DNA from: Cytauxzoon felis
Taxonomy: Eukaryota; Apicomplexa; Aconoidasida; Piroplasmida; Theileriidae
NCBI GenBank assembly: GCA_020283715.1
Contig: JAIQCW010000206.1
Coordinates: 1 to 64,000, forward strand
Direction of reading: 5' to 3'
DNA length: 64,000 nt
Shown here piece by piece: positions 1 to 64,000 of this stretch. Within the stretch, counting starts at the first letter, position 1. Each line of letters opens with the position of its first letter. Under the pieces are notes generated by a model. The model was not told the DNA's origin, did not search any database, and was given only the letters and a program-made list of their open reading frames with translations. The position numbers and the translations under genes were made by a program.

Positions 1-2946
1 AGTCACCCCCAGAGATCGTGACTGAGGAGAAGCTGTATTAGGAGTTGTATAATCACCAACTTTATTATAACTAGCACTATCAAATTTACTTTTAGCTGCT
101 GTAATAGGACCTTTAATATCTTCTTTAGTAATTTGTTTACTTCCATAAGATATAGCAGTGGCTATTTCTCTTTCCGCTGTTGTATTAACCAGAGTAAGAG
201 CAGCCTTAGCATGTCCACCTTTACCAGCGGTATTATCATTGATATTTCTAAAATCTGCACCCGTAGTTATTGCATTAACCTTCCCTCTAGCAGCAGTAAT
301 TTCAGTTTTAACTCTATTAAGTTTAACTTTATTAGCTTGAGCAGATGGATCAGCTGGAGCACTTTCAATTGCCTTATTTATTTCTCTGAGTGCATCCTCA
401 ACCTTATCTTCCGCTACTTTTAATTTAGCGAGTACAGTATTCATAACATTCTCACCATTTTTATCTACAAATTGTCCATAATTACCTGGACCTGTTCCTC
501 CAGGCCCTAATCCAGGGTCATGATTCGTTACATTATCGAAATAGATAAACTCTTTAAAAGTACCCTGTCTATAAAATATTGCATCGAGCTTAGATTTAAC
601 TTTATCCTTATCAGTATTAAGTTCACTAAGAGTTGTTGGTACAGTTATGCTGTTCCATTTAAGATCATTCCACTTTGTACCCTTATGATACCAATTTTTA
701 TTAGCATTTTCCTGATAACATAAAATAAGTGGTTTATTACGAGTAGTATCATTCTTCTCATAAAATACCCAGAATATAGTGACACCTGAGATAGTATTAC
801 TACCCTTTAAGTCCTTAATACCATTAATCTCTTTTCCATTATGTGAAATCTTCTCAATTTTTAACTCAGAAGTTAGAATATGTTTATGTCCAGTATAGCC
901 AGTAATACCGAAATCTGGGGCCCCTACAGTAATTTGCTTCGATGTAATAGTAGCCGTATATCTACTACCAACACCAGAAATTTCAAGCTTAACTTCGTAT
1001 TGGGTAATGAATTTATCAAATTCAGTTTTAAGTTTTTCAGCAACTTGAGGATCATCAGGACTGTGAGTTATAGTTGTATCTTCCTTCCATTCATTTCCTC
1101 TCTTATAATAAGGATGAGTATTAGCATCTTTATAAACACAGACAATTAATGGGAATTCGAAACTTGAATCACTTTGTTTATAATATACATATACTGCTTC
1201 AACATTTTGAGTTCCAGAAGCTCCTACTACACCCTTTAATTCTTGATCATTATGTTTAACTGAGCCTAATGTGAATTTAGGAGTTTTAACTGGATCAACA
1301 GGTGCATGCTTATATCTAACATAACCTGCTGGTACTTTCGTATCATCAGTGGTCTTCTCAACTTTAATTTGATTAGATCCTATTCCATATAAAGCACCAT
1401 TAGCTGCAGTAGTATTAGTAGGTGTTACACTTACATCAATGATTACATTAGGTTCTGTTGAAGTATAACCTGTATCAGGGCCAAGTTCAAGTGCACTTTT
1501 AATTGGACCGAGTTTAGTTTCAAGTGCGCTAATAGTGTTTGGGTCATCAGTACCAGTAAACTCTGGTGCATTGTTCCATGTATTTGGACTACTGCTCGTA
1601 CGTGAATACCATTTATTATCCTGACTTTGAACACCAGTTTGTGATAAACATATTAAGTATGGCCTTTGAAAATTAGGATCACCGGGTGTTGCATAATACA
1701 CATATACGTATTGTTTATCTTGAAGAGCAGTTCCACTACCTAAAGTGTCAACATTTACTATCTGTCCATGGATTGTCATATGATTGATCTTATTAGTTGT
1801 AGCTTTAAGATCGTGTTTAAAACCTTTATAAGAGGTACCATTAGGGCCAACTGGTGTAACAGTAACTTGTTTATTACCCGTACAATATTTAATTGGCGCT
1901 GAATTATTCTTCGCAGCATAATCCAATTTTACAATAAGTTCCCGTATAGTATAACCTTTATCGCCAGTAAGTTGTTGAGTAATTTCATCGAGTTTTCCTT
2001 TAAGTTCAGGACTAATTTGATTATTAGAACCTGGATCTATAGTATCATAACTGGTATCACCACTAATTTTTTGCCATATAGTATTCCCCGTACGTTTATA
2101 CCATATGTTACTATTACTAGCGTTACCGTTTGCAGATAAGCATATCAACAGAGGTTTTTCTAGTACAGGGTTACCCTCATTCAGTGGAAAATATACAAAT
2201 ACACCTCCGTTAGTATCAAATTGCTGAGTATCAATATCATTTTGAGTAATACCTTCCGTAATGTGACCGTGTATTGTTATCCGATTTACGTTGCCAGAAG
2301 AAATAGCATGTTTAAAACCTTTATATGAGGCTCCAGATATTAAAGTAACAACAATATTCGGATAATCATAATAAGGACGAGACGTGTATAAATAACCAGT
2401 GTTATCAAGTTTAATCTCAACCTCATTTTTAATTTTATTAACAAGAGTATTAAGAGCAGATTCACTAGTTTCAACAGGATCCTTTGCTTCATTTGTCCAT
2501 GTGCCACTCTGTTGTGTAACATCTTCATTATAAAATATTATCGCCTCACTAGAGGTTTTAATCTTTAGTGCAGCTTTAGTCTGAGAACCAACAAGCTTTT
2601 TATAATAATAAACTTCATAGACATCAGAAATATTATTCGCTTCAGGTAATGTAGCAGTATTACTACTATCATAATTTATCGTAGTGCTCAATGTGAATTT
2701 CCCTCCAGCTAATAATGTATGGATGTAGAAGTTGAAAGTATTACTACCACCAACAGGAACATCTGCTCCTTTGGTAACTTTCATCGTATTATTAGCATAA
2801 TATAGAGTTTGACCTACAGGAAGAGTAGCACCTTCATTAATATCCAATTGAATTGTTGTTTTTGGTGGGTCACTCATTTGCATCACTTGATCCCATGTCC
2901 ATAATCCGCCGGTTAGAAATACTATAATTGGAAGAAAGTTTATTTT
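1..2946 (-). pseudogene. 5'-truncated FAINT-array membrane-family gene (runs off left edge)
   Basis: The minus strand is open from a TAA at 2947-2949 to the window edge. The first residues match the end of the last N-terminal membrane helix of the family (FLTGGLWTWDQ, compare [13 protein letters not shown] in the 45513 gene). About five beta-rich repeats follow, each about 130-170 residues, with recurring KPLLICLS and KWYxR motifs that I read as FAINT/DUF529-like. After the last repeat the protein passes directly into GPGNYGQF and an Ala/Lys-rich helical domain (about 480-1), skipping the membrane segment that follows in intact relatives. The normal N-terminal half (start codon, five or more helices) is absent, so I call it a truncated copy. 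A spliced or rearranged functional gene is possible. The 3' end lies outside the window. It probably sits in a large HIBCH intron. Confidence 0.6.
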
Positions 2947-2969
2947 TTATTTAAGAGAATAATGAACTA

Positions 2970-4324
2970 TCAGTATCCAAGATTCCAATTCTTAGCTTGA
3001 GCAGAAGTTTCAAAAGTTGTATGTTTACCTATACCCTTATATTTATCAATCAATGCATTAATCCATGCTTTTGCATTAGTATTACCAGCTGTAAGTTGTT
3101 GTTTAGCTAATTTAAGATTGTTAACAGCTTCATCTGCTGCAGATTGAGCTTGAGAATCGGTAATACTAGTTCCAGCTAATTCATCCAGTTTATCTTTAGC
3201 ACCTTTAAGGCCTTGTCTAGCAGTTGTACTGCTATTAAGTTGATTATTAATATTATTAGCATTCATGCTATCTTGCATCACAACTGCACCACTTTCATTA
3301 GCTTGAGCTTCATTACTATGACCAGTAACATCCTGCATTTCACCACTGGCTTCAGAAAGTGTTATTCCAATTCCTTTATCATTGACATTTATTCCATAAT
3401 TCCCTGGCCTACCTCTAAATGATGATATTCTATAAATCTCGGATTACCATAAATTCCTCCTCTAGACGTCATATAAAGATGAGGTTTAAGATTTTTGTCA
3501 GTTGGTGCATTGTTACTAGGGCTACCAATCATCTTCCATTTCGCACCCCTTCCATAAATTGTATAAGTAGTTGTTTTTGTGTACAGAAGTAGAGGATTCT
3601 TTTGAGTGGTATCAGTCGCTTCATAATAGACATGAACTTCGTCAACACTTGCAATGGGTAAAGTGAAACCTCCAACTTCACTTCCATTATACCTAACCTT
3701 TTCTATCTTAAATGAATTTCCACTACCACCCGTTCTAGAATATTTATAAAATTTATATCCTGGAACAGTTATACCACCAGTATTAGTTACATTAATTTGA
3801 TTGTTAAATCCATATTTATCATTCGTCTTCTCCAATTTAATTTCAACCTCTTCTTTAATTTGATTAACAAGAGTTCCAAGAGCACCACTAGGAGCAGTAC
3901 TAGTACTTGTATATTCTGTCCAGCCAGTTGTTTGTGTAACATTTTCATTATAAAATATCTTTGTATCACTCGAAGTCTTAATCTTTAGTGCAGCTTTAGT
4001 CTGAGAACCAACAAGCTTTTTATAATAATAAACTTCATAGACATCCGAAATAGAAGTATTTACACCGTCTAATGGAGCACTACCGCTAGCACTATACTTT
4101 ATATCCTTCTTCAATGTAAACTTCCCTCCAGCTGCTAATGAGTGGATGTAGAAGTTGAAAGTATTAGAACCACCAGCAGGAACATCTGTTTTCCTGGTAA
4201 CTTTCATCGTATTACCCTTGTTATCACCATTATAAGTTGCAGTATTATTAGGTGTGTTACTAATATCCAATGTAATTGTTGGTGGTGTTCCAGCAGTGGT
4301 ACTCGAAATGTATAGTTATCTTCC
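2970..4324 (-). pseudogene. Second truncated, frameshifted FAINT/helical-domain fragment
   Basis: From about 4324 to 3389 the minus strand encodes one FAINT-like unit similar to the first repeat of the neighbouring copy (conserved [20 protein letters not shown] stretch) plus a second unit. At about 3400 the frame changes: the 3389-4270 frame ends in a stop, while the adjacent frame continues with RPGNYGINVND and a coiled, Ala/Gln-rich helical domain to a TGA near 2967. One missing base would join the two, so this is either a pseudogene or an assembly error in a G/C run. Both membrane halves are missing. It lies only about 20 bp upstream of the other truncated copy, suggesting a decayed tandem array. 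Confidence 0.6.
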
Positions 4325-4394
4325 TGCAGTCACTTCTCCTTTTATTTCCCGTACCAACCCCCATCCTCACTTACAGTTATAATTAAAAACATAC

Positions 4395-5929
4395 CTCAAT
4401 GATTAAATTATTTTCAGGTAATGATTGTAAAGTTTTATATTCCCATTTCCGCACATCTTCTTCTTTAAGTTGATGCTTTTTTATAGTCTTTTCATTCACA
4501 CCCTTCTTTAAACTGTCTGATATATCACCAACGCTTTGATATTTAAAATGCTCATGAATAAGCCATTCATAATTCCTCAATGAGTATTCCTCATCTAAAG
4601 ATAAAAAATGCTCATGTAAATATCGTTCAGTTTCCTTTTCCGGTAAATCAACAAGTCTCTAGAAGTAATTGAAACATATTTAAATCCATCAACATACATC
4701 TGCTGTAACTTGCATTACACCAATAGCATCCGGTGATATAAAACGATTAATAAGTCCACACCATACCAAATCCGAACCACTCAATTCCGCACCAGTTAAT
4801 AATAAATATTCACCCAATGAACCACGTAACATCCCCAATATAAAACTCAAACCACCAATCAATGGTATACCACACTCTAAAATTAATAGATTAAGTTAAT
4901 CGAAGATGTAATGATTGCTCCACTTGAGGTCCTGCCGTCAGCTCTTCTAATTACTTCCCCCTCAAGTTCCCGTAGATCACTTTCGGGTACCACTTGAGGT
5001 TCAATCCCTAACTTCCGCCACGATCTCCGGGAGTGGCTATACTCTTTAGAGATAGGTAATTAGAAGAGCTGACGGCAGGACGGAGAGAGTTGGATTGGAC
5101 TTCAGGTGGAACAGCCATTACAATCCTTCAGTTCACTATGTTCGATAGATTTCTCTATTGGTGTAATTAGAGACAAACCTATGTTATTGACTTTAATCCT
5201 AGAGTGTTTATAGCAAGAGCTGGTGTTTGATAATGCACTTAGACAAATACCGAACCCTTCTGTTGGTATTTTGATGAAATTTGATTCAATCTTCTAGATA
5301 TACCTGTGAGGCCATTAGCATAAATGACTAGCGGTTTTTTAAAACTGAAGATTAAATTGGATAGATCTGATACATTTTTAAGATAATCTTGTAAAGCCTT
5401 TAAAATTATCTTCTGTAAAGCTTCCGTATTTTGATATTTCATTAATTTTTGTAACGATTCGGTAAACATTACAATTTCTAATGGATTTAAACCACAACTG
5501 AACAAATCTCTTGTCATACTTGTAACAACAGCAAAACGTTTATAAACATTGACTTCTAAGTCAGCTAAATTACGATACAACCCATTAATCTGCGATATTC
5601 CCGAATATTTACTAAGGAAAAATAATCAATCCATGGAAAATAATGAATTTAGCACACCTGTTTAATATTAAAAAGCCCATTCCAGTATTATTACGGGATA
5701 ACAAAGGGGACTCTGCAACGGTCTCCGCATGGATATCCAATGCAGCATTATTATAATCAGCTTCTATCCATTCAAAATATTTTGGACCAAACTGAAATAT
5801 CAGAATAAAATTCATGAATCAACTTACGGGTAATTTATCAATAGTAGTTTCATCGAATGTCCTGAACTTATCAGTAGAAGTGAATGATCTTCTGAAAATG
5901 CGATAAAATTTTAGATAATTTGATAACAT
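4395..5929 (-). CDS. 3-hydroxyisobutyryl-CoA hydrolase-like (enoyl-CoA hydratase family)
   Basis: Six exons (5929-5828, 5791-5658, 5611-5304, 5259-5179, 4876-4698, 4658-4395) join in phase to about 356 residues. The N-terminus (MLSNYLKFYRIFRRSF) looks like a mitochondrial presequence. Crotonase-fold landmarks are the FLILN strand, KKPLVIYANGLTEGFGICLS (oxyanion region, normally NGITMGGGVGLS), ECGIPLIGGLSFILG (normally PE..IGLFPDVGG), and GEYLLLTGAELSGSDLVWCGL. The glycine-rich oxyanion loop is unusual. Human HIBCH is about 386 residues, so roughly 50-75 C-terminal residues are missing. The last exon ends at a good donor (GAG|GTATGT, 4394), and no continuing exon is found before the FAINT-like gene copies at 4324-1. 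The 3' exon therefore either lies beyond the left edge or was lost. Intron 4 (4877-5178) carries a modular repeat. Confidence 0.75.
4918..5105 (-). repeat. Modular fold-back repeat in HIBCH intron 4
   Basis: A TCCACTTGAGGTC-type separator is followed by the CTGCCGTCAG hairpin, a reversed M1 variant (CCCGTAGATCACTTTCGGG), a second separator, a reversed M3 (GCCACGATCTCCGGGAGTGG then ACTCTTTAGAGATAGG), and a closing GAGCTGACGGCAGGA hairpin. The two ends are inverted copies of each other. The element fills an intron otherwise expected to be about 40 nt. Confidence 0.9.
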
Positions 5930-6135
5930 TATCCATTTATTTATATTAATATTAAAATATAAATTTATAATACATTTTTTATATAAAATTCATATTTGAT
6001 GAGTTGTCATGTAAATGTGTAGAGTTAACTTGTGGGTAGACATAAGATCTACATCTAGTTTGCACAATGTAGTGTAAAAATATTGATTTCTTAATACATT
6101 CACCCCCTTCAAATTTACTAGAGATGTAGTATATC

Positions 6136-8457
6136 ATGGGAAGGTTGGCTAGAGTATCGGATATCGATAGAGGTGGTTTGATTCATTCATTGACAAAGTA
6201 TATAAAGCCTGTTCGTACAAATGTTAAGGTTTGGGGTACGTCATTGATAGAGCTTAAGCCTATAATGGATGAAAATATAATAAAGAAGGCTAAGATAATA
6301 TATGGTCGTAAATTTCGTAAATATGAAATTGTATTAAATGGTAAAGAAACAATACCAAATGGTATGCAATTAACAACATTAAGACCTCAATTGACTGGAA
6401 TAGATTTGTTAATAACCTCTCCTACAAGGACAGGGAAAACTTTGACATATTTATTGCCAGAATTTATTAGACAACATTATCGCAATAATTTAAATTGTAT
6501 TTCTAATAGTAAAATGTTAATATTAGTGCCTACATTAGATTTAATAGTTCAGAGTGGTAGAATGGCCACAAGTATCTTGAAGAAGGTAGCAAATGTAGAG
6601 GTGTTATATTATAGACATCTATTAACTGGTGATTTATCATTTATAGAAGATGCAAATGTAATTTTTACAACACCAAATACAGCCTTAAAGGCAATTTTAA
6701 AATTTCCAAACATATTTTCATCATTAACAACACTAGTAATAGATGAAGCACAAAGGTTATTTCTCAATGACCAAACGTCGTTGTTAATAATAAGGCTCAA
6801 GAATTTACTACCAAAACCACATCAAACAGTGGTATTATCATCCAGAAATGAAGTAAAAATAAGACAATTCATCAGTAGATTACTAAGAGTCGATTTTAGA
6901 ATCATCTCATTCTCACCGGAATTCTCCGAACATGTAGAAATCGCACAACATATACCCGGACCACATAGAAGTTCTATAATACACAAAGACAATCATATAA
7001 ACGAGAATGAAGGGACATCAGAACTGAACCATTGTTCATCACACAACTTATTATCAACATCTCCATCTAAGGTCCAATCCACCTCTCTTCGTCTTGCAGA
7101 CAGCTCTCCACCTGAGGTCAGTCCTGCCGTCAGCTCTTCCAATTACCTATCTCTAAAGAGTATGGCCACTCCCGGAGATCGTGGCGATTATGAAGGTCAG
7201 GATGTAACCTCAAGTGGAAAACCCGTAGCTGATCTCAGGGAAGCGGAGGGGGAGGTAAATAGAGAAGCTGACGGCAGGAATGTGACTTCAAGTGGTGAAT
7301 TTGATGGCCGGGCATATTACGAATTAATGGCTGGAAAAGGATATGATGTAGATTTAAATTTATTGGAGAGTACAGTAGAATATTATAGGGGACTTGTATT
7401 GGATCATTGTAGGAATCGTGAGGTTTATGTAGATAAGAATGTACGGTGTGATTATATTTTATATAGGCCAATTGATTTTGTAAATACTCTCGGATATATT
7501 TTAACACAACATAAAAAAATTATCGTCATATTCCCAACTGTAAGAATGACACAATTCTGCTACATCTACTTCAAACATCTATTGAAATTCCATCATATCC
7601 ACCATCAATATGTCAAACAAAAATATGGATACACCTATTCTCCACTCGCCGTTCCACCTGAGGTCAGTCCTGCCGTCAGCTCTTCCAATTACCTATCTCT
7701 AAAGAGTAGAGCCACTCCCGGAGATCGTGGCGATAAACCCGCAGCTGATCTCAGGGAAGCGGAGGGGGAAGTAAATAGAAAAGCTGTCTGCAAGACGACC
7801 TCAGGTGGAGCGTCTATATTTTATTCATTGCATGGTCATTTATCATTAGAGAAACGTGAGTATGTGATGAATTTATTTGATAATTGTAATTGCGGTATAT
7901 TATTTTCTACTGATGTTGTATCTGTGGGGTTAAATTTTAATGGTGTTGATTGTATTGTACAAATTGGTGCTTCTACTTCTGTTGATATACTCGCTGATCG
8001 TATCGGACTATATAATAATTGTTATAATGTTCTATTATTACATGATCTCGATACTCATATACTTCATATATCATCACAATATAATATCAATATCAATCAA
8101 AGAATTATTAATAAAAATAATATCAATAATGATTATGGGGTACACATGGGGCACGAATTGTTGGGTTTGAGAAGTTATAGAGCATCATTGGAGTTAATGT
8201 ATAGGAGTTTATTGGGTTATTATTGTAATATATCGAGAGAATTAATGTTTGAACGTTGGCAAGTGCCAAGTTTAATAAATGAAATTATAAAATCATTTGG
8301 TTATACAGATGAATTTTCTGTATCGAAACAATTCGCCGCAAGGCTACAAATACTCAATTCGCCAGGGCTAAATATCAACTACAACTCAATACAAAAGACG
8401 GAATTATACGCAACGGCCACCATTAAGATCAATCATGAAACAAATACATTTGATTGA
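6136..8457 (+). CDS. DEAD-box-like RNA helicase, divergent, with repeat-encoded insertions
   Basis: A single 773-residue ORF. Helicase motifs in order: SPTRTGKT (I, about residue 95), LVPTLDLIVQ (Ia), VIFTTPN (Ib), LVIDEAQRLF (II, DEAQ instead of DEAD), VVLSSRN (III, where SAT is expected), IVIFPTVRMT (IV), and STDVVSVGLNFNGVDCIVQIG (V). Motif VI is reduced to ADRIGLYN and lacks the arginine-rich HRIGRTGR. The VQIG in motif V resembles MSS116-type mitochondrial helicases. Two stretches (about residues 311-395 and 505-560) are translated copies of the interspersed modular repeat, both in the same frame. They fall between the two RecA lobes and between motifs IV and V, so they may be tolerated surface loops. 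With motifs III and VI degenerate, ATPase activity is uncertain. The start at 6136 is the first ATG after an AT-rich leader. Confidence 0.8.
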   Translation: MGRLARVSDIDRGGLIHSLTKYIKPVRTNVKVWGTSLIELKPIMDENIIKKAKIIYGRKFRKYEIVLNGKETIPNGMQLTTLRPQLTGIDLLITSPTRTGKTLTYLLPEFIRQHYRNNLNCISNSKMLILVPTLDLIVQSGRMATSILKKVANVEVLYYRHLLTGDLSFIEDANVIFTTPNTALKAILKFPNIFSSLTTLVIDEAQRLFLNDQTSLLIIRLKNLLPKPHQTVVLSSRNEVKIRQFISRLLRVDFRIISFSPEFSEHVEIAQHIPGPHRSSIIHKDNHINENEGTSELNHCSSHNLLSTSPSKVQSTSLRLADSSPPEVSPAVSSSNYLSLKSMATPGDRGDYEGQDVTSSGKPVADLREAEGEVNREADGRNVTSSGEFDGRAYYELMAGKGYDVDLNLLESTVEYYRGLVLDHCRNREVYVDKNVRCDYILYRPIDFVNTLGYILTQHKKIIVIFPTVRMTQFCYIYFKHLLKFHHIHHQYVKQKYGYTYSPLAVPPEVSPAVSSSNYLSLKSRATPGDRGDKPAADLREAEGEVNRKAVCKTTSGGASIFYSLHGHLSLEKREYVMNLFDNCNCGILFSTDVVSVGLNFNGVDCIVQIGASTSVDILADRIGLYNNCYNVLLLHDLDTHILHISSQYNININQRIINKNNINNDYGVHMGHELLGLRSYRASLELMYRSLLGYYCNISRELMFERWQVPSLINEIIKSFGYTDEFSVSKQFAARLQILNSPGLNINYNSIQKTELYATATIKINHETNTFD
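7070..7320 (+). repeat. Modular repeat inside helicase coding sequence, copy 1
   Basis: The full forward element is present: PPEV (separator), SPAV (CTGCCGTCAG hairpin), [17 protein letters not shown] (M3), TSSG (separator), [14 protein letters not shown] (M1), EADGRN (hairpin), TSSG. It is read through without a stop in the helicase frame. Confidence 0.9.
7650..7815 (+). repeat. Modular repeat inside helicase coding sequence, copy 2
   Basis: A second in-frame copy with the same module order and the same frame as copy 1. It is shorter between M3 and M1 ([20 protein letters not shown]) and ends with the EAVCKT (GTCTGCAAGAC) hairpin instead of EADGR. The two copies are not a simple tandem duplication because the terminal hairpin modules differ. 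Confidence 0.9.
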
Positions 8458-8470
8458 ACGAGACATGGGA

Positions 8471-11400
8471 TCAATCTCTACTCATTGCTCGTTTAAGATG
8501 GCACAGATCTCCTTCACTTACTTGCCTTACAGTTGCGTGATACAATCTACTGCGCTCTAACCCCATATATGCTTCTGGGGTAATTTTAAAATTATGGTGC
8601 TAAATAATTAAAATGTCGGGTATTATTGGAATTACGGTGTTAATTATCCCCATACATTATAACCATGTTTTGTATATATAAGATATTTACATTGATAACT
8701 TCCATGAAGTTTGTTGTTCATCATCGGTAAACATACAAATATTTACAATTGTTAACATAAGCAAGACATTAAATTGTACAATTGGGCCATTAAATCCAGT
8801 CTGCATTCCACCACCACCAAAACCAACAGCTTCCAATGTTTCTTCGACTGTATTGAAAGTAACGGAGAGTAATGCGGTCCTCATAGAATGGCCTCTAAAG
8901 AATTTACCAATTCTACCTTCCGGGAAATGCATAATACAGAAGAAAAAAATTATACACAGGTAGTATGGAATAACGAATACCCACGTAAGATGCCACCATT
9001 GATGTAAATTATCTCTCTTTTCAATTTGATGAACATACCATCTACCATTCGGTCCAAATGCTGGTTTACCTGGCCTATATTCAATATCCAATAATGCTAT
9101 AACGAATGTTGGAATGGATGAAATTAACAACGCCCACAATTCAATATCCTTCCCAAGATTTTCATCATCAACCAATTGGTACGGAGAAATACTCGGATAA
9201 AAAGCATAAACTGTACCCATGGATAGAGAAAGCATGCCAATGGGAGACCAATCCTTCCTAGCGTGATTGTCACCTGCAAATAATTTCTTTATCCCACCAT
9301 CTACATTTACAGCTGATATAATCGCGGCAGTTAAACCATATATTAAGAATCCCCAAATAATGCAATTAACATAAGAAAAAAAACTGTATAATATCAAACG
9401 GTATCCAGTCGCAATTGATACTATTAGAAACAATAGTAATAAAATGCCATTTACATATCCCTTGCCATTAACAAGTGATTTTTTACCTATGGTTTCACCT
9501 ATAATCGTAATACTTCCAACTATTATTACGCCCACGAATACACAAGCAGTAAGTACGTCTATAAATACCATGAGGAATAGAACGGGGAGTAACAATTCTT
9601 TATTCTTCTTAAATAATATACGAGAAAATATGCCGACTACAATAAATACAATCATCAAAGCACCAATACCTACAGACGCAACAAAATTAGCCACGGCAAA
9701 TTTTTTAGCATGATGCTGAGTTTCATTGGCATTTTTGCCAAAACCAGTAATTGCATTGGTGCCTGTAGAAAGGTCGCTCTTCAGTACAGTTTTATCACTG
9801 TCTATAGTAGTCCATGGGCCAAGTGTGGCCTTCTCTCGATGATTGGCGATGACAACACCAAAGAATATGGGAATAAGGGAAGTAAGGGCAAAATATCCTC
9901 CAAGATTCCTCATAGTTTTAAAAATATCTTCGTCATTTATATCAATTTCCGAAATCATCGGTTTTCCTACGATTACACCAGACGTTAGCATTGAGCCAAA
10001 TATAGATAAAGCCACTAAACCAGCAATTTTAACTTCATTATCATTATTAGGCTTGACAATTTCACCAATTGCGTTTTGAACAGTACCATTTCCAAACCAA
10101 CTAGCTTTACTGCTGTCAGCATTATTCATAACGTTGGCGATCCTTTTAACATCAGCTTCAGCATCACCCTCAGTATCACCTTGTTTACCAACTTTGTAAC
10201 CATCTGGTGAATGAACTCCATTTGCTATTAAAACCTTTTTTCTAACATACCATTCTGGGTAGTATGGACACATTATATGTAATAATTCATTCCCAGTCCA
10301 TAATACCGAATTAAAGAACAATAATATCATTGTAACTTTGATCTGATAAACAACTAATTTATAGTCATAGTCCTCCCAGTAATATATATTATGTAACCAT
10401 TTATAAAGAAAATGCATAACAAAGGTAAATCCTCCAGAGGTTGGCAAACCGGCTCCGTACATTGAGGTGTTAAAATTAACACTAAAACCAAATGATGAAG
10501 CAAATCCATTTATAAAAGTAAAGTGTATCATATTCCAATAGAAATAATCTAGATAACCAAAATCATCACCAGAAATAAACAAGTAATACGTCATAACGGA
10601 ACAAAGTGTCATTAACCACAAGAATATTATAGAAAGGTATCTCTTGAGATACATGCTATTTATAGTAGCCTCATTAACCCATGATACGACATTAGCTAAA
10701 AACGTGGAAGATAAACTGGCTAATTCCATAGGGTTATGGATCTTATAAATGAACAATGGTACAACGTCAGGCGGTAAATGGAAACGTTTAACGACATGTG
10801 GTGTACAGGATAACGCGATACGATGAGGAGTCAACATAACAAATCCGTTAGTGAACATTGCCGCCCTACCAATCCATAACTTTACATCCTTTTGAGTAGG
10901 ATCCTCATTTGTAACATTATCTCCAGGACCAGTATTCATTTCGTTAATCCATCATTCTCCCATTTTTTCTTTATTCCGAATTATCCCCCTCCCATTATTT
11001 AGTGAAATAATATATATACCAGTGAATTATGTGTCTAGTGTTAATAATTGTAGTACTTATAACTAATGGTAATTATAGTAATATTCATCAATTACATGCA
11101 TAATTTAAATAGAATAATAATATTAATTAAAGTTAACATTAGACAATTCATGTTACAATATAATCTACCATATAATTATGGTGCTATTGGAATAATTAAA
11201 TATTATAAAATTTGATATTTCATTTAATAACATTTTACAATACTCAAACAATACGAACTTTATAATTAAATTAATATAGACACGCATATTACAATCACTA
11301 AAACAAATTTTTAAACAACTGTAACATTATAAATCATTTACTACAACGGTTCTACCGGATTTAACAATATATCATATCAAATTTAGAATACAATTGTAAA

Positions 11401-12955
11401 TTTATAGAATACAGGGTGGTTTATTATAAGTAATTGTGCATATTTATGTGCGATATATATTAGCTTGGGTCCTGTTGTTTGATAATTTCATCAATATTAC
11501 CTTTGGTAGTAGCAATACGATACGCTCGATTTATGATAACTCTACCAACTTTAATATCATCTTTACTATCAGTAGATTTAATATCTTTTAATAAATTTAA
11601 TATTCCCTCGAAATTCAATTTCATTATTTGAGGCATCAACAGCCATGTTAGTCCCAAAGATACCGTCAAAACACTCGATAAACCATTGTAAAGCATAAAA
11701 TCCCATAAAGATACAACTGTACGTAACGGTAAACTTGCCACGAACATTGTTAAAAACCTAAAGGTAAATGATATACATTCCCATATTTCCAATATCAGCA
11801 TACCATTGATGTAAAAATACGGCTACTGATACATCTTCATTTTTTAAGTGTGTATACAGTTCTACAGCGAGTTCTTTAAGTAATACCTCAAAGGCTATAG
11901 GAGATCGTAAATTCAAGTTTTGTAAAATTACCCGATATATAATTTTTAACCATTGGAAAAGTAGGCTTATAAAATTCTGCTAATTTAAACTCATTCATCA
12001 AACCAACGAAGCCAACAAATGCTTCCTTTTCATTAAATCCACTAACCAATAATAATAAACCTATAGGGAATTGAAGGTAACTATTCATTGAGGTGGAATT
12101 TAATATTAGCTACCAACATAACCCCAGGGGATTATCTACCCGAAGGGGGATCAAATAGAAGAGCCTCCACGGCGAGTGGGAACGATATACTACAACTGTT
12201 TTTCCACTCGCCATTCCACCTGAGGTCGTCTTGCAGACAGCTCTTCTATTAAGCTATCTCTAAAGAGTATAGCCACTCCCAGAGATCGTGGCGAATGTGC
12301 TTACATACCTGCTACAAAATTCATCCCTTGACAATACCCGATTTCAGGTTGATAATTACCGTAGGCAGACTGAAAAATGTGATAGAGTATAATATATAAC
12401 ATACTAATATGCGATATAATTGATCTTGTGCCTTTTTATCGAATACTTTAAGCTCGGGGAATGTTCTAAACATATTTTTAAATGTTAGATAAACATTATA
12501 AATATACCTAGGTACATCAATATTTATGATAGACAAGTATTCATTATCTTGACATGTATATGAATCATATAAATGTTCAACTAGTGTTGAATAATGTTGA
12601 TAATTTAGTGCTACTTTCCATGTTTCCCATCGGAATTGTTGTGGTATACCTCTATGATAAGTATTTATGGGATAAAAATCAGTAAATTCAACACACCTAT
12701 TCGTACGTCTTAAAAATGTGCTTTCGTGCGTCTTTGCAAATTGTTCTATACCTGATGTACTCATAGATTTCCATTTAGCAAATCTTAATTGACTATAAGG
12801 TTCACCTATACTCTATAGAGAATGAGTGTCTTGTATATTTTTAAAGTTGTAATGATAGCAATGGTAAATTATAATATACTCACCAACAATTCATTTATAA
12901 ATTCGACTCTTGTAGATTCATTATTTATATTTGAATCGTCTTCACTCCAATCCAT
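8471..12955 (-). CDS. TBC-domain Rab GTPase-activating protein, split by a nested gene
   Basis: Seven exons (12955-12884, 12812-12405, 12369-12309, 12060-11932, 11894-11804, 11757-11501, 8574-8471) join in phase to about 373 residues. TBC landmarks: FRWETWKVAL (arginine-finger region normally RxxxW), YQPEIGYCQGMNFVAGLLLL (motif with YxQ glutamine finger/GMN), NEKEAFVGFVGLM, FLHQW|FLTMFVASLPL and SLWDFMLYNG. It likely stimulates GTP hydrolysis by a Rab and so acts in vesicle traffic. Exon 6 leaves one base (AAA G|GTAATATT). The last exon, EAYMGLERSRLYH...LKRAMSRD, follows CCCCAG at 8575 in phase, making intron 6 (8575-11500) 2.9 kb and containing the whole 8687-10939 membrane gene on the same strand. 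If exon 7 were not used, translation would stop at 11460. I prefer the spliced form because exon 7 is open and phase-consistent. Confidence 0.8.
8575..8690 (-). promoter_or_regulatory. Conserved 3' tail of nested gene, ending in the host splice acceptor
   Basis: Reading on the minus strand after the stop: GGGGATAATTAACACC, then ATAATTCCAATAAT, then GCACCATAATTTT...ATTACCCCAG. The same order of blocks follows the 56071-58028 gene (58028-58105). Here the final ACCCCAG is the acceptor for the last TBC exon. Confidence 0.6.
8687..10939 (-). CDS. Multi-pass membrane family protein with extra helical bundle (nested in TBC intron 6)
   Basis: A 750-residue single-exon ORF. The N-terminal half (about 1-235) has the family signature [21 protein letters not shown]...[11 protein letters not shown] and about six hydrophobic segments, including an FINGFASSFGFS...YGAGLPTSGGF stretch. 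The C-terminal half (about 560-750) has WSPIGMLSLSMGTVYAFYPSI and ends with further helices. Where relatives carry FAINT-like arrays, this member has about 300 residues with roughly six additional hydrophobic segments. The spacing of the first and last halves resembles equilibrative nucleoside transporters, but that is inference. It lies wholly inside intron 6 of the TBC gene on the same strand. A conserved 5' box (10975-11000) precedes the start, and a conserved 3' tail ends exactly at the host splice acceptor. Confidence 0.85.
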   Translation of the reverse strand: MNTGPGDNVTNEDPTQKDVKLWIGRAAMFTNGFVMLTPHRIALSCTPHVVKRFHLPPDVVPLFIYKIHNPMELASLSSTFLANVVSWVNEATINSMYLKRYLSIIFLWLMTLCSVMTYYLFISGDDFGYLDYFYWNMIHFTFINGFASSFGFSVNFNTSMYGAGLPTSGGFTFVMHFLYKWLHNIYYWEDYDYKLVVYQIKVTMILLFFNSVLWTGNELLHIMCPYYPEWYVRKKVLIANGVHSPDGYKVGKQGDTEGDAEADVKRIANVMNNADSSKASWFGNGTVQNAIGEIVKPNNDNEVKIAGLVALSIFGSMLTSGVIVGKPMISEIDINDEDIFKTMRNLGGYFALTSLIPIFFGVVIANHREKATLGPWTTIDSDKTVLKSDLSTGTNAITGFGKNANETQHHAKKFAVANFVASVGIGALMIVFIVVGIFSRILFKKNKELLLPVLFLMVFIDVLTACVFVGVIIVGSITIIGETIGKKSLVNGKGYVNGILLLLFLIVSIATGYRLILYSFFSYVNCIIWGFLIYGLTAAIISAVNVDGGIKKLFAGDNHARKDWSPIGMLSLSMGTVYAFYPSISPYQLVDDENLGKDIELWALLISSIPTFVIALLDIEYRPGKPAFGPNGRWYVHQIEKRDNLHQWWHLTWVFVIPYYLCIIFFFCIMHFPEGRIGKFFRGHSMRTALLSVTFNTVEETLEAVGFGGGGMQTGFNGPIVQFNVLLMLTIVNICMFTDDEQQTSWKLSM
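10975..11000 (-). promoter_or_regulatory. Conserved 5' box of the membrane family (8687 gene)
   Basis: The minus strand reads AAATAATGGGAGGGGGATAA followed by TTCGGA, about 36 bp before the start codon. The same block precedes all seven members with a visible 5' end. It could be a core promoter, a transcription start region or a 5'UTR element. Confidence 0.65.
11001..11210 (-). repeat. About 210-bp upstream region shared with the 37358 gene
   Basis: Read on the minus strand, this segment (TTCCAATAGCACCATAATTA ... CTAATGTT ... TGCATGTAATTGATGAATAT ... AGACACATAATTCACTG) aligns along its length with 37108-37300. Only scattered substitutions separate two gene copies that lie in unrelated places. 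Confidence 0.75.
12135..12295 (+). repeat. Modular repeat in TBC intron 3
   Basis: The CCACGGCGAGTGG hairpin, a separator, the GTCTTGCAGAC hairpin, then a forward M3 (TCTCTAAAGAGTATAGCC ... CCCAGAGATCGTGGC). It lies antisense to the TBC gene inside an intron of 248 nt. Confidence 0.85.
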
Positions 12956-13165
12956 TTTAATTCAATAGAGATTATATTCACAAAAATCCATCTTTATAGT
13001 TAACTTCGCTGGGGGTGAAATGATAAAAAATTAAATAATATTTGATAAGAATGGCTGATTATATGTAGAAGATCTATATATTAAATTAAATCTTGATATA
13101 TTCATCATTAAATTTTATTTATATGGAATGAATTTTTAATTATACGCCATAGCCCTCCAGTATCA

Positions 13166-14080
13166 ATGAGGAGAGTATATGAGACCTTAATAGGAGCTGC
13201 AGGAGATGTTATCGAACGTACGGATATAAAAGGTACTATAACTCCAGAAGATTTTGTAAAATACGGTGATTTACTAGTCGAAACAAGTATAAATTGGAAA
13301 TGGTGTGTAGAAGATAAGTGATGAATATATACTTGAAATTATAAAACTATTATGCAGGTACTCCTCGAATAATGAATTGGTTGCCAATTTTCTATCGAGT
13401 GATAAGCAATTTTTATATCGCAATAGAGTAAATTGTATAAAATTACCAAACGTAGTGTGTTGATCACTTAATATATTTCGAAATCCATTAATTATTCCTA
13501 GGAATTAAAAGAAGACACTTCTTGGAAAGTGTTTAGTGACTCTGCCGTACTAGAGGAGTCTAAATATTCTGATCCAGAGGACGTACGTCAGTAATACCAA
13601 CTTCTCAACATTTGTTCATATACTACAGGATGATGTGTCATTCCTTACGGATAATGATATAAGTCACAAGTTTTACAGAACATATGATGTGAGTATAACT
13701 TATGATAAATTCTATGAAACGCCAAGATTATGGCTTTATGGATACAATCAAGTGAGTTGGGTATTATAGCATACCATAATATTCAAGTAGATTGGATTAC
13801 CATTGACAAAGGATGAAATGCTTATGGATGTACCATCATATTACATTGGTGAATCTATTACCATTGAGAGACATCCACATTCTGGCAGATTTTGTTTAAC
13901 TGTACATCCATGTTATCAAATTAATGCCATAAACAACACACATATCACCGGGTAAGATGTAATAAGATACAGATACATATTCACAATGGATTAATTATTA
14001 CAATGTATGATGATTATAGTATTTCTATAACCATCACGCGACATCTACTAGACTCGTTCACTGCATCAGCAATACATTAA
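13166..14080 (+). CDS. ATG3: Autophagy-related E2-like protein ATG3
   Basis: About six short exons starting at 13166. The N-terminus [20 protein letters not shown]...[15 protein letters not shown]...WKW matches the ATG3 N-terminal membrane and FVxxGDxLV region. Exon 2 encodes [16 protein letters not shown] (ATG3 LPxxKQFLVTRxVPC). Later exons encode [37 protein letters not shown] and [14 protein letters not shown], whose cysteine is the predicted Atg8-thioester residue. In apicomplexans ATG3 conjugates Atg8 to phosphatidylethanolamine, a step needed for apicoplast maintenance. The last exon after 13952 does not show the usual C-terminal helix (FLKFxxxxxPTIEYD), so the end given here (TAA at 14078-14080) is uncertain. 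Confidence 0.75.
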
Positions 14081-14322
14081 ATTGTTGATGAACGTCCATT
14101 ATATTAATTGAATTAGACTTGTACAAGTCATATTCAATTTTAAATATTTTATTCATGAGGCTTTTAATCTAATGTGTAATGACTATTCAACAGGAATGTC
14201 GATAATATAATTGTAGTAATGTTACATTTATGGTCATTAATATTACCATCGATATCATTATTAGAATAATTAATATTTAATAAATAAATTAATCACTAAA
14301 TTATATGTCTAATTATAAAATT

Positions 14323-14404
14323 CGACAGCTGCAGGATTTGAACCTACGCGGGCGACGCCCAACAGATTTCTAGTCTGTCGCCTTAACCACTCGGCCAAGC
14401 TGCC
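14323..14404 (-). tRNA. tRNA-Ser (anticodon AGA)
   Basis: An 82-nt cloverleaf on the minus strand: GGCAGCT acceptor arm pairing with AGCTGTC (one G.U), GGCCGAGTGGTTAAGGC D arm, anticodon loop CTAGAAA between ACAGA and TCTGT, a long variable arm (GGGCGTCGCCC) as in class II tRNA-Ser, and GGTTCAAATCC T arm. The A and B boxes are intact and no intron is seen. Confidence 0.95.
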
Positions 14405-14566
14405 TCGTATAGGCGAGTAAATTTCCAGGTTATATACATTTATATTTCATTAAATTTCATTTACACTTACTCGTTCATTCAATACTACACAAGATACATA
14501 TTTAATATATAATAAATTTTTATAAAATTATTACATTTTAAACAAATAATAATCTCAGCTAAAACT

Positions 14567-14648
14567 CGACAGCTGCAGGATTTGAACCTGCGCGGGCAAT
14601 GCCCAACAGATTTCGAGTCTGTCGCCTTAACCACTCGGCCAAGCTGCC
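14567..14648 (-). tRNA. tRNA-Ser (anticodon CGA)
   Basis: An 82-nt copy about 160 bp from the first. It is nearly identical except for the anticodon loop (CTCGAAA), the variable arm (GGGCATTGCCC) and a T-arm position. The compensatory change in the variable arm keeps it paired, so both genes appear functional. Confidence 0.95.
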
Positions 14649-14805
14649 TCGTGACTGCATTTGAAATTTAACATTATATCAATTTTTTAGACAAACGAAG
14701 AACACTAGACAACCATATAATAATATACTTTATATTTACAATAATAACATAGATTCCACTACATTTAATGGAGGATTCATAGTCTGAAGTACTTTTTTCC
14801 AATGA

Positions 14806-14898
14806 TCTTCCGCACGAGGTCGTCTTGCAGACAGCTCTCTATTTAACTCCCCCTCCGCTTCCCGTAGATCAGCTGCGGGTAGTCCACTTGAGGTCTAA
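14806..14898 (-). repeat. Modular repeat abutting the 3' end of the 14895 gene
   Basis: On the minus strand the gene's stop codon lies in GATTAGACCTCAAGTGGA, followed by CCCGCAGCTGATCTACGGG (M1) and the CTGTCTGCAAGACG hairpin. It is inverted relative to the M1 copy upstream of the same gene. Confidence 0.85.
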
Positions 14899-17831
14899 TC
14901 ACTGTCTTCCACTATTTCATTTTTACTTCGAAAATGTCCCATGAATAAATCCCGGATAACCATGGATATTATCATAAACACATATGTATATAACACGTTA
15001 AATGCGGCAATATCGTCATTAAAAAATCCACCACCTTGTGCTCCGGCCCCGGCAAACCCTATGGATTCAAGGCATTCTTGGAAGAAATTGAAGGTATTAC
15101 CAATGAGTCCAATAACAATAGGGTTGCCATTGATGAGTTTTGAAATAAATCCGTCAGGAAAATGTAATAACGTCATGAAAATGTAAATGCACAATAGGTA
15201 TGGTATAACAGCCAACCAGAAAAGGTGCCACAAGTAATAATGTTTTTTACTATTTTCACCCTTATTCCAATGTTTGCTGGGTCCACATTCAACACTCGCG
15301 ATTTCTTCAATAATATCCAATATGGCGACGCCGAAGTTCGGGATAGCCGCTGTAAATTGAACCCATAAATCGATTTTCTTTCCAATAACAGAATCAACTA
15401 GAGAGTATGGCGATATTGAGGGATAGAAAAAATAAACTGTTCCTAGGGAACAAGCGAGCATAGATATAGGAGACCAATCCGCAGCGTGACCATCATTCTG
15501 ATTAGCATCGAAAAGTTTATTAATACCCTTATTAGGAACTTCCTTTTGAGGATCGTGATCATCTGGATCAACCTTATCAAGATCAGTACTAATTGTCGTC
15601 CATCTATTCCCTCTTTTATGATATGCATAAGTGGTTGTTTGATTATTTGATTTCTTCACACAAACGATTAATGGAAACTCGTGATTAGGATCACCCGTGC
15701 TATCCTTATAATACACATATACCGCTGTAACATCTGAAATTTCTGGAATACCATTCAATTCAACGCCATTATGTTTAACTGAATCCAAATTGAATGTGGA
15801 TGTCGATGTATGCGCATATCTAACATATCCATCAGGTACAGGACCATCTTTAGAACCATCTGACTTAGAAACAGTAATTGTTGTATTGCCATCCGAACCT
15901 GTTTTATATATTTTCTTAGTATTTTCTTCAATCACACCAATTTCATCCGTCTTCTCTATATGAATGACATCCTGACCATTCGCCTTATCATTAAGCATAT
16001 CGAGATGCATTATGATATGATTTTTATGCTCGGCATTTTCAGGATTCTTTCCAGCAAGTTCAGTTTCATCAGACCAACTTATACTACCAGGATTAGTCAG
16101 GGCATCATTTTTAAAATATTTCCATTCATCACCACTGTTATCCTTACAAATGGTCATCAACAGGGGTTTTTCTACATTCTGAACTTTGGCATAATATACA
16201 TGAACATATTTGACATTAGTTTCAGCGTCATTTAAAGTTATACTATTGCTTCCGTTTTTATATGTAACGTTAGACATCTTTTTATATTTGCCGGCCTCAG
16301 AGCTCTTAACCTTATGCATATAACGCTTAAATCCATTCTTGGGATTGTTATTAATAAAAAAGACTTTAACATTGCCGGCTTCAATTTGAGAAGGATTTGT
16401 TATTTCCTCTCCAGTACTGTTATAACCGATAGCAGTCTTTTCAATATGTATATTAACACTAGATTCAGTACCATGTTCAGTTTTTAGATCGTCACCTCTA
16501 TCAGGTAGATTGGGATAACCTACATCTTCAGTACCACCAAGATTAAGGTTATTTTTAATTTCTCCGAGTTTTTGTGCAAATTTACCGTCTATATTTTCTG
16601 GGTTTTTATCACTAAAATTGGTAGCTTCTTGATTCCATGTATAAGGACCAGTTCCCGTACGTTGATACCATTTGTTATCATCACCCGTACCAACAGTGCC
16701 GTTCTTAGATAAACATATCAATAGCGGTTTCTCACGTTTATTGTTAGCATCCCCTATTTCAAAATATACGTATACGAATTGTTTATTATCAATAGTTCTA
16801 CCATTACTTAATTCAGGAATTTCTACTATCTGGCCATGTATTGTCATACGGTTTATCGTGGCACTAGTACTTTTTAGATCATGTTTAAAACATTTATATG
16901 TAGGAGAACCACCACTTTCATTTACTGCTTCAGGAGTAATTGTTCCAGTACCATCAGGTGTTGCTTTGTAACCAGTATTAGGTGTATCAGTTTTTTCAAG
17001 CTTAACTTCGTATTGGGCGGTGAGTGGATCAAGTTGGGGTTTAAGTTTTTCAGCAGTTCCAGCAGGGCTACCGTAATCAATAGCAGTTTTATCTTTACTT
17101 GGTTCAACTTTATCTTGCGTATCTGCGATATCCATTCCAATGTCTACTGTCCACATGGCAGATGATAAAAATAGTGTAATTACAGTAACCCAATATTGAA
17201 TTAATAAGATATTGCGGTCAAAATCTTCCCAATTATCTCTCTTGGATTTCCATTTACAATACTTATGTAAAAAGAATGTGAAAAATCCGGATGAAGGTAT
17301 GCCAGCACCATACATTGATGCGATAATGCCTTCTAATTTAAATGCAGAGGTACAATATAAACCATTAGTAAACGTCATGAGAATAATACTCCAAAAAAAA
17401 TAATCAAAGTATCCATAGTCACTACCGGAATATAACAAAATGAATGACAAGACGCCTGAAAAGAACATTAGCCAAGTAAACACAATAGAGAAACTTCTGT
17501 AAACTCTCCTGTGAGCTGCAGCCCATCTACATATCCATGCCGTTATATTAGCTATTAATTGACCTATTAAACCACTCAACTCAATAGGGCTATGGATCTT
17601 ATATATAAATAAAGGTACAACATCGGGTGGCAAATGATAACGTTTAAGAATATGAGGAGCACAAGTCATTGCAATTCTGTGAGGTGTAAGCATGATGAAA
17701 CCAGCAAGAAACATTGATGCTCTACCCATCCACTTACGTGCATTGTTAGATATACCAACTGTAGTAGTTTTCTTATCCGGTGTAAACCATGTTTTTATTC
17801 CTACCATTTCCCTTCCATTTTTCCTAGTCAA
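14895..17831 (-). CDS. Multi-pass membrane protein with three FAINT-like repeats
   Basis: A 978-residue ORF. The likely start is the second Met (MVGIKTW, near 17807), which aligns with the 23834 paralogue. The N-terminal half (about 1-255) has TPHRIAMTCAPHILKRYHLPP, FIYKIHSPIEL and about six helices with IIASMYGAGIPSSGFFTF. Residues about 255-760 form three beta-rich units with [13 protein letters not shown] and IHIEK motifs (FAINT/DUF529-like). The C-terminal half (about 765-978) is WSPISMLACSLGTVYFFYPSI and more helices. It is the closest paralogue of the 23834 gene. It lies between TilS and the tRNAs rather than inside an intron, and is flanked on both sides by inverted M1 repeat modules. 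The topology (central array on one side of a membrane) is inferred. Confidence 0.85.
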   Translation of the reverse strand: MTRKNGREMVGIKTWFTPDKKTTTVGISNNARKWMGRASMFLAGFIMLTPHRIAMTCAPHILKRYHLPPDVVPLFIYKIHSPIELSGLIGQLIANITAWICRWAAAHRRVYRSFSIVFTWLMFFSGVLSFILLYSGSDYGYFDYFFWSIILMTFTNGLYCTSAFKLEGIIASMYGAGIPSSGFFTFFLHKYCKWKSKRDNWEDFDRNILLIQYWVTVITLFLSSAMWTVDIGMDIADTQDKVEPSKDKTAIDYGSPAGTAEKLKPQLDPLTAQYEVKLEKTDTPNTGYKATPDGTGTITPEAVNESGGSPTYKCFKHDLKSTSATINRMTIHGQIVEIPELSNGRTIDNKQFVYVYFEIGDANNKREKPLLICLSKNGTVGTGDDNKWYQRTGTGPYTWNQEATNFSDKNPENIDGKFAQKLGEIKNNLNLGGTEDVGYPNLPDRGDDLKTEHGTESSVNIHIEKTAIGYNSTGEEITNPSQIEAGNVKVFFINNNPKNGFKRYMHKVKSSEAGKYKKMSNVTYKNGSNSITLNDAETNVKYVHVYYAKVQNVEKPLLMTICKDNSGDEWKYFKNDALTNPGSISWSDETELAGKNPENAEHKNHIIMHLDMLNDKANGQDVIHIEKTDEIGVIEENTKKIYKTGSDGNTTITVSKSDGSKDGPVPDGYVRYAHTSTSTFNLDSVKHNGVELNGIPEISDVTAVYVYYKDSTGDPNHEFPLIVCVKKSNNQTTTYAYHKRGNRWTTISTDLDKVDPDDHDPQKEVPNKGINKLFDANQNDGHAADWSPISMLACSLGTVYFFYPSISPYSLVDSVIGKKIDLWVQFTAAIPNFGVAILDIIEEIASVECGPSKHWNKGENSKKHYYLWHLFWLAVIPYLLCIYIFMTLLHFPDGFISKLINGNPIVIGLIGNTFNFFQECLESIGFAGAGAQGGGFFNDDIAAFNVLYTYVFMIISMVIRDLFMGHFRSKNEIVEDSD

Positions 17832-17857
17832 TCCAAATTATCCCCCTCGGATTATTT
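17832..17857 (-). promoter_or_regulatory. Conserved 5' box of the membrane family (14895 gene)
   Basis: The minus strand reads AAATAATCCGAGGGGGATAA then TTTGGA immediately upstream of the ORF start. Another 20 bp upstream lies the fixed junction with an M1 module (CTACGGGTTAATGA). Confidence 0.65.
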
Positions 17858-17875
17858 AAAAACATATATGTCATT

Positions 17876-17960
17876 AACCCGTAGCTGATCTCAGGGAAGC
17901 GAAGGGGGAAGTAAATGGAGAGGCTCCATGCAATGGAAAAGATGGACCTCAAGTGGAGAG
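17876..17960 (+). repeat. Modular repeat upstream of the 14895 gene
   Basis: CCCGTAGCTGATCTCAGGG (M1), then the CCATGCAATGG hairpin and GACCTCAAGTGGA. It is fused to the gene's 5' region at the same base as in the 23834 and 58642 genes. Confidence 0.85.
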
Positions 17961-18099
17961 CTGCGCAAAACTAAGGAATGTACGAGTTGATAATAGGAAT
18001 AAACCTCAATTGGAACCCATGACATTATATAATGAGATCCCTTAATGGGTTTGCTTCAACAATATATTGTTGTGAATATACATTTGAATATCTTTCCAT

Positions 18100-21000
18100 C
18101 TATAATCTTCTAAGCTTGATATAATAATTGATATAATTGCTGGCATTATATGGCATTGAATTTTTTCTACGATATGTAACATTTTGTGGCATTTTTAAAT
18201 AATAAGGCGGTATAATATTGAGACCATAAAAGCATATAATCTCATTTGTATTAGAGATTGTAATAACAGGTATTTCATCTTTTATTATATGCGGTATATT
18301 CATCTTAGATAAAATCGTTGATGGATTTGGATTCCATAATGATTTCTCAGGTACTGTATCATCATCTTGCAATAATCTTATATCAAATGATAAATCCGAT
18401 TCGTTCGATGGTATTCGAAATAATAAATGAAAACCATCAATTACATCCCTATATCAATATATATACATAATCAAATTAATGAACGAAATCTTGTCTACTT
18501 CACCTAGTTTTTCCACTCGCCTCCACCTGAGGTTAGTCCTGCCGTCAGCTTCTCTATTTATCTCCCCTTCCAGCTCCCATAGATCGCTTCCAGGTATTCC
18601 ACTTCCACTTGAAATGTAAAACGTTATTCGACGAGATACGTATAAAGTGATGGAATCCATGTTTGAGAAGATATCTCAATGAATATAAAATGGAATGAAG
18701 TGAGGTTTAGTAAACTCAATACAATCATCAAATTCCTTTTCAATGAAGTATTGATATCAGAAGTACATTCAATAGTCATTGAGATATTTCCACGAGTTTC
18801 CCCAGAAATGATGAAATTCTTTCAAACTTTAGACATTAAAATGAAGGTAGTGGAAGACAGTGATTGGACCTCAAGTGGAACCCGTAGCTGATCTACGGGA
18901 AGCGGAGGGAGAGGTAAATAGAGAAGCTCCATGCAATGGAAAAGATGGATCTCTGGTGGAAAGATAGTGGTAAGGAATTAGTTTGTATGACATATATCTT
19001 ACCTTTGTATGATGGCATCTAATTGATCATAGATTAGGAATGTGACGAATTTATCTTGTATTTTGATGAATAATTCATTTGGATTTCTGGATTTTGTAAT
19101 TCTTTTGAATTTTAATAATTGTAATTGATGTGAGAGTAAGACATCATTTTTAATAGTGGTATATCTAACTTCAGATGGGAATCGGAATTTTTTGATATCA
19201 TTTTTGAGATTATATAATTTATTATAATTTAAAGTATTAATTTTACTATTTTTAATAATATAATTATGTAATATTTCTTCTTGTATAAGTTCATTTGGTA
19301 TTAATAACCATTCATTTATATAAAATAAATTTTTTATAGTTATCCCTAATGATTTAAAATAATGTATAGTACGATCAACTTGGCTTATACGTTTATTATA
19401 ATCATTATAAGTATTTTTAAATAAATTGTTATAAAAATTAAAATAACATAATGTTATATCATCTTTAATTTCTTCTCCTTCATATTTGGCACTTATATAT
19501 TTATTAAACATCATTATATCATTACGTATATAATCACGTAATGATCTACATTGTAATGATAATGCTCTAAAACGCCTATTCAATGCTATTGATGAATCTT
19601 TATCAGGACTCGTATTATTCAAATATTTATATAATTCAGGTACTATATACATCCTCACAAAATTACGACCATATTTCAACTCATTATTAGATGAATCCTC
19701 ATGATATTTACCTCCAATCGACTGTATTATAAGTAAATTAATATTAATTATCAATATTATAATCTCTATTCCACTAGGCGTGGCGCCTCTTCTATTTAGT
19801 TCTCCCTCAAACTCCCAGAGATCGTTCTCGGGTATATTTCGTAATCTCGGCGAGATATGTCTAAAGTGACGAAATCCATGTTTGGAGAGATATCTCAATG
19901 AATATAAATTGGAATGAAGTGAGGATGATAGAAATAGATACAATCATCAAGTTCCTCTTCAATGAGATATTGACATCAGAAATACATCCAATATTCATTT
20001 AGTTATCTTCATGAGTTTCCCCAGAAATTCAAGATTTCCTTCAAATTTTGGGGGTGAAAATGAAGTAGTGGAACTAGTGAATATGACCTCAAGTGGAACC
20101 CGTAGCTGATCTCAGGGAAGCGGAGGGATAACTAAATAGAGAAGGCACCACGGCGAGTGGAAAGACCTCAAGTAGAGGAGCTCTATGCAATGGGAAAGAT
20201 GGGCCTTAGGTGAGACTCATTACATTCAATCGAGTTTTAAATTCCATAGCGTTGACTGTGGTTGATCTTACCTTAATGAAATCTATAATGATATCTTTGG
20301 TGATTGAGATATATGGTCTGATGATAATTAAATCTTTATTTTCGTCTAAATATTCCATAACATTTATACCTCTGATATGGTGTAAGTTGATTTAATGATT
20401 TAAATCTTACCTTAGATTAGCGATATAAACACCTCTTAGCAATTTGAGTATGACTGTTTCAATATTATCATTACATGTATGTCCCATAAAGACTATAGCT
20501 TTAGTGTTTTCATCTAAATTTTTATAATCATGAAAATCCATGAATAACGAATCACCACGATTTTTTAATGCTTTACTTAATCTTGCATCATCAAATGAAT
20601 ATATTAATGGTTCATGGGCTATAAATTCATCTGATGGTTTTAAAGTTGATGCTAATTTCTTATAACAACTCCTACGCCATTTCCTACTTATATGTTGAAA
20701 GTTTTTTATAGTAATATTACCATCACATGTTATCATATCATCATATCTATCACCATCTTCAAATCCTCTAACCCATTCTTTAGGATTATCTATAGCATCA
20801 TGCATAGGAATTTGCTTATCAGGTATAACTTCAACATTTTCAGTAGCATCAAACGGTTGATTAAATTCTTCTACAATTAAATTGAACCCATATTCATCAC
20901 ATGCATCTTTAATAACATTTACATCCTCATGTGTATCATTACGTACTTTATGATCGAAATATACAACATTAAAGTTATTAAAAATGTTTTCAATTGATTT

Positions 21001-21435
21001 ACATGCGGATTCTGATACATTATCACCTCTATCAAATAATCCACTCAAAGGAGTAATACGTATAAAATCCATAGCATACTTTTTAAGTAATCCAAATGAA
21101 TGCAATAAAGTCATAGAATCTACACCTCCACTACAACTTAGTATAATAGGTACATTGTGTTCCTTAGTTACATCATAAAAATAAAATCTAATCAATTGCG
21201 TAGTTACAACATCCCATAACATCTTCACAGGGAGAGCTAATTCAGTCTTCTTATGCTCATTTATTGTAAATAACTTAGATCTTAATATATCTCCCTGGAC
21301 ATTTAACCTTGTTCTACGAGGATTCTTAATTCCATTACCTGAAATAAAAGACAAAATATTGCGATTATCTACTATTTTACATTTTACAAACATTAAAATT
21401 AATATCAACCATAGTGATATAATACTTAAATCCAT
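18100..21435 (-). CDS. tilS: tRNA(Ile)-lysidine synthase (TilS), probably apicoplast-targeted
   Basis: Four exons (21435-20411, 20371-20272, 19721-19003, 18448-18100) join in phase to about 730 residues. The first about 20 residues are hydrophobic (signal-like), followed by a basic stretch, consistent with an apicoplast leader. The PP-loop is ILSCSGGVDSMTLLHSFG. GHTCNDNIETVILKLLRG corresponds to the bacterial HHxxDQxETxLLRLLRG motif, with IIRPYISITKDIIIDFI and KYHEDSSNNELKYGRNFVRM (EDxSN...RN.IR) following. The C-terminal exon has DEIPVITISNTNEIICFYGLN, like the TilS C-terminal domain. It modifies C34 of an organellar tRNA-Ile so that it reads AUA. Introns 2 (19722-20271) and 3 (18449-19002) are inflated by modular repeats plus a longer repeat. 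The downstream neighbour is the 14895 membrane gene. Confidence 0.85.
18505..18990 (+). repeat. Composite repeat in TilS intron 3 (modules plus 250-bp core)
   Basis: Reversed modules (CCACTCGCC, CTGCCGTCAG hairpin, M1 variant CCCATAGATCGCTTCCAGG) and a separator, then the AT-rich R2 core (about 18610-18860), then a forward separator, M1 (CCCGTAGCTGATCTACGGG), the CCATGCAATGG hairpin and a final separator. The two flanks are mutually inverted. Confidence 0.85.
19780..20210 (+). repeat. Composite repeat in TilS intron 2 (modules plus 250-bp core)
   Basis: A left end with a reversed M1b (CCCAGAGATCGTTCTCGGG), an R2 core (about 19850-20085) in the same orientation as the intron 3 copy, then forward M1, the CCACGGCGAGTGG hairpin and the CCATGCAATGGGAAAGATGG hairpin. 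Confidence 0.85.
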
Positions 21436-21882
21436 TTTATAGGAAAGAAGTAAGTATAGATTCCTATAGGCTCTAAAATACCCTTACATATTATCCTAAT
21501 ACTTCTAACCGATGTCTATTCCATTATTAATAAGCATTTTCGTTGATATTCAACATATAAATTCATTTAAACTACATTTGACTGATTTATTTCCATAATA
21601 TAAAAAGCTTTTAAAATATTGCGAGGGTGTTTGTGTGACGTTAAATCACGGGGTAGTACAGCGAATGTGGTACGGCCTGAGTAATTGATAATAAATAATG
21701 ATTGATAAACATTGTAATATTTTAGTATATTTTAAAATAATGAATAATTTATTCTATATATCTACAGTATATGATCGGAAATGACTCAAAATTTAACTAT
21801 ATGGGTACATAGCAATATTTGAACTATAGAAACCAGCTTTTGGATGTAAACATGGTATGGAATAGAAGTATATTTGAAAGAT
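21436..21882. other. AT-rich intergenic region, divergent promoters
   Basis: 447 bp between divergently transcribed TilS and the SLC33A1-like gene. I see no ORF, tRNA or repeat module; it presumably holds both promoters. Confidence 0.5.
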
Positions 21883-24800
21883 ATGGAGGTATTAAAAGAT
21901 GAATTGTATAGTATTGATACATTAAGTGCATTAGAAATCAATAATAAGAGTATAGAGCGCAGGGATATATATTCCATATTGTTATTACTATTATTATATA
22001 CTATACAGGGTATACCTATAGGATTACGTGAAGCTATACCTATTGTAATTAATAAAAGAGCATCATATTCAGAAATCGCATTCTTTTCATTAGCTGGGAT
22101 ACCATTTTGTTTAAAATTAGTATGGGCACCCATATTAGATTTTGTATATATAAAACGTTTCGGAAAGAGGAAAACATGGCTAATACCTGTTCAATTATTA
22201 TGTGGTATATTATTGTTATATGGTAGCATTAATAATAAAATAGATATATGGTTAGGAATTGATGATAATCCCGTAAATACTACAGCATTAATGATATATT
22301 TCCTATTATTACATTTTCTAGTAGCTACACAAGATATAGCTGTAGATGGATGGGCATTAACTATGTTACCATCTCATTTAAAACATCATGCATCAACTTG
22401 TAATGCTGTTGGACAAGCATTTGGTATAAATATTGCATTTATCGGATTCATTACACTAAATACACAAGAATCTTGTACAACAATCTATCGTATTTGGGTT
22501 AAATTTTGTAAATTTTTTTCAATCGCATATCTAAACATCGATCCAGATAATGAAATTGTAGGACCCTTTGTTACATTGTCAGGTTTTACAAAATTCTTTG
22601 GGATCCTAATCATATTATGTACACTAATCATTTCATTTAAAATGGAAACCGAAGATAAACCAACCATAGAAGAACCAGATATCGAACTTTCTAATATTAC
22701 AATCGTCAAAAATGAACTCAGCAATAACAAAACCATATTTGGTATTTATAAAACCGTCAAAAAGGTTTGTTGTTGAGAAATAATACGACGTCTCCTTTTA
22801 TACTTATCCTTTCAATTCCAACTGAGGTCAGTCTTGCAGACAGCTTCTTCTATTTAGCTCCCCCTCCGCTTCCCTGAGATCAGCTACGGGTTCCACCTGA
22901 GGTCAATAATCACTGTATTCCAATTCTTTATTTTCACCTCGAAATTTGAAGGAAATCCTGAATTTCTGGGGAAACTCCTGAAGATTGTGGAACGACTATT
23001 AAATGAATTTCTGATCTCAATACTTCATTGAAGAGGGACATTAACGCTTTATCTATTATTATCATCATCCTCACTTCATTCCAATTTATATTCATTGAGA
23101 TATCTTCTCAAACATGGATTCCATCACTTTATCCTTATCTCGTCGAGATTAGTTTTATAACCTCAAGTGGAACCCGAGAACGATCTACGGGAGTTTGAGG
23201 GGGAAGTAAATAGAAGAGCTGTCTGCAAGAGGAAGAGAGTTGGATTGGATCTCAGTGGAAGTGCCGCATGACAAAAAGGCAATCTTGACATATCACTCAT
23301 ACTATGGAACAATATTTATTTCGATTCCAAATTCTATGCATGTTTTATTTTTTAGATTTCATTGTTACGTCCTGTTCGAACATTAATTTTCGCATTGGTT
23401 ACGAAAACTATTTATTCATGTTTGACTGAAGTATCGGATTTAAAGTTGTTAGAAAAGGGTTTGCCAAAGGATGTGTTGGCATTAATGTCTCCTATAATGG
23501 TCCCTATAGAGATTATCGCACCCGCAATTGTATGTTGGATAATTAAATATTTTTAATCATAAATATTTTCCTTATAGATTGCACGATATATTGAAGTATA
23601 TACAGTAACAGGATTAATAATAATATGTCTAAATTTAAAAATCGTATCATACATATTCAATCTAAGTAAGTTTATCGAGTATTATACTTATAGGTTCTTG
23701 AATTGTCCTGCCGTCAGCCTCCTCTATTTACCTCCCTCCGCTTCACTGAGATCAGCTACGGGTTAATGATATAATTGTTTTTAAATAACGGGAGGGGGAT
23801 AATTTGGATTGACTAGGAAAAAATGAAAGGAAAATGGTTGGAATAAAAACATGGATTTTTGGTGGTACAAATAAAACTCCTCATAGTAGTATAACTAACA
23901 ATGAACGTAAGGCTCATGGTAGGGCATCAATGTTTTTTGCTGGTTTCATCATGTTGACCCCTCACAGAATTGCCATGACTTGTGCTCCACATATTCTTAA
24001 ACGTTATCACTTGCCACCTGAAGTCGTCCCCCTTTTTATTTATAAGATCCACGCTCCAATGGAGCTTAGTGGTTTAATAGGTCAATTATTGACGAACATA
24101 ATTTTATGGATATGCAGATATTCTAATGCTGATAGAAGGATATTTAGAGGTTTCTCTATTAGTTTCACTTGGCTAATGTTCTTTTCAACTGTTTTATCAT
24201 TCATCCTTTTATACTCTGGTAGTGACTATGGACATTTTAACTACTTTTTCTGGAGTATTATCTTAATGACCTTTACAAACGGTTTATACTGTTCTTCCGC
24301 ATTTAAATTAGAAGGTATTATTGCGTCCATGTATGGTGCCGGGATTCCTTCATCAGGATTTTTCACCTTCTTTTTACATAAATTTTGTAAATGGTCATCC
24401 GTTAGATTTGATTGGGAAGATTTTGACCATTCTATCCTAAAGGTCCAATTTTGGGTCACTGTAATTACTTTATTTATATCTTCAACCATATGGACGGTGG
24501 ACATAGGCATCGATATATGGGATACACAGTCTGGCGGTACAAGCAACACATCTATTGATTTTGGGAATTCAGCTGGGACTTCTGGTAAACTTCAAAATCC
24601 ACTTGAAGGTCTCAAAGACAAATATGAAGTTAAGCTTGAGAAGGATACCCAATACAAAGCACGCCCTCTATCCGGTACTACTGGTGAAATTACTGTTGAA
24701 CAAGTAAATGAACAAACTCAACACGGTGGCAACACAAAATATAAAGGTTATAGACATTATATCACAGGTGTAACTAACACTGACAGGGTTAATCGTATTA

Positions 24801-27800
24801 CGATATACGGTCACATTACGGATGGTATTCTTCAAACTGTGCTTGATGGTCAGCAATTTAATGCTGGAGGAGGTGTATACGTATATTTTCCACTGGATGG
24901 AAGTGGTAACCCTGAACTAAATAAACCTCTGTTGATATGCTTATCTGCAAACGGTCAAGCAGGATCTAGTAATACATGGTATAAACGTGAGACGGGTAAT
25001 ACATGGACAGATGTATCGCGTAATTATGATGAAATATCTCCAGGTGGAACCTCAAATCAAATTGTACAAGATCTTAAAGATAAACTCGGTCCAATTAGTC
25101 CTCCTGATACAGGTTATGATATAACAGATCTCGTTGTAAAATTGGATTACGCCCCCAAGAGTGATAAAGCTGCTGATATAATTAAATATCGTACGGGTAA
25201 TAAACAAGTTACTGTTACACCAATCTCTGGTAATAATTTCAAGGGTTATAAGCATGATCTTGGCGATCGTGTGACTATAGATAAAGTCAAAATACATAAT
25301 ACTGAGATAACACAAATTGGTATTGCTGATCTTAACGGTAAACGATTCGTATATGTGTACTATCATAAGACTGAAGATCCTAATCTTAAAAAACCATACT
25401 TAATATGTTTAGCCGTTACAGATGGAGCTAGTAGAGATAATAAATGGTATAAACGTACGGGAAATACTACTTGGGGAGATGCAGACAATTTTGGTGAAAC
25501 TGATGATCCAAATCTAATTAACACATTTGAAACTAAACTCGGTCAAATTAAAGATGACCTTGGTTCTACTGATACAGGTTATACATCAACATCTAATGAT
25601 ATAGATGCGAGTGTAACACCTACTCTAGAAGCTGTTGATAAGGAAGCTTTATATGGAATAATAGGTAAACAAATTACAGTTACAAAGACAAATGGTAAGA
25701 TGAATAATGGAGTTCCATCTGATTATGTGTCATACGTTCATAAACTTCCAACGGATGGTCAATTCACATTGTCTTCTGTTAAACACAATGGCATTGCATT
25801 AGAGGGAATCCCTACTAATACCGCAAATGTTACAGCGGTCTGTGTATATTATACATCAGAGGATACAGATCATGAATTCCCATTAATTGTATGTGTTAAG
25901 AAAGGTAATAATACTCAGACATATTATAAAAGAGGGAATACATGGGATGTAGAACCTACTCTTAAAAATGTAGATCCAGATGGTCTTGACCCTGATAAAG
26001 AAGAAGCCAATAAGGGTATTCATCAACTTTTTGATACAAACGCTGCAGATTGGTCTCCTATATCCATGCTGGCTTGTTCTCTAGGGACGGTATATTTTTT
26101 TTATCCATCCATTAGCCCTTATCAGTTGGTAGATTATAATGTTGGAAAGAGAATAGATTTATGGGTTCAATTTACAGCTGCTATTCCAAACTTTGGTGTA
26201 GCTATATTAGATATTATTGAAGGCGCAACTGGCACTAAATGTGGTCCCAGCAAGCATTGGAATAAGGGTGATAAAAGTGATAAATATTATTACTTATGGC
26301 ATCTTTCCTGGCTGGCTTTTATACCATACCTTTTGTGCATTTACATTTTCATGACTTTATTACATTTTCCTGATGGTTTTATTTCCCGACTCATTAATGG
26401 AAACCCTATAGTTATTGGACTCATTGGTAATACCTTCAATTTCTTCCAGGAATGTTTGGAATCCATAGGATTTGCAGGCGCCGGTGCACAAGGGGACAAT
26501 TTTAATGACGATATTGCCGCATTCAATGTGTTGTATACATATGTTTTTATGATAATATCCATGGTTATCCGGGATTTAATCATGGGAAAATTTGGTGGTA
26601 AAATGAAACTAATGATTGGACCTCGAGTGGAACCCGTAGCTGATCTCAGGGAAGCGGAGGGGGAGGTAAATAGAAGAGGCCTCCACGGCGAGTGGCAAGA
26701 CCTCAGGTGGAGAGCTGTCTGCAAGACAAACGAGCTACCGCAACTGGATAAGAAATCTGGACTGTAGATTTGAATGCAAGACGTTGTAGTTTAGATTTTA
26801 TCGACTCAAATACATATTTCTATAGTATTTATATATGGAACGGGTTTATATTATAGTTATGTTGGTGATGGTAATACGATATTGAAGTTTTTATATTTTT
26901 TCTATTTATTTTTTTACATTTTTCTTTCGTAAATTAACATCAATGATAACTTTCATATCAGATGTAGCATTATTCGCCAAAAAATCCGATCCTAAAGTTG
27001 GTGGAACTTATATGACACTACTCAATACCGTATCTAATCTTGGATACTTCTGCTCATCATCACTCGCATTAGCCATCGTTGATCCACTCACCATCAGTAA
27101 GTTACAATTACAAAAATACAAACATATATATATAACGAAACTATAACACAACTATATTCATCCTACTCTCCTTCCACCTGAGATCCAATCCACCTCCCTT
27201 CGTCCTGCCGTCAGCTCTCCACCTGATGTTACAACCAACTCTCTTCGTCTTGCAGACAGCTCTTTTAATTACCTATCTCTAAAGAGTATAGCCACTCCCG
27301 GAGATCGTGGTGAAGGTAGTGATGGAATGAAGAGTAGTACAGGACCTCAAGTGGAGAACCCGCAGCTGATCTCAGGGAAGCGAAGGGGAAGTAAATAGAA
27401 GATGCCACCACGGCGAGTGGAAGAGAGGTGGATTAGACTTCAGGTAGAACAACTACTGTGTCTATAAGAATATGCCTTAAGTGTTGTAGACAATATATTG
27501 CCTGTGTCATTCTTTGTGATGATGAATACATTCCAGACATTTAAATATAGAGATAAGAATTAGATAATTTAATTATAAATGATTAAATATATTTAAAAAA
27601 TATAAAAAAAATTATTATGATTCTTATTTCTCTATATATAATTTATGTTTTATATAATTATGATGTAATATTATAGGTGGTGTATTAGATGGTATATATA
27701 TAGAGTATATTATATGTTTATTGATGAGTATAATAAGTTTACCATATTATAAAAAGATATTTTATGATATGGAAATGTATGAATTATATGAATGGCACAT

Positions 27801-27807
27801 AAACTAA
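21883..27807 (+). CDS. Acetyl-CoA transporter (SLC33A1/AT-1-like), split by a nested gene
   Basis: Six exons (21883-22764, 23356-23529, 23578-23665, 26826-26870, 26962-27096, 27677-27807) join in phase to about 484 residues. Family landmarks: DIYSILLLLLLYTIQGIPIGL, SLAGIPFCLKLVWAPILDF, ATQDIAVDGWALTML, ELKL-like DLKLLEKGLPKDVLALM, YSYVGDVALFAKKSDP and VGGTYMTLLNTVSNLG. The product is an MFS-fold carrier that moves acetyl-CoA into the ER/Golgi lumen. Exon 4 is only 45 nt and is supported by its match to the YSMYVSIMAFNAKVSDP region of SLC33A1. Intron 3 (23666-26825) contains the complete 23834-26767 membrane gene on the same strand. Introns 1 and 5 contain modular repeats. Confidence 0.85.
22815..23255 (-). 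repeat. Composite repeat in SLC33A1 intron 1 (modules plus 250-bp core)
   Basis: Reversed separator, CTTGCAGAC hairpin and reversed M1 (CCCTGAGATCAGCTACGGG), then a reversed R2 core (about 22915-23160), then forward separator, M1b (CCCGAGAACGATCTACGGG) and the CTGTCTGCAAGA hairpin. Again the flanks are inverted around the core. Confidence 0.85.
23705..23765 (-). repeat. Modular repeat upstream of the 23834 gene
   Basis: CTGCCGTCAG hairpin and reversed M1 ending CTACGGGTTAATGA. This is fused to the gene's 5' region at the same point as in the 14895 and 58642 genes. Confidence 0.85.
23783..23808 (+). promoter_or_regulatory. Conserved 5' box of the membrane family (23834 gene)
   Basis: AAATAACGGGAGGGGGATAA then TTTGGA, 25 bp before the start codon. 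Confidence 0.65.
23834..26767 (+). CDS. Multi-pass membrane protein with three FAINT-like repeats (nested in SLC33A1 intron 3)
   Basis: A 977-residue single-exon ORF starting MVGIKTWIFGG. The N-terminal half has TPHRIAMTCAPHILKRYHLPP, FIYKIHAPMEL and about six helices. Residues about 250-720 hold three FAINT-like units ([20 protein letters not shown] motifs). The C-terminal half has WSPISMLACSLGTVYFFYPSI and the final helices. After the last helix (KFGGKMKLMIG) the frame runs into a modular repeat and the last about 45 residues ([16 protein letters not shown]...) are repeat-encoded, whereas the 14895 paralogue stops at that junction. It lies entirely inside an intron of the acetyl-CoA transporter on the same strand, flanked by inverted M1 modules. 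Confidence 0.85.
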   Translation: MVGIKTWIFGGTNKTPHSSITNNERKAHGRASMFFAGFIMLTPHRIAMTCAPHILKRYHLPPEVVPLFIYKIHAPMELSGLIGQLLTNIILWICRYSNADRRIFRGFSISFTWLMFFSTVLSFILLYSGSDYGHFNYFFWSIILMTFTNGLYCSSAFKLEGIIASMYGAGIPSSGFFTFFLHKFCKWSSVRFDWEDFDHSILKVQFWVTVITLFISSTIWTVDIGIDIWDTQSGGTSNTSIDFGNSAGTSGKLQNPLEGLKDKYEVKLEKDTQYKARPLSGTTGEITVEQVNEQTQHGGNTKYKGYRHYITGVTNTDRVNRITIYGHITDGILQTVLDGQQFNAGGGVYVYFPLDGSGNPELNKPLLICLSANGQAGSSNTWYKRETGNTWTDVSRNYDEISPGGTSNQIVQDLKDKLGPISPPDTGYDITDLVVKLDYAPKSDKAADIIKYRTGNKQVTVTPISGNNFKGYKHDLGDRVTIDKVKIHNTEITQIGIADLNGKRFVYVYYHKTEDPNLKKPYLICLAVTDGASRDNKWYKRTGNTTWGDADNFGETDDPNLINTFETKLGQIKDDLGSTDTGYTSTSNDIDASVTPTLEAVDKEALYGIIGKQITVTKTNGKMNNGVPSDYVSYVHKLPTDGQFTLSSVKHNGIALEGIPTNTANVTAVCVYYTSEDTDHEFPLIVCVKKGNNTQTYYKRGNTWDVEPTLKNVDPDGLDPDKEEANKGIHQLFDTNAADWSPISMLACSLGTVYFFYPSISPYQLVDYNVGKRIDLWVQFTAAIPNFGVAILDIIEGATGTKCGPSKHWNKGDKSDKYYYLWHLSWLAFIPYLLCIYIFMTLLHFPDGFISRLINGNPIVIGLIGNTFNFFQECLESIGFAGAGAQGDNFNDDIAAFNVLYTYVFMIISMVIRDLIMGKFGGKMKLMIGPRVEPVADLREAEGEVNRRGLHGEWQDLRWRAVCKTNELPQLDKKSGL
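26618..26745 (+). repeat. Modular repeat translated as the C-terminus of the 23834 gene
   Basis: GACCTCGAGTGGA, M1, the CCACGGCGAGTGG hairpin, a separator, then the CTGTCTGCAAGAC hairpin. M1 is in the [14 protein letters not shown] frame, as in the helicase and the TBP-like gene. Confidence 0.9.
27170..27450 (+). repeat. Modular repeat in SLC33A1 intron 5
   Basis: Two tandem left ends (CTGCCGTCAG and CTTGCAGACAG hairpins, each preceded by a separator), forward M3, a separator, forward M1 and the CCACGGCGAGTGG right end. Confidence 0.9.
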
Positions 27808-27896
27808 TAATTATTATGGGTGGGGTCTAGATATATATAAGATTTAATTTATTATATAGATGAATGTAGAATATATGATATATATTTTAAATAAAG

Positions 27897-29510
27897 ATGT
27901 CTAATTATAATAAAGAAGATTCTATTGATACAACATTAGTAAAGGGTAATAATAATAATAGTGGTAGTAGATTATATAAAAATACAGGTATAAAAACACA
28001 TGGATATAAAAATAGTAGAGATAAAAATGAATTAGATACAGAATATCAAAAAACATCATATAATAATACATGGAATAATGAAAATAATACAACAACAATA
28101 AATACTACTAATACTATACCATTTGATAATAATAATAATAAATATTTACATAATAATAATACTACTACATATTATAATACAGGATTATATACATATAATA
28201 ATAATTTACCTATCAATACTAATTTTAATAAAATTTCATTTCAAAATTATACATCTGAGAAATTAGAAGAAATCGCTTATTCATTTACATATCATTATTA
28301 TTCATTATTTAATAATAATCCATTAAATATGTTTAATTTGTACTCCAAAGAAGGGTCATTATCTAAACCTAATCTTACAGGACAACAAACTATTGCATAT
28401 TCTCATAATGAAATCAAAAATTATTATAAACAATATGAAAATAAACAAATCTCTTGCAATGTCAAAAATATCAATGTACTCTCCGTCAATAATCAACCAC
28501 TCATACTCATACTCATCAATGGTACACTCTTTTGTGCCAATTATCATAAAGTCTTCTCACAAACCGTACTACTCTCCGGGGACCCAAATAGAAATAAATA
28601 CCATATTCTCAATGATATCACCTACGAATATCATGGTAAGATCATAACTTAATATATATCATACCAATCCACTCCACCTGAGGTTACCACCACCGTTGGT
28701 CTTGCAGACAGCTCTCCACCTGAGGTTACAACCAATGTTCCACTCGGCGTGGAGCCTTCTTCCAATTACCTATCTCTAAAGAGTAGAGCCACTCCCAGAG
28801 ATCGTGGCGAAGAATCCGAGACGATCAATGGGAGTCGAGGTGAGGTAAATGGAGAGCCACCACGGCGAGTGGAATGAAGAGTAATACTGGACCTCGAGTG
28901 GAACCCGTAGCTGATCTCAGGGAAGCGAAGGGAGAAGTAATTAGAAGAGGCCGCCACGGCGAGTGGAACGTAAGGCTCTAACCTCAGGTGGAACGGCGAG
29001 TGGAACGCAAGGTTGTAACCTAGGTGGAGTGGATTGGACCTCAGGTGGTTATGTATAAATTTATTATAAATATTATTATAGTTGAGGTTGATTTGGAGGA
29101 TTCTAATAGACAAAGTTCTAGATCGATGGATGTGGGTTTAAGATGATTAATTATTAAAATTTTTTATATAGAATGAGGACAGTTTCAAATTGGCGATATT
29201 TGGTATACCTCCGATGGTGACAGAAGGGATATTAAAGGACATATTGAATCAGCGTTTGAAGAGATTGAATACGGATGGTTATGTATTGGAGATTGTATTG
29301 AGGCCACGTAGGAATAAGGTATCTGATGAGTCATCATTGTATGCGTTTGTAAAGTTTGATAGTCAATTGACGGTGGAGACATTATTGATGAATGGTTTAC
29401 AGATTTATGATAAGGATGTTACATTAGAGCATTATAGAAGAGTTCCTAGTACTGATGTTAAGCGTAATAATATGAAGCCATCGAGTATATTTAATAGAGT
29501 AAAGAGATGA
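27897..29510 (+). CDS. NTF2-domain and RRM protein (G3BP/Rasputin-like)
   Basis: Exon 1 (27897 to about 28636) has an Asn/Thr-rich N-terminus of about 115 residues. An NTF2-like domain follows: AYSFTYHYYSLFNNNPLNMFNLYSKEGSLS, IKNYYKQY, INVLSVNNQPLILILINGTL, and HKVFSQTVLLSGDPNRNKYHILND. The exon around 29180-29510 encodes an RRM-like fold (AIFGIPPMVTEGILKDILNQ ... SLYAFVKFDSQLTVETLL). NTF2 followed by RRM is the G3BP layout; these bind RNA and regulate mRNA in the cytoplasm. The direct join CATG|GTAAG to the 29160 acceptor is out of phase, so a further small exon, or two genes, cannot be excluded. The intervening intron carries modular repeats. Confidence 0.6.
28665..29050 (+). repeat. Modular repeat cluster in the NTF2/RRM gene intron
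   Basis: Several left-end units, then forward M3, a short M1-like piece encoding ETINGSRGEVNGE, forward M1, and several right-end units with CCACGGCGAGTGG and separators. The array shows repeated addition of terminal units. Confidence 0.85.
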
Positions 29511-29579
29511 TTAATATTAGACATGCATAATGGTGCTTTAATATAATTTTTTATATATAAAATTGTACATATATATTAA

Positions 29580-30930
29580 ATGTATAAATCGCAGACGGCA
29601 TCTAGCCGTTCTATATTATCTAATAGGTTTTATGCCGACTGTGAGAATGCATCTGAGGGTTTCTTATATAAGAGTTGTCAAATGCAGTGTAATAAAAATA
29701 AAAATAATGAAAGAATACTTAATGATGATATATTAAATTTATTTTATAATTTAACATCTTGTTGTTTAGGTAATAGACATGATAGAAGGTCAGATGATTA
29801 TACATTTATAGGTAACGTCTTGAATGATTATTAATAATCTTAATTAGGATATGAAATTGATGATTTAACATTAACTAATGAATCATCATCAATTACTAGA
29901 TCATCAATTAGAAATTCTAAAGTATGTTTATATTATATCAATATATGATATTATTAAGATCATATGGATAATTGAACCATCAAAAAGATATAAAGACATG
30001 AATATAGAATATAATAATGCATGTTGGATGTTATTAAATTGGTCATCTAGAATAATTAAAGGTGAAAGTATAAATAAAAGTTTAATAAATTCATTAATTA
30101 ATGAATGTATAAAGAAGAATAATCGTATAGATTTCATATCAAAGAATATTATAAAATCATTTAATGGTCTTGAATTAGCTGTATGTATTATAATAATTAT
30201 TTATATTAATATAATTAGGAAGATATTAATGATATAGAAATGAATGATGGCATATCAGCTATTGATATATTAATAGATAATTTAAATAATTATATTAATG
30301 ATGATAAAATTACATTTATATTTTTAATTAAAAAAGAATGTTGTTTTGGTATTTTTTATACAAATAGAGGTGATTTTATATTTCCAAACTACATCAACAC
30401 TATTAATTATTAAAGGTTCATATAATGATTTAATTATATTTGAAATTATATCAATTAATAAAACAAATACAAAATTTACTACACGTTTTATATCATTTCA
30501 ATGGTAAATGATCTTCTCCTATAATTTTTATACATTTAGTATAAATGATATCAATGATTATTTATTAAAATCTAAATCAATACATGTAAGTATAATAATT
30601 ATTTCTATTAATATTCTATAGATTAATTCTAAAATTTATATTAAAATATTCAACATTGCATCAATACCACATTTATGGCCTGATGAAAATAAATTAAATA
30701 ATGTAAGTTGATGATATGAAATTAATATTAAATTATAGATTAAAAGTAAAGGTATGTTTAATAAAGATTCAAATCACAACATACTACAGTATCAAATAAT
30801 AAAGATGGACAAGGTATAGTATTATAAAAAAATAATCTATAAATTGAATCCAGATCATCTACTAGAAAAAGATCCTAAATTTCATGCTAAATATATCTAT
30901 CATCATGTCAAAAAAATGTCAAAAATAGAA
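29580..30930 (+). CDS. Unrecognised multi-exon gene
   Basis: Starts MYKSQTASSRSILSNRFYAD at 29580 and continues through at least seven small exons separated by clean 30-60 nt GT-AG introns. Examples of the encoded segments are GYEIDDLTLTNESSSITRS, IIWIIEPSKRYKDMNIEYNN, EDINDIEMNDGISAIDILID, KECCFGIFYTNRGSYNDLII, and IYIKIFNIASIPHLWPDENK. The protein is hydrophilic and Asn/Ile-rich, without a signal peptide or membrane segment. I do not recognise a family, and the exact last exon (near 30800-30930) is not resolved. The exon-intron pattern and conserved phases argue that it is a real gene. Confidence 0.5.
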
Positions 30931-30969
30931 TGAACATAAAAAAATATTAATGGGGGAAGTGGGGGTAAA

Positions 30970-31670
30970 AAACACATTCCACCTGAGGTCCAATCACGTC
31001 TCTTCGTCTTGCAGACAGCTCTCCACCTAGGTCCAATCCTACTCTGTTCCACTTGCCGTCCCACCTGAGGTCGTCCTGCCGTCAGCTCTTTTAATTACCT
31101 ATCTCTAAAGAGTACAGCCACTCCCAGAGATCGTGGCGGTGATAGGTTAGTGATGGATCATCCATCATGGGAATGATCGAAGATCGTGCTAAGGATGTCT
31201 TAGATGTAACCTCAGGTGGAATACCCGAGAACGATCTACGGGAGTTTGAGGGGGAGGTAAATAGAGGAAGCTGTCTGCAAGACGAAGGAAGAGGTGATGG
31301 TGATGAGTACACGACCTCAAGTGGAGAAAATGGGGTAAAAGAGGTTTATGGGGATAAAAAACCTCATAATAATGATAATAAACCCCATGAAATACCTGAG
31401 ATACATGTTGATAATGAGTACAGGACCTCAAGTGGACCACCCGTAGCTGATCTCAGGGAAGCGGAGGGAGAGGTAAATAGAGAAGCTGTCTGAAAGACGA
31501 CGAAAGTTGGAGAATATAGTGATGTAACCTCAAGTGGAGCTGAATTACCTGGAAGCGATCTACGGGAGCTGGAATGGGAAGTAAATGAAGGAGCTGACGG
31601 CAGGACGACCTCAGGTGGAACTGCTAGTGGAATAAGAGTTGGATTGGACCTCATGTGGAATGGTGTTTTT
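30970..31670 (+). repeat. Largest modular repeat cluster (intergenic)
   Basis: About 700 bp between the unrecognised gene and GPN3: left-end units, forward M3, separator, M1b (CCCGAGAACGATCTACGGG), hairpin, separators, M1, the M1 variant encoding PGSDLRELEWEVN, and closing hairpins. Much of the 31167-31493 stretch is open in the usual module frame, but I do not call it a gene. Confidence 0.9.
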
Positions 31671-31731
31671 TATCCCCACGATAGAACGATATCTTACAAT
31701 ATACTTGATATATATAATTGTATCTAGAAAA

Positions 31732-32965
31732 TTAGGATAGATCAAATTTGGTATTGGGTTCTGCATCTTCTCCATATTGTAGTGCGATATCGGTGGTAAC
31801 GAGTATTTGTTGTAATGATTCTTCGTCATTAATATTGAGTGGTATAAAACTAACGAGATTATAATCTTCTAATAACAATGCAAATGCATTATTTAATCTT
31901 TTATAATTTAAAGGTAAATTATCATCTAATGATTGTATTAAATCATCACCACTCTTATTTATACTAGAATATAATGTATTATAATCAATCTCTAAATCAT
32001 CATCTACTTCTAATAATTCATTATAATCTTCTACTTCATCATCATCCAAATGATCAAATTTTCTCCCCACATTTTCCCCCATATTATTTTTATATTTTTT
32101 CTTTTGTAATAAATCCCCATAATAATTACCAAATTTATTTTTTTGATAAATTAAATGATTCCTAGATAATCCAAATGTACTACTTGTAATATCAGAGAAT
32201 GGTTTAAGATTGAAATTACCATTAATATTAGTGTCATATAATAAATCACATTTTGTTAATAAATTTAAATGGGGCATCTCAAGATTAGCCATAGCAGCTA
32301 AACCAGCAAGAGATCCAGATATTAATTTTGATGGATCACTCATAAAACTAACATCTAATAGATAAATGGCCACACAATTTATATCTAACCTTTTAAGTAA
32401 TTGTGATATAATTTTTATATAAGGCAGATGTATAAATAACTCAATTTGTCCTGGAGTATCAAATAATAAATATGATTCATCACCATAAGTATCTTCTAGT
32501 TGTTCCGATAACCACTCTATATTATTCACCAATATCTCCGTACTCTTTATTAATGCACCATTAGGGCCCAAATCCTCCTCTTCCAACACCTTACCGATAT
32601 CAACATAATCCCTTATATCAGTATCAAAAGGACTAGTATCTATAGAAGAAGAGTTAAAGGATATAACATACAGAAGTATTGTACATGCTTCAGTGATTGA
32701 GTTGTAGGATGTTGAGGAAGGCAAGACAACACTCACATCAACAAAGCATGTACAATACTTCTATAGATCAATATTCAAACGTACCATTTTTGGTGAAGTT
32801 GGTTCCTTTGGTTCCATTACCGAAGTCAATACCTTCTTCAGTGGCTGGATCAAGATTAATAATATGACATGTCCTTTTACAGGCGTATAAATATTCTTGA
32901 AATACTTTACAGTATGTAGTCTTACCACTACCAGCTGGGCCAAGAACTATCTGAGCATATCTCAT
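31732..32965 (-). CDS. GPN3: GPN-loop GTPase 3
   Basis: Two exons (32965-32833 and 32639-31732) join in phase to about 346 residues. The N-terminus MRYAQIVLGPAGSGKTTYC carries the P-loop, followed by NLDPATEEDTSPFDTDIRDY, the diagnostic GPN insertion LGPNGALIKS, LLFDTPGQIELF (G3) and LLTKCDLL (G4). GPN proteins help assemble and import RNA polymerase II. About 60 Asp/Asn-rich residues (DHLDDDEVEDYNELLEVDDD) are inserted in the C-terminal half, making it longer than the usual about 285 residues. The 193-nt intron carries no recognisable module. Confidence 0.9.
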
Positions 32966-33784
32966 TTATATAGAGCTATGATACAACATCTACCACTTAT
33001 ACAAAGATTAATAAAAAACCTTTTCAATTTACAGACAAAAAACACAGTCAAATTAATGCATAAATTACAGAAGGTGTTTAATTTTATAATTATATAGATA
33101 CTATAGTAATTACTAAAGATAGGTAGCGCTGGTGGTGTAATGTGTAGACCCTGGACGATTGAAGTTCATATAATATTTATATAAATATTACATGATTTTT
33201 GAATTATAAATGTAATTATAATCATTATGAATCTATTAGATTAGTATTTTCATGGAAATATATGGATATTACATGTATTGTCATTATTGAGCATGGGTAA
33301 CGTTTAATATTTTGCGATTTACAATGCATTTATGTAAATTCTAATAAATAATAATTTATAAATTAATGAAATTTAATATATAAACAGTAATAATACGTTT
33401 GGGTTGTATTATGACAGGTATAACATGTAATGGAGCCCAATGTATATACGAGAGTGATAATATATTATAAAGGATAATGTATATATTATATTATGATTAA
33501 GATTATGATTATTTATTATTAATTTCTAATATGTTTTCATAATATAAATTGATAAATAAGTAGATTTTAATTTCATTATCAGTAATTTATAAAAGTTGAG
33601 TTGATGTAATCGCTGTACACTGTATCATCGTCAATTCATATTTGTAGTTGATTTTTGATTTCAAATTTATAATTAAAAAGGTATATAGTTTTTTTTTGAT
33701 AGAAAAAAATCTCTACTATCATTGTTAATAGTACTATTAAGTATACATTTTATTATTGTACTGTTGTAGTGTTGATATAATGAT
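32966..33784. other. AT-rich intergenic region between divergent genes
   Basis: 819 bp between divergent GPN3 and the UBA-like gene. I see AT-rich sequence, poly-T and poly-A tracts near 33690-33710, and no credible ORF, RNA gene or repeat module. Confidence 0.5.
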
Positions 33785-33796
33785 TTGTATATAATA

Positions 33797-35278
33797 ATGG
33801 TGAAGTTAGATGGTAAAGATTCACAGAAATTATCTAAAGGTGAAGATTTATATCAGTGCCCTGGTTCACCAAGGACTCATAAATGGATTAACAATTTACT
33901 ACCTGTTTTAGGTAGTTATAATTATCATTATGCTGAAATTACTCATTTAATTAAGAGTTGTGATTATAATGCTGATAAAATACAAGAAGAGGTTGAAAGG
34001 ATTATGCAAATGAATATTGGCCACGAACAAGGCGAATGGAAAGTTGTTGGTTCTAAGAGTAAAAAGGATACTAATGAAAAGAAGTTTAATAATGTCAAGG
34101 GGAAGTTTAAAGATGACAATTGGAAGAAGAATAACAATAAAGTTACACATTCTAATGATGAAAAGAATGAATCAAAGGATACAGTAGGGACGGGTGGGAG
34201 TGGAAGCGGAACCGGAACCGGAAGTGTTGTAATGAGTTCAATGGAAAAGAATGAATCAAAGGATACAGTAGGGACGGGTGGGAGTGGCAGTGGAAGTGTT
34301 GTAATGAGTTCAATGGAAAAGAGTGAATCAAAAGATGTGGGAGGAGTATCAAGTGTAGTTTTGAATTCATCAGAAAAGAATTTTCCACCAATGAGCAATA
34401 ATTTCCCCCACACAATGACTAATACATCAACAAATACGAACAATTACCCCATTTCAAATAATTTTCCCTCCACTACGAATAATTTTCCACCGAAGAATTT
34501 TCCTACGTCGGGTACAAACTTTTCTTCCAACAACAATTTACATCCTACAAATCCTAGTTTTCCACCGACCAACAACAATTTCCCTCCTACGAGTAATAAT
34601 TTCCCTCCATCATCCAACACTACCTTCCCTCCATCATCAAATATGCGTGGTGGATCAAGTTGGGTATCATTGTTAAAGACATCATCTTCAGAGCAAAATT
34701 TGAAACAAAAGTCATCAGTAATAGAAAAGAAGCCGGCAGTAATATTACCAAAATCATATAATTTCGAGTCGAATAATATGACATTTGGATATTTAGAAGA
34801 TGATAATACATGGTCATCTAATAATAATGTAGGTACAAGTACTACAACATCAACATGGAAAGATGGATTAATTGATAATCATCAAAATATAGCACAATGG
34901 AACCAACAAACAAATCGCAAAGTTGATTTCACAAAGAATTTACGTACTAATAATAAAGTATTACCAAGACCAACTAGAACTGATATTAATACACAAGAAA
35001 ATAATATAACAACACAATGGCAAGGAAATATATATAAACCAACAATATATTCATATAGTGAACAAGATAAAACAAAATCATTTCCAATTACTGATACAAA
35101 TTTAAAATATAATAAAGAATATATCAATGGTAATAATACTAATAATAATTACTTTAATTATACTCAAGAAAGGTTACAACAACCACCTGGTTTAACTAGC
35201 TATTATAATCAACCACATTTCTATCCTTTCAATACAAATAAAAATATCAATAATAATACATCAATGTGGCAACACTGA
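33797..35278 (+). CDS. UBA/CUE-like, Asn/Pro-rich low-complexity protein
   Basis: About 493 residues from the ATG at 33797 (MVKLDGKDS). Residues about 35-75 (LLPVLGSYNYHYAEITHLIKSCDYNADKIQEEVERI) resemble a three-helix UBA/CUE-type ubiquitin-binding fold, followed by GEWKVVGSKSKKD, a pairing also seen in Def1- and GIP1-like proteins. A Lys/Asn-rich segment follows, then two near-identical units (KNESKDTVGTGGSGSG...SVVMSSME), an array of short NNFPPT/NNFPPS repeats, and a C-terminal Asn/Gln-rich tail ending PPGLTSYYNQPHFYPF. The low-complexity arrays suggest a disordered scaffold. The family identity is unsure. Confidence 0.6.
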   Translation: MVKLDGKDSQKLSKGEDLYQCPGSPRTHKWINNLLPVLGSYNYHYAEITHLIKSCDYNADKIQEEVERIMQMNIGHEQGEWKVVGSKSKKDTNEKKFNNVKGKFKDDNWKKNNNKVTHSNDEKNESKDTVGTGGSGSGTGTGSVVMSSMEKNESKDTVGTGGSGSGSVVMSSMEKSESKDVGGVSSVVLNSSEKNFPPMSNNFPHTMTNTSTNTNNYPISNNFPSTTNNFPPKNFPTSGTNFSSNNNLHPTNPSFPPTNNNFPPTSNNFPPSSNTTFPPSSNMRGGSSWVSLLKTSSSEQNLKQKSSVIEKKPAVILPKSYNFESNNMTFGYLEDDNTWSSNNNVGTSTTTSTWKDGLIDNHQNIAQWNQQTNRKVDFTKNLRTNNKVLPRPTRTDINTQENNITTQWQGNIYKPTIYSYSEQDKTKSFPITDTNLKYNKEYINGNNTNNNYFNYTQERLQQPPGLTSYYNQPHFYPFNTNKNINNNTSMWQH

Positions 35279-35453
35279 TTTGTTAATATTAATTTCATTC
35301 ATTTTTTTTGATATTATCCATATTTATTTACTCAGTTTTATTATCATTCACTCACACCATCTACATTATGTTTGTTGGATAGTGTCCACTCGATTTATAC
35401 ATGAAAATGTAATTGATTTTTTCCAATTTAATAATATTTTTTTAATTTTTTAC

Positions 35454-37074
35454 ATGAAAACACAATCAAATAAAATCAATTTAAATTTAACCATAGATAA
35501 TCATAAAACAGGTATGATACTCATATTCCATTAACATCCACCATTCCACCTGAGGTCCGATCCAACTCTCTTCGTCTTGCAGACAGCTCTCCACTTGAAG
35601 TCAGTCCTGCCGTCAGCTTCTCTAATTACCTATCTCTAAAGAGTAAGGCCACTCCCAGAGATCGTGGCGAGGGTAATGATGTAACCTCAAGTGGAAGTGG
35701 ACTACCCGTAGCTGATCTCAGGGAAGCGGAGGGGGAAGTAAAGAGAGGAGGCCTCCACGGCGAGTGGAAGAGAGGTGGAACAGCGAGTGGAAAAGTGAGT
35801 ATGATTGGACCTCAAGTGGATGGACTATATTGTATATAATTTGTATTATGATAATTTAATAATATTTATATATAGAGTATGAGTTGTTATCATCGGAGAT
35901 AGTGGTGATATGGGCATCTGTTAATGTTGCTATTAAGGGTTTGAGTGAATTGGATATGTTACAGATAGCTCGTAGTAATTCACGTAGTGAATATAGTCGT
36001 TCATCTATAAAATTGATGTTATTGAATCCTTATTCATTATGTAGGATATATCCTAATGGTAAAGTATTGATTATGGGTTCAATGAATGAAGATGATGCAT
36101 ATAGAATACTTAAAAAGATAACATATAAATTACGTTATCGTACTAAATGGAAAGTACAAATATCATCTGATAATATTGATGGTAATGGATTAAAATGGGA
36201 TTATTATATTAATAAAAATATACTTAAAGTTAAAGATGCTGCAAAAACATTTAAAATTGATCAATTATATTGTAAAATTGTATTAAAAGGACCAATCAAT
36301 TTATATTTAATACATAAAAATGCAATTCAAAAATCTATACATATCATACATAAATACTCACATCTACAAATCATCATCAAAAAAACAAATACCAATACAA
36401 CACAATATACACATACCAAATTCAATCAACCATACTATAATGAAAACACTCCACTCGATGTTCCACCTGAGGTTGCAACCACTGTTCCACTGGGCGTTGA
36501 GCCTTCTTCCAATTACCTATCTCTAAAGAGTATAGCCACTCCCAGAGATCGTGGCAGTGAAGGTAGTGATGGATCATACATCATGGGAATGATGGAAGAT
36601 GGTGCTAAGGATGTGTTGGATGTAACCTCAAGTGGAATGAAGTGTAGTACTAGACTTCGAGTGGATCCCGCAGCTGATCTCAGGGAAGCGGAGGGGGAAG
36701 TAAATAGAGAGGCTGTCTGCAAGACGAACTCAGGTGCAGATGTCACCACAGCGAGCGGCAACGTCATGACGCAATCAGGTGGAAATACGACTGTTAAAGA
36801 ATTGGGAATGTCATCAACATCTCTTAGTCCTATGAGAGATGTTTTATTCCATCATGGTGTAATGATTAATAATTATATATATGATATGGGTAATATATCT
36901 TATACTCATTGGGATGTGGGAATAGAATTAGAACGTGAATTAGATAATATTTCAACAGTTAAAGAAAATACGAGTACATGTATAGTATATCGCAGTGGTA
37001 AAATTATAATATTAGGATGTACAACTAGAAATGAAATCAAATACATATTTGAACAACTTAAAACATTATTTTAA
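35454..37074 (+). CDS. Divergent TBP-like factor with repeat-encoded insertion
   Basis: Exon 1 (35454-35511, MKTQSNKINLNLT) joins exon 2 (35876-37074) in phase to give about 418 residues. The first half reads VNVAIKGLSELDMLQIARS...SEYSRSSIKLMLLNP..LCRIYPNGKVLIMGSMNEDDAYRI, the layout of the first TBP direct repeat. The end (STCIVYRSGKIIILGCTTRNEIKYIFEQL) matches the second. Key DNA-intercalating phenylalanines are not obvious, so it may be a TBP-related factor rather than TBP itself. Residues about 211-320 are the modular repeat translated in its usual frame ([17 protein letters not shown] ... [20 protein letters not shown]), dividing the two repeats. Intron 1 (35512-35875) holds a further, non-coding copy. 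Confidence 0.7.
35535..35825 (+). repeat. Modular repeat in TBP-like intron 1
   Basis: Tandem left ends (CTTGCAGACAG, CTGCCGTCAG), forward M3, TSSG-type separator, forward M1, CCACGGCGAGTGG right end and final separator. Confidence 0.9.
36450..36785 (+). repeat. Modular repeat inside the TBP-like coding sequence
   Basis: Left-end units (PPEVATTVPLGVEPSS), forward M3, a spacer shared with non-coding copies (matching 31140-31205 and 50755-50815), separator, M1, the EAVCKT hairpin and further right-end units, all in frame without a stop. Confidence 0.9.
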
Positions 37075-37107
37075 TATATTTAATTTTTTATATTATTATA
37101 TTTTATA

Positions 37108-37300
37108 ATATTTAATTATTCCAATAGCACCATAATTATATGGTAGATTTTTTTGTAACATCAATTATCTAATGTTGAATTTGATTAATATTATTACTCT
37201 ATTTAAATTATACATGTAATTGATGAATATTATTATACTCATTAATAATAAGTACTAATTAAAATTAGACACATAATTCACTGATGTCTATTATTTCATT
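37108..37300 (+). repeat. Upstream region shared with the 8687 gene
   Basis: Aligns with the reverse complement of 11001-11210 through several identical blocks (CCAATAGCACCATAATTATA, ATGTAATTGATGAATATTA, AGACACATAATTCACTG). Probably the ancestral promoter region of this subfamily. Confidence 0.75.
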
Positions 37301-37326
37301 AAATAATGGGAGAGGGATAATTTGGA
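37301..37326 (+). promoter_or_regulatory. Conserved 5' box of the membrane family (37358 gene)
   Basis: AAATAATGGGAGAGGGATAA then TTTGGA, about 31 bp before the start. Confidence 0.65.
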
Positions 37327-37357
37327 TTAGAGATGGAAAATAGAGTGCATATCAGAA

Positions 37358-40300
37358 ATGAGTAATCTAGATTGTGGATCTGCTCATTCTGAATACATAA
37401 TAGAGAGCACACCCGAAGTATATAATAAACACGTAGCTGAAGATTCTAAAGCCGGCGGTGGAATCACTGAGGATGAAGATGATGATATTGTAAGATGGGT
37501 AATCATGATACACCTCTATGTCAGATATCAATGTTCCTAGCCGGTTTTATATTCTTCACACCTCATCGTATCGCAATTACATGTGCAAATCACGTCGTAA
37601 AGAGATTTCATTTACCCTTGGGTACTGTTGCTATGTTTGTATATAGAATACATAATTTAATGGAGTTAGGTAGTTTTGCTGGCACTGTTATAAATACGGT
37701 AATAAAATTATCAACTACCAGTATGAGTGAGAATAGTAAACGATGTTAAAGAATTGTGTATCGGGTATATCTATTTGGCTAATGTTTATTTGGTCCATTA
37801 TCACATATATTTCATTCATGGCTGGTGGTGAATATGGATATTTTGGTGAATTTTTTTGGAATATTGTAATGCTTGTTTTTATATATGGTGTATATTCAAA
37901 TTCGGCTATGGGTATTGAAGGATTGAACGCTCCATTTTATATTGTTGGCCTTCCATTATTTGGATTATTCACTTTTGTCTTCCATAAATTGTATAAATAT
38001 TTTTATTACATTTATTTCTGGGATGAATATGATTATGTTCTTGTTCTCTACCAAATATCGATTATGATTATTCTATCATTTGCAACATCCATTGTGTGGA
38101 CCGTAGCTAGAGCAATGGATTCTACCTCATCATCTGATACCATCATTGATATTGGAAAGACTAATACTAGTCAAGGATACAAAGCAAGTGCTGACGGACC
38201 TCAAATTACTGTTGAAATGAAGAATACGACAACAGATGGCGTACCAGCTGGCTACGTAAGATATGATCATAAACCTAAGGATACAAGCAAAATTCCATTC
38301 ACATTATGTTGCGTTAAATATAACAATATTCCATTGACATTCGATCAAGATCCTTCGGGAACTCCAGATGTTACAGCAGTTTATGTATATTACAAGCAAA
38401 CTGATGACCCTGATCACGAGTTTCCTCTAATTGTTTGTGTTGTGACTGGTGCAACTACTAGGAAATATTATAAGAGAGGACAGACATGGAATAAAGATGA
38501 GACACTTAATTCCATAGATCCAGATGGAGCAACAGCTGGTCAACCAAGTAGTAAACTTGAAACCACACTTAAGGGCCTCAAAGATAAATATGAAGTTAAA
38601 CTTGAGAAGGATAATCAACCTACTACTGGTTACAAAGCACGTCCTGATAATACAAGTGGTACAATTAATGTTACAACAGTAGGCCCTGATGCTGAGAGCA
38701 AATTTAAAGGTTTTAAACATTCAGTTACTGGTAAGATAAATCGGGTAACAATACACGGTCATGTGATAAGGGGTATACAAGAATTAGATGATGATGGATA
38801 TACAATAAGTGATACCAATGGAGGTGTATTTGTATATTTTCCACTGAATGCAAGTAAACCTGAACTACACAAACCTTTGTTGATATGTTTATCTCCAAAT
38901 GGTAACGCTAGTAATAGTAATAAATGGTATAAACGTGTGAATAAACCATCTGGTCAGACAGGTTATGAATGGAAGGATGCAAATACCGAGATTGGTAATC
39001 AAGATCCAGGTACAATTGATCCTCAACTTGCAAAAAAACTCGGACCAATTAAAGATGCACTTACTTCAGCTAATGATACAGGTTATACTCAGTTGGGAGT
39101 CGTTGTAAAATTAGATTATGCTGCTAAAGGTATAGGAACTTCGTCTGAAATTAAATATCGTACTGGTGATAAACAAGTTACTGTTAATCAATTAACACCT
39201 GGTAGTCAATTCAAGGGTTATAAGCATGATCTTGGCGCTCAGGAGACTATAAACAAGATTAAAATACATGGAAATGAGATAACACAAATTGGTATTGCTG
39301 ATCTTAAAGATAAACGATACGTATTTGTATATTTTGAAAATGGCGATGCCAATAATGAAAGGCCATATTTGATATGTTTATCTATAGATGGTACAGCTAA
39401 TGGAGATAATAAATGGTATCAACGACAGACTGTTTCAGGTGGATCTAGTGGATATACATGGAGGATAGACAGCGATTTTACCAGCAGTGATGATCCAAAC
39501 CGAATTAACACATTTGAAACTAAAATCGATAAAATTAAAAGTGGACTTACTCCTGATCAAGGTTATCCATCAGCATCAATTGTTATCGATGCAAGTGTAA
39601 CACCTACTAATACTACTGAACAGAATGGTGCATTATATGGAATAGGATCTAATCAAATTAAAGTTGAAAAGAAGGGTGGTGACGGAAAGATAGTACCAAG
39701 AGATTATATCAGATATAAACATACTGCTACTACTACTACATTCAATTTAGATTCAGTTAAACATAATGATATTCCATTGAATGGAATACAGCCTGAGGAT
39801 ACCGTTCAAGCAGTTTATGTATATTACAAATCAGATGATACTACCTTCGACTTTCCTCTAATAGTTTGTGTTGCTAAACAGGGCGGCACTTGGAATTATT
39901 ACAAGAGGGGGAATGAGTGGAAAGGCAATGATACAGCACTTAATAAAATAGATCCAGAAAGTCCGGGTAATGATGGTCTTAATACACTTAAAAGTAAACT
40001 TGATGAAGTTAAAGCGGCACTTGAGCCATATTCTGGTCTTTCTAAACTATTTGGCATTGGTAAAGATAAAGATTATCATATATTACACTGGTCCCCGATT
40101 TTTTTGGTAGCTCTCTCATTAGGTACAGTCTATTTTTTCTACCCTGCGATATCACCCTATCAATTAGTTGATGATCCATTTGATGGTAAAAAGATTGAAT
40201 TATGGATCCAGGCTATTTCTGCTACACCCCATATCGCATTTGCCATAACTCAACTTTGTAAAAAAGGCCCAGGCAGGCTTTGGAAGAATTATGTATATGA

Positions 40301-40679
40301 ATATGGTAACGAAAAATTGTACGCAATTTATCACGCTACATGGATATTTTTCATTCCATATATAATATGCATTTACATTTTCTTCTCTATGATGCATTTT
40401 CCCGATGGACGAATTGGTAAATACTTCAGGGCAAGTGTATTTAGAACTGGGGTTCTATGTGTATTCTTTGCCTGGGTACAGGAATTTATGGAAGCTGTAG
40501 GATTTGGTGGAGGTATGGGTGCACAAGTGAGTGGTAGATGTGGAGATACTTATAATGATGATGCTGGAACGATATTTGGATTTATGTTTCTTGTATTTAT
40601 GATAGTATCCATGTTTACCGAAGATTTGTACATGTTAATATCCAGGAATTCTTTTGGAAGTATTTATAAAAAATTATAA
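37358..40679 (+). CDS. Multi-pass membrane protein with four FAINT-like repeats; interrupted N-terminus
   Basis: An acidic N-terminus (ITEDEDDD) in 37358-37489 joins exactly in phase across a 35-nt GTAAGA...CAG intron (37490-37524) to ISMFLAGFIFFTPHRIAITC...FVYRIHNLMEL. A second frame change lies near 37700-37755: SENSKRC ends in a stop, while MLKNCVSGISIWLMF continues in another frame. A GTAATA...AAAG intron of 53 nt (from 37698) restores phase but removes residues conserved in relatives, so a true frameshift is also possible. From 37743 the ORF (978 residues) carries the remaining N-terminal helices, four FAINT-like units ([17 protein letters not shown]), then WSPIFLVALSLGTVYFFYPAI and the terminal helices. 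The gene is intergenic, next to the TBP-like gene. Confidence 0.75.
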
Positions 40680-40734
40680 CATTGGGTAACTGGGGCCATT
40701 TAACCCTATATTTATTATAACCACACCTATCGAA

Positions 40735-41035
40735 CACCAGCTTTCTTTGTCTTGCAGACAGCTCTCCACTTGAGGTCCAATCCAACTCTTTTCGTCCTGC
40801 CGTCAGCTCTTCTATTTACTTCCCCCTTCGCTTCCCTGAGATCAGCTACGGGTTCCACTTGAGGTTACATCCAACATATCCATAGCACCATCTTCCATCA
40901 TTCCCATGATGGATGATCCATCACTACCTCACCACTACCTTCGCCACGATCTCCGGGAGTGGCTTTACTCTTTAGAGATAGGTAATTAGAAGAGCTGTCT
41001 GCAAGACCAACGGTGGTTGTAACCTCAGGTGTTAT
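40735..41035 (-). repeat. Modular repeat downstream of the 37358 gene
   Basis: Left ends (CTTGCAGACAG, CTGCCGTCAG), reversed M1, separator, spacer, reversed M3 (GCCACGATCTCCGGGAGTGG), and the CTGTCTGCAAGAC right end. The order is reversed relative to the in-gene copies. Confidence 0.9.
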
Positions 41036-41147
41036 GTAAGTATGATAATGATGATATAAGAATATCCTAGATTTTAAGTAAATTCCACTGAATACTACAT
41101 TTAATATGCACAATCTCACTAAATTACAACGATTATAACAATAATAA

Positions 41148-41698
41148 TTATAAATCCTTCTTCTTATACGAGGGAATAATATAGCTTTCTCCTGATTTTA
41201 AACGCTGTTCCATGACCTTTCTCTGTGCTTCTGGTGTCAACTATATGTAATGTATATAATAATCACTTTATAATAACATACAGCATCTTTTTGATAATGT
41301 CTAATGCATTTATGTAATTCTTTGGATTCATTACGACAATTGAAGATGATAAATGACTTTTCTGCACAGCAATTAACATATTCATCCAATTCTGGCCTGA
41401 ATTCCATGTATAATATCCATTATTTATATATAAATATTATAATACCTGCATAAATTACGTATATTTGCTGAGATTTGTTTTATAACTTCACGTCGTTCCT
41501 TTGCGATTCTATCTATGAACATGTGATTGATGTCTATATAATTAATTATACTTACATTCAGATTCTCTAAATTCCAGATATGATAAGGGACAATCTTGAT
41601 TAGCTGGATGATTAAATAATATTAAACTTTAAATAAATCAACTAACATTGTCGTAATTTATCTATAAAAGATGTCTTTTTTCCAGTATCATCTACCAT
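41148..41698 (-). CDS. CMC1-like twin CX9C mitochondrial protein
   Basis: About five exons. The assembled product, roughly 130 residues, starts MVDDTGKKTSFIDKLRQ (exon 41698-41647) and continues NQDCPLSYLEFRESE, YINHMFIDRIAKERREVIKQ and LCRPELDEYVNCCAEKS. It ends with FIIFNCRNESKELHKCIRHYQ and LTPEAQRKVMEQRLKSGESY (last exon 41241-41148). The C-x9/10-C pairs around ELDEYVNCC...FNCRNESKELHKC match the CMC1/CHCHD cytochrome c oxidase assembly family, which acts in the mitochondrial intermembrane space. All introns are clean and short. Confidence 0.7.
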
Positions 41699-41917
41699 AA
41701 AAATTGATTTGAAATATTTCAATATGTTATAAATGTGGCATTTGAACTATAACAAGGTAGACTCTACACTATAAATGTAATGTGTAAATGGGAATCATAA
41801 CAACAGTAGAATTTAAGACAGTAATACAAGATGGATAAACAAAATGATATTTATATAGTGAAGAATATGTACATAATTTAAACCCTACAAATATAAAATT
41901 AAATAATAAATTAGACA

Positions 41918-43498
41918 TCAATTATTAAGTAACATTCTAGAAATTGAACATGTTGATGAAGTGAGTGAGAAAATATGTTCAGTAATAGCCGTTTGTGTTT
42001 GTGTTAAATTTGTTTTAATCTTACTATTTAAACTTCTACGTGATTTTAATCCATTAGATAATGCCATGTATGCATTATTAAGTACATTACCTTCCCAACC
42101 TTTAATTAAACCTGTAGCCTCTGGTGGGTTATCAAAAAATTGCGATTCTAATAATTTTATTTTATCATCTAAATGTTCCAATTCAATTTTACACTTTGAT
42201 ATTAAACCCAATATACTATCCTGTAAACGATAATGAGGCCTCTTCGATCTCTTAAAACGATAATCATCATTCATTCTATCCGACTCCTCCTCCATTATAC
42301 TATACGTCGAATATACCCTCTCCGTACTCAATGGCATGTCACCACCCGATGCTATTAAAAAAATTATCATACAATAAAATATAAACACTAATGTAAAATC
42401 ACCCAACACATCCATCACTACCTGAGGTCGTCCTGCAGACAGCTTCTCTATTTACTTCTCCCTTCGCTTCCCTGAGATCAGCTACGGGTTCCACTTGAGG
42501 TCAAAATCACTAATTTCACTACTTCATTTTTACCTCCAAAATTTGAAGGAAAATGTAAAATTCTGGGGAAACTCGTGAAGATTACTCAATGTCTATTGGA
42601 TGAAATATACATCTCAATACTCCATTCAAGAGGAATTTGATGATTCTATTGAATTTAATAATCCCCATTTAATTCCAATTTATATTCATTGAGATATCTT
42701 CTCAAACATGAATATCGTCACTTTAACCTTATCTCGTCGAAATAATGATTTGACCTCAAGTGGAACCTGGAAGCGATCTACGGGAGCTGGAAGGGGAACT
42801 AAATAAGAAGGCCACCACGGCGAGTGGCAAGACCTCATGTAGAAGTTAATAGAAGGTAGATTTTGTATAATTTTCTATGGATGGTCATATTAGTAGTTCA
42901 GTTATTATTTTGTATAAACATACCGGATATTTGTTCATTTGATTTATTTTTATCGTTATTTTGTGCGATATCATTATTATTACCTTGTATGATTGGAATG
43001 GTAACTTCGACTTCTTGTGTATCATTAGTTTTTGTTCCTATATTAATTATATTATGAATAGAATGTATGAATTAACAAACGTTTTAATAGAGTAGTATCA
43101 TTTTTATTTGTAATTATTTTATTATTTCTTTTAACTTTATTAGAATTTTTAGTATTAGTAGTAGGTGTGGATTCATAATCATCATTGTAATCAGTATCAC
43201 TATGATTTTTGATATTATTATCGATAGTATTTTTAATTTTGGTACCATTTATAGATGTATATGAAGTAATTTTTTTATTATTATTGATTAAATCATCATT
43301 TGTCTTTAGATTTTTTTGTTTTAAATGGATAGGATTTTTATTCTTTAATAAATTTTTATCATTATCTTTATTAATAATTCTATTTAATGTATGTTTATTA
43401 ATAGAATTTGATGTATTTAATTGATTATCATGACTTTTAATAGTTACTATAGATTTGAATTTATCTTTTGTCCATGTTATTTTTTTATTAATACCCAT
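41918..43498 (-). CDS. EAF6-like chromatin (NuA4) subunit
   Basis: Three exons (43498-43081, 43037-42924, 42351-41918) join in phase to about 321 residues. The first about 180 residues are Lys/Asn-rich and low-complexity. The last exon has a coiled segment, ISKCKIELEHLDDKIKLLES, running into QFFDNPPEATGLIKGWEGNV, which matches the EAF6 motif (leucine-rich coil, then YLEDT..YGNIIRGWD). EAF6 is a small subunit of MYST histone acetyltransferase complexes in the nucleus. Intron 2 (42352-42923) is 572 nt and filled by a composite repeat. Confidence 0.65.
42418..42845 (-). repeat. Composite repeat in EAF6-like intron 2 (modules plus 250-bp core)
   Basis: Reversed separator, hairpin and M1, a reversed R2 core (about 42515-42745), then forward separator, the M1 variant CCTGGAAGCGATCTACGGG and the CCACGGCGAGTGG hairpin. 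Same layout as 22815-23255. Confidence 0.85.
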
Positions 43499-44261
43499 CT
43501 TAATATAAATATAATTTTATATTTAAAATAATATATTAATTATATTATATCTTTTATTATAGTATTTCTAATATAAAATCTTTCTCTATACACTAATATC
43601 CATTAATTCAAACCTATATACTACTACATTCAATAAGTGTACATCTCCATATACATTCTAATTAATATGATCATCATTAATATCATCTATTATCCACCAA
43701 ATTCATTAAACCAAACGCATCTATCATGTTGCCCCTTATAACAACGTCATACCCAAGCCCCGCACTATAAATATTATTAATAAACGACATCCAAATTCTA
43801 TACTATTCAACATCATATAATATTACACATTCACATCAAATACTATTTATTTATAGATTATTACATTATTGATTATATTACATCTTATTTCTCATAAGAC
43901 CACCTTCTTCACCATTGCACCAGTCACGCGACTCTTTTTCCAATCACTCAATTTTATCGTTATTTGCGTACACTTTGGTGAGATTTAGACCTATTTTTAT
44001 TGAATTATCTTGGTAATGTTAGAAATATCTTGTTTATATTTGAATCGTCTCATTTTATACGCCAATCTACCATCTCACGATACTAATAGCTATGTACCCT
44101 ATACTTTGTTATAATAGCTATCATATAATTCACTATAACTTTTGTATATGATATTGAAGGATATTTGATAGTTTCCCCTGCAGTGTTACAGTCCATTAGT
44201 GTATAGGAATAGTCCGGATGGGGGTGTAACTGTAATGGATGATCGTCTAGTATAAATAAAA
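43499..44261. other. AT-rich intergenic region between divergent genes
   Basis: 763 bp between the EAF6-like gene (-) and OLA1 (+). No repeat module, RNA gene or convincing ORF is seen; the 43052-44300 ORFs on the other strand are low-complexity shadows. Confidence 0.5.
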
Positions 44262-47200
44262 ATGGCACCAAAAGATAAAAATTCAATAGCTGAGACCAAA
44301 GTATTATTAGGAAGGTATAAATTTAATAAATTTTCATATATATTTCATCTATATAGACCAAAGAATCATTTAAAACTTGGTCTAGTTGGTCTTCCAAATG
44401 TAGGCAAATCTACAACGTTTAATTTACTATCTAATCAATCTGTACCTGCTGAAAACTTTCCATTTTGTACTATAAGTAAGTTGGATTGATGTAGATCATC
44501 TTAATCTTTACTTCTCCTTAGATCCTCATGAAGCTGTAGTTACTGGTATGTCTAGAGCTATCGTATGATCCCAATAACCACAAATAGTGCCTGATGAAAG
44601 ATTTGATCATTTGTGTAAAATATTTGAACCAAAGAAGGAAATTTCTGCCAGTGTTACAATATTCGATATCGCAGGCCTAGTTCGTGGAGCACATAAAGGC
44701 GAAGGCCTTGGTAACTCATTTCTCTCGCATATAGATGCTGTAGATGGTATCTTACATGTTGTATGTTGATGTACGTTACTGAATATCATATATACCACAG
44801 GTACGAGCATTTGAAGATGAAGAAATCATTCATACCGATGGTGAAGTCAATCCAGTCAATGATCTCGATACAATAAATCAAGAACTTTTATTAAAAGATT
44901 TAGATAAATGCAGTAAAGCTGTTGTTGAAATCGATCGAGTCTTTCAAAGAAATCAAAAAATCAAATCCAAAAAAGAAGAACTCGATACAATGATCAAAGT
45001 CAAAGAACATCTCGAAGCCAATAAATGGATCAGTCATGGTATGTTTAAGTATACTATTATATAAATAAATTGAATGAATACAACATCTACAAAAAGTCAA
45101 ATTTATATATATTCCAATTTTTATATTCCCTTGAAGTCCATCTTTTCCATTGCATGGAGCTTCCTCTATTTACTTCCCCCTCCGCTTCCCTGAGATCAGC
45201 TACGGGTTCAACTAGAGGTCCATTAACTATATCACGTTCTTCCGGGTTAACACTCTCTGCTCCTCCGGGTAGACATATTTTTGTTCTTCCGGGTAGATTT
45301 CTTGTTCTTAGGGGTTGAATATCGCCACGATCTCTGGGAGTGGCATTACCGTTTACGGGGAGGTAATTGGAAGAGCTGACGGCAGGATTAACCTCAGGTT
45401 GATTGGCTCGAGTGTAGTAGTTATATTCGGTAAATGTGTTATTTCTTTAAATAACTGGGGAGAGGGATAATTTGGGGTAAAGAAAAAATGGAGATAAGGA
45501 TATTCTTATAAAATGAGTGGAAAATGGTTGGGTATAACTTGTATGTTTTTAAATGGATTTGTTATGTTAACTCCGCATAGGATAGCTATGCTCTGTGCCA
45601 ACCATGTCGTTAAACGATTTCACCTTCCACAATGCACTGTACCATTGTTCATCTACAAGATACACAATCCTATGGAATTATCAAGCTTAACATCCACATT
45701 TCTAGCAAACGTAGTGGGATGGGTTAGTGATGCAGCATTTGGTGATGATGGTGGAAAAAAAATGAACTTTAAAAGGATAATCTCCTGTATCGCAATATGG
45801 ATTATGTTTCTTGCCACTGTTGTATCATACTTTATGTTTATTAGTGGTGAGGAGTATGGGAATTTTGAATTGTTCTATTGGTCTGTTGTTTCAATCACCT
45901 TTGCCAATGGATTCTCATCCAACTTTGGATTTGGTGTCAATTTTAATGGAACGGTTTACGGAGCTGGAATGCCTGCATCTTCATTTGTAACATTCATTGT
46001 CCACAAATCCTATAATTATTTTTATAATAAATACTTTTGGGATGAATATGATTATATGTTGGTTGTAGTACAATATGCATTCACATCATTCTTCCTCGCC
46101 CTCACCGGAGCATTATGGACATGGGATCAATACAACGAGATGAACAAACCACCGCCTCCGACACCACCACTGCCGCCAACAATTCAAGTGGATATTAGTC
46201 AAAATACAACTTACGATAGTGGTAGAATTAAAGTTACCAAAATGAGAGATGTTACTGTTGGCAGTAATAATGTTAAATTCAACTTCTACGTCCATACATT
46301 GACAACTGGAGGGAAGTTTACATTGAGCAAGGATATAAAGTATAATGCTAGTGGTGGAACTGCTCAATTATCGGGTGAAACTTCTGATATCCCAAATGTC
46401 TCTGAAGTGTATTATTATAAGGAGTCCAATGGTAATAATGGAGCTTTAAAGATTAAGACTTCGAGTGACGCGAAAATATTTTACGAGGCTAATGTTACAC
46501 AAAGTGGCCCATGGACAAATCAAGCAACTACACCTCCTGGTGATGCTGAACTTCAAGGTCTTGTTAATGAAATTAAGGATCAGGTTGAGATTAAATTGGA
46601 GAAGGATCCTAGATATATATCAGCTCTCACTGGTAATAAGATCACCGTTGAAGCAGTAAATGATACATTAAATCCTCCTAAATACAAAGGTTTTAAACAT
46701 CCTGTTCCAAATGGAAGTACTATAAATTACATTTCAATAAGAAATCAGCCCATATCATTTACACCAGCAATTACTGAGAATGATCTTCAAGGTAAACGAT
46801 TTCTATTTGTTTATTATGAAAATAGTGACGGCAATTATGAGAAACCTCTATTAATATGCTTATCTGACACAGGTGGCCAAAGTTCTGGTAATAAATGGTA
46901 TCAACGACAGATTGATTCAGGTGGATCTGGTGGATATACATGGAGTGAAGATAATTCACTAAGTGCTAAGGATCCAAACCAAATTAACACATTTTCAAAA
47001 AAACTCGACGGAATTAAACAACTACTTACTAATGATACAGGTTATCCTGTACTTGTTGATAGAAATGATGATCTACCTAATGAACAAGGTTCTGAAAATA
47101 ATGTTAATATACATATTGAAAAGAAGGATTTTGGTTATGACAGTAGTGGAAGTGAAAAAACTGTATCTGATATTTCAGCCGGTCATATTAAGGTCTTTTT

Positions 47201-50200
47201 GAATAATAATAATCCCAAGTTTGGTTTTAAGCGTTATATGCATAAGGTTAGGGGAACTAATGCTAATGAATATAGGAAGATGAGTAACACTGGACGTAAA
47301 TTTAAAAATAATAATAGTGATATATCTAGTATAAGTGTTAATGGGAATGTCAATTATGTATATGTATATTATGGAGGTGCCCAGAGTAACATACCATTGT
47401 TGATAGCCATATGTAAGGATAATAGTAGTAATTGTACATGGAAATATTTTAAAAATGGTAATCCTAGACAGCCTAATAGTACAACTTGGTCTGAGGAAAA
47501 TAGTCTTAATAATAAGAATCCTGACGGTTATGTTGATGACAAGAATCATATAATAGTTGAGTTAGATAAATTGAATGATAAAGTGATTCAGAAGACTGTA
47601 ATTCATTTAGAAAAGACCGACACGAAAGGAGTAAATACTAGTCGATATACTACTGGTCAGAGTGCTGATAAAACAATTACTGTTGAGAAGAATGAGGGCA
47701 GCGGTTCTTCTCAAATGGTACCTGAGGGATATGTGATGTATAAACATACGCTTGGTACTTCTACTAGCGATCCTAAATTTAAACACAATGGCTTTGAATT
47801 GAATGGGATTAATCCTGATAAGGGTGTTACAGCAGTATACGCATATTATCGTCAAAGTCCGGATGATTCTGACCACGAATTTCCACTGATTGTATGCGTC
47901 AAGATAGGTTCCAATAGTTGGAGTTATTATCAAAGGGGTAACCGATGGACACATATAACAGATGTCAACCTTGATAATCAAGACCCGGAAAATCTACAAC
48001 CTGAAGATCTTAAAAAACTTCAAGATAAACTTGGCGAGGTTAAAGGGAAGTTTGAAGTTAAGCTTGAGAAGAGTGCTTCTTACGGATTTATTAGTCAGAT
48101 TGATGTTGAAAATGCCACGGTTACAGTTGATGGATATAAAGGATATAAACATCAAAAGGGATCTGGTGGTAGTAGTAACACATTTAAGATTGAAAAGTTT
48201 AGGCATGATGGAAATGTTGTGGGAGGTTTCACTTTACCTATTTCAGGTGTCGAAGAAGCTAATGTGTATTATAAGGATGATGATTCTGAGCTTAAGAAAC
48301 CTCTACTTCTGTACACAAAGGATAATAATAGTAATCCATATGCAATTTATGGAAAGGGTACTAGGAATTTCCAAATGAAATGGTGGAAGATTGGAAAACC
48401 GAGTAAAGATGTACCAACTGAACCTCAACTTAAACGTCATCTCGAAATGTTGTTGAATATACAGGGTACTTTTAAAGAATTGGTATATTTCGATAATAAG
48501 GAGCATTGGTCTCCTATTTTAATGTTATCGTTTTCGCTTGGAACCATTTATGCCTTTTACCCCACGATATCCCCATATTCTTTAATTGATCCCGAGAGAG
48601 CGGAGAAGATTGATTTGTGGATTGCGGTTACATGTGCAATACCCAACTTTGTATTGGCTGTAATGGATACATTAGGAGATAGAGGTCATGGTCCAGGTGC
48701 TAGATGGGAGAATGACGGTGATGTAAAAAGAGAGTGTTATCATTATGTATGGATTATAGGAGGTATTCCTTATTTAATATGCCTATATGTATTTTTCACT
48801 ACACTCCACTTTCCTGAAGGTTGGATTGGCCGTCATGTAAAGGATAATTTATATGTGGTTGGATTTTTTGGTGTAACTTTCAATACCGTTCAGGAATTGA
48901 TGGAATCTACAGGTTTTGGTGGTGGTGATAAACAAAGTTATGATGGATTTGTTGGATCAATCAGCCAGTTTTCTGTATTATTAATGTTAATAACTTGTGT
49001 ATCTACAATGTTCTCATGTGATGGGTATTTGAAAATAAGACATTTAATATGGGGATAAAATACACCATAATTATGGGGACGCCACATAATTTTTCCTCTC
49101 TACACCATTTATCCATCCCAGGTCCAATCACTATCTTCACCACCTGAGGTCCAATCCAACTCTTCTTCCACTCGCCTGGTGGCTTCTTCCAATTACCTAT
49201 CTCTAAAGAGTAGAGCCACTCCCAGAGATCGTGGCGGAAGTAAGGATTGGACCTCAAGTGGAACCCGTAGCTGATCTCAGGGAAGCGGAGGGGGAAGTAA
49301 TTAGAGAAGCTCCATGCAATGGAAAAGTTGGACCTCAGGTAGAACGGCTAGTAGAATTACATCAGCTTAATGTTTAACAGATTATAGTGGAATTTGACTT
49401 TGTCGTAGATGATGTTTCATGTATTGTGTAATGATATTAAATTTTAATGTTTTAGGTGTATGGAAGTCATCGGAAGTGAATATAATAAACGAGTATAATT
49501 TTTTAACCGCTAAACCTATCGTATATTTGGTGAATTTATCAGAGGATGATTATATACGTCAAAAGAATAAATGGTTACCAAAGATTGCAAAATGGGTACA
49601 AGATAATAATAAAGGGCCAATAATACCATTCAGTGCTCAATTTGAGCAATCATTGGAAGCATTCCCAAATGATGATACCAAAAAATCATATTTAAAGGTA
49701 TATATAAGAAAAAATTTTATTTTATTCATCATGTAAATTTACTCAGGAAAAAAACACCACAAGTAAAATTCATAAAATAATTACAAGTGGATACACATCA
49801 TTGCAACTCATACACTTCTTCACATGCGGACCTGATGAAGTCAAATGCTGGACTATCAGAAATGGAACAAAAGCACCTCAAGCTGCTGGTATGTTCACTA
49901 ATATAAATATCTCCACTCTAGGTCCAATCCTACTCTCTTCGTCTTGCAGACAGCTCTCCACTTGAGGTCCAATCCGCATCTGTTCCACTCGCCGTGGAGG
50001 CTTCCTTATTTACTTCCCCCTTCGCTTCCCTGAGATCAGCTGCGGGTTTTCCACCTGAGGTCCAATCCTGACCTTCAGCCACGATCTCTGGGAGTGGCTC
50101 TACTCTTTAGAGATAGGTAAATAGAAGAGGCCACCACGGCGAGTGGAAGAAGAGTTGGATTGGACCTCAGGTGGAGAAGAGCTCTCTGCAAGACGACTTC

Positions 50201-50538
50201 GAGTGGATTTGGGATTATAAAAATCATTGTTAATATGATCAATTTATTTAATAGGTGTTATACATTCGGATTTTGAGCGTGGTTTTATATGTGCTGAGGT
50301 ATATAACTATCAAGATATTGTAGAATGTGGTTAGTGGATATATATAAGATCTAATTCTATTTAATTTATAGGATCAGAAGGTGCTGTAAGGGCTAGTGGT
50401 AAATATTTACAAAAAGGGTATCTATTTTAAAATTTATTTATTTATATCAAATTATATTTTATTAGGAAAGATTATGTTGTACAAGATGGTGATATAATTT
50501 TCTTTAAATTTAATGTAACGAATAGCAGTAAAAAATAA
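44262..50538 (+). CDS. OLA1: Obg-like ATPase 1 (OLA1/YchF), split by a nested gene
   Basis: Nine exons (44262-44475, 44522-44545, 44588-44760, 44801-45038, 49456-49697, 49747-49888, 50255-50329, 50372-50417, 50466-50538) join in phase to about 408 residues (human OLA1 is 396). Motifs: [19 protein letters not shown] (P-loop), [28 protein letters not shown] (G3), [20 protein letters not shown] (NxxE nucleotide motif), [20 protein letters not shown] and [17 protein letters not shown] (TGS domain). Intron 4 (45039-49455) is 4.4 kb and contains the complete 45513-49058 membrane gene on the same strand; the other clean introns are 42-58 nt. The stop is 2 bp from the stop of convergent CWC15. Confidence 0.95.
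45130..45405 (-). repeat. Modular repeat, left part of OLA1 intron 4
   Basis: CCATTGCATGG hairpin, reversed M1, separator, a small CCGGGTAGA-type degenerate stretch, reversed M3 of the variant GTTTACGGGGAGGTAATT, then the GCTGACGGCAGGA hairpin. Confidence 0.85.
45449..45476 (+). promoter_or_regulatory. Conserved 5' box of the membrane family (45513 gene)
   Basis: AAATAACTGGGGAGAGGG then ATAATTTGGG, about 36 bp before the start. Confidence 0.65.
45513..49058 (+). CDS. Multi-pass membrane protein with five FAINT-like repeats (nested in OLA1 intron 4)
   Basis: 1181 residues, the longest family member. The N-terminal half (about 1-210) has [31 protein letters not shown] and about six helices ending [14 protein letters not shown] Pro-rich hinge ([11 protein letters not shown]) precedes five beta-rich units (about 220-990) with [19 protein letters not shown] and KPLLLYTK motifs. 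The first and last units are of the type also found in the truncated copies at 1-4324. The C-terminal half has [21 protein letters not shown] and terminal helices. It is flanked by mirror-image repeat clusters within the OLA1 intron and has no intron of its own. Confidence 0.85.
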   Translation: MSGKWLGITCMFLNGFVMLTPHRIAMLCANHVVKRFHLPQCTVPLFIYKIHNPMELSSLTSTFLANVVGWVSDAAFGDDGGKKMNFKRIISCIAIWIMFLATVVSYFMFISGEEYGNFELFYWSVVSITFANGFSSNFGFGVNFNGTVYGAGMPASSFVTFIVHKSYNYFYNKYFWDEYDYMLVVVQYAFTSFFLALTGALWTWDQYNEMNKPPPPTPPLPPTIQVDISQNTTYDSGRIKVTKMRDVTVGSNNVKFNFYVHTLTTGGKFTLSKDIKYNASGGTAQLSGETSDIPNVSEVYYYKESNGNNGALKIKTSSDAKIFYEANVTQSGPWTNQATTPPGDAELQGLVNEIKDQVEIKLEKDPRYISALTGNKITVEAVNDTLNPPKYKGFKHPVPNGSTINYISIRNQPISFTPAITENDLQGKRFLFVYYENSDGNYEKPLLICLSDTGGQSSGNKWYQRQIDSGGSGGYTWSEDNSLSAKDPNQINTFSKKLDGIKQLLTNDTGYPVLVDRNDDLPNEQGSENNVNIHIEKKDFGYDSSGSEKTVSDISAGHIKVFLNNNNPKFGFKRYMHKVRGTNANEYRKMSNTGRKFKNNNSDISSISVNGNVNYVYVYYGGAQSNIPLLIAICKDNSSNCTWKYFKNGNPRQPNSTTWSEENSLNNKNPDGYVDDKNHIIVELDKLNDKVIQKTVIHLEKTDTKGVNTSRYTTGQSADKTITVEKNEGSGSSQMVPEGYVMYKHTLGTSTSDPKFKHNGFELNGINPDKGVTAVYAYYRQSPDDSDHEFPLIVCVKIGSNSWSYYQRGNRWTHITDVNLDNQDPENLQPEDLKKLQDKLGEVKGKFEVKLEKSASYGFISQIDVENATVTVDGYKGYKHQKGSGGSSNTFKIEKFRHDGNVVGGFTLPISGVEEANVYYKDDDSELKKPLLLYTKDNNSNPYAIYGKGTRNFQMKWWKIGKPSKDVPTEPQLKRHLEMLLNIQGTFKELVYFDNKEHWSPILMLSFSLGTIYAFYPTISPYSLIDPERAEKIDLWIAVTCAIPNFVLAVMDTLGDRGHGPGARWENDGDVKRECYHYVWIIGGIPYLICLYVFFTTLHFPEGWIGRHVKDNLYVVGFFGVTFNTVQELMESTGFGGGDKQSYDGFVGSISQFSVLLMLITCVSTMFSCDGYLKIRHLIWG
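49115..49350 (+). repeat. Modular repeat, right part of OLA1 intron 4
   Basis: Separator, CCACTCGCC hairpin part, forward M3, separator, forward M1, CCATGCAATGG hairpin and closing separator. The order M3-M1 mirrors the M1-M3 order on the other side of the nested gene. Confidence 0.9.
49915..50210 (-). repeat. Modular repeat in OLA1 intron 6
   Basis: CTTGCAGACAG and CCACTCGCCGTGG left ends, reversed M1, separator, reversed M3, CCACGGCGAGTGG and further right ends. Confidence 0.9.
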
Positions 50539-50540
50539 AT

Positions 50541-51611
50541 TCATGCGATATACTTTTGAAGAAATCTCTTATGAAACTCACTCCTAACCACATCGTTAAT
50601 ATACCTATAATGAAGTTAATTTCTTAAATAATTCCTATACTCAATCCACACTGTTCTCCACTCGTCATACCACCTGAGGTTACATTCCTGCCGTCAGCTT
50701 CTCTATTTACTTCCCCCTCCGCTTCCCTGAGATCAGCTGCGGGTTCCATTTGAGGTTACATCCAATACATCCTTAGCACCATCTTCCATCATTCCCATGA
50801 TGAATGATCCATCACTACCCTTCTCACCGCCACGATCTCTGGGAGTGGCTATACTCTTTAGAGATAGGTAATTGGAAGAGCCACCACGGCGAGTGGGAAG
50901 GAGAGTAGTATTGGACCTCAGGTGGAATAGCAAGGGTGAAAAAAATTATTACTATTACATTGTTTATAAATATGTGGACATACTGTGGTTTTTGTTTGGT
51001 TTCTTTAGTGTAATTTTTGAATACTACATCTTCATCCCATCGTTTGTATTGTTTGTTTGGATTTAATAATGGATTATTATTTAATATTCTTTGTCTATTC
51101 TCTTCAGATTCAAATTCTTCTTTTTGTTCTTTAAGACGTATTTCTTCCTTTTCTTTTTTAATTTTTTCTAATTCTCTTAGGAGAATCATTTCTTCTTCAT
51201 CATTGTTTACATTTTTATCATCTGTAACCTCATCATCTTCATCTTCTGGAAATGCGTTAATATCTTGATTCAATAATTTTGTAGCGTCTTCTAGAGATAG
51301 AAAATTCTTAGTTACTCCAACCTTTTCTTCAATAAAAAGTTTAGTTTTATGTTCAGATTCACTTGATTCAAGTTTATCTTTCAATATTTTCTTTTGATCA
51401 TTTGATTTCTGTAATTTAGTACCATCTTCCTCTTGAAATATCGGCGCTCGTCTTTTTAATTCTTTATGTGACGGCAAATCTTTACTAGAAATTATAGATG
51501 ATCGGCTATATGCTATAAATTATAGATGAGATGATGATTTAATTCTGGATACTCACAGTCTATACTTTGGCCAATAGCATTATGCCATGTAGGTCTATGT
51601 GCTGTCGACAT
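50541..51611 (-). CDS. CWC15: Spliceosome-associated protein CWC15
   Basis: Three exons (51611-51557, 51512-50984, 50604-50541) join in phase to about 215 residues. The N-terminus MSTAHRPTWHNAIGQ and SSKDLPSHKELKRR match the CWC15 start (TTAHRPT..., SSRDLPSHTKIKYR). The middle is acidic and coiled. The C-terminus PNKQYKRWDEDVVFKN...QYINDVVRSEFHKRFLQKYI is diagnostic (RRWDDDVVFKN...FVNDTLRSEFHKKFM.KYIK). It is a core NTC-related spliceosome component. Intron 2 (50605-50983) carries a modular repeat. The coding end is 2 bp from the OLA1 stop on the other strand. Confidence 0.9.
50655..50930 (+). repeat. Modular repeat in CWC15 intron 2
   Basis: On the plus strand: CTGCCGTCAG, reversed M1, separator, a spacer shared with the TBP-like insertion, reversed M3, CCACGGCGAGTGG and separator. 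Confidence 0.9.
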
Positions 51612-51781
51612 TTATAAATTATTAAACTATAGAATTATTTACTGTATATATAAGATTAATTTAATTTTATCATTCAATTCATTATTAGTAGAGATTAAAA
51701 GTAAATTAATAATGACCCTTGGACTTGAGTCACTATAATAATGCACTGTGGAAGGAAATATAACACCAATGCTTATAAATC

Positions 51782-54700
51782 ATGTCTAGTATAACAAAAG
51801 GTCATAAAACAATTTATCGCAAATTATTTGGTGGTAAAGATGATAAGGTTAGTTTAGATGTTAGATTTGATGTATAGAAATATTATAGAGAACACAATCC
51901 AATGCTAAGAAGAATATTAAAAGGAATAAGGCTACTTTAGAAGAAGCCAAAAAATCAGTTGAATTGAGTTCTATTTTATTACCAAATGAGACTGGATATA
52001 TTAAAGTGGATGATGATGAGAAAGTTTATAAATTAACACAGGCTAAATTGATATCTAAAGTAGATTTAGGTACAAAAAAGAAGGTAAATAGATTTTTTAT
52101 AATCTTAAAAAGTTCATATAATTGTCTTCTACTATAGGCTTTAAATTTAAATTTGAGTCATGGACCATACATTGTGGACTATTCACAGAATGGGCGTTAC
52201 ATGTTTTTAGGTGGTGAAAAAGGTCAATTGTCATTAGTATGTATGCATACATTGAAGAATTTCTTTGATATATCTGTATGTTTCCTCGACAAGCGTTGAA
52301 CATTTTACATCCACTCAGGTTAAGGAAACTGTAAGAGACGTAAAAGTATTGCATAATCATACGATGTTAGCAGTAGGTAAATGATGTTTTTATATTCTCA
52401 TAATCTGATATTTCATTTATAGCCCAGAAAAAGTATGTCCATATCTACGATAATAATGGATGTGAAGTCTATTGTTTAAGAGATCGCATGGTAAATTATA
52501 ATAATCTCCATCAATACAATAATATATAGCTGAATTATAAATTAGAATACCTTTACTATCACTATCTACTAGTAGGCATTGGAGAATTCGGTGAATTAAG
52601 GTTCGTCCAAACGAATGTTTTAATGTAATGTAAACCCGTATTCCTATCCGCTTTAATCTTTCATTCCATTAAGATAGCTCTTTACCCGAGGTTACAACAT
52701 CTATTCCACTCGTCGTGGTGGCCTCCTCTATTTACCTATCTCTAAAGAGTATAGCCACTCCCGGAGATCGTGGCGATGCTAGAGGTAGTACTGGACCTCA
52801 AGTGGAGAACCCGTAGCTGATCTCAGGGAAGCGGAGGGGGAACTAAATAGAGAAGCTGTCTGCAAGACAACCTCAGGTGGAGGCCACCACGACGAGTGGA
52901 AAGAAGAGTTGGATTGGACCTCGGTGGATAGCTCTCTCAGGGTGATACGATTAATATTTGATGCATAAGGAAATATATGTTGTATGAATTTATATATCTT
53001 TCATAGTTATCAAGATATATCTACTGGTGAAATTGTTGCAAAACATAGTACGAAGAAGGGTCCATGTAATGTAATGAGACAGAATAAATCGAATGCTGTT
53101 ATACATTTGGGTCATAATGACGGTGTTGTTACATTATGGACACCGAATATGCCAAAGGTATTTTTATAATTTACAATTTATTATAATTATAGGCTGTAGT
53201 TAAAATGTTAACACATAGAGGACCCCTTACTGCAATAGATATACATGATAACTATATGATTACCTCAGGTATAATTATCACACTTTTACATAGCCAATTT
53301 ACCGTCGTCTCCCGATGGATTTCTACCCAAAGTCATTACTTTCCATTCGCCCTTACACTGAAGTCCAATCACCACCGTATACCGTTCCACTCGGCGTGGA
53401 GGCTCTTCTAATTACCTATCTCTAAAGAGTATAGCCACTCCCAGAGATCGTGGCGTGAGAGGTTATTGATTGAAACCTTAGGTGAACTACCCGCAGCTGA
53501 TCTCAGGGAAGCGGAGGGGGAAGTAATTAGAGAAGCTGTCTGCAAGACGACCTCAGGTGGAGAGCTGACAGCAGGACGAGTGGAAAAGATGGATCCATGA
53601 ATCTGATGGTGGAGTAAATAGAAGGGTAGATTGGAATAAATATGTTTGCATGTCTGATCGCTTTATATTCACTACTCATTAAAAATTTTTTGGTTACATT
53701 TATTTCTTTAGGTTATGACGGTTACTGGAAGATATGGGATTTAAGAAATTATAAAGAATCGTTAAAGATGAATTATATAGGATCAACACCACCAACTGAT
53801 ATTAAAATTAGTCAAACCGGTATAATTGCAATCTCAATAGGAGGAAGGGTTGAATTTTATAACGAATTCTACAATACTAATAGCAAACACACTAAACCCA
53901 AACTCTATCTCAAACATCTTCTACCATCACAGGTAATTTATAAATACAGATCTAATATTACAAACTTAACTTCATCTTGCGGAGAGCTTTCCACTTGAGA
54001 TCTAATCCTGCCGTCAGTTCCTTTATTTACCTTCCCCTTCGCTTCCCTGAGATCAGCTACGGGTAGTCCACTTGAGGTCCAATCCTCATTATTGCCACGA
54101 TCTCCGGGAGTGGCTCTGCCGTTTACGGGGAGCTAATTGAGGAGGCTCCATGCCTAGTGGAAGACAAGGTTGTAACCTCAGGTGGATAAGAGCTGATGGC
54201 AGGATAAAATGATATCGGATATCGGTGGACAACAACATAACCCTACTCTCATTTTCACTCTTTTATTATTTTTTATAGAATATAAAATCTATCGCATTCC
54301 AACCATTTGAGGACATATGTGCCATTGGTTCGACTTACGGTATATCTACATTGATAGTACCAGGCTCTGGTATGGCTAATTTTGATTCTATGGAACAAAA
54401 TCCTTACGAATCTGGAAAGGTATGTTATAAGATTGAAAAAATATACACATTAAAAAATTCAGATGCGTAAGGATCGCGAAGTACAAAGACTTCTCGAAAA
54501 ATTACCACCAGATTCCATTACCCTTAATAAGCAGCCAATCGGTAGTTATTCACGAGACCTTGCGCTTGAAGGCGAGAAGGATGAAGAGGTGGATGAAAAG
54601 GACAAGAAGAAGAAAATTAAAAAACGTAAACGCGGCAAAACTAATAAATCATCTACGCTTTCTAAGGTAAGTTCAAATATACTTTTGTAAAACTGTGTAC

Positions 54701-54940
54701 GAGCCGCTATAAATTTACACATTACACGCACTCCTATAGGTCACAAAGTATAATAAAGTGTTCATGAGAAGACAACAAGCTATAATGGATAAAATAAAGA
54801 ATTTAAAAAGAGGTGATAAATTGACACCATCAGAAATAAAAGATCGCGTGTTGAGTGATCTGTCCGTAGGTGATTCCACTACAACAGTAAAGGGCCCCGT
54901 AAAGGGTGCCGCATTATCACGTTATTTCAATAAGAAATAA
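51782..54940 (+). CDS. UTP7: U3 snoRNP WD-repeat protein UTP7 (WDR46)
   Basis: Twelve exons (51782-51847, 51889-52083, 52138-52275, 52319-52376, 52423-52490, 52530-52600, 53007-53157, 53193-53268, 53712-53932, 54279-54419, 54463-54666, 54740-54940) join in phase to about 529 residues. Signatures: LSHGPYIVDYSQNGRYMFLGG, VKETVRDVKVLHN, AQKKYVHIYDNNG, YQDISTGEIVAKHSTKKG, NAVIHLGHNDGVVTLWTPN, GYDGYWKIWDLRNYK, and the tail VPGSGMANFDSMEQNPYES followed by the UTP7-specific helical extension. The product is part of the 90S small-subunit processome in the nucleolus. Introns 6, 8 and 9 are enlarged by modular repeats; the others are 36-54 nt. Confidence 0.92.
52675..52945 (+). repeat. Modular repeat in UTP7 intron 6
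   Basis: Left end with CGTCGTGG hairpin part, forward M3, separator, forward M1, CTGTCTGCAAGAC hairpin, separator, CCACGACGAGTGG and separator. A textbook full-length copy. Confidence 0.9.
53340..53605 (+). repeat. Modular repeat in UTP7 intron 8
   Basis: Left end, forward M3, separator, forward M1, CTGTCTGCAAGAC hairpin, separator, GCTGACAGCAGGA hairpin. Confidence 0.9.
53985..54210 (-). repeat. Modular repeat in UTP7 intron 9
   Basis: Reversed order: CTGCCGTCAG, reversed M1, separator, reversed M3 (variant with GTTTACGGGGAG), CCATGCCTAGTGG hairpin, separator. Opposite orientation to the copies in introns 6 and 8 of the same gene. Confidence 0.9.
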
Positions 54941-54988
54941 TTTGTCTTTATAATTTTAAATATATATTTAATTATAATTTAACTATTT

Positions 54989-57900
54989 ATGGAAGTTGAC
55001 AATGAGATCACATTACATAATATCGCAGATCAATTGGTATATTGAATTATTTCAACACATTTACATATACTAGAAACATCGTCTTCAAGGCACATTTTTA
55101 TGGCCTCTATTGGTTGATTTAGAGAGTAAATTATCGGCAGCTAATAAAAATCCTAAAGATATTGTTAATATAAACAAATGGTTTAAAGAAGAGTTGGAAC
55201 GTTTGGTTGATTCCAATGATGAAAATGTTGACTCTCGTTATATTATGGTTGCACAAAGCTTATTAGATCTTGTAGATCTGAAGGCTAACTTTACATCTAG
55301 GACTGAGGAAGAGATTATTATACACACTGCACAGTATATCAACGATGGCTTATTCGAAATTAAAAAGGGATCCGAAGTCGATAATAAAGATACATTTACT
55401 CTAGGTGGGTTAACGTTTGAGAATTTCCCTATAACTCTCGAGAATATCACTTCATCTCTACCCTCAGATGTGATTGATAATGTGCCATACTACAAGTGTC
55501 ATAATTCCACACCAACATTGGTAGAGGAGGCCATAAATGATAAGATATTGAGATTTTCCAACTTGTTCAAGGATTTCTGTCTATCCAAGGGTCTAAACTT
55601 TACAATAAAGCCGATGCGTTCATCAAGTGATGTAAGTTTCGTTTCATTTCATTACGTTACATCTAGACGGATGTCACGATTTACGGAAGGATAGGCTCGG
55701 AAGACGAATCATTTATTGATGAATTGAATGTTACACTTCAAGGTTTAAAGGAATTAATCCAATATTTAATTTCTTGTAGGTACTACCACACACGACTTTG
55801 GAATGAAGGTACAAATACAGAATTTAGTACGTTTTAACGATTATTCATTTCATTATTAAATTTATAGCAACAAGTTGAAGAGCTCTGTGTATTCCCAGGA
55901 CAAATGGTACGTTGAATGGATGAATTCTTAAAGCTGTTAAATTATTCCGTTCTGCTATTTTTCTGTTAATAGTTCCCTGTGATTGTGGATATGTGATGAA
56001 TCTTTAGAACTCAAATAACAGGAGGAGGATAATATGGAGTAATGAAAAATGGATATAAGGATACATTAAGATGAATCAAATTACAAGTGTTATAGAACCC
56101 GGAAAACTCAACAGCTGGAAAGATGGACAACATGCTGCTTCTGTATTCCGTCACAAACTCGCAATGTTTCTTACTGGCTTCATCATGTTAACGCCTCATC
56201 GCATTGCCATTTTATGTGCTCCGTATATTGTGAAGAGATTCCATTTGCCTCCATCCGTTGTTTCTCTATTCATCTACAAAATCCACAACCCTATGGAATT
56301 GGCTAGTTTAATAGGAACCACGATACAAGTTGTAACCACTACAATAATAACTGCAATATGTAAAAACATAGAAACAAAAGGTTTATTTGGTGTAAAAAAG
56401 AAAATTGCAGTTATGATTATCAGAATAGTAAATGGAGTGATCCTATTGAAGCCGATAAGGATACCTCTATTACTCAACTTAAGGCACTGTTTTCTATTAT
56501 ATTTGCATGGATTATGTTTTCCAGTAGTATACTCACGTACATTTTCTTTGTTACTGGTGATGATTATGGATACTTTAATAAATTCTTCTGGAGTGTAATT
56601 TTTAATGCCTTTACCAATGGTATGTACTCATCTATTTCATTCAGTGTCAATACAAATGCCGCTATTTATGCTGTTGGATTACCATTATCTGGTGCCTTTA
56701 CATTTATTTTCAATAATATTTGTCGTTATATTCATGGCAGATGGGATTGGGACGATTATGACTACACGAGAGTTCAATTACAGATTATATTCACCATTTT
56801 AATTTTATTTATAACCGCTGGTTGGTGGACATTTGATCAAGTTTGCCAAATCACAGGAACAAATGGTAAAGCTAAAGATAGTGGTGGTAGTGATACAGGT
56901 AATACTACAGTTGCTGCAACACTTCCTGGATCATCCGATATCGATGAACTTTTTAACAGTGAAGATTATCAAGGTTTTCGTCACTGGTCTCCAATATTAA
57001 TGCTGGGTTCCTCGCTTGGCTCAGTTTATGCATTTTATCCTGCAATTACACCATATATGCTCATGGATATTGATGAAGCTAACGATCTCGATCAATGGAT
57101 CCAATTCATATCCTCTATACCAACACTTGTAATAGGAATATTGGATGAGATTCCCGACGGCAAAGGTCCAGGTGGTATTAGCGCAGGCAATTGGGGGGAA
57201 TTTGAAAATAAATTTGGAGTAGATGTGAAGAACACTGTTTGTGTTGCATTAAAAAATCTAAACACCCACATGAATGGTAAGAATTATACCGAACAGAGTA
57301 ACCCAAATAAAAGTATTAATTATACTGCTAGTGATGGTAAATTCGGACAGAAGGTTGACGCCGCTAGAAAGAAGGTTGATGACAACGTTACAGGCGCTGA
57401 TCCTGTACAAAATGCGACTGATCTGAAAAATACTCTAAAGTCCAGTGGCGCGATAAAACAGGTTGTTAACTACTGGGATAGACATATTATTCAAATTAAT
57501 AGTCAACATAAAAATCATAATAATAATGAACCAGCCAAGGATGCAATTGCTGTGATAAAAGGATATACAAATCCTTCTCAACCGGCTCATAGTACTATAG
57601 GTAATCACGCATCTGCTTCCAAAGCTCGTCCTCAAGCCGGTAACTGGAACACTGGTGGTAAGGGTAGATGGTATTGGCATCCTATAGGCTGGGGACCATT
57701 TATTCCATATATTTTATGTCTCCACATCTTCATATATCTAATGCATTTTCCCACTGGATATGTTGCAACCTTTCTCCATTCTAAACAGTGGTTACTGAAA
57801 TGTATATGTATATCCTTCAATTTCTGGCAGGAGATAATGGAAATTATTGGATTTGCTGGGGCAGGTAAACAATCAAATAAGTCAGGTTATGCTATGGTTT

Positions 57901-60900
57901 ATAACAGTTCTGTGGGTACATTCAACAACTTTTTCTTCTTTTTTGTTATGATTATTTGCATGTTTACCGGCGATGTACAGAAAGTAGTATGGAAGTTGTT
58001 GATCTTTCAAAATTATAATATAGGGTAACTGGGGATAATTAACACCATAATTCCAATAATGCCCAATATTTTTATTATTTTGCACCATAATTTTAATATT
58101 ACCCCACTTTCACATATGTTATATTACTATGAAATTCTATCCTTCAGTTTGATTATCTTCATTATCACATTATAGGCTGCTATAACTGGGCGTTGTTTTG
58201 AAGATAATTTTGGCATTCGATACGTTACAAGTAATATAAGTTTGTATTAATTCACATTTTAATTTCATTTTTCCAATTTAGGATGTGGAATACCTGTTGA
58301 TATACCAATTTCAACACTTACAGCACAAAATAAGGTGAATAAGTGATATAAATTATTGTAAATTATAAAAATCAATAGTTTAAAAAGGATAACGTACATA
58401 TAATTGTCGTTAATGGATGTTTACTCACAGATAAATTCGAACAAACAAATTTCCGTATGTTTTAATTTTATTTGAATATCATTACTTCCATCTGAGTAAT
58501 ACCATTGCATGGAGCTCTTCTATTTACCTCCCCTCCGCTTCCCTGAGATCAGCTGCGGGTTAATGGTATCATTATTTTTAAATAACGGGAGGAGCATAAT
58601 TTGCAGTATAATGAAGGGATATTAGGAAAATATAAAACAAAATGACACAACAAGATTTTACTAAACCAGTATATCTGGATACTTATAAGTTTGATGCTGA
58701 TGAAAAGGTTGCTGCAGCTCGTCACAAACTAGCGATGTTTCTCACGGGATTTATTATGTTAACGCCGCACAGGATTGCTGTCTTATGTGCTCCTCATCTC
58801 GTGAAGAGATTCCATTTGCCTCCAGCTACAGTTCCATTATTCATCTACAAGATACACAATCCTATGGAATTGGCCAGTTTTCTTGGAACCGTTATACAAG
58901 TTTTGTTATCTGCGATATTCGCGGGTTTGTCACAAATTCAAGGAGTACAACAACAACTAGCTAATGGGTTTGATGAAGATAATGCTCATCGATCAAGATA
59001 TTTGAAACTTAAACCTCCTCCTAATGATACTGATACCTGGGCTATTGGTGAAAAACCTGATGCTGTTATAACTAATTGTAGGAGGGTCGCATCTATTATA
59101 TGTGGCTGGTTTATGTTTCTCACCTCTATATTCACATTCATCTTCTTCATTTCCGGCGGAGATTATGGTTACTTGGGCCAATTTTATTGGAGTGTTATAA
59201 TTATGGCCTTTGCGAATGGCATTTACTCATCATTCTCCTTTGGTGTTAATGTAAATGCTGCAATTTATGCCGTTGGTTTACCCCTCTCTGGCTTCTTCAC
59301 ATTTGTCTTCCACAACTGTTGCAAATATTTGTCCAACAAATTCAATTGGGAGGATTATGATTACACTTTTGTTAAATTATTAATAATCTCCACCATGTTA
59401 ATTCAATTCATCACAGCATCCTGGTGGACCATGGACCAATACTTCCAACTTGGTACCGGTACTAAAAACGATAGTAAAGATCCTGGTGCCGTTATACCTA
59501 ATAATTCATCTGTTGGGGAAATGTTCGGGATACCACGCAAGAAGATTAATAATAATTATACGAGTAGTACTAATTATGATGCTAAGCAAGCATGGTCACA
59601 TTGGTCCCCAATTTTAATGCTCTCGATGTCATTAGGGACGGTCTATGCGTTCTATCCTGCGATAACGCCCTATCAATTAATGGATGTGGAGGATGCAAAT
59701 AATACTGATTTTTATGTACAATTTATTTCGGCTATACCGACGTTGGTGATTGGTGTATTAGATGAGATTGACTACGGCCCAGGTAGTGGTGACGGATATA
59801 ATAGCAACAATAGTGCTGATCAAGGTATTTTTCAGAATACTAGATACAACTGGTATGATGAACCGAAATGGAATTGTTTTTGGATAGCAGCTGTACCTTA
59901 CGTCTTATGTCTCCACATCTTCATCACGATGATTCATTTTCCTGATGGTTTCATTTCAACATTTTTCCATTCAAGGCCACGTTTATTACAAGCCATTTGT
60001 GTATCCTTCAATTTCTGGCAGGAAATTTTGGAGATTGTAGGCTTCTCAGCCGCAGGAAAACAGAGTAACCCGAAGGCGGTTACCAGTGATGCTGCTGGTA
60101 ATAATGCTGCAGAACAGATTGCGTATAACGGCCACGTGGGAATGGTTAATAATTTCTTATTTTTATTTACAATGGCTATTACAATGTTCGTAGGCGATGG
60201 GTATTTGAAATTTAATGAAATTACTATAAAAAACTATGTCATCTAAAATTGATATTGGGCATCTGGGGTAATTTATCCCCATAAATTCCATGATATACAT
60301 AATAATTATATTATTTATACATAATTTAGAATTACCCCACACTTAACTATGGGGTTTTATACCTGGAGGCGATCTACGGGAGCTGGAAGGGGAACTAAAT
60401 AGAAGAGCCACCACGGCGAGTTTAAAGGAAGGATCTAATAAGGGTTTCACATAAATATATAGTTCATGTATATCATAAATTGAAGCGTGACAAACCTCAT
60501 GTTGTAATATTTTTGGGTCCATTTGTTAGTGTAAATCAAGTTGCTGTATGTTTTTAATTATTCTTATATATTTCTTTAGGTTGAAGGTCAAAATTTATCT
60601 AATTTGGGTGATTTGACATTTCTTTATAGAAAATTTTTATCTGATTTATCTAATGTTGTTCAAGTATGATGTAATTATTATTATTATTATTATTATAGTT
60701 TGGCCCCATGAAATATACAAAATTTATTATTGTACCCCACTGTTATGATGGTAATTTTATATTTCTATTAATGTTAATACATTTCCCCATTTAGTATTAT
60801 TAAGTTATCCATTACCACAACCACCTTTAAATTGTCAATCATCCCCATTGTACAATAAAACATATCCCGATAATGTAATTTATTGTGTTTTTATCCCCAG

Positions 60901-61443
60901 AAAATATTTTAATTACAGATTATATTTTTATCTAATCCGGGTTTTATTAAGATTAATGAATTATTGATATGTATAACATCATGTGATCCATTAAGTGGTA
61001 TAGGTAAGCTTATATATAATATGAATTGAAATATTTCAGCTAAAAATATGGTCTGTAGACCTAATGATTTGATGGAGCGTTTGATATGTCAACAATTATT
61101 ATATCAGCGGTCATTATTTCCTGGTTATCCATCATCAAGGCTACCATCAGAATATGCTGTGGACCATTCAATGTTGCGTCAATTGGAGTTTTCAAATGAG
61201 ATGGTACCAGATGTTATTTTATTTACGAGTTCATTACATTCGGAGCCGTTTATTACACTTACAAACTCACGGGCATTTATAAGTTGTCACAATAATAGTT
61301 TGAGCGTTAAAAACACATTAATCCAATCTGTAACAGAGATTTACATTACACCTCAGTCATCAGAATCTCAAGTTGATGGCCCAATACAGACAAATGATGT
61401 AGACAAAAGAGTAACATTATCGCTATGTATACTCAAGGAGTGA
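54989..61443 (+). CDS. POLA2: DNA polymerase alpha subunit B, with two genes nested in its introns
   Basis: Fourteen exons (54989-55036, 55074-55631, 55667-55742, 55780-55808, 55868-55906, 58176-58230, 58282-58334, 58379-58454, 60463-60545, 60580-60663, 60699-60750, 60795-60874, 60919-61003, 61040-61443) join in phase to about 573 residues (human 598). Matches: VTIYGRIGSEDESFIDELN (OB region), VEELCVFPGQM, HVVIFLGPFVSVNQ, KYTKFIIVPHCYD, VLLSYPLPQPPLN, IIFLSNPGFIKINELLI and QLLYQRSLFPGYPSSRLPSE...MVPDVILFTSSL. This is the inactive phosphoesterase/OB-fold subunit that tethers primase to Pol alpha. Introns 5 (55907-58175) and 8 (58455-60462) contain the 56071 and 58642 membrane genes on the same strand; the remaining introns are 34-59 nt. 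Confidence 0.93.
56013..56038 (+). promoter_or_regulatory. Conserved 5' box of the membrane family (56071 gene)
   Basis: AAATAACAGGAGGAGGATAA then TATGGA, about 32 bp before the start. Confidence 0.65.
56071..58028 (+). CDS. Multi-pass membrane family protein with inserted helical domain (nested in POLA2 intron 5)
   Basis: Two exons (56071-56391 and 56424-58028) join in phase across a 32-nt GTAAAA...CAG intron to about 641 residues. The family signature [32 protein letters not shown] is present. Helices continue after NSKWSDPIEADKD...FAWIMFSSSILTYIFF. No FAINT-like array lies in the central loop. Instead an Ala/Lys/Asn-rich helical domain of about 150 residues, starting GNWGEFENKFGVDVKN, is inserted later, after WSPILMLGSSLGSVYAFYPAI and VIGILDEIPDGKGPGG. 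It resembles the GNYG-initiated domains in the truncated copies at 1-480 and 2970-3422. Terminal helices follow (FIPYILCLHIFIYLMHFP). Modular repeats do not flank this gene. Its 3' tail matches that of the 8687 gene. Confidence 0.85.
58028..58105 (+). promoter_or_regulatory. Conserved 3' tail of the 56071 gene
   Basis: GGGGATAATTAACACC, ATAATTCCAATAAT, then GCACCATAATTTT..ATTACCCCA, in the same order and spacing as after the 8687 gene. The tail contains short inverted GGGG-TAAT/ATTA-CCCC arms. Confidence 0.6.
58495..58565 (-). repeat. Modular repeat upstream of the 58642 gene
   Basis: CCATTGCATGG hairpin and reversed M1 ending CTGCGGGTTAATGG, the same gene-repeat junction as in the 14895 and 23834 genes. 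Confidence 0.85.
58580..58605 (+). promoter_or_regulatory. Conserved 5' box of the membrane family (58642 gene)
   Basis: AAATAACGGGAGGAGCATAA then TTTGCA, about 36 bp before the start. Confidence 0.65.
58642..60246 (+). CDS. Multi-pass membrane family protein, minimal form (nested in POLA2 intron 8)
   Basis: 534 residues, single exon, about 11 hydrophobic segments. It is the simplest complete member: N-terminal half [32 protein letters not shown], ...ANGIYSSFSFGV...YAVGLPLSGFFTFVFH; a short linker of about 50 residues (285-335) at the site where relatives carry FAINT-like arrays; C-terminal half [21 protein letters not shown], ...PTLVIGVLDEI, and terminal helices. A six-plus-five helix pattern with NG..S.FG...Y.VGLP.SG resembles equilibrative nucleoside transporters (SLC29). 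That assignment is inference from pattern only. It is co-oriented with POLA2, which surrounds it. Confidence 0.85.
   Translation: MTQQDFTKPVYLDTYKFDADEKVAAARHKLAMFLTGFIMLTPHRIAVLCAPHLVKRFHLPPATVPLFIYKIHNPMELASFLGTVIQVLLSAIFAGLSQIQGVQQQLANGFDEDNAHRSRYLKLKPPPNDTDTWAIGEKPDAVITNCRRVASIICGWFMFLTSIFTFIFFISGGDYGYLGQFYWSVIIMAFANGIYSSFSFGVNVNAAIYAVGLPLSGFFTFVFHNCCKYLSNKFNWEDYDYTFVKLLIISTMLIQFITASWWTMDQYFQLGTGTKNDSKDPGAVIPNNSSVGEMFGIPRKKINNNYTSSTNYDAKQAWSHWSPILMLSMSLGTVYAFYPAITPYQLMDVEDANNTDFYVQFISAIPTLVIGVLDEIDYGPGSGDGYNSNNSADQGIFQNTRYNWYDEPKWNCFWIAAVPYVLCLHIFITMIHFPDGFISTFFHSRPRLLQAICVSFNFWQEILEIVGFSAAGKQSNPKAVTSDAAGNNAAEQIAYNGHVGMVNNFLFLFTMAITMFVGDGYLKFNEITIKNYVI
60360..60425 (+). repeat. Partial modular repeat downstream of the 58642 gene
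   Basis: The M1 variant CCTGGAGGCGATCTACGGG in forward orientation plus the CCACGGCGAG hairpin, inverted relative to the copy upstream of the gene. Confidence 0.8.
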
Positions 61444-61788
61444 TGAAGTGAGATTCCATCTGTTGGATAATGATTTTTAATTAAATTCAATAATCTCTTC
61501 TAATTTACTATATTTTACATGATTTTAATTCCATCTCCTATAAATTTCGTATATACATCAACTTCAGCTTTCCATTGATGTCGACATCTGGAAGGTTAGA
61601 GTGATAACGCATCATAAGGGCTATAATATATTTAATATGATTGAATATATATATCAATTTAATAATATAGAAATGGTTAATTATAGATTATTAATATTTT
61701 AAATTACATATATAATGTTTGTTGTTATTATTTAATTGTATTCATCGGTCGCATTATTAAACGGTGTTACGTATTCCATATATAATCC
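61444..61788. other. Intergenic region between POLA2 and PPP4R3
   Basis: 345 bp, AT-rich. No repeat module, RNA gene or credible ORF seen. Confidence 0.5.
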
Positions 61789-63810
61789 ATGACAGCTAAT
61801 GATTTAGATCATAATAATGATAAAAATGACCTTTCTAACAATGATAATGATGTCTTGATGAATGATTGCAATAATGAATGTTACGATGACCATCCCGTCA
61901 ATTCGCTACCCACTAGCTGCAGGCGTGTCAAACTATACGAAATCGGATCAACCACCGTAAGTCCACATTCATAAATATTATACAACCTCTATATACTCAC
62001 TGTTCAACAACGAACAAAGTGAGCGAGATGTTGTCCACGGAAGGCTAGTACACATCTCCTTATCTTGCAGATCCACCTGAAGTTACAGCCAATCTGTTTC
62101 CACTCGCCGTGGTGGCTCTTCCAATTACCTATCTCTAAAGAGTATAGCCACTCCCAGAGATCGTGGAAGGTAGTGCTAAGGATGTGTTGGATGTAACCTC
62201 AAATGGAACCTGGAAGCGATCTACGGGAGCTGGAAGGGGAGTGAATTAGAAAAGCTGACGGCAGGACTTACCTCAAGTGGAGAAGCTGTCTGCAAGACTA
62301 ACGGTGGATGCGAGTACAAAAGGAGGACCCATATATAATTGAACTTCTCGCTTCTAGACATATACACTGTTGATAAACTATGGGTTGTATTTGTATAATA
62401 TTGTGTCTTTTAATTATCTATAATTTATAGGAGTCTTGGGTCGACAAGGGTACAGGTTTTGTATTTTGAATGGGATTTAGACCCAGGAAATCCTAAATTA
62501 GTTGTAAATTTAGAACATGAGGGTATAAAAAATGTTGTATCAACATATGTTAAAGATAATTTCGACTACTCATCACAAAATGGTACCAAAATAACACATC
62601 TTCCATCATATCATAATAGATTCCATCATTATTTGGCACGAAGGTAGTGATACACGATTATATAGGGCACTATCATTTCAAAACGTTGTTGGACACAATG
62701 CCTGTTGGTACGTTTATCGTAATTACCCAAATCCATATCTACCTCTCCTACACTTTCTTTTCACTTTGGTCCAATCCACCTATCTTCCACTCTCCGTTCC
62801 ACCGTTGGTCCCGCCGTCAGCTCTTCTATTTACCTATCCCTCCGCTTCCCTGAGATCAGCTGCGGGTAATCCACTTGAGTTCCAGTACTACACTTCTGCC
62901 ACGATCTCCGGGAGTGGCTTTACTCTTTAGAGATAGGTAATTAAAAGAGGCTCCACGCCTAGTGGAAAAGCGTTGGATTGATCTCAAGTGTAGAACCTAT
63001 CTGCATGGAAACTGTGTACATTTGATATTGTATTGATGATAATATAGGTCTTATATACGTAATTTTGTGGATGAACATTTACTACAATCAAATGGATCGG
63101 ATACATCAATGTCATCGCAAGGGAGAAGTACATCAATGACATCAGATTCTAATTATAGAGTTTTACAAACACCATCTACTGCTACAATACAAAAACTCGA
63201 ATCAACACTAGATGCCCTTGTTAGTTTATCACATATAAAACACCATCATATATACATTCTACTCCACTATGTATTCCACCGATGTCCACTTCTCTTCCAC
63301 TTGTCTCCACCGTTGGTCCTGCAGACAGCTCTTCCAATTATCTTACCCTCCGCTTCCCAGAGATCAGCTACGGGTTCCACTTGAGGTCCAATCACTGACT
63401 TCATCTTCGCCACGATCTCCGGGAGTGGCTTTACTCTTTAGAGATATGTAATTGGAAGAGGCACCACGCCTAGTGGAAATATGAGGTGGAGTGGAACAGT
63501 GGTTGTAATTTCAGGTGGAGAGTTATCTGATGATGAACTACGATACATTATGATATTTGTGTTCATTTATTATTATAGATATGTCAGGGTGGTATATCGG
63601 ATGCATTATATATGGATCTATTGGATAAGAAATGGCTGCGTGAATTATTTGAATTTATGAATAAATGTATTGAAAATGATGATCTTTCTACAGTAACCTC
63701 AATCGCATCTATACTATTAAGACTTGTACTCAATTGGTGTGGAAGCTTAGAACTCATGCATGTCTTCGTATCTGATGATATATTCTTCGATTTACTAAAG
63801 GCATTTGAAT
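61789..63810 (+). CDS. Protein phosphatase 4 regulatory subunit 3 (SMEK/PSY2), partial
   Basis: The 5' part of a gene cut by the right edge. Exon 1 (61789-61956) has an Asp/Asn-rich start then RRVKLYEI. Exon 2 from 62431 reads SWVDKGTG (family WxDxGTG). Further segments are NPKLVVNLE, then exon 62620-62707 DSIIIWHEGSDTRLYRALSF (family QDTLIVW...LALSFQ), exon 63048-63219 WSYIRNFVDEHLL, and exon 63579-63810 LRELFEFMNKCIENDD...HVFVSDDIFFDLL. The N-terminal PH/EVH1-like domain and armadillo-like region fit PP4R3, which directs PP4 phosphatase to substrates. A 25-nt intron inside GTG|DPGNPKL is needed to keep frame and is uncertain. Several introns hold modular repeats. Confidence 0.75.
62060..62310 (+). 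repeat. Modular repeat in PPP4R3 intron 1
   Basis: CCACTCGCCGTGG left end, forward M3, separator, the M1 variant CCTGGAAGCGATCTACGGG, GCTGACGGCAGGA, separator, CTGTCTGCAAGAC. Confidence 0.9.
62770..63000 (-). repeat. Modular repeat in a PPP4R3 intron
   Basis: CCGCCGTCAG left end, reversed M1, separator, reversed M3, CCACGCCTAGTGG hairpin, separator. Confidence 0.9.
63270..63520 (-). repeat. Modular repeat in a PPP4R3 intron
   Basis: CTGCAGACAG left end, reversed M1 (CCCAGAGATCAGCTACGGG), separator, reversed M3, CCACGCCTAGTGG hairpin and separators. Confidence 0.9.
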
Positions 63811-63854
63811 GTATGTTTATATCAATCTATCCTCCCTAATCAACCGTTCCTACA

Positions 63855-64000
63855 TTGAAGTCCTAGTTCCACCATTCTTCTACCGAAGGTTCATCAACCT
63901 CTCCTCGTCTTGCAGACAGCTCTCCACCTGAGGTCTATCTTTTCCATTGCATGGAGCTCTTCTATTTACTTCCCCTTCCAGCTCCCGTAGATCGCTTCCA
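63855..64000 (-). repeat. Modular repeat at the right window edge
   Basis: CTTGCAGACAG, separator, CCATTGCATGG, then a reversed M1 variant (CCCGTAGATCGCTTCCA), truncated by the window. Confidence 0.85.

Follow-up and report, generated by a model that had tools for sequence, protein, structure and literature searches.

Members of a dispersed membrane-protein gene family of Cytauxzoon felis lie within introns of unrelated housekeeping genes, and every member so placed among those examined is on the strand of its host. The family occupies at least 77 places in the genome. Among the 44 members examined, 16 are intron-nested with host homology on both sides (14 introns, 12 hosts) and 4 more, in PIG-V, TMA7, COG3 and NOM1, are probably nested; 14 are intergenic by reading, and 10 were assigned to neither class. 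Each of the 16 lies within one host intron, but not all are complete genes: the members in CIAO1-like and SWI3 hosts consist of the C-terminal domain only, and in the adaptin member this domain is cut short at its end. Completeness was judged for the members other than that of PRP28. The preliminary description of the window (the whole analysed stretch, 64,000 nt of contig JAIQCW010000206.1) had attributed nesting to gene insertion, and the both-sided host homology supports this genome-wide. Among the matches listed for open-access titles and abstract openings, none described such nesting in piroplasmids.

Host genes in the window

Five nestings had been claimed in the window. Four of them, in OLA1, SLC33A1 and twice in POLA2, hold, with in-frame GT-AG junctions and host homology across the intron (Table 1). 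Spliced OLA1 aligns with PDB 5ee0 over 6-394, with no gap at junction 45038/49456 (about residue 203). The SLC33A1 match to PDB 9pvm (26-462) is unbroken over junction 23665/26826, the Pfam and PDB matches having been obtained with an earlier model that translated part of the 26871-26961 intron. In the best downstream model, exons 26826-26870 and 26962-27099 are followed by a last exon from about 27677; the splice sites of the 91-nt intron 26871-26961 are weak (0.24 and -0.61). POLA2 matches this locus alone. Its PDB 8g99 match (201-502) covers both junctions, 55906/58176 and 58454/60463, and Pfam DNA_pol_E_B (291-504) covers the second. Two reading frames make up the first POLA2 member and adjoin around 56380-56410, where there is a short intron (about 30 nt) or else a frameshift.

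The fifth nesting, in a TBC gene, is not supported. The RabGAP-TBC domain is complete before the proposed junction 11501/8574 (residues 82-308 of 348), the claimed acceptor scores -0.81 (mean 1.64, sd 1.17 for 190 short introns), and the claimed exon begins within a 3' trailer also found behind other members (strict count 5/39). A misjoined gene model is likely here. The donor score of 1.29 and a joined frame open for 34 residues favour the junction.

Table 1. Host exons, family members, leaders and repeat arms in the window.
Feature	Position	Strand	Remarks
Member 3' of TBC gene, read as intergenic	8687..10939	-	
Member, read as intergenic	14895..17837	-	between inward P arms 14838-14879 and 17878-17916
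SLC33A1, upstream exons	21883..23665	+	Pfam Acatn
Leader of SLC33A1 member	23780-23807	+	0 mismatches
Member in SLC33A1 intron 23666-26825	23834..26767	+	intron donor 2.40, acceptor 1.86
P arm, 3' side of SLC33A1 member	26633..26678	-	within C-terminal reading frame of the member
SLC33A1, downstream exons	26826..27807	+	in-frame GT-AG model
Member, read as intergenic	37486..40679	+	leader 37298-37325
OLA1, exons upstream of nested gene	44262..45038	+	PDB 5ee0 alignment
Member in OLA1 intron 45039-49455	45513..49058	+	long ORF, both family domains; intron donor 4.13, acceptor 1.44
OLA1, exons downstream of nested gene	49456..50538	+	PDB 5ee0 alignment
POLA2, exons before first nested gene	55074..55906	+	all GT-AG, in frame; first exon (near 54990) not settled
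First member, POLA2 intron 55907-58175	56071..58028	+	intron donor 3.28, acceptor 2.77
POLA2, 3 exons between nested genes	58176..58454	+	PDB 8g99; GT-AG, in frame
P arm 5' of second POLA2 member	58513..58559	+	17 bp before leader
Leader of second POLA2 member	58577..58604	+	conserved
Second member, POLA2 intron 58455-60462	58642..60246	+	intron donor 0.90, acceptor 1.45
R arm 3' of second POLA2 member	60362..60408	-	inward-facing
POLA2, final exons	60463..61443	+	Pfam DNA_pol_E_B; in frame

Hosts elsewhere in the genome

Host homology lies on both sides of the members in RARS (members in two introns), in PRP28 and, as ordered pieces, in APN1. About 86 junction residues of APN1 fall outside the model, and its intron borders are approximate. 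The CIAO1-like host aligns with PDB 3fm0 (78-253) over junction 182. Adding the second side raises the match from 97.1 to 160.2 bits for adaptin and from 23.0 to 47.1 bits for pinin, and NOP9 gains from 20.0 bits on the first side to 74.2 bits for the whole. Either side of Josephin alone gives a match, and its donor scores -1.44, which makes the border doubtful. In SWI3, SWIRM precedes the junction and Myb and the SWIRM-associated region follow it. Searched alone, the second side gave no independent match for adaptin or PIG-V and nothing useful for COG3. Addition of the second side lowers the Pfam score of PIG-V (59.6 to 50.0 bits) and TMA7 (27.4 to 23.4 bits), and the sole domain of NOM1, MA3 at 529-604, lies before junction 674. 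PIG-V, TMA7, COG3 and NOM1 are graded as probable only. The coding sequence of the NOM1 member is divided between two frames.

Intron length and splice sites

Predicted introns without a repeat or member have a median length of 44 nt (n = 264), those with a dispersed repeat 393 nt (n = 81) and those with a family member 2184 nt (n = 20), all three classes resting on a gene finder prone to fuse neighbouring genes. The range of 25-60 nt given in the preliminary description for other host introns thus fits the first class but not the repeat-bearing one. With its initial settings the gene finder split genes and missed OLA1; the final settings over-join, and posteriors were not taken as proof. The enlarged host introns measure 1.6-4.9 kb, or 0.8 kb in the one case of a remnant. 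Host splice sites are ordinary: 15 of the 16 member-bearing introns scored fall within the range of the 190 short introns (the APN1 and PRP28 introns are outside this set).

Assigned in-gene members are sense to their hosts

All 20 in-gene members, 16 firm and 4 probable, are sense to the host (two-sided binomial test on 12 hosts, P-value ~5e-4), and no antisense nesting occurs among members with an assigned position. The same-strand rule proposed for the window extends genome-wide, to 12 both-sided hosts and 4 probable ones. We also compared flank strands for 40 members, counted per interval and independently of host naming. Same/same intervals number 21 versus 1 opposite/opposite (P-value 1.1e-5), and same/opposite 8 versus 1 opposite/same, so that members avoid divergent intergenic gaps; promoter gaps may be intolerant of insertion. 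Ordinary genes, taken as a control, gave 18 opposite/opposite, 10 opposite/same, 3 same/opposite and 2 same/same intervals, but this comparison is spoiled because same-strand neighbours are fused by the gene finder.

Candidates for antisense nesting were rejected in two cases. The member at C33:78677, one of four fetched later, has opposite-strand genes on each side, which brings the flank count to 21 to 2, but these were read as distinct genes, of which one has its start and the other its end at that place. At the C130 member, the exon read as the RPA1 C-terminal lies before the member. The C147 pair at a contig start, antisense according to the gene finder, was assigned to neither class.

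In-gene members are scattered across a tree of 37 rows. Since close paralogues occupy different hosts, insertion into introns has probably happened repeatedly, although gene conversion homogenising older copies could imitate recent spread.

Leader and inverted-repeat elements

A conserved leader precedes in-gene and intergenic members alike. Its pattern occurs at 27 sites genome-wide (at most 3 mismatches), and the reversed pattern at none. The leader is probably a promoter with a 5' UTR, and its presence before both classes of member suggests that they have a promoter of their own. In 12 members a P arm stands before the leader, separated from it by 17 bp in 7 and by 20-22 bp in 5. Inward-facing arms enclose 11/39 members. 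The nearest arms of another 20/39 face outward, which indicates that complete elements stand on either side of these members instead of carrying them.

The 290,905 bases scanned contain 301 repeat arms, of which 240 form inward-facing pairs with a spacing below 450 bp. With terminal inverted repeats, a short non-coding element and high copy number, the repeats are MITE-like. They resemble MITEs and introners, the latter described in the alveolate Amoebophrya in the available text of PMC7789003, in being short inverted-repeat elements plentiful in introns. They differ in that the arms of 113 of the 120 inward pairs are unlike (100 Q with P or R, 13 P with R; the other 7 share the same arm) and in that some elements carry a gene. 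The P and R arms resemble each other. One element folded as DNA does mildly better than its shuffles (z -2.08; 6/100 shuffles as good). The ends of an introner supply the splice sites; intron 49889-50254, the only one read by eye, has non-repeat sequence at both ends, and the element seems not to provide the splice sites there.

Family proteins

Simple hydropathy analysis of a 534-aa member gives 8 candidate helices, of which 3 fall within the C-terminal domain. An AlphaFold model of a member (mean pLDDT 43.8) was too poor for a fold search. Pfam at E <=1 returned nothing for 4/5 window members and one sub-threshold unrelated match for the fifth, and a protein search of the family found nothing at E 0.001. 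By description, and not by sequence, the family resembles Tpr/Tar of Theileria and Family 3 of T. equi, as portrayed in PMC10730637 and PMC3505731, in being large, dispersed and rich in membrane helices, and in joining a variable part to a C-terminal part that is conserved. Tpr/Tar are defined there by a conserved C-terminal region with typically five predicted membrane helices (PMC10730637), and the 109 members of Family 3 are spread over all four chromosomes (PMC10730637, PMC3505731). The words 'intron' and 'nested' do not occur in the main text of PMC10730637, nor 'nested' in the available text of PMC3505731. The Cytauxzoon felis antigen cf63, for which 12 membrane helices are predicted and Tpr homology was found by its authors' BLAST (PMC10730637, available text), is likewise a piroplasmid multi-membrane-helix protein, compared here by description and not by sequence.

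Discussion

We consider it probable that gene cassettes borne by repeats inserted time and again into introns already present and that antisense copies were lost by selection. The cassette would consist of the leader and one mostly uninterrupted reading frame, often flanked by inward MITE-like arms, and would move with the repeats; its copies would have landed many times in pre-existing introns of unrelated genes. Host pre-mRNA would still be spliced across the enlarged intron, while the nested gene would yield its own transcript from the leader. Selection may have purged antisense copies because, in essential genes, they would give rise to antisense RNA or to colliding polymerases.

The sense rule could also arise if members needed sense host transcription (for open chromatin, read-through or pre-mRNA processing), such that only sense copies were functional and kept. 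The avoidance of divergent gaps agrees with such a dependence, but the own promoter suggested by the shared leader and the intergenic position of 14/44 members speak against it, and we regard it as unlikely. It is rather unlikely that members arrived in sense only, by a strand-specific route such as transcription-coupled integration, or reverse splicing and reverse transcription of an RNA-borne intron copy. The 20/20 sense count would follow directly. However, intron ends beside members differ, by eye, from host to host, on which ground whole-intron copying was rejected; predicted introns contain bare repeats in either orientation (49 versus 25), although one orientation is twice as common as the other among these bare elements; and the carried genes have the P arm 5', the rarer element orientation. 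That members lie between separate genes with misjoined host exons, as is likely at TBC and as an over-joining gene finder might produce, is very improbable overall, given homology to one known protein on both sides in 12 hosts, independent of gene-finder joins.

Whole genes in introns are also known in animals, and in humans the opposite strand carries about 63% of them (PMC3192792, available text). The strand lean in C. felis is the reverse, with all 20 in-gene members sense and belonging to one family, and whole genes measuring 1.5-3.5 kb are unexpected in introns of genes such as POLA2 and RARS when the ordinary intron length of the genome is about 44 nt. More tentatively, and with considerable doubt, the family might be seen as a mobile cassette whose chromosomal address is an intron of an essential housekeeping gene, each copy being consistently aligned with the transcription of its host, shielded from deletion and opened for expression with the host. 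Should cassette insertion with loss of antisense copies be confirmed, essential genes as well as family members may have been split or missed by automatic annotation. A candidate surface or transport family could then be traced through the genome from one insertion to the next, and the strictness of the sense rule would offer a natural test of how host and guest transcription coexist.

Members in the window and across the assembly

The preliminary description had placed five full-length members of the multi-membrane-helix family inside host introns, each on its host's strand, and the four assigned to OLA1, SLC33A1 and POLA2 (two) stand. The spliced OLA1 protein matches PDB 5ee0 over residues 6-394, gapless at the junction near residue 203, and SLC33A1 matches PDB 9pvm over 26-462, spanning the junction near 382 (the short intron that follows fits best at 26871-26961, where its splice sites are weak). 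The 13 POLA2 exons are in frame, all introns are GT-AG, including both member-bearing ones, and a match to PDB 8g99 over 201-502 spans both junctions, the second of which is covered by Pfam DNA_pol_E_B. The fifth nesting, in a TBC gene, is unsupported. The proposed acceptor is weak, although the joined frame stays open; the domain is already complete ahead of the junction, and the claimed exon starts inside the trailer, a sequence that other members also have behind them.

The assembly (8,623,106 bases, 181 contigs), which fits the preliminary view of a piroplasmid genome, was searched with the member at 58642-60246. The search gave 146 matching stretches, merged by eye into at least about 77 places; 81 of 240 candidate places were scored. 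We examined 44 members, mostly top-scoring and chosen without regard to orientation: 40 from the window and 25 fetched stretches, and 4 by their flanks only. Sixteen occupy 14 introns in 12 host genes, both sides belonging to one known protein, and four more are probably in-gene (PIG-V, TMA7, COG3, NOM1). Gene-finder models make 14 intergenic, and 10 have no assigned setting because a contig end is nearby or the host was not identified. Host copy number was checked for RARS (one such locus, plus a distant paralogue on contig C71) and POLA2 (one matching locus).

Member-bearing hosts and other located features (window: contig C120, bases 1-64000)
Feature	Position (strand)	Description
OLA1		one member-bearing intron; both-sided host homology
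SLC33A1		one member-bearing intron; both-sided host homology
POLA2	55074-61443	two member-bearing introns; both-sided host homology
RARS		two member-bearing introns; splice points INVSPQ/GFLTF and NVGEKS/GWLDN
NOP9, pinin-like protein		two members sharing one intron in each; both sides one known protein
PRP28, CIAO1-like WD40 protein, APN1, adaptin, Josephin protein, SWI3		member-bearing; both sides one known protein
Three-member clade, all read as intergenic	C38:1 (10196), C94:147500 (13910), C101:32500 (16356)	variant sequence 3' of leader
MITE-like repeat, occurring throughout the window; examples	50702-50881; 49185-49305; 62115-62240	
C-terminal frame of SLC33A1-nested member	26620-26740 (+)	enters P arm
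Helicase-like reading frame	6130-8457 (+)	open through repeat elements 7132-7263 and 7678-7785, which may be spliced out or translated
Long frames of a repeated extracellular-type unit	22-4315 (-)	unit similar by eye to the variable loops in the members at 23834-26767 and 45513-49058
Adjoining tRNA-Ser genes	14323-14404, 14567-14648 (-)	anticodons AGA and CGA

Orientation

The proposed host-strand rule extends to the genome-wide sample, in which all 20 in-gene members (16 firm, 4 probable) are sense. A count that does not depend on naming hosts used the nearest predicted exons on both flanks of 40 members: both lay on the member's strand in 21 intervals versus both opposite in 1 (P-value 1.1e-5). 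A later member outside this count, C33:78677, would add one opposite/opposite case. One interval was opposite/same and eight were same/opposite; the latter arrangement is a gap between convergent genes for either member direction and hence informs on place, not orientation. Human nested genes lean to the opposite strand (about 63%; PMC3192792), whereas the in-gene members here show the reverse.

Introns, leader and repeats

The 16 scored member-bearing introns measure 0.8 to 4.9 kb. In 15 of them the splice sites resemble those in a set of 190 short introns, whose mean scores are 2.10 for donors and 1.64 for acceptors; the Josephin donor is the exception. The conserved 28-bp leader 5' of members has 27 sites with at most 3 mismatches; read backwards, it has none at that threshold. 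In a separate ungapped count, 27 of 40 members carry it at ≥19/28, no more than 160 bp from the first ATG. A P arm precedes the leader in 12 members, by 17 bp in seven and 20-22 bp in five.

P, Q and R, the arms of a MITE-like inverted repeat, are very abundant, about one per kilobase (301 in 290,905 bases examined). Among 120 inward-facing pairs the arms differ in 113 (Q with P or R, 100; P with R, 13) and are the same in 7 (P/P 5, R/R 2, Q/Q 0). Predicted introns hold 90 of these elements (too high a count, because the gene finder over-joins), 29 lie between genes and one over an exon; relative to the host, Q stands on the 5' side and P or R on the 3' side in 49, and the order is reversed in 25. 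Arms around 39 members face inward in 11 (one, on contig C27, with its 5' arm 1286 bp distant), outward in 20 and are mixed in 8. Since the SLC33A1-nested member's frame enters a P arm, its last coding residues are repeat-supplied.

Probable recurrence and possible route

In-gene members are scattered over a tree of 37 members. One clade joins those of pinin, POLA2, adaptin and RARS introns with one intergenic member; another joins those of POLA2, NOP9 and RARS introns with others. Because close copies occupy unrelated hosts, these sequences point to repeated insertion; alternatively, gene conversion among older copies may account for the likeness. Among the literature matches listed (open-access titles and abstract starts), none describes such nesting in piroplasmids. 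Overall, we favour repeated insertion by spread at the DNA level: cassettes bounded or flanked by P/Q/R repeats would have moved into pre-existing introns, each nested member would be transcribed on its own from its leader, and antisense copies would have been lost, presumably by selection.
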